Source of the DNA: Beroe forskalii
Lineage: Eukaryota; Ctenophora; Nuda; Beroida; Beroidae
Direction: 5' to 3'
DNA length: 64,000 nt
NCBI GenBank assembly: GCA_011033025.1
Contig: WFMF01000218.1
Location: 186,001 to 250,000 of the forward strand
How positions within the stretch are numbered: the stretch's first letter is position 1; each line of letters opens with the position of its first letter. The position numbers and the translations under genes were made by a program. The notes below the pieces were generated by a model. That model did not search any database. It was not told the DNA's origin and was given only the letters and a program-made list of their open reading frames with translations. Below, one piece after another: positions 1-64,000 of the stretch.

Positions 1-542
1 TCCGGGCGCCAGTCTAATGTACATTCAATTCTTGTGAAGGTATAAACCTTACAACTCAATGTACAACCGTTTTAGTTTATATAATAGCCATAAGAATAAG
101 TCATTGTTCATTGCTCTGAATGCTGAGTTCCCTCACCTTTTAAATCCAATAAATTTGTCAGTCATCTGTCGTCTTTATTCCCTAGAAGTCTAGTTGAGAT
201 GTACACTTCTAACCCTCTCATATTTCCACCATTCTACTTCTATCTGCTCGGATTCCTATACTTACGCATGATATGTGTACAGAATACAGATGTATTGATA
301 AATAATTTAGGTGTTGATTAGGAAGATGCGTAATTTTGCTGTAATTGCGCATTTACTTTCAACTGAAATTAAATCGAAAGAAAACACGCACACAGCAAAA
401 TTCTGCCTCTTTACCGATCCCCTAAATTCGATCAATCGATCTGCAGATATTTTTGTTAGCCCTCTAGCCTCTAACCTGTCCCACCCACATTAGGTTTTCT
501 GGCTCTATGCCATGTCATGGCTAACTAGCAGAGAACCACACA
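1..542. other. Gene-free left edge
   Basis: AT-rich sequence with no supported exon. The short reading frame at 311-493 has no recognisable family features and no splice context. The segment just before 543 is presumably the 5' flank or leader of the ankyrin gene. Confidence 0.5.
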
Positions 543-2420
543 ATGGCCCATACCCCCGAGGAGCAACAGTTCCTGCTTGCCAGACAGCGGATCTGTGATG
601 GGGAGCTACCTTTCCTCAAGACTACCTTCGAGGGGGACGGGTGGTGTAAGGTGTTTGATAACTCCGAGACGTACCTGCTCATGGCCTGCTACTACAGGTG
701 AGAGGAGAGGTGGTTGGTTAATAACTTTGTAAGGGTGGCAATAGTCTGTTGATATCATAGGTTGTGATTGGGATAAGGGCGTAATTGTAAAGTATTAATT
801 TGAAACACTGTGGATAATGATTATTTTTTTGCTTTTTTAAACTTAATTTGAAAGTTTGAATTGTACTAAAATCATAATAATATTTCAGACAAAGATCAGT
901 AATCGAGTACCTGGCGTATCAAGCAACTAGAAACATAAACAAGGTGTGGCACGATTTAACGTACAATGCATGTTCCTTGACTTTCTGTTCTTCACCCCGA
1001 ATGTCAGTTTCTTTCCTCAAGTTAAATTAGCCCCAATAAACCAGTTTTCCCCCCAATTACATCCCAGTCCCCAATGATTAACCAATCCCCCCTTTCCGAA
1101 GCCAGAAGTACAGGCGTGGCTGAAGGTGGTGTCCCCAAACGATAACAACCCCCTTCACAACTATATCTGCTCGTCCTCCATTGCTTATCGTCGGAAACCT
1201 CGACACACCGGCCTTCCTATCCTCACATCCGTTATAAAGTTACTCGTATCTCTAGGTTGGATCGGAGGAAGTTTTGTTATCACTAATTCAATACTCTTTT
1301 GTGTTTTTATACCAACCTACGTTGGTTGTATTCTACGTGATAACTCTGTATTTTAAAGGACACCACTTTTGCATCTAAAGTTTGCGATGCATTCCTCAAG
1401 ATTTGATGCTTACCTTCCTATCACAGTATCACCTTTCTCAGTATTTGATGCTTATCTTCTTATAACCGTTCTCAGGATTTGACATTAACGCTGCCAACTC
1501 CTACGGAGAAACGCCCCTCTACCTCGCTGTAAACAGTAACGACTTGTTAGCAGTAGAGACCCTCCTAACCCTGGGTGGAGACATCAATACTCGTTGCTGT
1601 GTACTGCAGGAAACAGTGCTACACCTCGCATGTACCCTGGAGGTTTGTTCAGTAACCCACGGGGGGGGGGGGGGGCGGGTGGACCGAAATCTGCGTTTAC
1701 AATAGCATAAATTTAACATAAATTACAGTAACAATTATCATATTTGTATCAATGCAATATGACGAATCTAGGTACTTATAGAAATATTAATAATAAATTA
1801 AATCATTTCTTTATTTACAGGACCACGGTATGATGGAAGCCTTCCTTGCCGCCCCTGAAGTAGACGTTAACGCCACTAACATGCACGGCTGGTCCCCCCT
1901 CCACCTGGCTGCACAGAAAGGAGACACGTATAAAGTAGGGCGGCTGCTGGAGGCCGGGGCGCGAGTGGAGATGGAGTCAGTGCGGGGCGACACCCCCATC
2001 TTCTTCAGCATGCATAATAACGCCCCTGAAAACACCTCCTTCACCCTGCTCTTCAACCACATCCGAGAGAGGTTTGGAGAGGAGGAAGCTATTGCACAAT
2101 ACAGACATACGAACAGCAAGGGGGAGTCCCTGCTGGAATGTGCGGTAAAACACGAGAACTTTGCTGCTATGAAGCTCCTGCTGGAGGAAGGACTGTTTGA
2201 TATCAACCACAGGGATGCCCAGGGTAAGACCCTGCTGCATCTGAGTGTAAGTCACGCTCCGAATGTGCAGATCCTCAGCTTTCTCCTGGATAACGGACTG
2301 AGGCCTAATGAGGTGGATGCGGTGGGGAATACAGCACTCATGTACTTCTTTAAGCAGAGCAGAGCGGCGCCAAGTAAGAGTGGGGGAGGAGCCAAGATGT
2401 CTCCCAATCTTAATGTGTGA
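543..2420 (+). CDS. Ankyrin-repeat protein, 4 exons
   Basis: Model: exons 543-697, 889-929, 1476-1642 and 1821-2420, about 320 residues. The ATG at 543 opens an uninterrupted frame. Ankyrin repeats are visible throughout: the exon 3 product has the D-x-N-A...G-x-T-P-L-x-L-A pattern, and exon 4 has two clean units (a G-W-S-P-L-H-L-A-A motif near residue 135 and a G-K-T-L-L-H-L-S motif near residue 250). Such arrays are protein-interaction scaffolds; no catalytic or membrane segment is seen, so the role is unknown. Introns 1 and 3 are GT-AG. The exon 2/3 join has no GT donor in the right phase; a GA donor at 930 gives A+GA and a continuous ankyrin unit. The last 15 residues are low-complexity (S/G/K). 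The family assignment is firm; the exon 2/3 boundary is inference. Confidence 0.8.
1663..1680. repeat. Poly-G tract in ankyrin intron 3
   Basis: A run of about 15 G interrupted once by C, 20 bp downstream of the exon 3 donor. Such runs are prone to sequencing-length error and can form G-quadruplexes. Confidence 0.8.
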
Positions 2421-3916
2421 AGGGGTGTGTGAATCTGTGACTAAGGGTTGTGAAGGATGTTTGGTCGATGCATGAAAGTATGAAGTTTTGATTATTTGCG
2501 AGCTTCAATATCCTATTCAAGTACAGTATATGGCATATGGGGTTTATCAATTCAGTATCAATTGTATTGTATGTGAGTGCTGTTCTATGCTAATTATGTT
2601 TTACGGTAGTTTGTATGGTCAGTAGAGTTTCGTCGAACGTTTAATTGCTGGAAGAAGTATTTTCATCCGAAGCTTTCTAAAATCATGATGTAATTATATC
2701 GTCGAATGTACAGTACAATACAGTAAGTTAGTACTAAGTACATAGCCATTTCGGAATGGCCGTGCTTCTATATGATTCAGATAAAACTCCAAGAAAAAGA
2801 GAAAAAGGTACAATATAATATATACAATAATGAGTAATGACTCGCCATTATTGATCTTATTGATACCTATTATGATTTTTGATATAATATATACAATTCA
2901 AACATTTACCTCCTGTTGCTATAGGGGAAGTTTGAATATAATGAACCTTTTGATTGCTACATTTTATTTGTATATCGTTATTACGCTGATTCCTTAGCAG
3001 TTACCTATAATCCTAAATGCAAGATTACATGACTCTCCGGTAACAGTCAATCCCCATTCTGAAAGACTGAAAAAGACTGAAAAACATTTCACTTTGATTT
3101 GGATTATTTTGTCATTCACATAAGCTAGTAGAACAAGCTGTGACTCGTATTCTATTGCATTGCATTGCAGCTGTGAAAGATTATGTTTTTATTTTCAATC
3201 TTGGAAGATTTTAATTGCTGCTTGAAACCTTACGCTGTTTCCGGGCGTAATTTCGTAAATTAGAGTACGTGATATTTTGATTGGTTCGAATTACGTGATA
3301 TATTACCGTTATGTAAGAATTAATATTTTGATTTAATTTGATTATATATACCACTTTTTAGTACAGTTACTTTTCGTTTATTATTAATATTGGTTGCTGA
3401 GAAAATCTGTATTCAAACTTAGCTCTTGTAAAAAGCATTGTATTAAATCCAACTTATGATTTCGACTAGAAAAGCTATTAAGCTTATTAAGATAAAAAAT
3501 TGTAAATATTATCAGTTCGTTCATTTTCAGTTTTAATTATGATCTGAGTATAAAAATGGTAAAATGCAATGATTTATGCCATGTTCATGTACTATTGTAC
3601 TTAATGTAGATACTGTAATTCTTTTCAATTGACAGCAATTTGATTTTCCAAATTATTATTTCATTCAACTCGGAGTCTTATTTGTTTCCAGCTCATGAAT
3701 ACCTCAGGAAATTTATAAAATTTGTTTGGAATGGCTGATTGTAACTGATTGTAAGTTTTTGAGATTGGGGACATTTAATCAAAAGCACTTACAGTAATAA
3801 TTTTTAATGGCCTGTTATAATGCTCATAAAGTTGTAATAACTGTTGTTTCTAACGCTAGTGATAAGAGCTACTTGTAGAATGTAGCTCAGCTGCGGTGAC
3901 TGCTCTCTTTGAGAAT
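2421..3916. other. Intergenic, AT-rich
   Basis: No exon or RNA gene recognised. It probably holds the 3' UTR of the ankyrin gene and the promoter of the glucosidase gene. An acceptor-like CAG at 3888-3890 just before the glucosidase frame leaves room for an upstream non-coding or short coding exon. Confidence 0.5.
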
Positions 3917-5941
3917 ATGTTTGCTGAAGAGGACTACATCCTCACTTCCTCCTCCCTTCCGTCTAACAGCAACAACAACCCCATCCTCTCCAACTCCTTC
4001 CTCGGATACCGCCTTCACGGTGATGCCTTCTTCATGAATGGGCTGTACAATGGCTACCGGAAGTCTTGTCACAGAGCCAGGATCCCGTGTTTCATCCCAT
4101 ATGTTGCTGGTCATGCTAATTTGTATACCCTGAACTCCAAACAGGCCACATATACCGTGGAGGGAGATAATTATGAACAAGTTTTTTATGCTCACAGCGT
4201 TTTAAATAGGGTTTTTATTACTGAAATAACTGTGAAATCGGGGACAGTTTCGTTGGAAAATAAGCTAGACCCTAAGCTGTGGGAGTCGGATTTGGATCAG
4301 ATTACATTTGGAAAGAAAACTTTGTACGACGGAGATCCTAGTTCGTTGGTACTTTTTTCCGCTTGGCAAATCAAAGAACCAGAGACTGAATCAGCCCCTA
4401 AATTGTCTGTTTATTGCATGTCAACTTCACAATCCAAAACACTTGGTGAAGGGAAACATGTTTTTATTTTAGCTTTTGGCTTTTCTGCAGATGAGACTAT
4501 GGAGTTCTATGATCTGGCCACGAAGTATAATGAAGATGGGGTGCTCTTTTCTACTCACAAGAAGTCATGGGAATATGTCTGGGAGACTGTAAACATCGAT
4601 GTGAACAACGCTGATTTTGCTAAAACTGTAAAATCCTCAATGTTCTTCCTCTTGAGTGCCTTTCCTCACTTTGCTCTTTCAATTCCAGATTTAGAAAACT
4701 ATCCATTTCAGTTCTTTGGCGTCAGTCCAGGTAGCCTCGGTAATGGTGGTAAGGATCAGGATTACTGGGGTCATGTCTTCTGGGATCAGGACCTCTGGAT
4801 GCTTCCAAGCATCATGGTCCTATTCCCTGCTTTGGTCAGACAATCTATACTGTACAGAATAGCCATGTTGCCAGGAGCTCGAGCTAAAGCCCGTTCAGCC
4901 GGCTACCTGGGTGCCATGTATCCTTGGGAATCTGGTCGCACTGGCGTGGATGTTTGCCCTGGCGACATATACGCCAAGTATCAACAACACATTACTGGGT
5001 GTGTAGTGTTTGCTATCAGACAATATGTCTATGCAACTGGATCATGGGATATTTTAACCAAAGATGGGGCATGGGATGTTGTGAAGGAAACAGCTGATTA
5101 TTGGGTATCCCGGGTAGAATGGGACGGAGATAACTTTGTGATAAACCATGTTATGGACCCAGATGAGTACCATTACAATGTTAACAACTCCTGCTTCACC
5201 AATGCTGCTGCTCGTTTGAATCTCCTATTTGCTATTGAAGCATCACAGAAGTTGGCAAAGACGCCAGATCCAAGGTGGGTGGCAGTTAGTCAGGAAGAGG
5301 GAGGTATCAAGATCCCATTTGACAGTGCACTCCGGTATCACCCTGAGTATGACGGGTATACCCCGGGGACGCTGATCAAACAGGCATCTGTTGTTCTGCT
5401 GGGATACCCTCTTGGAGTGAAGATGGATGATGATGTGAGGAGAAATGACATCGAGCAGTATGCAAAGTGTACTGATAAAGGACCAGGCATGACATACAGT
5501 ATGTACAGCATAGGGATGCTAGAGCTTGGGAAGGAAGATGAAGCTGAGAGGCTTTATAAAATTCAGTTCAAGCATCTCAGACCTCCGTTTAGGATTTGGA
5601 ATGAGTATCCGAATGCAGTTGGATGTACTAACTTCCTAACAGCTGTTGGAGGGTTTCTCCAGAGTTTGTTGTATGGTTATTTGGGACTGAGAGTACTTGC
5701 AGATTGTCTCATGATCAATCCGGTCGTGATTCCTGACTGTACTCATGCCAGGTATACAGGTGTTACGTTTTGCTCGGAGAGGTTTAATATCGATGTCTTC
5801 AAGGATAACTTTGTTATTTGTCGTACCACTGGGAATGCATTTGAGTTGTGGTTTATCTCTCAGGGGAATGAAAAATGGCCGTTAGTAACAAATAAAGTGT
5901 TAAACCTTCCCTCTGGATCTTATTCAATTAATCGTGGCTAG
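3917..5941 (+). CDS. PGGHG: PGGHG-like glucosylgalactosylhydroxylysine glucosidase (GH65)
   Basis: Single uninterrupted frame, 674 residues from the ATG at 3917 (vertebrate PGGHG is about 737). This GH65-family enzyme removes glucose from the Glc-Gal-hydroxylysine units of collagen. The N-terminal domain carries the family's 'NGLYNG' motif. The catalytic (alpha/alpha)6 barrel has the conserved G-H-x-F-W-D-Q-D-L-W block with Asp290, the M-x-P-D-E-Y-H block with Glu417 (general acid position) and the W-N-E block with Glu563, matching the three carboxylates of the human enzyme. No signal peptide is visible. The frame continues 5' of 3917 as far as a GTG at 3896, with an acceptor-like CAG at 3888-3890, so an extra 5' exon is possible, but residue 1 at 3917 aligns well with family N-termini. 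Lack of introns over 2 kb is unusual among its neighbours and could reflect retroposition. Confidence 0.9.
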   Translation: MFAEEDYILTSSSLPSNSNNNPILSNSFLGYRLHGDAFFMNGLYNGYRKSCHRARIPCFIPYVAGHANLYTLNSKQATYTVEGDNYEQVFYAHSVLNRVFITEITVKSGTVSLENKLDPKLWESDLDQITFGKKTLYDGDPSSLVLFSAWQIKEPETESAPKLSVYCMSTSQSKTLGEGKHVFILAFGFSADETMEFYDLATKYNEDGVLFSTHKKSWEYVWETVNIDVNNADFAKTVKSSMFFLLSAFPHFALSIPDLENYPFQFFGVSPGSLGNGGKDQDYWGHVFWDQDLWMLPSIMVLFPALVRQSILYRIAMLPGARAKARSAGYLGAMYPWESGRTGVDVCPGDIYAKYQQHITGCVVFAIRQYVYATGSWDILTKDGAWDVVKETADYWVSRVEWDGDNFVINHVMDPDEYHYNVNNSCFTNAAARLNLLFAIEASQKLAKTPDPRWVAVSQEEGGIKIPFDSALRYHPEYDGYTPGTLIKQASVVLLGYPLGVKMDDDVRRNDIEQYAKCTDKGPGMTYSMYSIGMLELGKEDEAERLYKIQFKHLRPPFRIWNEYPNAVGCTNFLTAVGGFLQSLLYGYLGLRVLADCLMINPVVIPDCTHARYTGVTFCSERFNIDVFKDNFVICRTTGNAFELWFISQGNEKWPLVTNKVLNLPSGSYSINRG

Positions 5942-5983
5942 TTATTACAACATTGCGCCCACCACATTGTTAGCTATGTTCTA

Positions 5984-7479
5984 GGCCCCACAAGCTCTAG
6001 GTCGAAATTTCAAATTATGTCACAAAATTACCGTATACATGTACTGAGTCGATCTAGCGTAAAAGAACAGTACATAAATAATCCAATTAGCGACAGGGCG
6101 TAATCTAATACACGCGCGATTGGAGAGGGCCAGCATGTACCGGCAAGAATAACAAACGTATCTTACATATCTACTGTGTTTAGCTGTTCGTTTCTCTTGA
6201 TTTGTTCCATTTTATACATTCAATACAAGCAACCGTGGATTGAATATTCATTGCTTTTGCAATGTTTTTGAAGTCAATCTCATTGTCTTAGTCAAGTATA
6301 ATTATGTCATAATAAGTGTAATAAATACTTAAATAGGGTCATAAATGAGAATTTATAACAGTATCATTCAATATCCCGATTTGTTGAGTTCTAGAGTTCT
6401 AGAGTTCTAGATTAGACGTCTGAAGTTACTCACCATAATTTGGTATTCGAATTCTAAATTTACCTATTTGTTGATTCAATACTAATAGACTTAACATGGT
6501 TTTGAACTTAAAACTTAAATTTAATCGTCATAAACCACATAAATTTAGCCAAGTATCAAGTACTGCATTTATTGGTTTGTCTGCGATCACTGCCCACATG
6601 GATGCTGAATCATCCTCTTCTCCGGAGCCTCCGAAGAAGAAGCAAAAGTCTGGTGGTTCGTTTTTTTCTTATGCATCATGCTCAAACGGATTCACAAACT
6701 GTCTCAAAAGCATCATCTCGCGAATGTGACAAATGTTTCGACAGTAAAGTTCAGGAAGCTGTATGTTGTAGGAAGTGTGATGAACTCTCTGACCTTATAT
6801 CTGAGCTATACAATTGCGTAACAGAAACAAATATTTTTGAAAGTTTGGTCTCGCAAGGACTAGAGTGCACCCGTTTCATACACGGTTCATCAATCAAGGA
6901 TTATAAAGGGATGAGTATCTTTCTAAGCCCTAAGCCCTTTAATAACGGCCTAAAACGTCATTTACTTTATCGTAACTTCGTGATCATGGCCAACAAAGGA
7001 CATCCATTAGGCAAAAATAATCGAACTGTAATCCCAAGCTGTGTTGTTGGCAAGATCAGAGAAAAATACCCGCAAGAAGATGGTTCCTATGAGGGTTATC
7101 ATGATGTACGGATGATAGAATAACTACATGAGGGATTATGTGTCCTAATTACTATAATGGATGTTTCAGGCATGTTATATTCATAGAAACATATTGGTAA
7201 TTTGAACTAATTAGTTCCATCACCTGTCCAAACATTCTATATTGCACTAATTACATAACAAGTTCACATAAAAATAAACGATTATCCATTGTACTAATGT
7301 ATAACACGTATCACACATTACACTATAGCGCAACATGCTGGCCCTCTCGGATTACAAGCAACTACGCGCCCTAATATCTCGTAATCCAATTAACTCTAGA
7401 GGGTGGGACAAAGCGCATTCTCTACATCAAGCTTATATCTATCCATTAAGATAAAGTTGTTTCTAGAGCTTGTGGGCCC
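5984..7479. mobile_element. Putative TIR DNA element carrying a P2X7-ballast ORF
   Basis: The outer ends are inverted copies: GGCCCCACAAGCTCTAG at 5984-6000 against the reverse complement of CTAGAGCTTGTGGGCCC at 7463-7479. A second inverted block, GAGAGGGCCAGCATGT, lies at 6123-6138 and, inverted, at 7333-7348. Spacing inside the two arms is similar (about 120 bp between blocks), so these are diverged TIRs of about 150 bp. No clear target-site duplication is seen; TTTAAA follows the right end. The only sizeable ORF inside is the P2X7-ballast protein. No transposase was recognised, so this could be a non-autonomous element, a captured domain, or an inverted repeat flanking a host gene. Confidence 0.5.
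6598..7123 (+). CDS. P2X7 C-terminal (ballast) domain protein, frame broken
   Basis: The C-terminal part (frame from 6671 to the stop at 7121-7123, about 150 residues) matches the zinc-binding cysteine domain found in the P2X7 receptor tail and in stand-alone invertebrate proteins. It has a C-x2-C pair, a V-C-C-R-x-C-D block, C-x-T-R-F, Y-R-N-F-V, a V-I-P-S-C-V-V-x-x-I-R-E block and a final Y-x-G-Y. No P2X channel part is present. An in-frame ATG at 6598 in the other frame encodes an acidic/serine start and a basic P-P-K-K-K-Q-K stretch that looks like a nuclear signal. The two frames meet at a seven-T run (6661-6667), so one base of length change would join them. Alternatively translation starts at the ATG at 6671. 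The gene sits between inverted repeats. Its function is not known. Confidence 0.6.
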
Positions 7480-8018
7480 TTTAAAGATTGACTTTCTATT
7501 TGTATGAAATTTCAATTTTATGGGAAAAATTTTGATAATAATTTCAATATTTTAATTCGATTCAGATTTTTAAAAATTTTTCTGAAATTTGAATGCAGTA
7601 TATTTTCTAGATAATGATTTTACTAGATGTACAATGTTTTACTAGATGTATAACATTATAACGCTGATTGCAGGTTTTTATTACAGGGTTTTAAAGTATT
7701 TCATATTTTATGATTTTATCTTTTTTATATTGACAGATTTGTGGTTCTATACTTAAACTTTTTAAGTTTTATACTTATAAACACTTTCGGCCGTTTAATT
7801 TCTGCCATACAATCTAAATTGACTCTTTGCCCTAATTGCTTAATTGCATCCATGGTTCTGTTCTCAGGACTATGCATACTGCCATACTGTTTATTTCTGC
7901 TATATTATCACCTCAAGTTTCGCTTCAACTAATTTTCCAAATCATTATTAATAATCACTACCTTATAAAGTTTTAAATTTATTTTGGCTATCTCGATTGA
8001 CATTCTCTTTCCACCCAG
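7480..8018. other. Intergenic or upstream intron of POLG2-like gene
   Basis: AT-rich, with short ORFs of no recognised family. The CAG at 8016-8018 preceded by a pyrimidine stretch is a plausible acceptor, so a 5' exon encoding a targeting peptide could lie here or in this gap. I could not identify it. Confidence 0.4.
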
Positions 8019-8022
8019 TAGT

Positions 8023-9024
8023 ATGAATGGCAAGCTAACGAAAAGACTTATCAAGCTAGGCTTCCTCCCCAACTCCCGCTACTTACCCCACAATGGGAGT
8101 ATTATTCTGATCAACCTCGAGAATAACTGGATCCAGGATCGTAATCGTCGTCAGTCCCTCCTCATCAGCCCTCCTTCAAACCTCAACGACTTAGCATGGG
8201 AGAGAATCAGCAAGTATTACTCCAACAAATCCGTCAGTTTTACCAGTTACACTCCGGTACATTCGAATTACCTGAGTAAGGTATGTGGGCCTTGTACGAA
8301 GCAGCATCCTGCGGACTGTTGCAATGAAAAATCAGAAATATTTGACATTTCGAGGCTCGGGTTTACGGAAGATAAATTCCTGCACTCTGTGAGCTTTTTT
8401 GGTCCACACGTTGCTCATGCTGGGTTGCTGGAATTTGACCAGATGAGGGAGTCTTACTATAAATACAGCTTGTTCTTCAAGTTTTTACACAATTTTAGTC
8501 CATCAAACTTTTTCATTGAGAAGTTATCGGACAATTCCATTCACTTGCTTTATCAAACTGGTAAGAACTTCAGAGTACCTCTGCAAGAAACAATGTATCA
8601 CAAGTTAGAATCCTCACAAACCCTTGTTCTGCAATCTGTCATGTTCCTTTCTAACTGGTACCTGGCTATAGTTCTGGACAAATTCCAGGATGAGATACCA
8701 CCCCATTACGGTGCATTCCACCCCCGACTAGCTCCGTGTCATGTTGGGGTTATACCCAGTGATCAAACAAACCAGGACATTGTCAGTACTGCGGATAAGA
8801 TATGCAAAAACCTGAACAACAATGGGGTTCTAAGTAGGCAGTTTCAGTCTACCAGTGAGAGTGGGGAGATAGGGGTTCCGTTTGATATCATGGTGGATGA
8901 GCAGTGTGTTATGGAGGAGAAGGTGACACTGTTGGATAGGAAAAACGAGAGATTCCATGTTGTTCCGAACATCAGCAAACTGCCTCAAATTTTCAAGTTA
9001 TATTGGAATTCAGTGATAGACTGA
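8023..9024 (+). CDS. POLG2: POLG2-like mitochondrial DNA polymerase accessory subunit
   Basis: Frame of 333 residues from the ATG at 8023. The C-terminal 120 residues align with the anticodon-binding-like domain of DNA polymerase gamma subunit 2: an H-P-x-L-A-P block near residue 235, a helix with N-N-G matching L-E-N-G-I, and a closing E-x-V-T-L-L-D-R...I-S-K-L...F block that matches the human C-terminus position by position. The middle has the S-P-S-N-F motif of the class-II synthetase-like fold. POLG2 is the processivity factor of mtDNA replication. At 333 residues it is shorter than human (485), and no targeting peptide is visible, so a 5' exon is probably missing from this model; an acceptor-like site ends at 8018. 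The assignment rests mainly on the C-terminal domain. Confidence 0.72.
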   Translation: MNGKLTKRLIKLGFLPNSRYLPHNGSIILINLENNWIQDRNRRQSLLISPPSNLNDLAWERISKYYSNKSVSFTSYTPVHSNYLSKVCGPCTKQHPADCCNEKSEIFDISRLGFTEDKFLHSVSFFGPHVAHAGLLEFDQMRESYYKYSLFFKFLHNFSPSNFFIEKLSDNSIHLLYQTGKNFRVPLQETMYHKLESSQTLVLQSVMFLSNWYLAIVLDKFQDEIPPHYGAFHPRLAPCHVGVIPSDQTNQDIVSTADKICKNLNNNGVLSRQFQSTSESGEIGVPFDIMVDEQCVMEEKVTLLDRKNERFHVVPNISKLPQIFKLYWNSVID

Positions 9025-9580
9025 TCTTTTTTAATTTCATGATACATCCTTTTCATGGTGTTTCGTTTAAAATGTGATCCTTAGATTTTATTTGAAATAT
9101 TTATTATATTGGTCTGTAATGTTAAAATGTATGTTAAAACACAGTGACCCGTGTTACAACTAAGCATACATCAAAACTAATGCTCCAGATATTTTGTATT
9201 TCGATTAGTATAATTTCTATATTTTAAGATTTTATTACATTGAAAAGCGATATGAATAGAATTTTAGATTTCCTTCAATTTTCTGTGTTTTAAATGCTTT
9301 AATAAATTGATGGTAAATGATGATGTTTACCTCATAAATGTTTTTTACTCGATAATTTCAAATCTATATTTTCTAAAAATCAAATATTTTCAGAAAATTT
9401 GTACGATGATTTATATGGATCATGGTTTTTCATTCAAAGCCAATCTATTGATCTCAAAATTACCTACTGCCGTGGAAGTATTCAAACCTATATTTATTTA
9501 TTTATACTCAATTCTCTTAGAAATCATTCGTTTATTGAAATTATTGACTTCGAAAGTTATTTATTTATTTATAAGTTTGA
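9025..9580. other. Intergenic, very AT-rich
   Basis: About three-quarters A+T, with ATTT/TTTA runs immediately before the zinc-finger start codon. The overlapping short frames at 9307-9603 and 9399-9584 look like chance low-complexity reading frames. Confidence 0.5.
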
Positions 9581-11857
9581 ATGAATCGTTTACCAGCCAA
9601 TAGCAATAATTTGACCTATTCTACTGTTGAGATGACCGATGTTGCACCAGTTCTAGCAGCCAGGGAGGGGCTAGAACCTGGCTACAGTGGCGATGATGAA
9701 GTTGAAGAGGACGGCGAGGAGAAGGAATTCAAGCAGGAATTTGAGGATCCCTATGAGTCAGAATATCCTTCCGAAGAAGAGGAGGAAGAGGAAGTAATAT
9801 TTGCAGAAGGAGATGAAGAAAGCATGGCATCTAATATGAAGGAAGGGGAAGGCAGTGATGGTCATGAGAACAGAGAACATGATGGTACAGATGAAGGAAT
9901 GGATTTACCTGTCTCTAAGAAAATACGAACTGTCAAGAAGGTTTTCAGGTGTTCACTCTGTGACTTCTTTTCGTTCAATCGTGAGAGCACTGAACAGCAT
10001 ATCAGGATCCATAATGAACCCCAAAACACCAAACTTTATTACTGCTCAACTTGCAAATATTCCACCAGAATAAAGCCTTACTTTGATAAACACAGGAAAT
10101 TGCACTCCAATACAATTGTTCGACCTTTCAAGTGCTCCTATTGCCCTTACCAGGGGAGATTCAGATCACACACTAGAGCTCATGAAATGAGACATCACAC
10201 TGGTGAGAAACCATTTGTTTGCAGCCTCTGTGAGAGAGGCTTTGTCGAGCAACACATTCTCGCAAGACACATGAGAACTGCTCACACTGATGAAAGACCT
10301 TATGTTTGTGATGTTTGTAGCAGATCGTACAAGCAGCTCAATGCTCTGAGAGTTCATCAGAGGAAGCACTTCGATGATGCATATGTCTGTGAGTTTTGTA
10401 GAAAGAGGTTTTCTACCATTCACCAACTCCAAAGACATTTAGATTCCCATCAGGATAAAAACATAGCCTGCCCAGTAAAGGGTTGCACTTTCAAAACCAT
10501 CAATACCCAGAGAATTGAAAATCATGTCAAGAACTATCATAAAGAAAGGTCCTGCCAAGATTGTGACTTCACCACAACAATCCACAAGGAGTACATCAGG
10601 CATAAGAATGCTCACAGCAAGAAAATAATCCGTACGTACAAGTGTCCCCATTGCTCAAAAACTTTTGCCAGCATCCATAACATGAAGAAACATCAAGTGG
10701 TCCACACTGGTATCAGGGAGTTCCAATGTAATAAATGTCCTTACAACACACAGAAGAGAACAATTCTCCTGAAACATCTGGAGCTTCATCATCTCATTGA
10801 AAATAATCCTGAGCTTCTCAACAAGTTCATGAAGTGTGACTTGTGTGATTTCATTTGTGAATCAAAGAAAATACTTGGAGTTCATCGACGAATCCATAAT
10901 ACCCTCGCTACTGTGAAAGAAGGTCAGAATAATGAAGGCTCCTATGTATGTAGCATTTGCAACGGAATCCTGAATACCCGAGATGAGTTAGTTGAGCATC
11001 TTCTTCTTGAGCACAGCAATTACCGTACCAACAAATGCCACCATTGCATCTATACCACCTGTGTCCTATCAGAAATGACCCTTCACTTGGATTTCCATGA
11101 GATTCAGTCTAACGAAAGTGCTGATGTTCACACTTGTAAGCAGTGTGGCTACCTGAATATTGACCATGAAGAATTTGCAGATCATCTCAAGAAGTGTCAT
11201 GATGAGCAACTGGAGAAACAGAAGGACCTTGAAAGGAAGAAGCGAGGTCCACACAAGGAGATAAAGCCATTCAAGTGTCCTCTTTGCTCTACTAGGGTCC
11301 AGTCTGCCTCAAGCCTCAAAACACATGTCATTTCTCATTCTGGTGTTCACCGTGGACGAAAGCACTTGAAGTGCAATGAGGAGGATTCCAGACCACCAAC
11401 CGAAGCAGACTTCCAGAGTCAAGATCCACAAAATGCCGAACAAAAAGCCTACTTCTGTGGCCTATGCGACTTCTACTCAACCAACGCCGGTGCCTTCACT
11501 TGCCACCAGAAAGTTCACGAAATGCACCACACCTCCTTCGTTGAAAACAGCACCGCCAGTAACAACAACAATAACAACACCAGTGACAACCACAACAACC
11601 CTGATGGGAAACACGTACACCCACATCAGCATGCTGAAGATGAACCTGGCACTGACGAGGGATACGAGGATTCGGGGGCTGAGTCCGATGGTCTGGATGA
11701 ATCTGAGGAACTTAGCGATGTTGAGGAGGTGGAAATGGGCCCGGATGATGTGGCACACCAAGAAGAAGAAGAAGAGGACCCGGATAATCCGGACCATGGA
11801 CAGCAAGAAGGAGATGAAGGTGTTGTGCGGTATGAGAAGTATGGGCCTGAGCAGTGA
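9581..11857 (+). CDS. C2H2 zinc-finger protein with 16 fingers
   Basis: Intronless frame of 758 residues from the ATG at 9581. The first 120 residues are strongly acidic (E/D runs). From about residue 124 to 650 there are 16 C2H2-type modules, the first at C124 and the last at C626. Several have atypical His spacing (H-x4-H or H-H endings), and only one linker is the classical T-G-E-K-P (around 10200), so this is a dispersed-finger protein rather than a KZNF-type array. An asparagine/histidine stretch and a second acidic tail follow. It is likely a nuclear DNA- or RNA-binding regulator; its arrangement of fingers with acidic ends recalls REST or ZNF-type repressors, but I do not assign orthology. 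A 19-residue K-R-G-P-H-K-E region before finger 15 is basic. Confidence 0.85.
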   Translation: MNRLPANSNNLTYSTVEMTDVAPVLAAREGLEPGYSGDDEVEEDGEEKEFKQEFEDPYESEYPSEEEEEEEVIFAEGDEESMASNMKEGEGSDGHENREHDGTDEGMDLPVSKKIRTVKKVFRCSLCDFFSFNRESTEQHIRIHNEPQNTKLYYCSTCKYSTRIKPYFDKHRKLHSNTIVRPFKCSYCPYQGRFRSHTRAHEMRHHTGEKPFVCSLCERGFVEQHILARHMRTAHTDERPYVCDVCSRSYKQLNALRVHQRKHFDDAYVCEFCRKRFSTIHQLQRHLDSHQDKNIACPVKGCTFKTINTQRIENHVKNYHKERSCQDCDFTTTIHKEYIRHKNAHSKKIIRTYKCPHCSKTFASIHNMKKHQVVHTGIREFQCNKCPYNTQKRTILLKHLELHHLIENNPELLNKFMKCDLCDFICESKKILGVHRRIHNTLATVKEGQNNEGSYVCSICNGILNTRDELVEHLLLEHSNYRTNKCHHCIYTTCVLSEMTLHLDFHEIQSNESADVHTCKQCGYLNIDHEEFADHLKKCHDEQLEKQKDLERKKRGPHKEIKPFKCPLCSTRVQSASSLKTHVISHSGVHRGRKHLKCNEEDSRPPTEADFQSQDPQNAEQKAYFCGLCDFYSTNAGAFTCHQKVHEMHHTSFVENSTASNNNNNNTSDNHNNPDGKHVHPHQHAEDEPGTDEGYEDSGAESDGLDESEELSDVEEVEMGPDDVAHQEEEEEDPDNPDHGQQEGDEGVVRYEKYGPEQ

Positions 11858-13726
11858 AAAGGATGAAAGGAATGTTTCTGAAGTTGAAACGAGGAAGTGC
11901 TGTTTTGATGATGTTTTGATGAAGTGTAATTAATAATAGACATAATAATAATATTTTAATCTTTATCCAAAGAAATATATTAAGCGATAAATATAAGCGA
12001 TAATATGATTCTGTGATATACTGCTATTTTACAAACATATAACATATTTCGTGATGGAGAAGCAAATTAGCACTTGAACTCATTGATGCTCCATTGAAAT
12101 ATGAAGAAGTATATGATTTTCAATTATGACTCGAATATTTTGTGATTGAACTCACAGTTTAAGTTATCGGCTAGTTAAGAAGTTATATATTATGCAAGAT
12201 TGTTCAAAATGCTTCAAAATTGAATCTGCTTTAATCATTAATCAATTTTCAGAAAAGTAGTTCGATATATTATCTCTGAGTTTAATGGTTTACAACATAA
12301 TGTTCAGCATTCATCGTTTAACGTTATTTTTGTCATTTAAATCTAAAGTTGTTCCACACATTTGAACTACAAATAAGTAACAGTATGGTTGATTGCACCA
12401 TGTGCGATGAAAATGCATCTATCTGAAGCTATCTATTTTCAGTTCTTTTAAATATGGCTTAATGGTTGGTTGGTTAAATTTAAATTTTCAAATCAGTAGG
12501 TAGAGTTGAAATACTGCTTATTATTAACGTTTGATAACTTCACATCTTCAAGCTATTGAGGATTTCACCATTATCATATTATAAGTAAATTAAGTAGTTT
12601 GTAGGAATTTGATTTCATTCTTATTTATGCACATTCGAATTTTCAGCTGTATTAGCGTATCCACAATTGTCATGAAATTGACTGCTCAACGTGCAAATTG
12701 TCTGTCAACTCATGTGCTGTCAAATGGATCTACTGCGTGGGTGAGGTACTAAGAAGTTATTATCTAAGTTTATTTTTATGTCTTAAACACCTTCCTCTAT
12801 GTAAGTATCAACATACACCGAAGCATAATTGTTTGAAAACTTCACATTAGCTACCTACGTTAATGATATAATGTGATGTACCACTTATAGCCTTTGTTAA
12901 ATCTTTGTATTACCATTGCACTTGTAAACTTCTAAATTAATAGCTTATTAATAATTGATTATTCTGCATGATTGTATTGCACGTCGTATCCTTTGTGCCC
13001 AACTAATGTACGGCTAAGTGTGGCGTCATAGCTTTAATAAAGGTGATTAATTTACGGCATCGAGCGCTTCTTGAATTTCAAAATATTTAGCTATTTTAAA
13101 GTTTAGTAATTAAAATAGTGAAATGATATCTGACAGTGCTGCTTTTAAACAAGTATATATTAGACTGCCATAGCTTCTAATTTTACATCTCCGACCATAT
13201 CTCACCTAATTGGACTAATTTTACAAGCTGAATACCAGTGATATGGATTTGGTGTTTCAACTTTTAAAATCCTCAATCAAGTTAATAAGTAAGTAATCTG
13301 GATAAATTTAATCCTGATTAATAGGCTTCCACATAACGCTGTACTTATCCATTTTATTCTTATTTCATCATACTGAAGTATTTACCTTTTACTTCCGTAC
13401 TAACTTTAAATATAAGCAATAATCATTCTAAAATGTAATTCTGTATTTCTTATTCCCGGAAATTGCGTTGTTTTATTTGCCGTTGTTTGTATGTTTGTGC
13501 TTGATATCATTTGCGCATTTAAAGTCCGTTCATCATACCATTGACTACCCTGTGAATTTGGTGGAATTTCATCTATGAATTGAGGGTTACATACCAGCCA
13601 TCGTACTATGAAACTATGAAAGTATGAACATTTTCTGTGGCAATATGCAAAACTTTTCAGTTTGTGTTCATACTAATCAAGAGTTTTGACTGACTTCATC
13701 ACTAACTTATGTCTATCCTTTGAGAG
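11858..13726. other. Intergenic, AT-rich, likely 3' UTR plus promoter
   Basis: No exon recognised. AATAAA at 13036-13041 is a candidate poly(A) signal for the zinc-finger gene but would imply a 1.2 kb 3' UTR. The last 700 bp should hold the SMNDC1 promoter. Confidence 0.45.
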
Positions 13727-16700
13727 ATGGATTCTTTGGGGGACATTGAAACATACAGAGTTCAGTTAGAACAGGTGAGTTGACGTATAGATCATTATAA
13801 TTATATATCGATTTGCAGTTCGCTATCGATCGTTTATTTTCATGAACTATCGAGACTGATTGAGTCAGTGATACATTTATATGCGAATCACTTTTTGCGC
13901 CCAATTGCACTGTACCTGAATGAAATCTCGGCAGCTCAGCCTTTACAAGTTTATATCGTAAATAAAATGACAGAAAATTGAATCTGGTCACGTACATATG
14001 CAGCCAAGGGAACTAAGCGGCAAGAATCGATTAACAACTGCCACTGCCACATGTTTAGTGCCTTTAAATAATTTAAAAACATGTCCCCATTTGCTTCCTG
14101 TAGTTTTATACTTTTATAGGGTAGACAAAAATCAAATTATCGTGATTTAAGTAATTTAAGGTACTAAGGTAGCATCCGGTATAACTGCATTTTGACATTA
14201 TATAATATCGGGGACTTGAAGAACTTTGTGATTAATTGGGACCATGTAATGATTTGACGTATTAAAAGTAGCTGTATTTAGCCGATGGTTTTAGCTCTAA
14301 TTATTTGCCATATTCTAGCTCTAATTATTTGCCATATTTTGTTAGGTCGAGGCTGCTTTGGTTGGGGAGCCTGACAATGAAGAACTGGTTAAACTGAAAG
14401 CAGATTTACTTGTGAGTTACTTTGTTGATTTTGCTGCTAATTGACTGAATTTGAAACTTCATAAACAAGCGTTTGTTTGTTGTTTATTTACAGTATTTGG
14501 ATTTGATTTCCATATTGCCAAACCGATCGTTACAATTGAAATATTAGCTAATTTTGCAGCGAGATATCTATTATTGATCTTATTAAGAGCTCACACCATG
14601 TCATTGATCTATCAGTATGATAAGCGAGGGGCTATGACTTGCGATGTATAAATGAGGTATACATTTCGCAGATTCAGCATGTGCCATGTATTATACCTTC
14701 TGTGGCAAATTTGGCAAAATTTCTGTACTTTCGCCGCGCGCGCGATGGTCACAAAATTGTGCAGAGTTGAAAAAGCATTTGAAAAACGCGCGTTTACGTT
14801 GATTGGCGCGTTAACTGGTTAATGGCCACATCACCACATACACTCAGAATGTAAGATTTGTGTATAGTATACGCCGTACACGAACAATAGGCGGAGTAGA
14901 CTAACGTCATTATCAGGGCATAGAATGGTGAATTGATGCCGTTAAACCGCATATTTTGGGCGTGACTTTTGTATTTTACAGGACATAATAGCCCTGACTG
15001 AAGATCTGATGGGATTGTCCGGCAGTAAGAAGGCTAACAGTTCAGAAAAACCCAAAGAAGAGGACAATGTTACCCAAAGCACATCGGCAAGTCGTGATTT
15101 TCAGAAAGTTGCGCGTGCTTCTTGCAATTAAGTGCTTCGTCCTTGATAATGAGTAGAACGAATCGTTCAAAATACGGAAATACAAATTTACCAGAGTTAT
15201 GAAGTTTTAATTCGTTGACATCTCAATTATCTTCCTGTAGGCAAGTAAAGGCTTCACCTCATTGTATGATGATGAAGACGATGTCGATGTAGCCCCTAAC
15301 CACACTGACACCACCCCATCAGAAGACAGTGAAACTGTCGACAAGGTATGGAATGAGGGGCAAAGTCCAGCGGTCCATTCGGGAGTAGTGGGTTGCAAAA
15401 ATGAATAGCTGACGCAATAAAACGTCATAGAGTCGTTATGAAAATCCTATTTTTGCTGTGATTGCGGTATTTTTCCGCGAATCGATCGCCTCTTCATTTC
15501 TCATATTTTCCTCTCCGAGTCGTCAACCACCCCTGTCGGCGGCATCATTCGACGTTCAGACGCGCCAAAGGTTGACATAATCGACGAGAAGGAGCGAATC
15601 TACCGGGTAATAAAATGCTGCGACCTTTTTTGTTTCATTTTAAAGGAATTCTGGAAAGTTGAAATCAATTTATCCTCCTTCATATCAGTCGTCATTCGAT
15701 AGTTCTCTTATTTCACTCTTCACACCGTACCCTACTGGATTTCGAAGAAGTACTTATCGATTAATCTTTCCTAGCAACAACTGCAAGAATTGAAGATGTT
15801 GACAGTGGAATGGTTGCCTGGTGAGAAGTGTCAAGCTCTCAATCCGGATACAAATCAGTATGTATATAACAGGCGACCGCTACATGATAGCTTCCAATAT
15901 AGGATAGAACTTTTGAAAATTATAGGACTTTGAATGCAATGTATTAATGTAGTGTCCGCGTTCTTTTGATTAAACAGAAGTTTGATGGAATATTCATTGT
16001 CTTTTAGCTTCAAATCGTGAAAATGCTAGAAGGACATCCGCATACTTCCCAGGTTTAACGACGCAGAGGTGCTGTGTAAAGGGGATGGGTACCTCCAGAT
16101 TAAGTTCCTTGATACATCAGTCATATCTAACGTCATGTTATCAGGTAGTTTGGCAACCGCCACAGTTTATCGAAACTGCCTCGTTTGTGTTGATGTACGT
16201 TTAATGATTATCATTTTTCATCTTGTTATGGCTGTTTAAACGCCTGATCTAAAAGTTGAAATACGAGTCAACATTTGCTTCAAATTAACTTAACGAAAAC
16301 AGAATTTTTGCTGACTGACTACATGCTCTCAGTTATCAGACGTGAGGAAACAGAAGAAGAGGCGTTGGGGTGAAGTTACAACTGCTCCTACACCAGTCGA
16401 GTTAGTTTTAGAAGTTATGAAAATTATAGGACCACCATTGGGTTTTGTTATACTATGAAAATAACGTCCCAGTATGTAATATGTTTTGCTTCTTGTCAAT
16501 AGCAGAACGTGACTTTCACTTGGTACTATTTTAAAGTTTAAACCTTCAGATCTCTATTGTTAATTTTCAGAGTGAAGAAAGCCGTGCACGAAAAGGAGAA
16601 GAAAAAGAAAAAGAAGATGAGTAAAAAGCAGAGGCAAAATGATATGGAACAGGTTTCTGCATTAAGAGTCTTTTACTCATTGTTTTTTGTCAAGAGCTGG

Positions 16701-17165
16701 AAGTACCATTTTTAGGTTTTTGAAAAATCCTGAACTGAAGAGTTCTTCACAAAATGTCTTTCGTTCATCACGTCATCAACATAAATTTTCCAGGCTAAGG
16801 AAATGGAGAAGAAGAGTTGGCTCTCGTTCATGCAAGGCAACAAAACTGTGGCTAAGAATGCCACGAGGAAAAGCATCTTCGCATCGCCAGATAACTTCGA
16901 CGGCAAGGTAAGCTTTGTCCTATACGAAGCGCTAAAGCGCTAAGGGAAATACTACAAACATTAGTTTTTTACGATTGTATAATGTATACTACTAAATGTA
17001 TTCAATTAGCTACTTCGGCCCTACTTCAACATGTTTACATGTCATGATGCTATATTTCTAACCCTCCTATCATATGATTATTTCTTGCAGATTGGTATTG
17101 GGACATGTGGGATCGCAGGTAAAGGAATGACGAGTTTTACCGGTCCTGACAAGTGGAAACGGTAA
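13727..17165 (+). CDS. SMNDC1: SMNDC1/SPF30 Tudor-domain splicing factor, 11 exons
   Basis: Exons: 13727-13774, 14346-14411, 14982-15086, 15241-15345, 15520-15606, 15775-15857, 16053-16194, 16333-16400, 16572-16652, 16794-16907 and 17091-17165; about 324 residues. SMNDC1 is a U2 snRNP-associated factor whose Tudor domain binds symmetrically dimethylated arginine and is needed for tri-snRNP recruitment. The N-terminal coiled-coil start (Y-R-V-Q-L-E-Q), the Tudor domain opening G-E-K-C-Q-A in exons 6-7, a lysine-rich exon 9 and the hallmark R-K-S-I-F-A-S-P...G-I-G-T-C-G-I-A tail in exons 10-11 all match. Exons 3-5 form an acidic, low-complexity insertion absent from the 238-residue human protein. 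Intron 3 is GC-AG (donor GCAAGT at 15087); the rest are GT-AG. The exon 5 acceptor (CCGAG at 15515-15519) has a weak tract but keeps the frame. Confidence 0.88.
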
Positions 17166-17983
17166 CAATTCCCCTTCCCCATTAGTCTCTGGTATATAGT
17201 TTCTTGTGAGAGACCACGTCAGACGTTTATAGTATTGGATGAGACATGATGTGCCCAACAAATTACTATCTTTAATGACTTGATGCCGCAAATGGACCCC
17301 ATACCACCTTGGCCTGCAAATCTCTGGGCTATTGCATCGATTGACGCCAATCATTGTAACTGAACCAAAGATACAATGATGTGACTCAGATACTTGACAT
17401 TCACGCTTGCTTTTTGCGCGGACGTCTTCGTAAAAGTGAACAGTTTGATCAATCATTTGATCGACGCGGAACAACATATTTGATTTGATCTACAACAGTT
17501 TTATTTGTTATTTACGATCTTTGTAACCTTCGCTCGACAAGCCATTATTTGATGACACAGAAGTACTGTCAGATTCGACAATTTAATCCAGTTTAACCTC
17601 ATTAACAATCAAACAATGGCAGTTTTTTTCATCATTATAGCTGATCTTAATCGATTTAAAACATTATGATGGCCCTTATTTTTCATTGAATCACATTTGA
17701 ATTTATCTGAATTTGTAAAATCTGGACTATGATTCTTATATTTACACCAATCAGCATTTACATCATTCATATTACAGCCATGGTGGCACCTTTTCATCAA
17801 TGATTTTGTTCGTCCATTACAGTTTTAAAGGGTAATTAAGTCATTTTCAGCCCTTTTAGTTTTTAATATTACCTATCGAATACAACAGATATTTCAATTC
17901 CGTAACCATGAATAGTGAATAAACCTTTTCGATTATTGAGCTATACGCCAACAGCCAATTAACATCAATCTTTCCAATATAGC
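17166..17983. other. Intergenic, nothing recognised
   Basis: No coding or RNA feature supported. The antisense frames at 17070-17477 and 17609-17800 overlap SMNDC1 exon 11 or AT-rich spacer and show no family motif. Confidence 0.45.
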
Positions 17984-19091
17984 ATGGCGTGTTCAGCAGT
18001 CTCCAAGCTATGTATGGTTTTTGTCACAGTGCCAACTAAAGAAGTCGCCAAGACAATTGCGAGTGGTGAGGTATACTTTCATATTCGTTTCATTCTTAAC
18101 ATATTATATAGTTATATTGTACACCTTCTAATTCATACTTTTATGCTTATACTTTTCATTCTGTACATATTCTAGTTCATGAAACCCCTCCGTTTCCCTT
18201 GTCACCTGCTGATGGTACACCTACATCGCAGATGGCAGGGAGACCTTACAACTGTAGGGTAACCGCTGATGATTCACAGTTTAGTCTCTTCCGCCTCTTA
18301 TGTCAATCTTTGAATTAGGAAATCGATATACAGTATTTTGTTCTGTTTGTAGTATACCCATACACCTCTATAGATAAGACATTGGATAAGAGATGGCTAA
18401 TATCATGTCTTGGTAATCAGATAACATTGTTGTGTTCCAGTTCTTAACTTCTCAACGTAAGTTTTTGCCTGACATGAATGTATGCCATCTTCTTTCCGCA
18501 GGTTTGCTACAGAACAAGTTAGCAGCGTGTATCAATGTGATACCTGGGGTAACGAGCTACTACGAGTGGGAAGGGAAGATGGAGGAGGACTCAGAGTTGA
18601 TCTGCTAATCTGGAACTTTACAATGTTTTGATTGGGACATTCTAATATCTACCAATTTGCGATTTTATCAACCAAATATTCATTCTAAGTGGGGCGTTTT
18701 TGGCCAAATTCTATAATCAGCTGCTTCATATATATTCAATAGAATCAATGTAGATATTAGATACTTCTGATTTCAGTTGATATTGATGATTAAGTCAACG
18801 AAGGAGAGGTTCAGTGAACTGAGTGAGTTCGTGAAGGCCAACCACCCCTACGATTGTGTTGAGGTAAGTTTGTTTCCACATTTCTACTTTACCCTCATAT
18901 CTTATCTTCTATCATGCTATACCCCGGTTCTAAAGACTTAAAAAGTAGTGGTCTGCTAATTATTGATTGAGATTCGCCCGGTTTGGTTTGGAATCTGTAA
19001 AAATGTCAACTGTTTTCAGGTGATATCTGCCGACATTGACCAAGGCAATCAGCCTTATTTGGACTGGGTAGAAAAGTCTTGTGCCAAATGA
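17984..19091 (+). CDS. CUTA: CutA divalent-cation-tolerance-like protein, 4 exons
   Basis: Exons 17984-18065, 18502-18596, 18777-18863 and 19020-19091; 111 residues, the usual CutA core length. CutA proteins form very stable trimers with a ferredoxin-like fold; the animal form has been linked to copper binding and acetylcholinesterase anchoring, though the biochemical role is unsettled. Visible motifs are F-V-T-V-P near the start, N-K-L-A-A-C-I-N-V-I-P (including the conserved Cys), Y-x-W-E-G-K, I-K-S-T, H-P-Y-D and Q-G-N-x-x-Y-L-x-W-V near the end. There is no signal peptide. Intron 2 (18597-18776) is odd: exon 2 ends GAG and the intron starts TTGATC, with AGTTGAT repeated at both ends, so no GT donor fits the frame. 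Introns 1 and 3 are GT-AG. Confidence 0.9.
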
Positions 19092-19451
19092 GCTATGATA
19101 CTGGTTTGGATTGTTTTGATTGTTTTAAAAAGAGTTAGCAAGGTTAAGTCTAACCTTATTTTTTTTAATATTTGTACATATATTCTCCAAGGGGTAAACA
19201 CTAAACAGTTGCTTTAGTTGCTGAGTTTTATTTTTACAAATGGTTCTTGATGATCGATGTATTTATTCAAAGTGATAAGGGTTTTTGATATTGATGTGTC
19301 ATTTTTATGAAAAACGGTTTTGAATTGAGTCCAATTCTCCTATTCATAACTTTAAACCATGAGTTCAATTTTAGATAGATCTATCAATTATTCTTCAGAT
19401 TCAAAAAATTCGTAATGTATTTCACAATATAAATGTAGCCCTATTTTCTAG
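19092..19451. other. Intergenic, AT-rich
   Basis: A short gap holding the CUTA 3' UTR and the upstream region of the TDRD3-like gene. TTTTCTAG lies directly before the next ATG, so that exon may follow a 5' UTR intron. Confidence 0.45.
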
Positions 19452-21555
19452 ATGGCAGCTCGTGAAGGCTGGGTTTTAAAACCCGACACCAACAAGCCCC
19501 ACTCCGAACTCCTAGACACCGATCTCAGCCATGTCGGGGCGAAGATCATCCCGACTGACTTCAACAACGTCACCCACATAGAGGGTCCTAAAATCCTGCA
19601 GCTAAAACGTCTGAAAGATGTCAGTCACTCGAAGATCAGTAATGACAAGGGCTCGCCTAAGAGCATGTACAAGATATCTCTGACGGATGGTGTCTCCACG
19701 TGCGCTGCAATGAACCTGAAACCAGTCCCTGGTCTCCATGGTAACACTTATCCTGGTACCAAGCTCAGGTTACGAGGCAAAGTCGAAGTTATCGGAGGAT
19801 TTCTTCTCCTGACTCCTGAGAACTGCGAGGTTTTGGGTGGAAGGGTGGAGAAACTCGTGGAAAACATTGAAAAGAACGAGGGGATCGCCATGAAAACGAG
19901 CGAAGAAGGCGGTCCGCCTAAGTTTGTGCCGTTTGAAGTGGCGGTTAAGAGTGGTTTGGTTGCAGCAGCTGTCCCAGTATCTTCAAGAGATACAGCTTCT
20001 AGTTCTCGCGATGATACTGGGAGACAAGATTCCAATGTTCAAAGGGAAGATAGACAGGGGAATCAGAGAACAAGATCGGGTCGAGGAAGAGGATCGCGGG
20101 GTAGAAGTGACCATTCTCGAGGGGGTGATAGAAATGATAGCCGCAGTCATGGAAATGATGATCGCAACCATGGAAATGATAATCTTAGTCATCGAGATGA
20201 TGACCGTGACTATGGAAGTGATAAGCGTGACTATGGAAATAATGATCGAGACCACGGAAATCAGAATCGTGGTCGTGGTCGCGGTAAAGACCGGGGAAGA
20301 GGTGGTAAATCTCGCGGCCGAGGCAGGGGAGGGCATGACAGAGGAGGATATAATGACCGAGATGGGAGAAGTCCTCGGGATGAAGAAGCAGAAAGTTACG
20401 GGGGTGAAGACATACAACGGACAGACAACTGGAGAGGAGACTCACGAAACAGGTCAGATGGAGACAGAAGAGGAGGTTCCAGAGGCAGATCAGATGGGGA
20501 CAGAAGAGGAGGTTCCAGAGGCAGATCAGATAGAGACAGGAGAGGAGGCTCTAGAGGCAGATCAGATGATGGAGACAGGGATTATTCGAGAAATAGATCT
20601 TCTGATAGTTGGGGAGATGACAGAGAGTCTCATGGCAGAGGAAGAGGTCGAGGAGGAGGAGGGTCTGACAGGGGTGGAAGGAGAGGCAGAGGGCACCGTG
20701 GGGGTAATAACTCCGATCATAGGAAACGAGAGAAGGGATCGGGGGTTCAAGGCTGATGGCAGCAATCAACAGCAACATGATCTGGATTTCCCTGCCTTGG
20801 GAGCTGATGATTTCCCAGAGCTGGGAGCTACAAAACCTCCAGCACCGTCAGCACAAAAGCCAGAGCCAAAAGTAGCAGTGTCCCGTCCGTCGCACCATCG
20901 TGAAGTTGATGATGAAGGGTTCGAGATTCACGATCATCTGCTGTACGATGATAATGGTCCTTCTCATTACACCCACGACCCCTCGTTTCATCACCACCAA
21001 GGATATACTGATTACAGATCACATGACTCAAGGAGGAATGATTACAGATCACATGGCCCTAGGCAAACTGAGTTCAGATCTCATGATGACGCAAGACAAA
21101 TCGCTGATTCCTTTCAGAGCATGAAAATCTCTGAATCAAATCGTGGAAGTTCAGGAGATCAACGTGGACATAGAAGTCGAGGAAAGGACTACAATCGAGA
21201 AAACAACACCCCTCAATTCCACGGGATGGATTCAAGTGGGTATCAGGATGAACCACAACAATCTTCATCGTCGTACAGAAGAGATCGTCCAGGTAGTGAT
21301 CCTCGTCGAGATGACCACCAACCTCGGGATTACGAAAGGGATGAAAGTGGGTTTAGGAACAATGGAAGAGATCGGAATACCCGAGGGGATGATTATGGAA
21401 GGGATGATCGGGATTACCGACGGGATGATAGGGATTACAGAACGGATGATGATCATGGTCAGAGTTACAGATCACGTGGTCGTGAGGGGTATGATGTGTC
21501 AAAGTTATCCGGTCAAAGAGGAAGATCATCCGCCTTCAGAAGCAGATATAGGTGA
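19452..21555 (+). CDS. TDRD3-like protein: RMI-N OB-fold plus RG-rich tail, one frame break
   Basis: The ATG at 19452 starts an N-terminal RMI1/TDRD3-type OB-fold (about residues 1-150): G-W-x-L, H-V-G-A-K-I-I-P-T-D-F, a G-P-K-I-L-Q-L block, G-T-K-L-R-L-R-G-K-V, G-F-L-L-L and V-L-G-G-x-V-E. The E-G-G-P-P-x-F-V-P-F motif follows, as in TDRD3. TDRD3 partners topoisomerase 3-beta through this fold. The rest is RGG/RD/SR low-complexity with a D-F-P-A-L-G...D-F-P-E-L-G pair, resembling eIF4G or exon-junction-type short linear motifs. The first frame stops at 20756, but the RG/RD-rich coding clearly continues in another frame to 21555. The switch falls at a five-G run (about 20740-20745), where one extra G explains it. 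No Tudor or UBA domain is seen, so this is not a full TDRD3. Total length would be about 700 residues. Confidence 0.75.
20451..20575 (+). repeat. In-frame 33-36 bp tandem repeat in RG-rich region
   Basis: Three to four near-identical units encoding R-S-D-G-D-R-R-G-G-S-R-G lie inside the TDRD3-like frame. Unit lengths are multiples of three, so variation in copy number keeps the frame. Confidence 0.8.
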
Positions 21556-21918
21556 AGAAATATCATCACGCGAATCGTAAACTATGAACGTGTAAATGAC
21601 AAAATTATGATGTACGGCACATGCAATTATTGGTGACTCAAGCAAAGGTTTTGTTTCTTATTTCCTATTCAATATTTGTACTTTTGTAATTGTATTTTAT
21701 ATTAACACTCCAAACCTCGGGTTGACTGTCAGTTTTTCATTTCATTGAAGTTTTTTTAGTCCTTTTTATTTCCATAATTATTTCATTTGTGAACCATTTG
21801 TGAACCATTTGTGAAATTACATCAAAAAATATTTTGTAGAAAATTATTACGATTTCAATGTCTCCTCTTTCGCTATAGAATGTGAAAAGAACCAGACCAG
21901 CTGAATATTCAGTAAAAT
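21556..21918. other. Intergenic, AT-rich
   Basis: A short spacer between the TDRD3-like gene and CLPX. A short direct repeat of GTGAACCATTT occurs at about 21789-21811. No exon is supported. Confidence 0.45.
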
Positions 21919-24900
21919 ATGCAGCGGTCTCTTCAAGCGTTGTTCAGAAGCAACTTTAACCGTACCACAACCACAAACCTACGAAGCAACATCAGACAAA
22001 GTCAGCAACTTCAACCATGGTGAGGGATGTAAAATGGCAGGAATTCTATGATCTACTTATCATGAACCCCATATTTTCCTCTTCAACTTTGGCCCGCTTT
22101 TTCTGTACCAGAAATAAACTTCTCTGTAATAAATTGATTGTCCTCTAACCCCACCCCTTAACCCTCTTTTCCGCGTTAACTTTAACCCCTTCCTCCCCTC
22201 AGCACGCGATCCCTCCACTCCACCCCTCCTGTTTCCATGCCCCGCTACAGCAGTGGAGGGAGCGGCAGTGGATCAGGTTCCAACGACAAGATCAGATTCT
22301 CGTGTCCCAACTGCAAGACCCCCATCATGTTCTACTGTCGGTTCTCGGGGACGCGGCGGCATATCCGGTGTCATAAGTGTGATTATCTGATAACGGTGGC
22401 TCATACTGCCACCATAGATCCTGCTAAGGACCAGCAACACCCGGAGTCTCTGTATAACAGGTGATGGAAATGATGTCACCTGTTTTTTTTTGCAGTTGCA
22501 TCCGTGACAGCCTAAGAATTGGTTGTCATAAATGACCACTCTTTTACTTCTCACCCAACTGTTATCATTTACCTAAAACCAACTCCTACTCTTTCCCCAA
22601 CTGCCACACCCCCTAACTCCCCCTCTTCCTACACCAGTGAACTACTAGAAGAACTAAGTCGTAGCGACCTGCGGAGCAGCATGGATGACAAGCGGCTGGA
22701 TCGCCTCTTCGCTCCACCCTACGAGGAACCCCACTCGGAGGAGGAGGGGAGGAACCGCTCCACCCACCACGCTCCACCACCCAGGGAGATATTCCAGTAC
22801 CTCGACAAGTTCGTGCAGGTACCTACATTCTTTGAGTGTGACCTCTGTAGTGTTGAACTGTTGACATTCACTAAAGAGGGAGGGGGGATGGTCAGTCCCC
22901 CAGCGTAGTAGATCTGTGCTTGAAGAGTTTAAGAGAGTGGCGTAAGACAGCTTTATTCTAGTTTGAGGGACTTATGAAAAGACAAAAACAAGTTATCATT
23001 TGTCATCATGAAACTCAATCACTAGTTAGGTTGAAATGAGGATTATAAATGTAGTTGTTTCACCTCGCTCAATGTGGCACGCGTGACCCTCTATTTGCTT
23101 TTTCCCTATTTTCTCCTTCAAACTTGAACAGCTTGGACTACGATCAGCGATATCTTAGTGTGCAATAGCTGTTTTGTATTTGTCTTGTTCCAGGGCCAGG
23201 ACAGAGCTAAGAGAGTGTTAGCCGTGAGTATCTACAACCATTACAAGAGGCTGCGGTCTATGGAGAATGAGGGAAAGGATGGAGCACCTAGACTGGATAA
23301 AAGCAATGTTCTGCTTATTGGTCCTACTGGGAGCGGTGAGTTTATGATGTCAAACTGTGTTCCAATCTGATTATAATATGGCATTTAGTGTTTATTAAAA
23401 GCTTAATATGCTGTAACTTTTACTGCTGTCATAACACACCTAAGCGTATTAAAACCTAATCGATCAGCTGTTTAAAGTTTTGTGGAGCATCTAATAAATG
23501 GTTCGCAGATTTCAGACACTAAAACCGTGCAATACAATCTGCATTATAATTCTAATTCAGAAACGTATCAACTTCTACTGAATTATAATAATTCTAATTC
23601 AGTAACTTATCAGTCTTCTACTCCAGGTAAAACCTATCTGTATCAGATGGCAGCTAAGTTACTCGATGTACCAATGGTGGTGTGTGATTGTACTTCCCTT
23701 ACTCAAGCTGGATATGTGGGTTAGCGTGAACTCCATTAATTCAACCAGCTCAATAACCACTCAATAACCTTTTCAGTGCATGTTTCGCCGCACCATGAAA
23801 CCCCTTTTCACCTGACTGCCTATCTCTTTTCCACTTCTTGAAGACCTTTAACCTCCACAGAAACCCTTCTTACCACTCCTAATTAACCACTCCTTGAAAT
23901 CCCATTCAGGAGAAGACGTTGAGAGCGTTGTTGTGAGGTTGTGGCAGGCTGCGTCACAAGATCTGGATCGAACCCAGCGGGGTATTATCGTACTTGACGA
24001 GTTATCAGTCTATTTTCATCCTTATCATTTATTTGCTGGCAGATTTGGCCGATTTATACGAAAGATTTTTAGCTAATACTTGACCCCAAAAGTGAAATGG
24101 ACGGATGGATCATGAAATAATGTGACCCCGTTATAATGGTTTTGCTAATTTGCTGTGGCTCGAATTTGTGATCGGATATCGTGTTATTCAGTTAGACAAG
24201 TTGGCGAGCAAGCGAAACAAGCACGGAGGCAAGGACATTGGGGGAGAGGGAGTTCAGCAGAGCCTGCTGAAGATCATTGAGGGTACTACTGTTACTGTCA
24301 CGGATAAAACGAAGAACAAGACTTATCAGGTACCTGGTACAATTTATTGCTTTATTTACTGTAAACAAATATTTTCAAACATATCTTGGATCAAGATTTG
24401 ATTCTGCTATTTTTGGGGTGAGTAAAGAAGTTTTCATCGTAATCTTTATCTATAATCTCAGATTGACACTCGGAATATCATGTTCCTGGCATCTGGAGCT
24501 TTCATTGGTCTGGATAATATCATCAAGAAGAGAACAGCAGCTAAGTCTCTCGGATTTGGTGCTCCTATAACACAAGAACAACAACAGAAGATAGAATCGA
24601 TTCAAGGTAGCTTTCTTCTTTCTCCCTCATTATCGATCAAAAAAACGTTGTAGAAATACCTCATATATGAGGTATTTCTACAACGTAGCAACAGTGTCAT
24701 TACTAGTTAACTAGTAAAAAATCCGGACAACCACCTTCACACCCTGATTTAAGGAATGGCTGACCTTTTTCAAATATTTTTCGTGATTTTTGTACATTCC
24801 AGCTGAAAAGGAGGATCCAGTGAACCTATCTGAATCTCGGAAGGAAAGGAGGAAGCTGATCAGACAAACAGAAGAGATGAACAGAGCTCGAGACAAACTC

Positions 24901-26009
24901 CTCGTCCAGGTTTACTTTTCATCCACTTCATTCCTTCCATATCAAGCTAATGGTATCACGACTTAATAAAGCGCCATTCTCAGCCGTTTTTATGTGGTTG
25001 ATATTGACACCTTGATAATGATATCATTTTACCATAGTTCACGGGAGCTGATTGAATACTTTGGATCCCATAATTCAAAGGAGTTGATTGAAGGCTTTGG
25101 ATTCTATATTTTTCACGTATCTACAGTGTCTACAGCCACCTTACACACTGTACAGTGTAAACTGTATAGTGTACAGTGTACACATTTCACACTGTACAGT
25201 GTACACTGCCAACTCTCCCTGCAGGTAGAACCACGAGACATCCTTGACTACGGAGTGATACCAGAGCTAGCTGGTCGTATACCCATTGTAGTTACTCTAG
25301 ACAGTCTGACCCAGGTGAATTGGCATCTCTTTCTTTTCATCTTATGATTCAACTATGATCGTTGGTCGATTTCTTACCTACCGTTGTTAGTTTCATTATT
25401 TCGTTACGCGTCACAGTACCCAATTACCAGCTACTATATAAGCAACCTCTCTCTCCCCATACTTTGCTAAGCAACCTCTCCCTCCCCATATGTTGCTTAG
25501 CAACCCCTCCCCATATGTTGCTAAGCAACCTCCCCCTCACAGGAGGATCTGATGGTGATAGCAACGAACAAGGAGCGGGGTGTGATATCCCAGCTGAAGG
25601 ACCTACTCTCCCTCAACAATTGTGACTTGCAGTTCTCAGACGATGCGATAAGAGCTGTGGCTGAACTCGCTTTCTGCAAGAAAACAGGTTATTTCACGAG
25701 TCTTTTTTCGCATGCAAATCGTTATTACGGTGATCGGTAACGATTACTTGAAAGAATGCTATAACTGATCATCTGACTTCATGACACCACGCTACAGGAA
25801 TTTCAGTGCTTCTTGGAGTATCTTTTTGTAATTCCGTTCCCATTTCAGGAGCTCGAGCCCTGAAGTCTATCGTAGAAACCACCTTACTGGATGCCATGTT
25901 CGAGGTGCCAGGCTCCGACATAACCAGTGTCATGATCACCAGTGACACGGTGCTGGATAACGCCCCTCCCCAGTATACCAGACAGAGTGATGTGGTGGCA
26001 GAGGCCTGA
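21919..26009 (+). CDS. CLPX: Mitochondrial ClpX AAA+ unfoldase, 12 exons
   Basis: Exons: 21919-22019, 22203-22460, 22638-22818, 23194-23335, 23627-23719, 23910-24001, 24192-24329, 24462-24606, 24803-24909, 25225-25314, 25543-25687 and 25849-26009; about 550 residues. ClpX unfolds substrates and feeds them to ClpP in the matrix. The start is R/Q/N-rich like a targeting peptide. Exon 2 encodes the C4 zinc-binding domain (C-P-N-C ... C-H-K-C). The P-P-P-R-E-I-x-x-Y-L-D motif precedes the AAA+ core. Walker A (G-P-T-G-S-G-K-T) spans exons 4/5, the G-Y-V-G pore loop exons 5/6, and Walker B (I-I-V-L-D-E) ends exon 6. [11 protein letters not shown] and the T-G-A-R sensor-2 motif are present. Intron 6 (24002-24191) lacks a GT donor in phase: GAG|TTATC...TTCAG|TTA. 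The other introns are GT-AG. It is shorter than human (633), mainly in the insert after the Y-N-H-Y-K-R motif. Confidence 0.93.
24645..24686. repeat. 42-bp perfect palindrome in CLPX intron 8
   Basis: The arm ACGTTGTAGAAATACCTCAT (plus A) at 24645-24665 is exactly reverse-complemented at 24666-24686 with no spacer. It could fold into a perfect hairpin in RNA or extrude as a cruciform in DNA. No gene is associated with it. Confidence 0.95.
25130..25210. repeat. Short palindromic repeats (ACACTGTACAGTGT-like) in CLPX intron 9
   Basis: At least four overlapping copies of (C)ACTGTACAGTGTA motifs, each nearly self-complementary, lie directly before the exon 10 acceptor. A related TACAATGTACATTGTACA cluster occurs at 31950-31990 in the ABCG gene. 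Confidence 0.8.
25440..25540. repeat. Minisatellite in CLPX intron 10
   Basis: About three to four copies of a roughly 30-bp unit containing GCTAAGCAACCTC and CCCCATATGTTG run up to the exon 11 acceptor at 25542. The polypyrimidine tract of that acceptor is therefore built from the repeat. Confidence 0.8.
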
Positions 26010-26726
26010 TATGACGTCATAGAGAAGGGGAGTGACGTCATAGGTGTTAAAAACTGTATTTTTGTCTGTCTGTATGTTTGTATGTTTGATGGGTAGTACT
26101 GTAATTTATTGGGCAAGGATGAACATTCCTGGATGATCTTTAGTTATCATTAGATCAAATGATCTTATTCTGTCAGTCACAGTGGTTTGTATTTTGGTGC
26201 AAGGATTTCTAGGGGTTTATAGTTTATCAAGATCCGTCAGATAGCTTTAAAATCGTGATATTATTTTCAAACTTTTACAATTACAATATTATTCACATAC
26301 TGTTATACTGAGGAGAGAGTTGCATTTTCTGGAATGTACCCAAGAATCAGAATCATTGAACAAAGATTGTTAATCTAACAGAAAGCAGAATCATTTAATA
26401 TTTCCTGTATTAACTGAAAATGTAATTTTACTCCATAAATTGAATTTCCAAAAACTCTTGGTTTAGTTACTGATGAGTGTCAAAACTTAATCATTAACCA
26501 TTCATATTTTCAATAACAGCCGCAGCGTCAAAACATTGTCGACTAGGTTTTCTTTCTATTCTCGAGTATTACTTTTGTTTTTTCTTTCGATTCTGAGGAT
26601 GATTTTAAGTCGCTATGCTCCTCAACCCTGAGTTGATACATGTTTTAAACACCTAAGTTTGACTACAATTTCCTTGAGCTTAGCTAATGAAATGGCTGTG
26701 CACGGCACAGTGTTCCAGATAATAAC
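26010..26726. other. Intergenic between CLPX and ABCG gene
   Basis: AT-rich, no exon supported. It presumably contains the CLPX 3' UTR and the promoter of the transporter gene. Confidence 0.45.
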
Positions 26727-29700
26727 ATGAAAGTGGAACCCACCAAAGACGCCCAGTGTCGCTATGAGGTAAGGCAGGTTTCATGTCATGCCTCCTTCCG
26801 ATTTGAGAATATCTCAATGTTGATTTTATTGAATCTTTTTTCAATTCAATCCATCAGCATCTTGTAAAAATGAATCTTTCCGATCCAAATCCATTTCCAT
26901 TTAAGGAACCTTTACCCATGAATCCAGTGTATGCCCTTCCCCTCTAAAACCTTCCCACTCCTCCCAGTTCTACGAGAAGCCCCCGCGTATCGATGACACA
27001 GACTGCCTGGCTCCCTACGTAGTGAAGCGGGCTGCCCTCTCAGTAGACAACCTCTCCTACTCCGTCCCAGTCTACCCCTCCTGGCGGGTGGGAAGAGCCT
27101 GTACTCAGCGCAGCATCCTCAGCAATGTCACGTTACATGTGCAGGATGGCACTCTCATGGCCATCATGGGAAACTCAGGTGGGTTGGAATGGGAAACTCA
27201 GGTGGGCACTCTCATGGGAAAAATTAAGTGGGATATCATGGCCATCATGGGGACCTCACGCGGGTGGTGGGAATGAACTATTTTGATTAACTGGGGTCCT
27301 ACTAGGTCCTGTGATTAAGAGAACATACGCGATTATAACCGTGTGACCTCCACAAAGATCATTAAATTATATATCCTCTCCCCTCAGGGTCAGGTAAGAC
27401 GAGTCTGTTGGACGTATTAGCTAACAGGGCTGTACCCGGTGCTAGAGTGACGGGGGAGATACTTCTAAACGGTACGGAGTGTACTCCCAGCATGATGAAA
27501 CACTCCTCCGGATACGTACTGCAGGTATGGTAGTTATTAAAGCAGGCATTAAAGCTGGTATAAAAGCAGTCATTTCCTCATTGTGTAGCGTTATCCTTAG
27601 GCTGCAGTTATTTCTAAATTTTAGCAGTAAGTACAGCTAAACTTGACATCAAGCTAACAACTTGGTCAGATCATCTTCCTTTTTGTTGACAAAAGTAAAT
27701 GTTGACAAATGAATTATAGCGAGTATCTTCCTTTTCGCGTACCACCATCCCTCGGGCTGCAGTGCCTGAGCTGTAGTATAGGTATAAATGCTTAGAGCAA
27801 GTTGTAAGTACAGCCGTACAGGTTTTCTTGAAATCAAGATTACCTCTCTTGTCGGATTGTCATTTGTCTTCCATTTTATTTGAAGAAGGTAAGAAGATAA
27901 TAGCTGATTTCATTACTATCGCAATGACCCGTTCTATGTTTTCCTCCGCAGCACGACCACATGCTACCTAACCTGACAGTTTGGGAGACCCTCATGTTTA
28001 TCTCTCACTTCACCCTGAATGAGGACGAGGCTTCCAAGGAGGAGAGGGTAAGTTATTAAAGAGAAGTTATGAGTTAAATTGTTGGCGTTGACCCTTCCAT
28101 TTATCATTTTGATAACTGGAGGAAGACTAAGTGTTTCTCTTTTCTCGATTCGCAAGTCACTAAAGCATTTAAGACTTTAACCACTCATATATTAACCCTC
28201 AACCATTCCCCAGGTGCAGACAGTGATAGACAGACTGGGTCTGTCCCACGTGGCTGACACCCGAGTAGGAGACGAGCACACGAGGGGACTGAGTGGGGGA
28301 GAGAGGAGGAGGGTCTCAATCGGGGTGCAACTCGTCAACGCGCCTAGTGAGTAATTATTTTAAATCCAAGAAAAACCACTGGATGTTTTCACATTTAAAC
28401 GGCTGATGGTGGTTATACCCATATGATCGCTCATGAAAAGTAGGTGGTTGGACACCATCAATCCATCCCAGCAATGGCGCCACTTCTGTTTCCCAGTTAT
28501 CACCTTATTTCTCTACTTCTTCTCCCTCAGGTGTGCTACTTCTTGACGAGCCGACTACAGGTCTAGACTCCTTTGCAGCACACAACCTGGTACTCCTTCT
28601 CAAGAGACTAGCTGGATACGGGGTCACCATTCTCATCACCATTCATCAGGTAAACTAAAGTCATCTTAGCACCTTATCAATACTAACAGGGCCCCTGAAA
28701 CCGTGACCGGGTGACACCTTGGGTCTCCACCCATCCTGATATGAAGCAATAACAATTGCTGTGCTTGGGGCTCATTCTAAAACAATACAATGTGCTATTT
28801 TGCAGCATGAAAGATTGCAGGATAAACCTTTTCCCTTCTTTAGCCGCGGTCTGACATATCCTATTCCATTTTCAAATTTCAGCCGTGCAATTTACTCCGA
28901 ACATGAAAATTCATCGTACAGGGTTTGCTCTGCAACTTCTGGTAGCAATATTGCGATATATACGCCTCTTGCTGTGATAAGCTCGTCATTTCAGCTATTA
29001 TCTCAGATCTGACCTAATGCCCTTTCAGCCGCGTTCCGACATGTTCCGTCTGTTTGACGGCATAACGATCCTCTCCTCGGGAGAGACGGTGTACAGCGGC
29101 CCTGCCCGGACCATGGTTACACACTTCGAGAACCTGGGATACCCCTGTCCTACCTACGTTAACCCTCTGGATCACTTCGTGGACTTGGGAACCGTGGACT
29201 ACAGGTGGGTTTCATCTCGTCATTTTGTGGATAATGTTGATGTTGGTGGCTTCAAAGTGGGCTAAATCTACACTTCATACTTCATACCATCTCAACCAGC
29301 AATTATATCCTTCTTTGATTTTAAAGCATGAAAAGTGAAAGAACCTCGCCAGTCACCATACATCCCTACAGGAGTGAGACTAGTCAGCTGCAGACCTCTG
29401 ACTCAGTAGAGTCCCTGAAGAAGAGTTTTGTGGAGAGTGCGGTGCACTCCGACACCCTCCAGCAGATCCAGTACTGGAAGGGAGGACCCCGGGAGAGGGT
29501 TGTGTTCTACAGGAAGAAAGCTAGCAAGAACGCCATCATGCGACGCATGATACAGAGAGTTGTTTGGAATTACCTACACATTGTAGTTTTTGTTGTTAGT
29601 TTGAAGATGCGATGATCATGATGCATGATTCATGTTTCAGTTTTCTAATCACGGAAACTATATATTTTCGATTCAGTTTAAAATCACAACTTCACAAATT

Positions 29701-32646
29701 CCTATCTACTTCCCATCAGTAGGTATAATCCTCCTCGCAGGAGATTACAACTAAACCTGAGTCGGGACAGTTCAGCGCTCACCATGCGGCTCAGTCAGCT
29801 CTTCCTCTTCGGTTTCTTCATGTTTGCCTTCTTCTTCCGGATTGGCTCCAACCAGAACTCCATGCAGGACAGAGTGGGCTTCCTCTACGAGATTAGTTGT
29901 GGCCCGATATTCATCGGAATGTTCATAAGGTCTTATTTATTTATCATCCCAACTTTCATGTGATCTTTTTTCCCATCAATGCGTGAAATGATCTTTAAAA
30001 GTTTAAAATTTCGGCTTTTGGTTGCTCCTTGATCAACATCCCAATCCCCCAGGAATGTTTAACGCCATCGCCCTCTTCCCCTCCCTGCGGGACATGCATT
30101 ACCGGGAAACCAGGGATGGTTTCTACAACAGTTGGATGTTCCTCTGTACCTACATAGCTCATGTGGTGCCCTTTGCTATGCTTGCCAGCATGATATTCGC
30201 CTCCTTCACTTATTGGTGAGAAGTGCTTAATGTTTTCATGGATGTTTGAGATGAACGATCGTTGATGAAACTCAAATTGTATATTTTCGCATGGTCCGGT
30301 TATAGTAGATTTACGATCTGAATTTCAAACCGATTCATTGAAGTGGGCTCTCTTGAAAAGTTAGACTTTCCAGGCTTTATTTCATTCCCCTCAGGGCGAT
30401 TGGTTTAAACCCCCAAGTGGTTCGCTTCGTGTTCTTCTACTTCAACTCCTTCCTGCTTCACGTTGCTGGGGAACTCATTGGCATTGGAATGCTGGGTCTG
30501 ATCGGGGACCCCACCTTGGCTAACAGTGTCTGCGCCCTGACACTCTCCATTAGCTGCCTGCTCTCTTCAGGGCTCGTCAGGTAGGAATCTTTCCTTTTTC
30601 TTTATGTGAATTGTGCTTTGCAGGTATCGAGCCGTAGATTTTTGGTGTGAATTGCGTTTTGCAATGAAGAAACTGCAAAAAAATGCAATTTCTCATTTTC
30701 TTAAAGTAGCTCTACAGTATTTTAATGAAAAAATCCCCTCTTGACGTCTTTTACCCCTTCGTCCCCCTCCAGCCCTCAGGCCTCACTCTATGATCTCCCT
30801 CCCAGGAGTGTTGAGTCACTGCCCACCATTCTCAAACCCCTCATCCCCTCCTAACCACTCAGGAGTATAGTGTCGCTACCAACCATTCTCCACCCCTCAT
30901 CCAATCACTCACCTTATCCATCTCATCTCCACCCCTCCCCCTCCTTCTCTCACCCACTTCCATTCTCAGGAGTGTAGAGTCACTACCCACCATTCTCCAC
31001 GGCCTTTCCTACCTGATGATCCACAAGTACGCTAGTGAGCTGTACGTAGTGAACGAGTATAACGGACTAAAGCTCGACTGCCCGGACCAAGGTTCGGGCT
31101 CAGGTTAGATCAGCAGCGTCAGAGTGCCCCCAAATCCCTTATTCTATTCTTCTATTGCGCTAAATTCCTGATCCCGTGGTGTTAAATCCCTGATCCCATT
31201 TTGCCAAATAAAACATACTAGTGTACCACCCTCTTTATTAAAACTTTCAGTTACTCCAAATCTTGCTCTTTAACTCTTTAAGCCATATTTATAACCAATC
31301 TCAATGCCTATTACCAACAAAAAGCCTCTTCAAGCCAGCTACAACTTTCCGTTTTCATGAATTCTACCGCAAATAATTCTTTGTTCGTGGTACAATTACC
31401 AATGATCTCAAAGCTTCGTGAGTGATAGCATGGCTATTGGCTAACCTTGCTATTTGCTATGGTGTTTTCCTCCGATTCTATCTCTACTGGCCCCAACAAC
31501 ACGCAAAAATAAAATAAATTGGTGCAAGGCTGTTTGTTGACGTCATAAGTTAAACCTTGTCACAAAATGAAAACATGCACCAGATTACCAATTTAATCAT
31601 GTGTCATACTTTGTGTCTTTAGATGTGGGAGATGAAGTTACGCCCTACGGTATGTTACGTATTTCACAGCAATCAGTATTATCGACAGCATATTAGCTTC
31701 AACCCACTGGTCCATTGACATTGCCCAATCAGCGAATGAGTTGACAATTAAAGCGCTTGCTGATTGGTCGAGGTCATGACGATCTTGGGATTCGACAGAG
31801 GAGCTAGTACACTGCCGATGATATGCCACATTGTGCTGGCCTTGTTTTCATGAAATTCATACCTCAAATCAAACCTAATCCAATTTGTGATTATGTGTGT
31901 GCACCTATGACCTGCAATAATTTTGACAATGAGATTTAAGAAGGAATGTCCAAATACAATGTACATTGTACAATGTATAATGTACAGTTGTCTGTGCAAC
32001 TAGAACCCCTCCCCATGCTTTGCTGTTCTGCTGATCGCCTGCTGATTTAATGATGAATAAACTGATTTTAATCGAATATTTAATATGACTTTTTCAATTG
32101 ATGAATGTTTTGTTTCAAGCCTGATTTGATATTCATGAATGTTAGATGCACGATAATGCCAAATTATCTATTCCAACAAAAACTTATATTAATTCCTTGA
32201 TTTCTTTTCATCTTGGAATTGGATATCACTCACTTTCGACTGATTCGTGGGTATTCAGGTGAGATGTGTATCTTCCCCAAAGGAGACGTGTACCTACAAC
32301 AGTACTACCCGAACGCTATTGAGAACTTCGACAGGTAGACGAATCATCTTTATCTGATGTTTATTATCTTTATCTGATGTTTTTACTTTTTGCTCCTGCT
32401 TGGAATTGAAGAACCTTCAGTTATTGCGTCTCTTGGCTTTACGCTCTTTGAATCAATAGATTTGACTAATATTGACGTTTGCTCCCCGAACTCTAGACGT
32501 ATAACCATAACTGACAGTACACTTGCTCCTTTGTGAATAATTCATTCCATGTTCCCAGGAACTGTGCGGTGATGTGGTTCTACACAGCTGGTCTCTTTCT
32601 CCTGGTCATTGGTATCTTCCAGTTCCGGACTAAGACACTGCATTAG
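26727..32646 (+). CDS. ABCG5: ABCG5/ABCG8-like half-transporter, about 15 exons
   Basis: Exons: 26727-26768, 26968-27178, 27388-27524, 27952-28047, 28214-28346, 28531-28649, 29029-29204, 29327-29554, 29741-29916, 30053-30215, 30395-30580, 30970-31103, 31623-31649 (27-nt microexon), 32259-32334 and 32559-32646; about 663 residues (human ABCG5 651). ABCG5/8 export sterols. The NBD comes first: Walker A G-N-S-G-S-G-K-T, signature [12 protein letters not shown], Walker [12 protein letters not shown] and H-loop I-T-I-H-Q-P-R. The NBD reads ABCG8-like ([13 protein letters not shown]). The six-TM part reads ABCG5-like (Q-D-R-V-G-x-L-Y, G-M-x-N-A-x-x-L-F-P, V-V-N-E-x-x-G-L). Introns 8 and 9 have no GT donor in frame; GA donors at 29555 and 29917 fit exactly. 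The other introns, including both flanking the microexon, are GT-AG. No ABCG8 partner is adjacent. Confidence 0.88.
30780..30900 (+). repeat. Two decayed copies of the ABCG exon 12 5' end in intron 11
   Basis: The real exon 12 start at 30970 (preceded by CTCAG) reads GAGTGTAGAGTCACTACCC-ACCATTCTC. Copies with the same acceptor context lie at about 30803-30836 and 30861-30893, each followed by an ACCCCTCATCC motif. They look like a local tandem duplication of the acceptor and exon edge and are potential decoy acceptors. Confidence 0.8.
31623..31649 (+). other. Candidate 27-nt microexon of the ABCG gene
   Basis: Flanked by TCTTTAG before 31623 and by donor GTATGT at 31650. It is phase 1 on both sides and adds nine residues (V-G-D-E-V-T-P-Y core) in the last extracellular loop, so skipping it also keeps the frame. 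Supported by sequence only; it could be an alternative or spurious exon. Confidence 0.55.
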
Positions 32647-32664
32647 ACGCAGGCGAGGGTTGTA

Positions 32665-32815
32665 ACGCACTAACGCGTGAGCTGTAACGCAGGGATTGCT
32701 ATGACAACGCGTGGTAGCTATGACAACCTCGCACGCGTGGATTGCTATGACAACGCGTGGTGACTATGACAACGCACAACGCGTGGACTGCTTTCACAAC
32801 GCATGTGCTGCTATA
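32665..32815. repeat. Minisatellite with GCTATGACAACGCGTGG units
   Basis: Five or more imperfect 17-30 bp units rich in ACGCGTGG and TATGACAACGC lie just after the ABCG stop codon, probably within its 3' UTR. CpG-rich compared with the surroundings. Confidence 0.8.
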
Positions 32816-33906
32816 CTTTATGTGTTGTTCTGGGTTGAGTCATAGTCACACGTGCAATACTGTGATTGGACTGTGACCACATGATTGATCCCAAAAATGA
32901 ATCGTAAAATGAATTCAGATTACAGATCCAAATGAAATATTGATGAATGATACAAATGAACAATGGACATTGGACATGTTGGACGATACTTATTCGCTCG
33001 AGAATCGAGATCTTTGAAATTTAGATGCCTGGCCAGTGCCTTTTTCCACTGAAAGACTTTAGTAAAAATCCAAAACAAAACTTTTTCTAATTTTTGGAAG
33101 TTCCTTCTCATGTCAAATAAAATGAAGAACACACTTTCCGTTTGGGTGTTATTCCCTCTTGGAGAGGTTGATTTGTGGTGATGAGCTCTATTTTAGTATT
33201 TTCATTTTGTAATAGAAATGACGGGTGCAACGTCCTAAGATTGTTCAAAATTGTTATCATCAGAAATCATGATATAAAAATATCAGTTAGACCAAGAAAA
33301 GGAGGGATCTGGAATGTTATCCCATTCTAGGAATGGTAGATTCAAATTCAGTGAAATCCAAGATGCAAGATCCATCAAATTGCAAGAGGTTTTATGAAGT
33401 TATGAATCACAATTTTCAATTTTATTTCATTTTCAAGCGTTTTTGATGTTTTTGTTGAACTTATTTCATTGTTGTGTTTTATTTCCAAGGAAGCCAGGAT
33501 ATTGATATTATCTAACGATGCTATGGTTAAATATAAAGATGTTCATTTCACCATATTATTTATTCTTTTTCAAATTCAATGTCAATGACTTCCATTTTCA
33601 AAAATATTCATCATTTATGTATATTTTGCATATTCTGTTTAAATTTAATACTGGTTAATTTTCATATTCAATTTCAAGAAAATTTGAATTACAACGATTT
33701 GACGAATGGCTTAGAATTAGATTATTTAATTGATTTTATTTTTACCATTTTTTGATCAAAATCAATAACGTCAAATATGACCAATGACTTTACTGGATTT
33801 TGAGATCCAATAAAACTTAAATCAAAATGTAATTGTAATGTATTCATTATTGTAAAATGTATTACTAACCTTAACATGAGTAAATTAGATTGTTATGTTC
33901 CGTCTC
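32816..33906. other. AT-rich spacer before the satellite block
   Basis: No exon recognised. AATAAA-like motifs near 33117 and 33810 could serve as poly(A) signals for the transporter gene. The composition becomes increasingly T/A-rich toward the satellite boundary. Confidence 0.45.
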
Positions 33907-34584
33907 AAGAAAACTGCCTTTTTTGCCTTTATTGGGCGTAGATGTCTCATGGGTGGTCAAATAGAAGTGTATCTGGTCATAAATTATTCGCCTGAAACCA
34001 CTGAACCAATGATATTCGCCAGTTTTCCTTTGTTTTCCTGTAAAATCCAAAAAACCCTATTTTGACCTCTCAAAATGTAGTGATCCATCCGTGTCTTCAT
34101 TTCTGAGGCACCCAAGATCCGAAATCGAAAAGCTTTGGCCGATTGAGCTGAAAATTTGCACGCCATCCATGAACGACCTGGGAAAGACACACCATACTTC
34201 AGAATCTCGAAATCAGCCATTTTCTGTCTGTTATTGGGGGTTGAAATCGCGTTTTTGGGCTTAAAAAGTGCCTTTTTTCACCCCTTATTGGGCGTAGATG
34301 TCTCATGGGTGGTCAAATAGAAGTGTATCCGGTCATAAATTATTCGCCTGAAACCACTGAACCAATGATGTTCGCCAGTTTTCCTTTTGTTTTCCTGTAA
34401 AATCCAAAAACCCTATTTTACCTCTCAAAACAGTGATCCAAGCGTGTATTCATTTCTGAGGCACCCAAAATACGAAATCGAAAAGCTTTGGCCGATTGAG
34501 CTGAAAATTTGCACGCCATCCATGGACGACCTAAGAAAGACATACCATACTTCAGAATCCCGAAATCAGCCATTTTCTGTCTGT
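33907..34584 (-). repeat. Satellite A block 1 (about 352-bp unit), reverse orientation
   Basis: About two copies of unit A, recognised by TTGGGCGTAGATGTCTCATG, TCGCCTGAAACCACTGAACC and CGAAATCAGCCATTTTCTG. I take the orientation seen at 36157 as plus. The end of the second copy passes directly into satellite B at 34585. Confidence 0.9.
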
Positions 34585-36156
34585 TAGTTTTCAGCCTTAT
34601 TTTTGGTCCTTGTGAACAATTATAGACAAAGAAGTCCATTTTAGGCCGAAAATGGGGTTTTTGAGAGGCTGTAAATCGTGAAAATGGCCGAAATTCAAAA
34701 TTCTGAAAGCAGCATTTTCTTAGTTGGATCAAACTGTACTGACTTGCAAAATTTCATGAGTTAACTAGTAAGTTTATTAGGACGACCCCCCCCCCGAGAT
34801 ACTGATCAAAATTCAGAAAATACTCTGACACATTTGGACTTGGAGAAAACTCTGTGTATAAATGCATCATTATTTGGTTCTAGTACATTCTCTGGAAGGC
34901 AGTAACATGGGAAAAAGCAGTTTTCAGCTTTATTTTTGGTCCTTGTGAACAATTATAGACAAAGAAGTCCATTTTAGGCCGAAAATGGGGATTTTAAGAG
35001 GCTGTAAATCGTGAAAATGGCCGAAATTCAAAATTCTGCAAGCAGCATTTTCTTAGTTGGATCAAACTGTACTGACCTGCAAAATTTCATGAGTTAACTA
35101 GTAAGTTTAATAGGACGACCCCCCCCCCCCGAGATACTGATCAAAATTCAGAAAATACTCTGACACATTTGGACTTGGAGAAAACTCTGTGTATAAATGC
35201 ATCATTATTTGGTTCTAGTACACTCTCTGGAAGGCAGTCACATGGGAAAAAGCAGTTTTCAGCTTTATTTTTGGTCCTTGTGAACAATTATAGACAAAGA
35301 AGTCCATTTTAGGCCGAAAATGGGGATTTTAAGAGGCTGTAAAACGTGAAATGGCCGAAATTCAAAATTCTGCAAGCAGCATTTTCTTAGTTGGATCAAA
35401 CTGTACTGACCTGCAAAATTTCATGAGTTAACTAGTAACTTTAATAGGACGACCCCCAGATACTGATCAAAATTCAGAAAATACTCTGACACATTTGGAC
35501 TTGGAGAAAACTCTGTGTATAAATGCATCATTATTTGGTTCTAGTACACTCTCTGGAAGGCAGTCACATGGGAAAAAGCAGTTTTCAGCTTTATTTTTTG
35601 TCCTTGTGAACAATTATAGACAAAGAAGTCCATTTTAGGCCGAAAATGGGATTTTAAGAGGCTGTAAATCGTGAAAATGGCCGAAATTCAAAATTCTGCA
35701 ACCAGCATTTTCTTAGTTGGATCAAACTGTACTGACCTGCAAAATTTCATGAGTTAACTAGTAACTTTATTAACAGGACCCCCGAGATACTGATCAAAAT
35801 TCAGAAAATACTCTGACACATTTGGACTTGGAGAAAACTCTGTGTATAAATGCATCATTATTTGGTTCTAGTACACTCTCTGGAAGGCAGTCACATGGGA
35901 AAAAGCAGTTTTCAGCTTTACTTTTGGTCTTTGTGGACAATTATAGACAAAGAAGTCCATTTTAGGCCAAAAATGGGGATTTTAAGAGGCTGTAAATCGT
36001 GAAAATGGCCGAAATTCAAAATTCTGCAACCAGCATTTTCTTAGTTGGATCAAACTGTACTGACCTGCAAAATTTCATGAGTTAACTAGTAACTTTAGTA
36101 AGGAGGACCCCGAGATACTGATAAAAATTCAGAAAATGACACATTTGGACTTGGAG
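34585..36156 (+). repeat. Satellite B block 1 (about 331-bp unit), forward
   Basis: Nearly five copies starting at TTTTCAGC(C/T)TTATTTTTGGTCC (34590, 34921, 35255, 35581, 35910). Each holds TAGGCCGAAAATGGGG, GTTAACTAGTAAGTTTA, a variable C-run followed by GAGATACTGATC, and AATGCATCATTATTTGG. The last copy is cut off at 36156, where A begins. Confidence 0.95.
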
Positions 36157-38168
36157 CGGATCCTGGGTACCTCAGAAATGAAACGTCCTGGATCACTGTT
36201 TTGAGAGTTAAAATAGGGTTTTTGATTTACAGGAAAACAAAGGAAAACTGGCGAATATCATTGTTCAGTGGTTTCAGGCATAATTTATGACCAGATACAC
36301 TTCTATTTGACCACCATGAGACATCTACGCCCAATAAGGGGCGAAAAAGGCAGTTTTTAAGCCGAAAAACGCGATTTTAACCCCATAACAGACAGAAAAT
36401 GGCTGATTTCGGGATTTGAAGTATGGTATGTCTTTCTTAGGTCGTCCATGGATGGCGTGCAAATTTTCAGCTCAATCGGCCGCTTTTGATTTCGGATCTT
36501 GGGTGCCTCAGAAATGAAGAACGTCCTGGATCACTGTTTTGAGAGGTAAAAATAGGGGTTTTTAGTTTTACAGGAAAAACAAACTAAAACTGGCGAATAT
36601 CATTGGTTCAGTGGTTTCAGGCGCATAATTTATGACCAGATACTTCTATTTGACCACCCATGAGACATCTACGCCCAATAAAGGGGCGAAAAAGGCAGTT
36701 TTAACTCGAAAACGCGATTTTAACCCCCATAACAGACAGAAAATGGCTGATTTCGGGATTCTAGTATGGTATGTCTTTCTTAGGTTGTCCATGGATGGCG
36801 TGCAAATTTTCAGCTCAATCGGCCAAAGCTTTTCGATTTCGGATCTTGGGTGCCTCAGAAATGAAGAACGTCCTGGATCACTGTTTTGAGAGGTAAAAAT
36901 AGGGTTTTTTGGATTTTACAGGAAAACAAACTAAAACTGGCGAATATCATAGGTTCAGTGGTTTCAGGCGCATAATTTATGACCAGATACACTTCTATTT
37001 GACCACCCATGAGACATCTACGCCCAATAAGGGGCGAAAAAGGCAGTTTTAAGCCAAAAACCATTTTACCCCCCCATAACAAAAAAGAAAATAGCTGATT
37101 TCCGGGATTCTGAAATATGGTATGTCTTTTTTTAGGTCGTCCATGGATGGCGTGCAAATTTTCAAGCTCAATCGGCCAAAGCTTTTGATTTCGGATCTTG
37201 GGTGCCTCAGAAATGAAGAACGTCCTGGATCACTGTTTTGAGAGGGTAAAAATAGGATTTTTTGGATTTTACAGGAAAACAAAGGAAAACTGGCGAATAT
37301 CATTGGTTCAGTGGTTTTCCAGGCGCATAATTTATGACCAGAAACACTTCTATTTGACCACCCATGAGACATCTACGCCCAATAAGGGGCGAAAAAGGTA
37401 GTTTTAAGCCGAAAACGCGATTTTAACCCCCATTACAGACAGAAAATGGCTAATTTCGGATTCTGAAGTATGGTATGTCTTTCTTAGGTCGTCCATGGAT
37501 GGCTTGCAATTTTCAGCTCAATCGGCCAAAGCTTTTTCGATTTCGGATCTTGGGTGCCTCAGAAATGAAGAACGTCCTGGATCACTGTTTTGAGAGTTAA
37601 AAATAGGTTTTTGGATTTTACAGGAAAACAAAGGAAAACTGGCGAATATCATTGGTTCAGTGGTTTCAGGCGCATAATTTATGACCAGATACACTTTATT
37701 TGACCACCCATGAGACATCTACGCCCAATAAGGGGGCGAAAAAGGCAGTTTTAAGCCGAAAAACGCGATTTTAACCCCCATAACAGACAGAAAATGGCTG
37801 ATTTCGGGATTCTGAAGTATGGTATGTCTTTCTTAGGTCGTCCATGGATGGCGTGCAAATTTTCAGCTCAATCGGCCAAAGCTTTTTCGATTTCGGATCT
37901 TGGGTGCCTCAGAAATGAAGAACGTCCTGGATCACTGTTTGAGAGGTAAAATAGGGTTTTTGATTTTACAGGAAAACAAAGGAAAACTGGCGAATATCAT
38001 TGGTTCAGCGGTTTCAGGCGCATAATTTATGACCAGATACACTTCTATTTGACCACCCATGAGACATCTACGCCCAATAAGGGCGAAAAAAGGCAGTTTT
38101 AAGCCGAAAACGCGATTTTAACCCCCCATAACAGACAGAAAATGGCTGATTTCGGGATTCTGAAGTAT
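36157..38168 (+). repeat. Satellite A block 2, forward
   Basis: About 5.7 copies of A, spaced 340-355 bp by the CCTGGATCACTGTT anchor (36188, 36526, 36871, 37224, 37577, 37929). Copies differ mainly by one- or two-base length changes in homopolymers. The block ends inside a unit where reversed B starts. Confidence 0.95.
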
Positions 38169-41100
38169 GGCAGAGAGTGTACTAGAACCAAATAATGATG
38201 CATTTATACGCAGAGTTTTCCCCAAGTCCAATTGTGTCAGAGTATTTTCTGAATTTTGGTCAGTATCTCGGGGGGGGTCGTCCTAGTAAACTTACTAGTT
38301 AACTCATGAAATTTTGCAAGTCAGTACAGTTTGATCCAACTAAGAAAATGCTGCTTTCAGAATTTTGAATTTCGGCCATTTTCACGATTTACAGCCTCTC
38401 AAAAACCCCATTTTCGGCCTAAAATGGACTTCTTTGTCTATAATTGTCCACAAGGACCAAAAATAAGGCTGAAAACTGCTTTTATCCATGTGACTGGCTA
38501 CCAGAGAGTGTACTAGAACCAAATAATGATGCATTTATACGCAGAGTTTTCCCCAAGTCCAATTGTGTCAGAGTATTTTCCTAGTAAACTTACTAGTTAA
38601 CTCATGAAATTTTGCAAGTCAGTACAGTTTGATCCAACTAAGAAAATGCTGCTTTCAGAATTTTGAATTTCGGCCATTTTCACGATTTACAGCCTCTCAA
38701 AAACCCCATTTTCGGCCTAAAATGGACTTCTTTGTCTATAATTGTCCACAAGGACCAAAAATAAGGCTGAAAACTGCTTTTATCCATGTGACTGGCTACC
38801 AGAGAGTGTACTAGAACCAAATAATGATGCATTTATACGCAGAGTTTTCCCCAAGTCCAATTGTGTCAGAGTATTTTCTGAATTTTGGTCAGTATCTCGG
38901 GGGGGGGGGGTCGTCCTATTAAACTTACTAGTTAACTCATGAAATTTTGCAAGTCAGTACAGTTTGATCCAACTAAGAAAATGCTGCTTTCAGAATTTTG
39001 AATTTCGGCCATTTTCACGATTTACAGCCTCTCAAAACCCCATTTTCGGCCTAAAATGGACTTCTTTGTCTATAATTGTCCACAAGGACCAAAAATAAGG
39101 CTGAAAACTGCTTTTATCCATGTGACTGGCTACCAGAGAGTGTACTAGAACCAAATAATGATGCATTTATACGCAGAGTTTTCCCCAAGTCCAATTGTGT
39201 CAGAGTATTTTCTGAATTTTGGTCAGTATCTCGGGGGGGGGGGTCGTCCTATTAAACTTACTAGTTAACTCATGAAATTTTGCAAGTCAGTACAGTTTGA
39301 TCCAACTAAGAAAATGCTGCTTTCAGAATTTTGAATTTCGGCCATTTTCACGATTTACAGCCTCTCAAAAACCCCATTTTCGGCCTAAAATGGACTTCTT
39401 TGTCTATAATTGTCCACAAGGACCAAAAATAAGGCTGAAAACTGCTTTTATCCATGTGACTGGCTACCAGAGAGTGTACTAGAACCAAATAATGATGCAT
39501 TTATACGCAGAGTTTAGCACAGTGAAGGATGGACGCAAAGTTCATTAAGACAGTTAAAGGACCAAGAAATTGTGCAAGTCAGTACAGTTTGATCCAACTA
39601 AGAAAATGTACTAGAACCAGAATTTTGATGCATTTGGCCATTTTCCCAACAATTTAAGAGGATTTCCAAAACCCAGTATTTCGGGTCGTAAAATGGACTT
39701 CTAGTTGAAATTGAAACAAGGACCAAAAATCCAAGGCTGAAAATGCTGCTTTTATCCATTTGAATTTGGCCATTTCCAGATTTACAGCCTACAGAACCCC
39801 ATTTTCGGCCTAAAATGGATTTTTGTCTATAATTTTACAAGGACCAAAGTCCAGGCTGTCAAGCTTTTTCCATGTGAATTTTGCTACCAGAGAGTGTACA
39901 TCGGGGGGGGGTGATGCATTTATTAAAGTTAGTCCTCAATGAAATTTTGTCAAGGACAGAAGTTTGATCCAGGAACGGAAAATTTTGGTCCCAAAATTTT
40001 GAATTTAATGTTTTTGTGGTATTTAACCTACGTACTCATGAAATTTTGAGTCAGTACAGTTTGATCCAACTAAGAAAATGCTGCTTTGAATTTTTGAATT
40101 TCGGCCATTTTCACGATTTACAGCCTCTCAAAAACCCCATTTTCGGCCTAAAATGGACTTCTTTGTCTATAATTGTCCACAAGGACCAAAAATAAGGCTG
40201 AAAACTGCTTTTATCCATGTGACTGGCTACCAGAGAGTGTACTAGAACCAAATAATGATGCATTTATACGCAGAGTTTTCCCCAAGTCCAATTGTGTCAG
40301 AGTATTTTCTGAATTTTGGTCAGTATCTCGGGGGGGGGTCGTCCTATTAAACTTACTAGTTAACTCATGAAATTTTGCAAGTCAGTACAGTTTGATCCAA
40401 CTAAGAAAATGCTGCTTTCAGAATTTTGAATTTCGGCCATTTTCACGATTTACAGCCTCTCAAAACCCCATTTTCGGCCTAAAATGGACTTCTTTGTCTA
40501 TAATTGTCCACAAGGACCAAAAATAAGGCTGAAAACTGCTTTTTATCCATGTGACTGGCTACCAGAGAGTGTACTAGAACCAAATAATGATGCATTTATA
40601 CGCAGAGTTTTCCCCAAGTCCAATTGTGTCAGAGTATTTTCTGAATTTTGGTCAGTATCTCGGGGGGGTCGTCCTATTAAACTTACTAGTTAACTCATGA
40701 AATTTTGCAAGTCAGTACAGTTTGATCCAACTAAGAAAATGCTGCTTTCAGAATTTTGAATTTCGGCCATTTTCACGATTTACAGCCTCTCAAAAACCCC
40801 ATTTTCGGCCTAAAATGGACTTCTTTGTCTATAATTGTCCACAAGGACCAAAAATAAGGCTGAAAACTGCTTTTATCCATGTGACTGGCTACCAGAGAGT
40901 GTACTAGAACCAAATAATGATGCATTTATACGCAGAGTTTTCCCCAAGTCCAATTGTGTCAGAGTATTTTCTGAATTTTGGTCAGTATCTCGGGGGGGGG
41001 GGTCGTCCTATTAAACTTACTAGTTAACTCATGAAATTTTGCAAGTCAGTACAGTTTGATCCAACTAAGAAAATGCTGCTTTCAGAATTTTGAATTTCGG

Positions 41101-41278
41101 CCATTTTCACGATTTACAGCCTCTCAAAAACCCCATTTTCGGCCTAAAATGGACTTCTTTGTCTATAATTGTCCACAAGGACCAAAAATAAGGCTGAAAA
41201 CTGCTTTTATCCATGTGACTGGCTACCAGAGAGTGTACTAGAACCAAATAATGATGCATTTATACGCAGAGTTTTCCG
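38169..41278 (-). repeat. Satellite B block 2, reverse orientation, partly scrambled
   Basis: About nine B units, inverted relative to block 1. One unit lacks the segment around the G-run (junction near 38580). Positions 39514-40040 are a garbled stretch in which B phrases appear out of order and with many substitutions; clean copies resume at 40040. The array stops inside a unit at 41278. Confidence 0.93.
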
Positions 41279-41611
41279 GGAACGTACTGCACATTTCTTC
41301 TGAAGGAGTCACCTTGCATATCAATGGGAATTGGAGATATGCAAAAGCATTTTGATTGAATTATGAAATAGGTCAGAGCATAGCGTGGAGAGGAACAGGA
41401 CACCTGCTCTCTACATAGTGCCAATCTGATTATCTACCTCCCCACTTCACTGTTGGACTAACATGAAAATGACTAACATGCCTTTTGCAACGCAACATAC
41501 AATAATATAGTGGGGTTTTTTAGATCCGCAACCTGACTTCAAATATGAAGGGGGGGTAATTTTAGCTCCCCGGGAGAGGAGGAGCAATGCTGAATAGCAT
41601 TTGTAAACAGT
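41279..41611. other. Unique spacer at a satellite inversion point
   Basis: About 330 bp of non-satellite DNA between inverted B block 2 and forward B block 3. No exon was recognised. Being almost one B-unit long, it may be unrelated sequence that replaced a unit, or a misassembly seam. Confidence 0.6.
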
Positions 41612-44600
41612 GACACAATTGGACTTGAGAAAACTCTGCGTATAATGCATCATTATTTGGTTCTAGTACACTCTCTGGAAGCAGTCACATGGATAAAGCA
41701 GTTTTCAGCCTTATTTTTGGTCCTTGTGGACAATTATAGACAAAGAAGTCCATTTTAGGCCGAAAATGGGGTTTTTGAGGCTGTAAATCGTGAAAATGGC
41801 GAAATTCAAAATTCTAAGCAGCATTTTCTTAGTTGGATCAAACTGTACTGACCTGCAAAATTTCATGAGTTAACTAGTAAGTTTATTAGGAGGACCCCCA
41901 GATACTGATCAAAATTCAGAAAATACTCTGACACAATTGGACTTGGGAAAACTCTGCGTATAAATGCATCATTATTTGGTTCTAGTACACTCTCTGAGAG
42001 CCAGTCACATGGATAAAAGTTTTCAGCCTTATTTTTGGTCCTTGTGAACAATTAGACAAAGAAGTCCATTTAGGCCGAAAATGGGGTTTTAAGAGGCTGT
42101 AAATCGTGAAAATGGCCGAAATTCAAAATTCTGAAAGCAGCATTTTCTTAGTTGGATCAAACTGTACTGACCTGCAAAATTTCATGAGTTAACTAGTAAG
42201 TTTAATAGGAGGACCCCCGAGATACTGATCAAAATTCAGAAAATACTCTGACACAATTGGACTTGGGAAAACTCTGCGTATAAATGCATCATTATTTGGT
42301 TCTAGTACACTCTCTGAAGCCAGTCACATGCAAAAAAGCAGTTTTCAGCCTTATTTTTGGTCCTTGTGAACAATTATAGACAAAGTCCATTTTAGGCCGA
42401 AAATGGGGTTTTGAGGCTGTAAATCGTGAAAATGGCCGAAATTCAAAATTCTGAAAGCAGCATTTTCTTAGTTGGATCAAACTGTACTGACCTGCAAAAT
42501 TTCATGAGTTAACTAGTAAGTTTATTAGGACGACCCCGAGATACTGATCAAAATTCAGAAAATACTCTGACACAATTGGACTTGGGAAAACTCTGCGTAT
42601 AAATGCATCATTATTTGGTTCTAGTACACTCTCTGGAAGCCAGTCACATGGATAAAAGCAGTTTTCAGCCTTATTTTTGGTCCTTGTGAACAATTATAGA
42701 CAAAGAAGTCCATTTTAGGCCGAAAATGGGGTTTTTTAGAGGTTGTAAATCGTGAAAATGGCCAAAATTCAAAATTCTGAAAGCAGCATTTTCTTAGTTG
42801 GATCAAACTGTACTGACCTGCAAAATTTCATGAGTTAACTAGTAAGTTTAATAGGAGGACCCCCCCGAGATACTGATCAAAATTCAGAAAATACTCTGAC
42901 ACAATTGGACCTGGGACAACTCTGCGTATAAATGCATCATTATTTGGTTCTAGTACACTCTCTGGAAGCCAGTCACATGGATAAAAGCAGTTTTCAGCCT
43001 TATTTTTGGTCCTTGTGAACAATTTATAGACAAAAAGTCCATTTTAGGGAAAAAAAAATGGGGTTTTTAAAAGGCTGTAAATTCAAAATTCTGAAAAATT
43101 TCTTAGTTGGATCAAAATTTTCAAAATTTCAAAGTTAAAGTAAGTTTTGGGAGGAGGACCCCCATCTTAGTTGGATCAAACTGTTCTGACCTGACACAAT
43201 TGGCCTTGGGTAAATGACTTAACTAGTAAAGTTTACTAAGGATTGTTATGGTTTTTTTGAAGATCAAATTTCAGAAAATACTCTGACTTATTTTGGTCCT
43301 GGGAAAAATTAGCTGCAAATAAATGCATCATTATTTGGTTCGAAAATACACTCTGCTGTAAGCCAGTCACATGGATAAAAGCAGTTTTCAGCCTATATTT
43401 TTGGGTTGGATGAAGTGAATAATTATAGACAAAAATTCCATTTTTAACCGAAAAAGGGGTTTTTGAGAGGCTGTAAAGTTCGTGAAAATAGAAAATTCAA
43501 AATTGGAGGGTTTAGCATTTTTTAGTTGGATCAAATTATTACTGTTGGGCAAAATTTCATGTATATTAACTATTGGAAGTTTGCTCAGACTGCATTTTTG
43601 AAATTTGATCAAATTTCAGAAAATGTCCAGTCTATAAATTGACATGAATTAGACGTTTTATTTGTTGTACATTTTAAACCAGGAAGCCAGTGGTTATTCT
43701 GCTAAAGCAGTCATTTTTCTTATTTTGGCTTGTGAACAATTATAGACAAATTTGTCCATTACAGGTGAAAACAGGGTTTTTAGGGGCATGAAACCAGATA
43801 CTCATGAAAATCAAAAAATTGTTAATTTTATTAGTTGGATCAAAGTGAAAGAGTTTAAATTCAATCACATTGATTTGATCTTCAAAGTTCAAATTCAAAC
43901 CTTAACACTGCACTGATTTTGATGAAATTTTGAAGTCACCTGTAGACAATTGAAGAATTCAAGAATATTGATGCTCATAAAAAACAATTTTCAGAGGCTT
44001 TTTGATATGTAAAATGGCTTCAATTAGTGGTAAAACATGTTTTCATCTTTATTTTACTGGTCCTTAGTGGAACAATTATGACAAAGTTAGTCCATTATGA
44101 TTATTAAAGGCAAAATGATCATAATTAGTAAAACCATAAATTCGACATTCAAATTTCTGACAGATCATAATTATACTGGATCAAAATTCGACCATTATTT
44201 AGACTTTTAGAAAACATGTTGAAACAACTAGGATGAGCAATGAGCATGTTTTCAAAAATTATGGTTGGCTCTGAGGTCCTTTTCAATTGGACCTGGGGAC
44301 AAAGATGTGAATAAAAGATCGAAAACACAACCCTAGATTCAATCAGCAAATTCACAAAATCAAAGGTCACTGTCAGCCTCATATTTTGGAGTTTTGATCA
44401 ATTACGGAGTTGAACTCGATTTTAGTTGAAATGGGGTCAAGGCCCTAACCTCCAAATAAGGTGATACTGGCCAGACCTTATCAAAAGACCAAATGGACAT
44501 TTGATCCAAACTGTAAAACACAGACATTTCATCGGTTAAAAAAATATGGAATGTGACCCCATGATATTGACAAAATTCAGAAACTTCCCAATCACCATGA

Positions 44601-47600
44601 TGTTGAAAGTATTAGCAAAATTATGATGTGTAGATCATGCTGAAACTTTGGGTTTGAAATGATATTGTCATTTGGAAAAAGTCACATGGATAAAAGCAGT
44701 TTTCAGCCTTATTTTTGGTCCTTTTGAACAAATTGGAGGATTCTGGACAATTTTGGGCCAAGGATGGGGTTTAAAATGGCTAAAAAATGATGAAAATGGC
44801 CGAAATTCAAAATTCTGAAAGAGGTTTTTTTTTCCCAAAGTTGGATCAAACTAATTTGTACCTGCAAAATTTCATGAGTTAACTAGTAGTTTATTTATAA
44901 TTTCTACCCCTAAGATACTGATCAAAATTTGATGGAACTTGACACAATTGGACTTGGGAAAATTTGAAATAAATGCATCATTATTTGGTTCTAGTAACTC
45001 TTGAAGCTTTTCACATGGATAAAGCTTTTTTCAGCCTTATTTTTGGTCCTTTGAATACTATTCATCATATAATGAAGTCCATTTTAGGCCATTGTAGGGT
45101 TCCAGTTCATGAAAACCTTGAATTTAGGGGTTTTTTGTACAGGGGCATTCCATGTTATTTTGCGAGATACTGATCAAAATTCAGAAAATACTCTGACACA
45201 ATTGGACTTGGGAAAACTCTGCGTATAAATGCATCATTATTTGGTTCTAGTACACTCTCTGGAAGCCAGTCACATGGATAAAAGCAGTTTTCAGCCTTAT
45301 TTTTGGTCCTTGTGAACAATTATAGACAAAGAAGTCCATTTTAGGCCGAAAATGGGGTTTTTGAGAGGCTGTAAATCGTGAAAATGGCCGAAATTCAAAA
45401 TTCTGAAAGCAGCATTTTCTTAGTTGGATCAAACTGTACTGACCTGCAAAATTTCATGAGTTAACTAGTAAGTTTACTAGGACGACCCCCCCCCCGAGAT
45501 ACTGATCAAAATTCAGAAAATACTCTGACACAATTGGACCTGGGAAAACTCTGCGTATAAATGCATCATTATTTGGTTCTAGTACACTCTCTGGAAGCCA
45601 GTCACATGGATAAAAGCAGTTTTCAGCCTTATTTTTGGTCCTTGTGAACAATTATAGACAAAGAAGTCCATTTTAGGCCGAAAATGGGGTTTTTGAGAGG
45701 CTGTAAATCGTGAAAATGGCCGAAATTCAAAATTCTGAAAGCAGCATTTTCTTAGTTGGATCAAACTGTACTGACCTGCAAAATTTCATGAGTTAACTAG
45801 TAAGTTTAATAGGACGACCCCCGAGATACTGATCAAAATTCAGAAAATACTCTGACACAATTGGACTTGGGAAAACTCTGCGTATAAATGCATCATTATT
45901 TGGTTCTAGTACACTCTCTGGAAGCCAGTCACATGGATAAAAAGCAGTTTTCAGCCTTATTTTTGGTCCTTGTGAACAATTATAGACAAAGAAGTCCATT
46001 TTAGGCCGAAAATGGGGTTTTGAGAGGCTGTAAATCGTGAAAATGGCCGAAATTCAAAATTCTGAAAGCAGCATTTTCTTAGTTGGATCAAACTGTACTG
46101 ACCTGCAAAATTTCATGAGTTAACTAGTAAGTTTAATAGGACGACCCCCCCCGAGATACTGATCAAAATTCAGAAAATACTCTGACACAATTGGACTTGG
46201 GGAAAACTCTGCGTATAAATGCATCATTATTTGGTTCTAGTACACTCTCTGGAAGCCAGTCACATGGATAAAAGCAGTTTTCAGCCTTATTTTTGGTCCT
46301 TGTGAACAATTATAGACAAAGAAGTCCATTTTAGGCCGAAAATGGGGTTTTTTGAGAGGCTGTAAATCGTGAAAATGGCCGAAATTCAAAATTCTGAAAG
46401 CAGCATTTTCTTAGTTGGATCAAACTGTACTGACCTGCAAAATTTCATGAGTTAACTAGTAAGTTTAATAGGACGACCCCCCCGAGATACTGATCAAAAT
46501 TCAGAAAATACTCTGACACAATTGGACTTGGGGAAAACTCTGCGTATAAATGCATCATTATTTGGTTCTAGTACACTCTCTGGAAGCCAGTCACATGGAT
46601 AAAAGCAGTTTTCAGCCTTATTTTTGGTCCTTGTGAACAATTATAGACAAAGAAGTCCATTTTAGGCCGAAAATGGGGTTTTGAGAGGCTGTAAATCGTG
46701 AAAATGGCCGAAATTCAAAATTCTGAAAGCAGCATTTTCTTAGTTGGATCAAACTGTACTGACCTGCAAAATTTCATGAGTTAACTAGTAAGTTTACTAG
46801 GACGACCCCCCCCGAGATACTGATCAAAATTCAGAAAATACTCTGACACAATTGGACTTGGGGAAAACTCTGCGTATAAATGCATCATTATTTGGTTCTA
46901 GTACACTCTCTGGAAGCCAGTCACATGGATAAAAGCAGTTTTCAGCCTTATTTTTGGTCCTTGTGAACAATTATAGACAAAGAAGTCCATTTTAGGCCGA
47001 AAATGGGGTTTTTGAGAGGCTGTAAATCGTGAAAATGGCCGAAATTCAAAATTCTGAAAGCAGCATTTTCTTAGTTGGATCAAACTGTACTGACCTGCAA
47101 AATTTCATGAGTTAACTAGTAAGTTTACTAGAGACCCCCCCCCCGAGATACTGATCAAAATTCAGAAAATACTCTGACACAATTGGACTTGGGGAAAACT
47201 CTGCGTATAAATGCATCATTATTTGGTTCTAGTACACTCTCTGAGAGCCAGTCACATGGATAAAAGCAGTTTTCAGCCTTATTTTTGGTCCTTGTGAACA
47301 ATTATAGACAAAGAAGTCCATTTTAGGCCGAAAATGGGGTTTTTGAGAGGCTGTAAATCGTGAAAATGGCCGAAATTCAAAATTCTGAAAGCAGCATTTT
47401 CTTAGTTGGATCAAACTGTACTGACCTGCAAAATTTCATGAGTTAACTAGTAAGTTTATTAGGACCCCCCCCCCCCGAGATACTGATCAAAATTCAGAAA
47501 ATACTCTGACACAATTGGACTTGGGGAAAACTCTGCGTATAAATGCATCATTATTTGGTTCTAGTACACTCTCTGGAAGCCAGTCACATGGATAAAAGCA

Positions 47601-49005
47601 GTTTTCAGCCTTATTTTTGGTCCTTGTGAACAATTATAGACAAAGAAGTCCATTTTAGGCCGAAAATGGGGTTTTTGAGAGGCTGTAAATCGTGAAAATG
47701 GCCGAAATTCAAAATTCTGAAAGCAGCATTTTCTTAGTTGGATCAAACTGTACTGACCTGCAAAATTTCATGAGTTAACTAGTAAGTTTATTAGGAGGAC
47801 CCCCCCCCCCCCGAGATACTGATCAAAATTCAGAAAATACTCTGACACAATTGGACTTGGGGAAAACTCTGCGTATAAATGCATCATTATTTGGTTCTAG
47901 TACACTCTCTGGAAGCCAGTCACATGGATAAAAGCAGTTTTCAGCCTTATTTTTGGTCCTTGTGAACAATTATAGACAAAGAAGTCCATTTTAGGCCGAA
48001 AATGGGGTTTTTGAGAGGCTGTAAATCGTGAAAATGGCCGAAATTCAAAATTCTGAAAGCAGCATTTTCTTAGTTGGATCAAACTGTACTGACCTGCAAA
48101 ATTTCATGAGTTAACTAGTAAGTTTATTAGAGACCCCCCCCCCGAGATACTGATCAAAATTCAGAAAATACTCTGACACAATTGGACTTGGGGAAAACTC
48201 TGCGTATAAATGCATCATTATTTGGTTCTAGTACACTCTCTGGAAGCCAGTCACATGGATAAAAGCAGTTTTCAGCCTTATTTTTGGTCCTTGTGAACAA
48301 TTATAGACAAAGAAGTCCATTTTAGGCCGAAAATGGGGTTTTTGAGAGGCTGTAAATCGTGAAAATGGCCGAAATTCAAAATTCTGAAAGCAGCATTTTC
48401 TTAGTTGGATCAAACTGTACTGACCTGCAAAATTTCATGAGTTAACTAGTAAGTTTACTAGGAGGACCCCCCCCCGAGATACTGATCAAAATTCAGAAAA
48501 TACTCTGACACAATTGGACTTGGGGAAAACTCTGCGTATAAATGCATCATTATTTGGTTCTAGTACACTCTCTGGAAGCCAGTCACATGGATAAAAGCAG
48601 TTTTCAGCCTTATTTTTGGTCCTTGTGAACAATTATAGACAAAGAAGTCCATTTTAGGCCGAAAATGGGGTTTTTGAGAGGCTGTAAATCGTGAAAATGG
48701 CCGAAATTCAAAATTCTGAAAGCAGCATTTTCTTAGTTGGATCAAACTGTACTGACCTGCAAAATTTCATGAGTTAACTAGTAAGTTTACTAGGAGGACC
48801 CCCCCCCCGAGATACTGATCAAAATTCAGAAAATACTCTGACACAATTGGACTTGGGGAAAACTCTGCGTATAAATGCATCATTATTTGGTTCTAGTACA
48901 CTCTCTGGAAGCCAGTCACATGGATAAAAGCAGTTTTCAGCCTTATTTTTGGTCCTTGTGAACAATTATAGACAAAGAAGTCCATTTTAGGCCGAAAATG
49001 GGGTC
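41612..49005 (+). repeat. Satellite B block 3, forward, about 22 units
   Basis: The longest array. Units from 45170 to 49005 are almost identical, with spacing of 331-336 bp set by the length of the C-run (about 4-14 C). Those from 41612 to 43020 carry small deletions. The part at 43020-45170 is highly divergent and recognisable only by scattered B phrases. The array ends abruptly at 49005 within a unit, next to the minus-strand LDLR-like fragment. Confidence 0.95.
43020..45170 (+). repeat. Highly degenerate B-like stretch within block 3
   Basis: Phrases such as TTAGTTGGATCAAA, AATTATAGACAAA and AAATGCATCATTATTTGG recur at irregular spacing amid unrelated AT-rich sequence. The stretch is flanked on both sides by near-perfect units. 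It is either an old decayed island or a low-quality consensus. Confidence 0.75.
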
Positions 49006-49065
49006 TTTTCATAATATGCAAATAAAACTCTTCACTTTCCTAATGCAGAAAACATAGAAACCTAC

Positions 49066-50747
49066 CAGCTAGGGTAACAGTAGTTCCCTCTGTCAGTAAG
49101 ACAGCGTTGTAAACATTCTTCGTCACATTATTCCACCAGTATACCATGTCATCTTGGGCAGCTATGTAGGAAATACCCCCGACTTTACCCGGTAACAGCG
49201 GCAAGCCCTGGAGGGGAAGAGCACTGAGCAGATTGAAAATTTCAAAAAGGCTGTTAAATTCTTGTAAAGTTCTTTTGTGGTTGGTACAAAATTTGTATCA
49301 TAGCTGCAAATTTTATTCACAGCAGAATTGAGTTCGCGTAGCGCGCGGATCCTTTTTTAAACTGTACGCACTGTAAATGCTTTAATCGCGCGCGCAATTC
49401 CCATGGGCGTGGGAATTTCAAGCATTCGCAGCCATGAGAAAAGGGAAAAGCTTAAATGTTAAAGCTTTTCAAAGAATAGAGCAAATCAAAATCTTTTTGC
49501 TTATCACAACTGTTGCTTCCAACTGTTTTCACTGGCCGGTATTCGGTCAAGAAACAGTGGGTATGAAATGATGGCATGCACGATGGCATATTATGACTTT
49601 ATGATGTGGATCATTACCTCGATTTGGTTGGAATTCCCGTTTGAAAAGTACACCCCAAATCTGTCTCCAATGCCGAGGACAATGCGTTGTTCTTCGTCTA
49701 GGTTATTAGAAGATTAAACCATGAAAATGAAAAGATTTTCTATCATCATGAACTGTTTGAAATGGCAATTTTTCGTTGCCATAGGTAGTTTATGACATCG
49801 CATTTAAACCAATGGCTGCTGCATCTCGACAAAATAGGACTCACGATAGCAGAAGTTATCAGTGGTGTTAAAACATCTCTGTTTCAAGTCACGTAACGCT
49901 CGAACCGTGTTAGGGCGTTATCGAGTAACAAGTATAATAGTGAATTAACTAAACTCACGATAGCATGAGTTATCAGTGGAGTTGAAGGTGTAGAGTTCGT
50001 CACACAAACATCTCGGTTTATCAGTAACCGGATCAGCAATACAGATCCCGTTGTTACAGAAGGAGGGGTCTCCGCAGGCTGTGTTGCCCTTGCTGCACTC
50101 CCATTCTACTTCCAGAATCTGAGAGAAAAGATAGGATTTTACATTTTAACCTACTGGCTAGAAGAAGAAGACTTACTACCATTATCATATTTGACAACAA
50201 GGAATCAAGAGGAATAAGATGACAGATTTTTTTCCTCAATCATCATGAATACATTTGATATCATATAAAGAAAAAGAAATAATGTGATCAATTCTCTTAG
50301 TATTTTTGCAGCGTTTTTCACGGACATCCAAAATATAATTTGATTGAATGAAAACCCGTATGATCTTCTAATTGCTCAGCAACAAGTAATCTCAGAACCC
50401 ACCAGTACCTGACCTTCGTGGCAGTACTTAATATCAAAGCGATGTGATTGATTCCGATTCATTTCATATTTTTGCAAGGGGCACCACTAATAAGCTAATA
50501 TATCGAGGCTTCTTGACTTCTAAAAGAAGCAGCATCCTTTTTCCTACATAAGAAAGTATTCCTACATGAATTCCAACATAAATTCCAACATGAATTCCTT
50601 TGAACAAAACAACTCACCAGTCCCTGTACTTCTTGGCAGTGTTTGATATTCAGGTCAGTAGGGGTAATGGAGCAGATGGAGTTACCCCGACACAGCAGCT
50701 GATCGGATACGTCCACAGAACACGTTTTAGTGGCAGCTTCACAGGTC
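49066..50747 (-). CDS. LDL-receptor-like fragment: cysteine-rich, EGF-like and YWTD propeller exons
   Basis: Four minus-strand exons, in transcript order: 50618-50747, 49959-50118, 49618-49697 and 49066-49207, with GT-AG borders and matching phases. The first encodes a Cys-rich segment with C-S-V-D-V-S and C-R-G-N-S-I-C. The second encodes an EGF-like module with six cysteines (C-S-K-G...C-G-D-P-S-F-C-N-N-G-I-C...C-L-C). The third and fourth encode beta-propeller strands (I-G-D-R-F-G-V-Y-F-S-N; M-V-Y-W-W-N-N-V) typical of LDLR/LRP YWTD blades. Upstream (higher coordinates) the exon abuts satellite A at about 50755; downstream satellite B starts at 49005. No start, stop or further exons were found. 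Either the gene has satellite-filled introns or it is a broken or misassembled remnant. Confidence 0.72.
49838..49890 (-). pseudogene. Decayed partial copy of the EGF exon 3' end
   Basis: CTCACGATAGC-AGAAGTTATCAGTGG at 49840-49865 repeats the donor and last bases of the true exon (CTCACGATAGCATGAGTTATCAGTGG at 49953-49978). ACATCTC(T/G)GTTT then recurs in both with about 27 bp missing in the copy. It lies in the intron just downstream of the real exon in transcript orientation. Confidence 0.75.
50398..50445 (-). pseudogene. Decayed partial copy of the Cys-rich exon 3' end
   Basis: The sequence CACCAGTACCTGACCTTCGTGGCAGTACTTAATATCA is a diverged copy of the 3' end of the true exon (50614-50655), including the donor position. 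It resembles the neighbouring partial copy of the EGF exon. Confidence 0.65.
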
Positions 50748-50754
50748 CTGATAG

Positions 50755-52831
50755 GAGTTTTTTTTGGATTTTACAGGAAAACAAAGGAAAACTGGCGAAT
50801 ATCATTGGTTCAGTGGTTTCAGGCGAATAATTTATGACCAGACACACTTCTATTTGACCACCCATGAGACTTCTAAAAGGCAGTTTTTAAGCCGAAAAAC
50901 GCGATTTTAACCCCCCATAACAGACAGAAAATGGCTGATTTCAGGATTCTGAAGTATGGTATGTCTTCCTTATGTCGTCCATGGATGGCGTGCAAATTTT
51001 CAGCTCAATCGGCCAAAGCTTTTCGATTTCGGATCTTGGGTGCCTCAGAAATGAAGAATGTCCTGGATCACTGTTTTGAGACGTAAAAATAGGGTTTTTT
51101 GGATTTTACAGGAAAACAAAGGAAAACTGGCGAATATCATTGGTTCAGTGGTTTCAGGCGCATAATTTATGACCAGATACACTTCTATTTGACCACCCAT
51201 GAGACATCTACGCCCAATAAGGGGCGAAAAAAGGCAGTTTTTAAGCCGAAAACGCGATTTTAACCCCCCATAACAGACAGAAAATGGCTGATTTCGGGAT
51301 TCTGAAGTATGGTATGTCTTTCTTAGGTCGTCCATGGATGGCGTAAATTTTCAGCTCAATCGGCCAAAGCTTTTCGATTTCGGATCTTGGGTGCCTCGGA
51401 AATGAAGAACATCCTGGATCACTGTTTTGAGAGGTAAAAATAGGGTTTTTTGGAATTTACAGGAAAACAAAGGAAAACTGGCGAATATCATTGGTTCAGT
51501 GGTTTCAGGCGCATAATTTATGACCAGATACACTTCTATTTGACCACCCATGAGACATCTACGCCCAATAAGAGGCGAAAAAAGGCAGTTTTTAAGCCGA
51601 AAAACGCGATTTTAACCCCCATAACAGACAGAAAATGGCTGATTTCGGGATTCTGAAGTATGGTATGTCTTTCTTAGGTCGTCCATGGATGGCGTGCAAA
51701 TTTTCAGCTCAATCGGCCAAAGCTTTTCGATTTCGGATCTTGGGTGCCTCAGAAATGAAGAACATCCTGGATCACTGTTTTGAGTGGTATAAATAGGGTT
51801 TTTGGGATTTTACAGGAAAACAAAGGAAAACTGGCGAATATCATTGGTTCAGTGGTTTCAGGCGCATAATTTATGACCAGATACACTTCTATTTGACCAC
51901 CATGAGACATCTACGCCCAATAAGAGTGAAAAAAAGGCAGTTTTTAAGCCGAAAACGCGATTTTAACCCCCATAACAGACAGAAAATGGCTGATTTCGCG
52001 ATTCTGAAGTATGGTATGTCTTTCTTAGGTCGTCCATGGATGGCGTGCAAATTTTCAGCTCAATCGGCCAAAGCTTTTTCGATTTCGGATCTTGGGTGCC
52101 TCAGAAATGAAGAACATCCTGGATCACTGTTTTTGAGAGGTAAAATAGGGTTTTTTGGATTTTACAGGAAAACAAAGGAAAACTGGCGAATATCATTGGT
52201 TCAGTGGTTTCAGACGCATAATTTATGACCAGATACACTTCTATTTGACCACCCATGAGACATCTACGCCCAATAAGAGGCGAAAAAAGGCAGTTTTTAA
52301 GCCGAAAAACGCGATTTTAACCCCCCATAACAGACAGAAAATGGCTGATTTCGCGATTCTGAAGTATGGTATGTCTTTCTTAGGTCGTCCATGGATGGCG
52401 TGCAAATTTTCAGCTCAATCGGCCAAAGCTTTTCGATTTCGGATCTTGGGTGCCTCAGAAATGAAGAACATCCTGGATCACTGTTTTGAGAGGTAAAAAT
52501 AGGGTTTTTGAATTTACAGGAAAACAAAGGAAAACTGGCGAATATCATTGGTTCAGTGGTTTCAGGCGCATAATTTATGACCAGATACACTTCTATTTGA
52601 CCACCCATGAGACATCTACGCCCAATAAGAGGCGAAAAAGGCAGTTTTAAGCCGAAAAACGCGATTTTAACCCCCATAACAGACAGAAAATGGCTGATTT
52701 CGCGATTCTGAAGTATGGTATGTCTTTCTTAGGGTCGTCCATGGATGGCGTGCAAATTTTCAGCTCAATCGGCCAAAGCTTTTCGATTTCGGATCTTGGG
52801 TGCCTCAGAAATGAAGAACATCCTGGATCAC
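50755..52831 (+). repeat. Satellite A block 3, forward
   Basis: About six A units spaced 351-355 bp (CCTGGATCACTGTT anchors near 51061, 51412, 51764, 52118 and 52470). It begins directly at the 5' edge of the LDLR-like exon and is interrupted at 52831 by a TIR element. Confidence 0.95.
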
Positions 52832-54293
52832 CGGGGGGGGATCAGGTACTAAGTGCATGACACAGGGTGTGGGTGGGTGGGTCTCGGCCGAGTGTGAAAT
52901 ACAGTTAGTCATTGTGTACTAAGTTGGGTGGTCCTTGAAGTTTTTGTACCAAACAGTTAGTACAGTGTACTAAATTGGGTGGTATTCCACAATTTTGTAT
53001 CCAAAATGTTAGTATAGTGTACTAAATTTGATAGCCAAGGACTTTTTAAAATATATTTTACGGTCCTTTACATTTTTCTGACTCAAAAGTAAAAAGTTGG
53101 TTGGTAAAATTTTTATTGATTGAAATCACCCAGTCATTTTTGTGACCAGATTTAAACCAATCCATTGTTCTCTCTTGAGTCGGATACTTCATACTAGGCC
53201 TTATATTGTGCTGTAAGGGATATATCACATATTGATTTAGTCGAAAACAATAAAATTTTAGTTTGATTGATTGATTGAAAATTTTAGTTGATTGATCACG
53301 GGTACTTAGCCGAAAATTCTGATAGAAATTTCCAGATGTATAGGTAGGTACAACGACCGGCAATGAACGATTCTTAATTTGAGTACATTACAAAAATAAA
53401 GATTTAAAAAATTATACAAATATGTTAGATTTTGTCGAGTTTGATTGATTGGCAATCTGCCTATTCAGTATTCACAATAGGGGTAGGGGCCATCCATAAA
53501 GGACGTCCGCAAAATTTCGGCTATTTCAGACCCTTCCCTCCCTTGTCCGCAAACGTCCGCAACCTGAAATACCCCCCTGCGGACGTCCGCATTTTCACTG
53601 AAAATCTTTTGTGTCATTATCTTTATGCCCTTTTTTTCAAATAAGGTAACAAAATCAACTTTATTATTTTACTCAATACCGAAAATATAAGCCAAAATCC
53701 TGGAAAAATCGTCTATTTTCAAGTGAAAAACACCCAATTCGACCAAAATTTTCACATAAATGCGGACGTCCGCATTTACCAAACGCCCTCCCCTACGTCC
53801 GCAAACGTCCGCATTGGCCAGACTCCCCCTCCCCCCCTCTTTGCGGACGTCCTTTATGGATTGTACCTACTTGATAATTGATCAAATTGTTTGAAGGCAA
53901 TAAAATAGCATCATTTAACAATTAACATATTGTGATTAATATTATATACATAATTAAATTAATTAGTAATCAAATGAAACTTTAATAACTTAATTTTAAA
54001 GTTTTCTATACTTCTTCTTACTCAACTGCATCGAAAATTATGATATTATAGTGTTTTCTATTCAGTACTATTGCACTTCTGAATTACCTATAGGTAAGTT
54101 TGACTCGTAGTTCCCACAAGGTACCAATTTAAACTTTTAATTAATGTAATTAAGGGGTGGTCCTCGATTTTTAGCTCAAAAAAGAGTTAGTATAATGTAC
54201 CAAGTGTAGGGGTGGGTGGTCACGTTTCAAAATTTTCAGAAAAGTTCAGTTAGTACACCCTGTGTCATGCACTTAGTACCTGATCCCCCCCCG
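52832..54293. mobile_element. TIR DNA transposon (non-autonomous), 1462 bp, inserted in satellite A
   Basis: The termini are perfect inverted repeats of about 39 bp beginning CGGGGGGGGATCAGGTACT and containing AAGTGCATGACACAGGGTGT. The left copy starts at 52832; the right copy ends at 54293. The 7-bp GGATCAC flanks both sides (52825-52831 and 54294-54300) and is a single-copy motif in other A units, so it is a target-site duplication. Subterminal direct repeats of (A/T)GTTAGTA...TGTACTAA(A/G)TTGGGTGG occur three times at the left, with a related copy at the right. No transposase ORF is present. Superfamily not assigned. Confidence 0.88.
53485..53868. mobile_element. Second TIR element (about 385 bp) nested in the first
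   Basis: GGGGCCATCCATAAAGGACGTCCGCAAA at 53486-53513 is matched by the inverted TTTGCGGACGTCCTTTATGGATTGTACC at 53841-53868. Internally the GCGGACGTCCGC palindrome recurs at least four times. It is small and non-coding, as in MITEs. Target-site duplication not clear. Confidence 0.75.
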
Positions 54294-55920
54294 GGATCAC
54301 TGTTTTGAGAGGTAAAAATAGGGTTTTTTGGATTTTACAGGAAAACAAAGGAAAACTGGCGAATATCATTGGTTCAGTGGTTTCAGGCGCATAATTTATG
54401 ACCAGATACACTTCTATTTGACCACCCATGAGACATCTACGCCCAATAAGAGGCAAAAAAGGCAGTTTTTAAGCCGAAAAACGCGATTTTAACCCCCCAT
54501 AACAGACAGAAAATGGCTGATTTCGGGATTCTGAAGTATGGTATGTCTTTCTTAGGTCGTCCATGGATGGCGTGCAAATTTTCAGCTCAATCGGCCAAAG
54601 CTTTTCGATTTCGGATCTTGGGTGCCTCTGAAATGAAGAACATCCTGGATCACTGTTTGAGAGGTAAAAATAGGGTTTTTGAATTTACAGGAAAAACAAA
54701 GGAAAACTGGCGAATATCATTGGTTCAGTGGTTTGTGGGCATAATTTATGACCAGATACACTTCTATTTGACCACCCATGAGACATCTACGCCCAATAAG
54801 AGGCGAAAAAGGCAGTTTTAAGCCGAAAACGCGATTTTAACCCCCACAACAGACAGAAAATGGCTGATTTCGCGATTCTGAAGTATGGTATGTCTTTCTT
54901 AGGTTTGTCCATGGATGGCGTGCAAATTTTCAGCTCAACGTCAAAGCTTTTCGATTTCGGATCTTGGGTGCCCCTGTGAAATGAAGAACATCCTGGATCA
55001 CTGTTTTGAGAGGTAAAAATAGGGTTTTTGGATTTACAGGAAAACAAAGGAAAACTGGTTAATATTGGTTCAGTGGTTTCAGGCGCACAATTTATGACCA
55101 GATATTACTTATTTGACCACCCATGAGACATCTACGCCCAATAAGGCGAAAAAAGGCAGTTTTAAAGCCGAAAACGCGATTTTAACCCCCATAACAGACA
55201 GAAAATGGCTGATTTCTTTTGGATTCTCAGTATGGTATGTCTTTCTTAGGTCGTCCATGGATGGCGTGTGCAAATTTTTCAGCTCAATCACAAAGCTTTG
55301 ATTTCGGATCTTGCGCCTCAGAAATGAAGAACATCCTGGATCACTGTTTTGAGAGAGGTAAAAATAGGTTTTTTGGAATTTACAGGAAACAAAGGAAAAC
55401 TGGCGAATATCATTGGTTCAGTGGTTTCAGGCATAATTTATGACCAGATACACTTCTATTTGACCACCCATGAGACATCTACGCCCAATAAGAGGCGAAA
55501 AAGGCAGTTTTAAGCCGAAAACGCGATTTAACCCCATCACAGACAGAAATATTTGTTCTTGATTCTGAAATTGTAATGTCTTTTTCTTAGATAGTCCATG
55601 GATGGCGTGCAAATTTTCAGCTCAATCGGCCAAAGCTTTTTCGATTTCGGATCTTGGGTGCCTCAGAAATGAAGAACATCCTGGATCACTGTTTGAGAGA
55701 GGTAAAAATAGGGTTTTGGATTTTACAGGAGAAACAAAGGAAAACTGGCGAATATCATTGGTTCAGTGGTTTCAGGCGTAATTTATGACCAGATACACTT
55801 CTATTCCATGAGACATCTACTCAATAAGAGGCGAAAAAGAGGCAGTTTTAAACCGAAAAAGCATTTTAAACCCCCCAACCCGACGAAATGGTTTATTTCG
55901 GGATTTGAAAAGGTTTTTTT
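54294..55920 (+). repeat. Satellite A block 4, forward, increasingly diverged
   Basis: This continues the A unit that was split by the TIR element. About 4.5 units follow, with more indels than block 3. The last unit decays near 55860-55920 into a different repeat (family C). Confidence 0.9.
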
Positions 55921-56410
55921 TGGGAAAAATCGAATTCCTCGATATGATGAAATAGTGATGTAGCATGGATCAGACTTCAATTGAAACATTCGAACAATTC
56001 TTAGCCGTTTCTGATGCATTTGTGCAGTATAAGCACAAAAGTACGTTTTTCCCAAAATAATCAGATACTTTCGTTACTTTGATGTTAAATCGCCAGAAAT
56101 GGTCTGAATCGTCATTGTCACTCATAATTCAAGCAATCTTGATCATTTGGTCTGAAAACTGACGATGAACCAATATGTCAAAAATTCGCGAAATTTCGCC
56201 AAAAACACTGATGTATACCCTTCAAAAATGGTCAAAATCGACCAAAAAATCGTATTCCTCGATATGATGAAATAGTGATGTAGCATGGATCAGACTTTCA
56301 ATTGAAACATTCGAACCAATTTTTAGCCGTTTCTGATGCAATTTGTGGCAAAAACACTAATGTATACCCTTCAAAAATGGTCAAAATCGACCGAAAAATC
56401 GTCATTATCA
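55921..56410. repeat. Repeat family C, two direct copies
   Basis: TCGATATGATGAAATAGTGATGTAGCATGGATCAGACTT plus about 70 bp occurs at 55936-56035 and again at 56258-56350. A CACT(A/G)ATGTATACCCTTCAAAAATGG segment occurs at about 56207 and 56355. It is related to neither A nor B. Confidence 0.85.
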
Positions 56411-56475
56411 CTCAGAATTCAAGTTTATACATTTGACCATCGACCCTTGTGCACCCTCAATACTTACCCCCTCAG

Positions 56476-59400
56476 ATCTGTCTTCCAAGACCAGGATGTG
56501 GACCGGGAGGAGAAGGCTAGTGATGCGGAGTCCTACCTCAGGGAACAGGACAGGTTCCTCCCCATTGCTAACGTCAGCAGGATCATGAAGAAGGCTGTGC
56601 CGCCCATTGGAAAGGTGGGAATTTCCTTCATTAATCAATTCTTAAAAGTGTTATATGATTTTCTCTTTCTCCTACTTATATCACTAACATTACTGACATG
56701 GATTGATCACATTACAGGACTTTTAGATAGAATTTATCCACTCAGGTACACTAGATATCTTTAACTGCTCATAAATTATTCAATAGCAAGTAAAGGAGCA
56801 CTATTCCGTAATTTCAAAGACATGTATCATTTCAAAAAACAAACAAATTATGTAATTATCAATATTAACTTTTAAATTGGGTGTTTAATACTCGTCCATT
56901 CAATATCTGCTTTTAGCTGATGAATGAGGAGTAGCAAAGGTCCATAACGAACTGTTAGAGTTGCTCAATATCACATTGCTTTATGTAAAAGCTTTCATGC
57001 ATTAATCTCTTTGACCACCCATTGTTGGTCATTTCAAACCCTTTCTTTTGCTGTTCTTGAAATCTGATGGTCATTGGTCGTTGGAATTTTGCATTTTTTA
57101 CGAATTATTAAGCATGAAAAGTGTCTTCATTACTTTTGATTGGTAGCTTGTGGTGCGCTGGTGGTGGCATCATGTCCATTCTTTACAACTTGCATTTCTA
57201 ATTCCTCAACTGTCCTTTCCTTAATTACCCATCGACAAATCTTTAAAGCGGCATCTTTCAAGACTTGGAAGAGGTTGCTGTTGAAAATGGGGTTTATTAT
57301 GCTGTTAGTGGGTATGATAAACACCGATGTAACCTCAAACCAAACATCTGGAACATATTTCTTTGTAAGAGTGTAATATATCATGGCAGCAATGATTGTC
57401 AGCCAAGAGAGAAGCTTGGCCCCTACAATAAGTATCACTTTCATTATTAATTCCCTTTCTGTACGGTTATTTGTCGATGGTTGGGCGATGGTTCTGCTCT
57501 TCAGGAAAGTCTTGAGGATGAAAAGGTAAAATCCGGCAATGGCAGTTAATATCAAAACCATTGTTAAGATGTAAATCATTTTGTGGTATCTCAGAGTTTC
57601 TTTGTATCCAAAGAGGTCATGAATGCAAACTGGGGACCAGCTGTAGAAGGACAGTTCATTGTAGCTGAAAAGGTCTGGCTTGTTGGTCATTGCTTTGAGT
57701 GCTTCTATCTTTCTGTAAATTCCAAGGTATGAATCGTTTGTTCCAAAGTATTGAGAATAAATCCTGTCTATATGACTTTCGTCATCAAAATTCTTCATTA
57801 TGAATGGATTGGCTTGTGTAAACGTCATCTTGCTTCTGAACAAACTTTGTATGGGTTCTAGTGGAATGACAGGGGCTACCCAGAGAGCCAAGTTCAGTAC
57901 GGCCAATGGAATGGACACCAGCACAATAGTTCTTAAAGGCACTCCCTGAGTAAAAGCAAACTTGCATTTGTAAGCCCTGGACACTGTCATTATGCAAACT
58001 GTGAAGAGCGATCCATGGGATGAGAAGTTGAAAATGATCCCCAATGTCTTACAAATCCATCCAGACCTCCACTCGTGATCAAACTCACAGTACTTACCGT
58101 AAAAGCTTAGATTGGCTATGACTATGGAAAGAAGGTAGGTCCCCTGGAGAAGATCAAAGAAACAGATCTGGAGTTTTAGAAAAGCATCCACCTTAATGTG
58201 ATTCTCAAGTTTCTCTGTTCTAAGCTTTGTTATTTCATCCTTTCCCGCCCAAAATATTTGCAATGAAATTCAGCAGACAGGACAGGATGAGCCACTTGAA
58301 AAGAGCATGGTTCCTGACCAGATACTGGTTATTTGACATGACCCCCATGTTGCAGTCAGCACATTCATCCCTCCCATTGTCACAGTCCTTGAAACTATTA
58401 CACACCGCCCCCTGTGACACCCAGGACACTTCACTGGTGTTTTCACCTGGCTCAGTGCAGTAGAACCTGTCCAAACAGTGCATCTCATCGGAGGAATCCT
58501 CACAATCAAACTTACCATCACAAACTAGTCCCGGGTTAATAGATGCTACGTGCCCTTCCGCCAGTCCAGTGCACTGAAACTCGAAGATTAGGCCGGGCGT
58601 GTAACTGTGACCGAATCTCGTACACGTTTCCTGGGATGCTAAACCAGGACATTGATTGTTACAGATTTCTGTGAGATTTATTTCAAATTTTATGCCGGAA
58701 TATAGAAGGTCAGTTAATGCTGTCTGCATGCTCAAAACGCACGTTAGAGTGATTTCATGGCCAGCGAATTTGCTTTCTGAGATGTTGTAATCAGCACATA
58801 CTACCGCACGGTTGCAGTGTGAAAAATGCGACCTTTGAAACGTTTGCTTTCTACAGACTACGTGTTTTGAGAAAATTTGTGTAGTATTCCTGGGTTCCAA
58901 ATGGGTTCCAAATTCTTCGACGCATTTTATTTCTACTAAATCCTCACAAACCAACTCATCAGAACCGTCGAGACAGTCGTTTTCGCCATCGCAAATCGTG
59001 GTTATGTCAATGCATCCCTGCTTGTCAGCACAGTAGAAAAGTGTTCGTTCAGTATTGGAACAGCTGCACTCGTCTGTCAGACATATTGGAAATCCGTCAC
59101 AAATCTCATCTTCTGGTATCCAACAAAACCAATCAGCAGCCAAGCACTTCTCATTCACTTTGTTTGCTGCAGTTACACACGTTATCGGACTAGGACGGAA
59201 AGGGCACATTCTCTTAGCAGTTGTGGAGTTGGAGATGACAGCGTTTAACTGATTTGCCGAGATTTTTAGGATTCTAGGAGGGTTGATGGCGTTACATTCC
59301 AAGGAATTAGATGACCCTTCGTAGACCAGATGACTGTCGCCCAAGTCTCGATGGTAATCAATAAGAAAGGCATGGTTGTTTGGTGAATTGCATTGCACGA

Positions 59401-61866
59401 CTGCTATTACCAAATTAACTAAAACACAGTGTAAAAGCATTTGGAGATACTGAAGAGAAAAGAAAATGTGCTATGGTTTTATAGATAATGCGACCCTATT
59501 GATCCATTTAGTGATTTAAGAATGATTTAATAGAATTCTTTGTTAGCTTGCTATTGTTCACTTTTTGAACCGTTTATCATTTTATTATCTTTTCAATAAT
59601 TGTATCTCGGGACCTTGAGCCTTTTATCTCTTAATAAAATTGGCATAATTGGCATGATTCAATGCACACTGCACGCCTTTATTTAGATCTGAAAGGGTGT
59701 TGCAAAGTAAGGATATTTAGCAATCATAAATACCGAAATATAGGGGCGTGGAAAGCCAGATTTCTGAAAAGGGGCGAAAATCCGAATTACATTCAAAAAC
59801 CTGTTTAATGTTTTATTTTGTTGCCTCAAAGGTCTCATTTTATCAAAATGAAGAAAAATTTTCCTATCATCTGTCAGCTCAAAAGGGGAGATACAGGACG
59901 CCTGGAATTTGTGCGTCTTTATCGAGAACCCCATGGTTCCGCTGTGTTTATCATAATCATATTCTCCTAAGAATATGGAGAACATTTTACAATTTACATA
60001 TACATTGCACTATGTATGTAGAATGCCCCCTGTATCCTAGGATATACATTACATGTTACCATGCTCAGTGAAATGTCAACTGCCAATACCTTGCTTTCCT
60101 TGCGTGTATGACGTATACAATAAATAGACGGTTAAACGCCATCAATATACACTATTTTAGCCATCATAATGACGTCACTTTCAACCAATCATTACTTATG
60201 CTCGACACATAATACACTACACTACAGGCAGCATTTGGAACACTCTAATGAAATAATTAGTTAATCACATAATGAGATATCTTGCTTTTCCCTCATTTCC
60301 GTGTACCAATCCTGAGAGTATACTTTATTTAGGTAGTTCTTAATCACTTAAATAAGCTTCTACCGTATTTTATAGTACTGTACTCTCGTATACATTCAAT
60401 TCTATAACAATGTATAGGCAATGTATAATGTATAGACTATAGGTAGGTAATGTATAAGTGGTAGACAGCAGTGACTCATAGCACCATTTCACTTCTGATA
60501 TCAGGGGTTTGTTCTCACTTGAGTTTGTTTCAGTTTCGACATCGGATTACTTTGCGTTACTTCATTTTGACACCAGTTCAATCTGACACCAGTTCACTCT
60601 GACACCAGTTCAAAGTGTCAAGGTAAACTGGTGTCAGAGTGAACTAGTGCCACAGTAATCTTACTCCAGTTCACTCTGACACCATTCCACTTGGGCACCT
60701 GTTTACCGTGACATCTGTTCGCCCTGCTACCTTGACAAATAATTACAAGTTATGATACTCCCTAGTTAGGATAAACTTCCCATTTCAGATTGCAAAGGAT
60801 GCTAAGGAATGCGTACAAGAATGTGTTTCAGAGTTCATCAGTTTTATCACCAGCGAAGCTTCAGGTAGGTGTATTCTTACGGACTGCCTTTTTGATCATT
60901 AAAAGTACTTTGTTTTATAATTTTTCATCAAAACTTTGCAAAAGTTTTCTTATCGATTTGTAATGAGGTTTGAATGAAATTAAATTTTATTTTCAGATCG
61001 GTGTCAGCAAGAAAAACGGAAAACAATAAACGGAGAAGACATCTTGTTTGCGATGAATGCCCTCGGCTTTGACAATTATGTGGAACCTCTCAAAATTTAC
61101 CTTCAGAAGTATCGAGAATGGGTCAAACAGGTAAGGTCTAATTTGAATCATTGTCAAAACTTAGGGTTTGATTTCATTGGGATAGCCATTGGAAATGAAT
61201 GCACTAGATTTACGAATTTTGTCCTAGGAAAGCCAGTTCTGTCAGTTCTATGGTAATGCTATGCACTGATTCGGTGATTCGAAAATACCTGAAGTATTTA
61301 TCTTTCAGGGAGAGAAGAGTATTGTGCAAGTGAAGGGTGAAATGCCTGAAGATGAACAGCAGCGAGCTCGGGCTCTTCACGAACAAGTTCACTACGTCGG
61401 TACGTTGCAAATGGGACTTTTCGAATAAACTGAGATCTTAAAAAGGATAACATAGCTTTATCGGAAAATGGTTGTCCTTTTGAAAAGGAAACTTGGCGTA
61501 AACACAAGCTTATAATTCTCCTTTTATTGCTCTTTCAAGCTGAACCAATTTGGACGCGGTCGACGCACTACATTTCTATGATCGTATTCGCGCTATAACC
61601 TAATTACGCGCATTAATTTATTGTGCGCGCGTTTGTCAGCTATACGAAAGTCACAAACGTACATGCGCGACGCAGTACGTAAAAAAGGATTGGCAACTTT
61701 TCTGCATGATAAATTTGAGTTGATTTCTATGAATATAGATTGAGTTCCTTATCATATCTACTTTTCAGGTTCACTACCGCAGAGCATGTTGAACAACGTG
61801 GCCGACAATTCAGGACACCAACTCTACGCTACACACTTTCCCAACAATCTCTCCCAATTCAGCTAG
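56476..61866 (+). CDS. NFYB: NF-YB CCAAT-binding histone-fold subunit, 5' exon missing
   Basis: Visible exons: 56476-56614, 60789-60864, 60997-61130, 61309-61399 and 61769-61866, all GT-AG with matching phases, about 179 residues. NF-YB pairs with NF-YC through an H2B-like histone fold and with NF-YA to bind CCAAT boxes. The core is almost invariant: [48 protein letters not shown] and [11 protein letters not shown]. Both redox cysteines of the second helix are present. The C-terminal tail is short and not Gln-rich, ending ...N-L-S-Q-F-S. Exon 56476 begins in phase 2, so an upstream exon with the start codon exists but was not found; repeats lie immediately upstream. The first visible intron (4.2 kb) contains the antisense receptor gene. 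Confidence 0.93.
57130..59440 (-). CDS. LDLa-domain 7TM receptor (GRL101-like), one frame break
   Basis: Intronless minus-strand gene. The ATG at 59438-59440 opens with a hydrophobic signal peptide. The ectodomain has about four LDL-receptor class A modules (D-G-x-x-D-C-x-D-x-S-D-E signatures near residues 150 and 320, plus two degenerate ones) and many N-x-S/T sites. A rhodopsin-class 7TM core follows: TM1 near 58290, TM2 [11 protein letters not shown]-x-G, TM3 ending T-V-S-R-A-Y (DRY position), and TM7 N-S-I-I-N-P-I-F (NPxxY position). The best match by architecture is the LDLa-GPCR group related to LGR/relaxin receptors and mollusc GRL101, but no leucine-rich repeats are present. The first frame stops at 58235 just after TM1, and the rest is one base out (58263-57130). 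Removing one G in the A-A-A-G-G stretch near 58245 joins them. Total is about 770 residues. Ligand unknown. Confidence 0.82.
59441..60788. other. Rest of NF-YB intron, promoter side of the antisense receptor
   Basis: No exons recognised on either strand. It contains TATA-like AT-rich DNA upstream of the receptor ATG and the repeat cluster listed separately at 60570-60735. Confidence 0.5.
60570..60735. repeat. Clustered direct and inverted CTGACACCAGTTCA repeats
   Basis: Three direct copies of TGACACCAGTTCA(A/C)T at 60570-60612 are followed by an inverted copy (AACTGGTGTCAGAGTGAACT near 60627-60646) and then further diverged direct copies to 60700. The inverted copy can pair with several of the direct copies. 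It lies about 50-200 bp before the NF-YB exon acceptor. Confidence 0.85.
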
Positions 61867-62779
61867 GGCAGCTCTACCAGAATCTCCAACCTCACACACT
61901 CACCCAACATGCTCTAACTCATTATTTGATACCTTACCATCGTTTTATTTGTTGATAATTTGAGGATATATTCAATATGTATTACTGATCTGCTTTGGTT
62001 CGTAATGCTCGGATGAAAACAATAACCATACAGCGAGATTATGTGCGCTTCAGTTAGAAGCAATTGACATTTAATTCTACGAAAGGTTTCATGATTAATT
62101 CAGGAGTTTGATGCATAATGTAACTTGATGAATTATGTGTTGCAACAAGGGAACCTAGCTTCTCCAGAATTTGCTATATCGTATGCTTTCAAGGGACTAT
62201 TGTGAAAGTTGATTGTGCTTTGGCTTAACATCGATATATACCAGCATTGACTGTTACAGTATCATCAAAATGGAAAGCACTATTTAACGATTAATAATGA
62301 TATATATTGACTGTAATTAGTTAAACAGTTTGATGTACGATAAATTATACCTAAAAATTTGTTATTCAAAAAGATTTTATTTTATTTTGTTGCTATTTAT
62401 CTTGAACTCAAGAATTCAATCATTTAGAAATGGTTGCAAATCAATTTTAATGCCATCGGGCATCGATATTCATACATCATCACTTCTCAAAACGTATGAA
62501 ATCATACAAAATAAATAAATTATTAAAAACGATAGAAGGTATATCTAGCTGAGAACTTCAAAATCTGTGGTGGCATGGAAAGAATTTTTAGGGATTTCAA
62601 AAGACTGTATTTTCAATAATAATGATTAAAAATATACTGGCACTTATCATGTGCAAAAAATACAGGAGATCACTTCCTTGAAGAGATTGTTTCCTCTTAA
62701 CGTTTCTTGATGAGCCATTGTGCCATATGAAACGCGGTACAGAAACATCGCTGTTAAATTTCCTTAAAGAGATCGTGTT
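61867..62779. other. Convergent intergenic region
   Basis: Lies between the stop codons of NF-YB (+) and the membrane-protein gene (-). It should hold both 3' UTRs. AATAAATAAAT at 62510-62520 is a reasonable poly(A) signal for NF-YB, giving a 3' UTR of about 650 nt. No coding feature is supported. Confidence 0.55.
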
Positions 62780-63514
62780 TCATATCTCAAAACTGGAAGT
62801 AAGTTGCATGATATCTTCCTGTCCGAGGTTCCTTGATCCGGGAACCATTCTGCCGTGTAACTGTCTGAACTTCTCTGTTATGATGTTCCCCGGGGTTCTC
62901 CCCCTTCTTTTCATCTTTCCGCCACTGCTTCCTGCACCTGGCAGAGAACGATTGTCACTTCAGTCAATTCAGTCTATCAAACAACATTTGGGTACTTTTT
63001 TGAACAGAGAGTTAGCAAAACGATTGCCAACGGACAGTTTGAGTCAACCATTTTACTAACCTGGTCGAGTGTATAGAGTGTCCTCAGACTCGTCTCCATC
63101 TTCTGAGTCAGTTTCAGCGAACACGAAGTTATTGTGTCCTCCTTTCACCTGATGATACAAGGAGAATGGTTTCAGAACTTCAAAAAAAGCATATTTTATT
63201 TAAGTTCTGACATCTTTTATTTAAGCTCTATTTAAGTTAAATTTGTGGATAATTAATAATCATTAATCATCAATCACTAATAAAATGTATTATCCACTGA
63301 AGTACTTGTAATTACGCCCGTGGGTAAGATCAAAGATTGAAACAAAAAGCTTCGCAAGAAATTACAATCAACTCACTCCTGAATACTTGTCGTTAGCATA
63401 GTTTAGCTGGGCATATCCATCCAGTTTGTGTTTGAGATTGGAGCTGTAGAGACCGAGGCAGCACAGTCCAATGATCAGAATAACGAATAGTGCAGCTCCT
63501 ACTCCTATGTAGAG
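62780..63514 (-). CDS. C-terminal part of a single-pass membrane protein, unidentified
   Basis: Three minus-strand exons in transcript order: 63377-63514, 63061-63148 and 62780-62937 (stop TGA at 62780-62782), with GT-AG borders and consistent phases. The first encodes a transmembrane helix of about 24 residues (small and aliphatic residues, ending L-I-I-G-L-C-C-L-G-L-Y). The rest is an approximately 100-residue presumably cytoplasmic tail with an acidic stretch (D-S-E-D-G-D-E-S-E-D) and a basic R-R-G-R-T-P segment. The topology suggests a type I receptor or adhesion protein whose ectodomain lies beyond the right edge. I do not recognise the family. Confidence 0.65.
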
Positions 63515-64000
63515 CTGAAGTTGAAAAATAAATAAAAACGAATCCTGAAGATAAAAACAATCAATCAATCAAACAGATTACATAGATGTCGCAAGTTCTG
63601 GAAAAGCTTTCTGAAATTTTGGCAAATATCTAACCCAGTAGCCCACTAACCCACCGCCATTTTTACTCCACCACCATTTGTACGTGCGTGATATTACTGA
63701 TTTAATCTACAGTACAAAAGTGCTGCGACGTCATGTTTCTTATAAATATTGACCATATTGTCTCAGTTGACGAGTCTAGGGTTGCATTATGATCAGATAA
63801 TGATTTGAGTGACTTAATATATTTCAATTAATCGCCCAACAAGTGTCTGGGAAGTCGTAATTATGCATTACAGTTTCGAATCCTACGAAACTTATTAAAT
63901 ATGGCTGAGCCAATGGAGAGGCCAAGGATAATCAGAAAATTACCCCTGGCAGTTTTGGTAATTACGGGAGGTTAAAGCCGTAAAATGTCCGGCACAACTT
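63515..64000. other. Upstream intron of the membrane-protein gene
   Basis: No further exon recognised up to the window edge. TCAATCAATCAATCAA near 63560 is a short tandem repeat. Confidence 0.45.

Follow-up and report, generated by a model that had tools for sequence, protein, structure and literature searches.

Few rules in animal genomes are as rigid as the GT at the start of introns. Among animals, percent-level exceptions are reported, in the literature surveyed, for one copepod and two larvaceans. According to the consulted parts of the sources, 10-12% of introns in Eurytemora affinis have GA or GG donors, with an obligate AG at the exon end and an A at +3 in almost all, and these non-GT introns are called recently acquired (PMC5714493). 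New introns of Oikopleura dioica are described as frequently noncanonical, mostly GA-AG (cited in PMC4202315). In the excerpts available for Fritillaria borealis, GT/AG is given for <10% of introns, 3' ends vary too, and U12 has been lost (PMC13326754). Daphnia pulex neointrons, as presented in the same kind of excerpt, nearly all have canonical splice sites (PMC4202315), and the introners of Amoebophrya form families and have 8-20 nt inverted repeats that join their ends (PMC7789003).

We analyzed a 64,000-nucleotide stretch of the Beroe forskalii genome (contig WFMF01000218.1, positions 186,001 to 250,000, forward strand), hereafter the window, together with chaperonin (CCT) and dynein heavy chain genes of this 216 Mb genome, whose cox1 points to a probable ctenophore. 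Ctenophores are placed by some as sister to all other animals, and a ctenophore would add a further lineage to those with non-GT introns at the percent level. A minority of the introns are probably insertions with target duplication whose splicing uses a normal 3' site and tolerates a relaxed 5' site, a reading to which we assign a probability of roughly 0.6.

As in E. affinis, non-GT 5' sites occur here in an otherwise GT-AG animal genome and are missed by ordinary gene models (PMC5714493). Unlike in that copepod, the donors are GA, TT, CT, and AT, rather than GA or GG, and are tied to direct repeats, while the obligate exon-end AG and near-general A at +3 fail in some of the GA cases. To the extent that the consulted text describes O. 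dioica, donors are more mixed in B. forskalii, and the phylum is different. The likeness to F. borealis would lie in the removal of highly varied introns by a U2-type spliceosome whose U1 keeps its usual 5' end (PMC13326754); unlike in the passages on that species, the B. forskalii cases are a minority, have AG acceptors, and occur in a genome with a U12 gene. The terminal bases of the adjacent exon are repeated at the intron's other end in 8 of 8 cases (2-16 nt), as in the Daphnia neointrons, but the repeat leaves no GT and thus no canonical site of the kind noted for them. Border-overlapping direct repeats (3-5 nt there) and highly varied splice sites are also reported in the consulted part of the Amoebophrya work (PMC7789003), whereas families were not seen among the introns searched here, nor were end-joining inverted repeats, with the possible exception of CCT3 intron 1.

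Introns of the window genes

An earlier note on the window had listed five introns in four genes (Table 1) as having no GT donor in the required phase. This holds for CUTA intron 2 and ABCG5-like intron 9, and also for ABCG5-like intron 8, whose junction is approximate. The CUTA join (EEDSE/LILMIK) has no gaps against 1xk8/1osc and scores 58.6 bits, versus 36.4 for the best GT-AG solution; the predicted exon join is ..TCAGAG^TTGATA... For ABCG5-like intron 9, the join without gaps against human ABCG5 scores 45.4 bits, versus 34.7 for the best GT-AG alternative, which deletes 7 residues; the predicted join is ..TCATCG^GAATGTTT... Intron 8 lies in a weakly conserved region, where the best GT-AG placement reaches just 2.8 bits. 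This hand-placed intron took the place of two spurious ABCG calls, and GT-AG was assigned to the ABCG intron at 28048-28213 even though AG was favored by 1.9 bits in the flat run.

Table 1. Candidate non-GT introns and their direct repeats in the window
Feature	Position	Strand	Remark
Ankyrin-gene intron 2, GA-AG by first reading	930..1475	+	doubtful; placed by hand
CUTA intron 2, TT-AG, 180 nt	18597..18776	+	gag/TTGATC...TTTCAG/ttg; robust non-GT
CUTA intron 2, direct repeat AGTTGAT, copy 1 (exon end + intron start)	18595..18601	+	
CUTA intron 2, direct repeat AGTTGAT, copy 2 (acceptor AG + next exon)	18775..18781	+	
CLPX intron 6, TT-AG for gapless join, 190 nt	24002..24191	+	alternative GT at +6 adds two residues
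CLPX intron 6, direct repeat AGTTA, copy 1	24000..24004	+	
CLPX intron 6, direct repeat AGTTA, copy 2	24190..24194	+	
ABCG5-like intron 8, no usable GT-AG	29555..29740	+	junction approximate; GA-AG hand-placed, GC-AG possible
ABCG5-like intron 9, GA-AG, 136 nt	29917..30052	+	tcg/GAATGT...CCCCAG/gaatg; robust non-GT
ABCG5-like intron 9, direct repeat GGAATGTT, copy 1	29916..29923	+	
ABCG5-like intron 9, direct repeat GGAATGTT, copy 2	30052..30059	+	

The remaining two introns do not strictly lack a GT. In CLPX intron 6, the precise join scores 51.7 bits and a weak in-frame GT (gag tta tca/GTCTAT) 44.9, with two extra residues (LS) directly after the Walker B motif; three of the nine CLPX introns, in a variable linker, were left out of the tally. 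Downstream of the proposed donor of ankyrin intron 2, at a distance of 14 nt and one frame off, is a strong GT (aag/GTGTGG, 7.7 bits against a canonical mean of 7.6). A single-base assembly slip would restore this canonical donor, so the non-GT status is doubtful. The earlier observation of GA at or within three bases of each expected exon end turned out to be uninformative since GA is common and the next base in CUTA and CLPX is T. GA...AG had been read as giving the exact phase in three introns, and it does so in ABCG5-like intron 9; in intron 8, GA-AG is outside the six best placements (GC-AG is second at 13.6, the best scoring 14.1), and the ankyrin case is doubtful.

Chaperonin genes

Chaperonin genes outside the window added CCT6 intron 1, CCT3 intron 1, and probably CCT6 intron 3 to the non-GT cases. 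The suggestion of relaxed 5' splice sites draws stronger support from CCT3 and CCT6 than from some of the introns first named in the window. Five of 31 CCT rows were dropped before counting (two at the CCT6 C-terminus and CCT8 276-887, 2552-2659, and 2686-2746), ties at CCT7 introns 1, 3, and 4 were settled toward GT-AG, and CCT1 was read by eye only.

Across 459 codons, two CCT3 copies on one contig differ by 29 synonymous and 0 nonsynonymous substitutions, and their exons align without gaps. The non-GT intron 1 is present in each, with 4 differences in 144 positions and 5 gap columns, and the other six introns differ by 10-30% between copies with GT and AG retained. On this substitution pattern, purifying selection spans a non-GT intron in the two copies, and removal of the intron would have to be precise. 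The predicted exon joins are ..TCCAG^CTTGGGG.. or ..TCTAG^CTTGGGG.. in the two copies, and that for CCT6 intron 1 is ..GCACAG^GATGACAT...

It is unlikely that these are ordinary GT-AG introns misplaced by homology, with the GT a few codons off or a microexon in between and the proteins slightly unlike the human ones. Some cases do offer such a solution: in-frame GT-AG junctions in CLPX intron 6 and CCT6 intron 3 cost 7 and 11 bits and change the protein by +2 or -2 residues, and one with nine extra residues in CCT6 intron 1 scores 78.2 versus 90.6. For CCT3 intron 1, however, no single GT-AG solution was found within the range searched, and the only microexon solution needs a contrived 7-nt exon. 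A short-reference run favored a different junction for this intron, itself non-GT, which counts against the placement used here. CUTA intron 2 and ABCG5-like intron 9 lose 22 and 11 bits, and misplacement would leave unexplained why the intron start is a copy of the next exon.

Assembly errors, in which a base of a normal GT donor was lost or changed, are a very unlikely explanation. Slips do exist: across 20,553 dynein residues there were six calls of a 1- or 2-base frameshift, and one slip was seen by eye in CCT1. One added base would create a GT in several cases, of which ankyrin intron 2 may well be one. At about 1 slip per 10 kb, however, only ~0.04 would be expected to fall on the donors of 132 introns, at 2-3 bases each. 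The two CCT3 copies agree, and such errors would not make copies of 5-16 bases of the next exon.

Direct repeats at the intron borders

With the dyneins excluded, 44 of 52 resolved introns were GT-AG and 8 were non-GT, in a small sample of few genes (part of those in the window plus the chaperonin genes). The eight comprise CUTA intron 2, ABCG5-like introns 8 and 9, CLPX intron 6, ankyrin intron 2, CCT6 introns 1 and 3, and CCT3 intron 1; ABCG5-like intron 8 and ankyrin intron 2 were placed by hand. Four (CUTA intron 2, ABCG5-like intron 9, CCT6 intron 1, and CCT3 intron 1) are robust, being gapless against human homologs with no acceptable GT-AG solution. The larger set of 132 introns includes 80 dynein introns that were admitted only if GT-AG and thus serve as a yardstick for repeats, not for frequency.

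The non-GT introns have in common that the intron start is a copy of the start of the next exon. These right-hand repeats are 2, 3, 4, 5, 6, 6, 7, and 16 nt long, and the mean in 124 GT-AG introns is 1.24. Summed over the eight introns, the border repeat amounts to 49 matched bases, versus a mean of 4.5 after re-pairing (maximum 17; none of 20,000 reached 49). When the two hand-placed introns are left out, the sum falls to 43, and the four robust introns alone give 34; each value was reached in 0 of 100,000 re-pairings. Except in the doubtful ankyrin case, total repeats are 4-19 nt long, and within them the position of the junction is ambiguous.

Because of the direct repeat, the donors follow the first bases of the downstream exon: GA in four introns, TT in two, and CT and AT in one each. 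A Eurytemora-like GA-donor system, for which the earlier note had cited that copepod, is not supported by this composition, which is set by the repeat. A strict class of GA donors with their own recognition, as in Eurytemora or Oikopleura, is very unlikely. GA-AG is reported as frequent in two animals, two candidate dynein calls from a first run are GA-AG (C194 14608 and C790 16541), and half of the AG-anchored junctions are GA-AG, although two of these are not fixed. GA is the donor in two of the four robust introns, but the GA introns bear the repeat too, and the other half of the set has different donors.

Splicing signals and machinery

All eight non-GT introns end in AG, a placement that is part of the method. 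Measured against AGs in the interior of GT-AG introns, six of the acceptors reach the 94th percentile or higher; the other two, those of CCT6 intron 3 and CLPX intron 6, are weak and fall at the 4th and 3rd percentile, respectively, of canonical acceptors. The exon ends in AG in five introns (cag, gag, cag, gag, gag) and in cta, aca, or tcg in the others. Donor scores are low, in part by construction because the donor model was made from the GT-AG introns as its training set. The non-GT introns resemble GT-AG introns in length (medians 183, 190.5, and 192.5 nt).

The U12-type donor motif is ATATCC or GTATCC, and none of the eight non-GT introns fits a U12-type donor, although a U12 gene is present. 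The C-to-U change at U1 position 8 discussed for Eurytemora, which would have suited a GA class, was found in 0 of 10 U1 genes (41 of 3,781 candidates scored); judged from these genes, U1 is normal or nearly so.

Excision between direct repeats without the spliceosome, at the RNA or DNA level, as for ciliate IESs or euglenid nonconventional introns, is quite unlikely, although the removed segments are bounded by repeats of variable length with an ambiguous junction. End-to-end duplex z-scores of the eight introns ranged from -2.9 to 1.5. The lowest of all introns tested, that of CCT3 intron 1, would suit such excision, GT-AG introns reaching -2.4; the other seven, however, are inside the GT-AG range, ordinary acceptor signals are present at most of the 3' ends, and the lengths are similar to GT-AG introns.

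No multicopy copies of whole introns were found among those searched: CUTA intron 2 and ABCG5-like introns 8 and 9 each occurred in one place, and the CCT3 intron 1 sequence in two, which are the two gene copies. CCT6 intron 3 holds a repeat present in ~40 other places that covers part of the intron.

Dynein heavy chain genes

A first run on dynein heavy chains (C194, C790, part of C277, and C414) gave 77 GT-AG, 10 non-GT, 26 weakly flanked, and 41 untestable junctions. C414 aligned poorly and was dropped from the second run (C194, C790, C277, and C248), in which 151 junctions comprised 82 well-supported and 18 weak GT-AG, 34 untestable, and 10 "good" and 7 "weak" non-GT calls. Twelve possibly odd junctions with good flanks resolved into four GT-AG, one GC-AG, and seven with no clear non-GT case. 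DNA reading gave GT-AG at C790 12891, C277 25065, C248 5023, and C248 9344. C277 8863 is GC-AG, C277 25207 was read as a spurious exon, and the C790 24277 junction falls in a tandem-repeat stretch. At C277 19565, what looked like GT-TG may turn into GT-AG if 7 inserted residues are allowed, which would favor misplacement in that instance. The remaining four, C790 6035, 16345, and 16505 and C277 146, stand as calls from the run alone.

A flat-prior run made many non-GT calls, with right-hand repeats of at least 3 nt at C194 19353 (3 nt) and C277 19557 (6 nt). No clear non-GT intron was found in the four dynein genes (82 well-flanked GT-AG junctions), nor a clear further case in nearly intronless dyneins. 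Because the dyneins gave no clear case, non-GT frequency varies by gene, and most splicing in this genome looks ordinary.

Proposed origin of the non-GT introns

For origin by target duplication, we suggest that DNA would insert into an exon and duplicate a few to ~20 target bases, either during repair of a staggered double-strand break or as a mobile element. The duplicated exon bases would become the first bases of the intron, and the donor would be whatever the exon read there (GA, TT, CT, or AT). At the 3' end, a U2-type spliceosome is taken to recognize a CAG together with a normal branch point and pyrimidine tract; at the 5' end it would accept a non-GT site, aided where present by the exon-end AG. 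We infer that removal is spliceosomal and at the RNA level, that the repeats mark insertion, and that the 5' site is chosen in this way. Stronger, and unlikely in that form, is the idea that any repeat-flanked exon insert might be spliced precisely without a 5' consensus, the 3' site being recognized normally and the 5' cut falling where the upstream repeat copy matches; nearly every such insert with a usable AG would then be an instant intron.

A non-GT start tied to a duplicated target would offer a simple route to new introns without waiting for a GT, a long-standing question. In such genomes, gene models restricted to GT-AG would disrupt even basic genes such as CCT3 and CCT6. Total repeats of at least 11 nt also occur in 4 of 124 GT-AG introns, versus 0.04 expected, and these long repeats are consistent with one mode of intron gain.

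Introns without a GT donor

Introns of the window were placed with a purpose-written spliced protein-to-DNA aligner that scored junctions with equal weight for every donor, using PDB homologues as references. In the CUTA, CLPX and ABCG5-like genes, 15 introns were placed as GT-AG, including one for which the flat run favored another donor by 1.9 bits (table). An earlier note had proposed that five introns in four genes lack a GT donor. For CUTA intron 2 and ABCG intron 9 the proposal held: the best GT-AG solutions (36.4 versus 58.6 bits and 34.7 versus 45.4 bits, respectively) were not acceptable, and no microexon solution was present in the range searched. ABCG intron 8 likewise had no usable GT-AG junction, but conservation is weak around its proposed GA junction, and several placements, including GC-AG, scored alike. 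The best fit for CLPX intron 6 was gag/TT...CAG/tta, but a weak in-frame GT exists 6 nt further on and would add only Leu-Ser. Ankyrin intron 2 is doubtful: one frame off lies a strong GT (7.7 bits; canonical mean, 7.6), so that a single-base assembly slip could explain the non-GT reading.

We also sampled parts of dynein heavy chain, chaperonin (CCT), and ATPase genes of the same genome. CCT genes were aligned to mammalian subunits, and 26 of 31 called introns were usable; 23 were GT-AG and three were non-GT (CCT6 introns 1 and 3 and CCT3 intron 1). Within the range searched, CCT3 intron 1 could not be solved with any single GT-AG junction; with a short reference another placement, likewise non-GT, was preferred. 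All six ATPase introns read by hand were GT-AG. Dynein introns looked ordinary: four genes gave 151 called junctions, with good support for GT-AG at 82 and an initial non-GT score despite good flanks at 10. Of 12 dynein junctions listed, eight were inspected: four became GT-AG, one GC-AG, and two artifacts, and one was ambiguous. In an earlier run, two dynein introns were called as putative GA-AG.

Non-GT introns made up 5/20 in the window (two robust), a share biased upward because the window was chosen by the finding, 3/26 in CCT genes (two robust), and 0/6 in ATPases; dyneins yielded no clear case. Any figure for the whole genome, perhaps a few percent, is a guess.

Three dynein heavy chain genes (C534, C1024, and C26) have very long open exons of 3010, 3715, and 1583 aa, respectively, and four others have 22 to 46 introns in the aligned part, which suggests that the long-exon genes are retrocopies or underwent massive intron loss. 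One junction in dynein gene C277 can be read in two ways (table).

Coordinates and border sequences of features in the window and in other loci of the genome (slashes mark junctions)
Feature	Location	Sequence	Remark
CCT6 intron 1, non-GT		cag/GATGACC...CACAG/gatgac	Alignment to mammalian subunit
CCT6 intron 3, non-GT		gag/ATCATG...TTGAG/atcatg	Alignment to mammalian subunit
CCT3 intron 1, non-GT		cag/CTTGGGGAC...CTCAG/cttgggga	Alignment to mammalian subunit
Repeated stretch in CCT6 intron 3	L039, reverse complement, ~1155-1246		~92 nt
GT-AG intron	Window, 28048-28213
GC-AG intron	Window, 15087-15240	acatcg/GCAAGT...CTGTAG/gcaagt
V-ATPase B tandem units	L046, reverse-complemented, ~1060 to end		~65 nt each, several copies
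Dynein C277 junction	Block position 19565	CATCGCCGGT and CATCGCTGGT	GT-TG with 10-nt imperfect border repeat, or GT-AG plus seven extra residues
CCT1 frameshift	L044	GGT TCC TGA T
Dynein frameshifts	C26, 11243; C194, 23390; C790, 22928; C277, 14819
Diverged repeat arrays	Window, ~33900-36000; open frames, 36600-37400 and 51000-55400	tttggtccttgtgaacaattatagacaaag	Example sequence

Direct repeats at intron borders

In all eight non-GT introns, the intron start copies that of the next exon, with repeat lengths of 2, 3, 4, 5, 6, 6, 7, and 16 nt; the mean of this right-hand repeat was 1.24 nt in 124 GT-AG introns. The total direct repeat reached 19 nt in CCT3 intron 1 and 11 nt in each of the two CCT6 introns. 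The yardstick for the test was 80 GT-AG dynein introns, and the null was obtained by re-pairing, in which donors were joined to acceptors of other introns. The summed repeat of the eight was 49, against a mean of 4.5 and a maximum of 17 in 20,000 re-pairings. None of 100,000 re-pairings reached the sum of 34 for the four robust introns (CUTA intron 2, ABCG intron 9, CCT6 intron 1, and CCT3 intron 1), or that of 43 when CCT6 intron 3 and CLPX intron 6 were added. Total repeats of at least 11 nt also occurred in 4 of 124 GT-AG introns (0.04 expected). Repeat-flanked introns are therefore found among GT-AG and non-GT classes alike, the donor lacking GT because the duplicated exon bases happen to read otherwise.

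In a gene of the window that we take by eye to be SMNDC1-like, a GC-AG intron and the exon after it begin with the same six bases, GCAAGT. In a V-ATPase B gene, the exon end and intron start recur in tandem units with near-identical donors in series, and the intron is read as having grown through duplication of the exon-intron border.

Two copies of CCT3

Contig C558 carries two CCT3 copies ~36 kb apart in opposite directions, which are either duplicates or misplaced haplotypes. Their exons differ by 29 synonymous and no nonsynonymous changes in 459 codons, with no gaps or stops. Six introns diverge by 10 to 30% with gaps, GT and AG being kept in both copies throughout. In the seventh, non-GT intron, 4 of 144 positions differ and there are five gap columns, and GT is absent from both copies. 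Since both copies encode the same protein across it, this intron would have to be removed precisely, whether they are duplicates or haplotypes. Its small divergence may be a regional effect, because the adjoining exons are nearly identical too.

Splice signals and snRNA genes

The eight non-GT introns all terminate in AG where the junction was set, AG having been part of the placing rule. Six acceptors ranked in the 94th percentile or higher among AGs within GT-AG introns; those of CLPX intron 6 and CCT6 intron 3 were weak. Donor scores ranged from 0.2 to -7.4 bits and were all lower than the canonical 5th percentile (2.8), partly by construction because the donor model was derived from GT-AG introns. 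Pairing between intron ends was no stronger than in GT-AG introns for seven of the eight; CCT3 intron 1 had the lowest z-score overall (-2.9; lowest GT-AG intron, -2.4).

Scoring of 41 of 3,781 candidates yielded 10 U1 genes, eight starting with ATACTTACCTG and two with ATACTAACCTG. The latter (loci L003 and L011) would pair with T at donor position +3, a base seen there in 29 of the 124 GT-AG introns. The genome also contains U6 and one U12 gene.

Probable origin and comparison with other lineages

The repeats most likely arose when DNA was inserted into exons with a short target duplication. Where the target contained AG plus other bases, its second copy would supply the acceptor AG, its first would form the end of the upstream exon and an intron start other than GT, and the spliceosome would excise the insert via the normal 3' site. 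Candidates for fixing the 5' cut are the AG at the exon end (five of eight introns) and reading-frame quality control. A stretch of CCT6 intron 3 matches at least about 40 other places in the genome at 79 to 99% identity, so a repeated element is present in at least one non-GT intron, as part of the intron only.

Eurytemora uses GA and GG donors with an obligate preceding AG (PMC5714493), an animal survey singles out Oikopleura and Eurytemora for GA-AG (PMC7072748), and most Fritillaria introns are non-GT/AG with U1 unchanged (PMC13326754). Other studies describe Daphnia neointrons with 4- to 12-bp repeats of the adjacent exon and canonical sites in nearly all (PMC4202315), varied splice sites with direct repeats in Amoebophrya (PMC7789003), and direct repeats near splice sites generally (213 introns studied; PMC11782384). 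None of the literature matches listed reported non-GT introns for ctenophores, and the available text of the Hormiphora genome paper (PMC8527503) and of a 2025 Mnemiopsis paper (PMC11797021) makes no mention of them.

Genome assembly and mitochondrial contig

The window spans positions 186001-250000 of contig C268 in an assembly of 216,145,372 bases and 1,134 contigs. Ctenophore mitochondria are small and very derived and have few tRNA genes. COX1 had a single match, on a 13,339-base contig; it is highly derived, with TGA read as Trp, and ARAGORN detected no tRNA gene in 2,844 bases of this contig. On these grounds the source animal is probably a ctenophore.

One- or two-base frameshifts occur in conserved exons of CCT1 and four dynein genes (table). 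The CCT1 site resembles the +1 shift site of antizyme, but an assembly slip is the likelier explanation. Diverged repeat arrays take up a large part of the window's second half.
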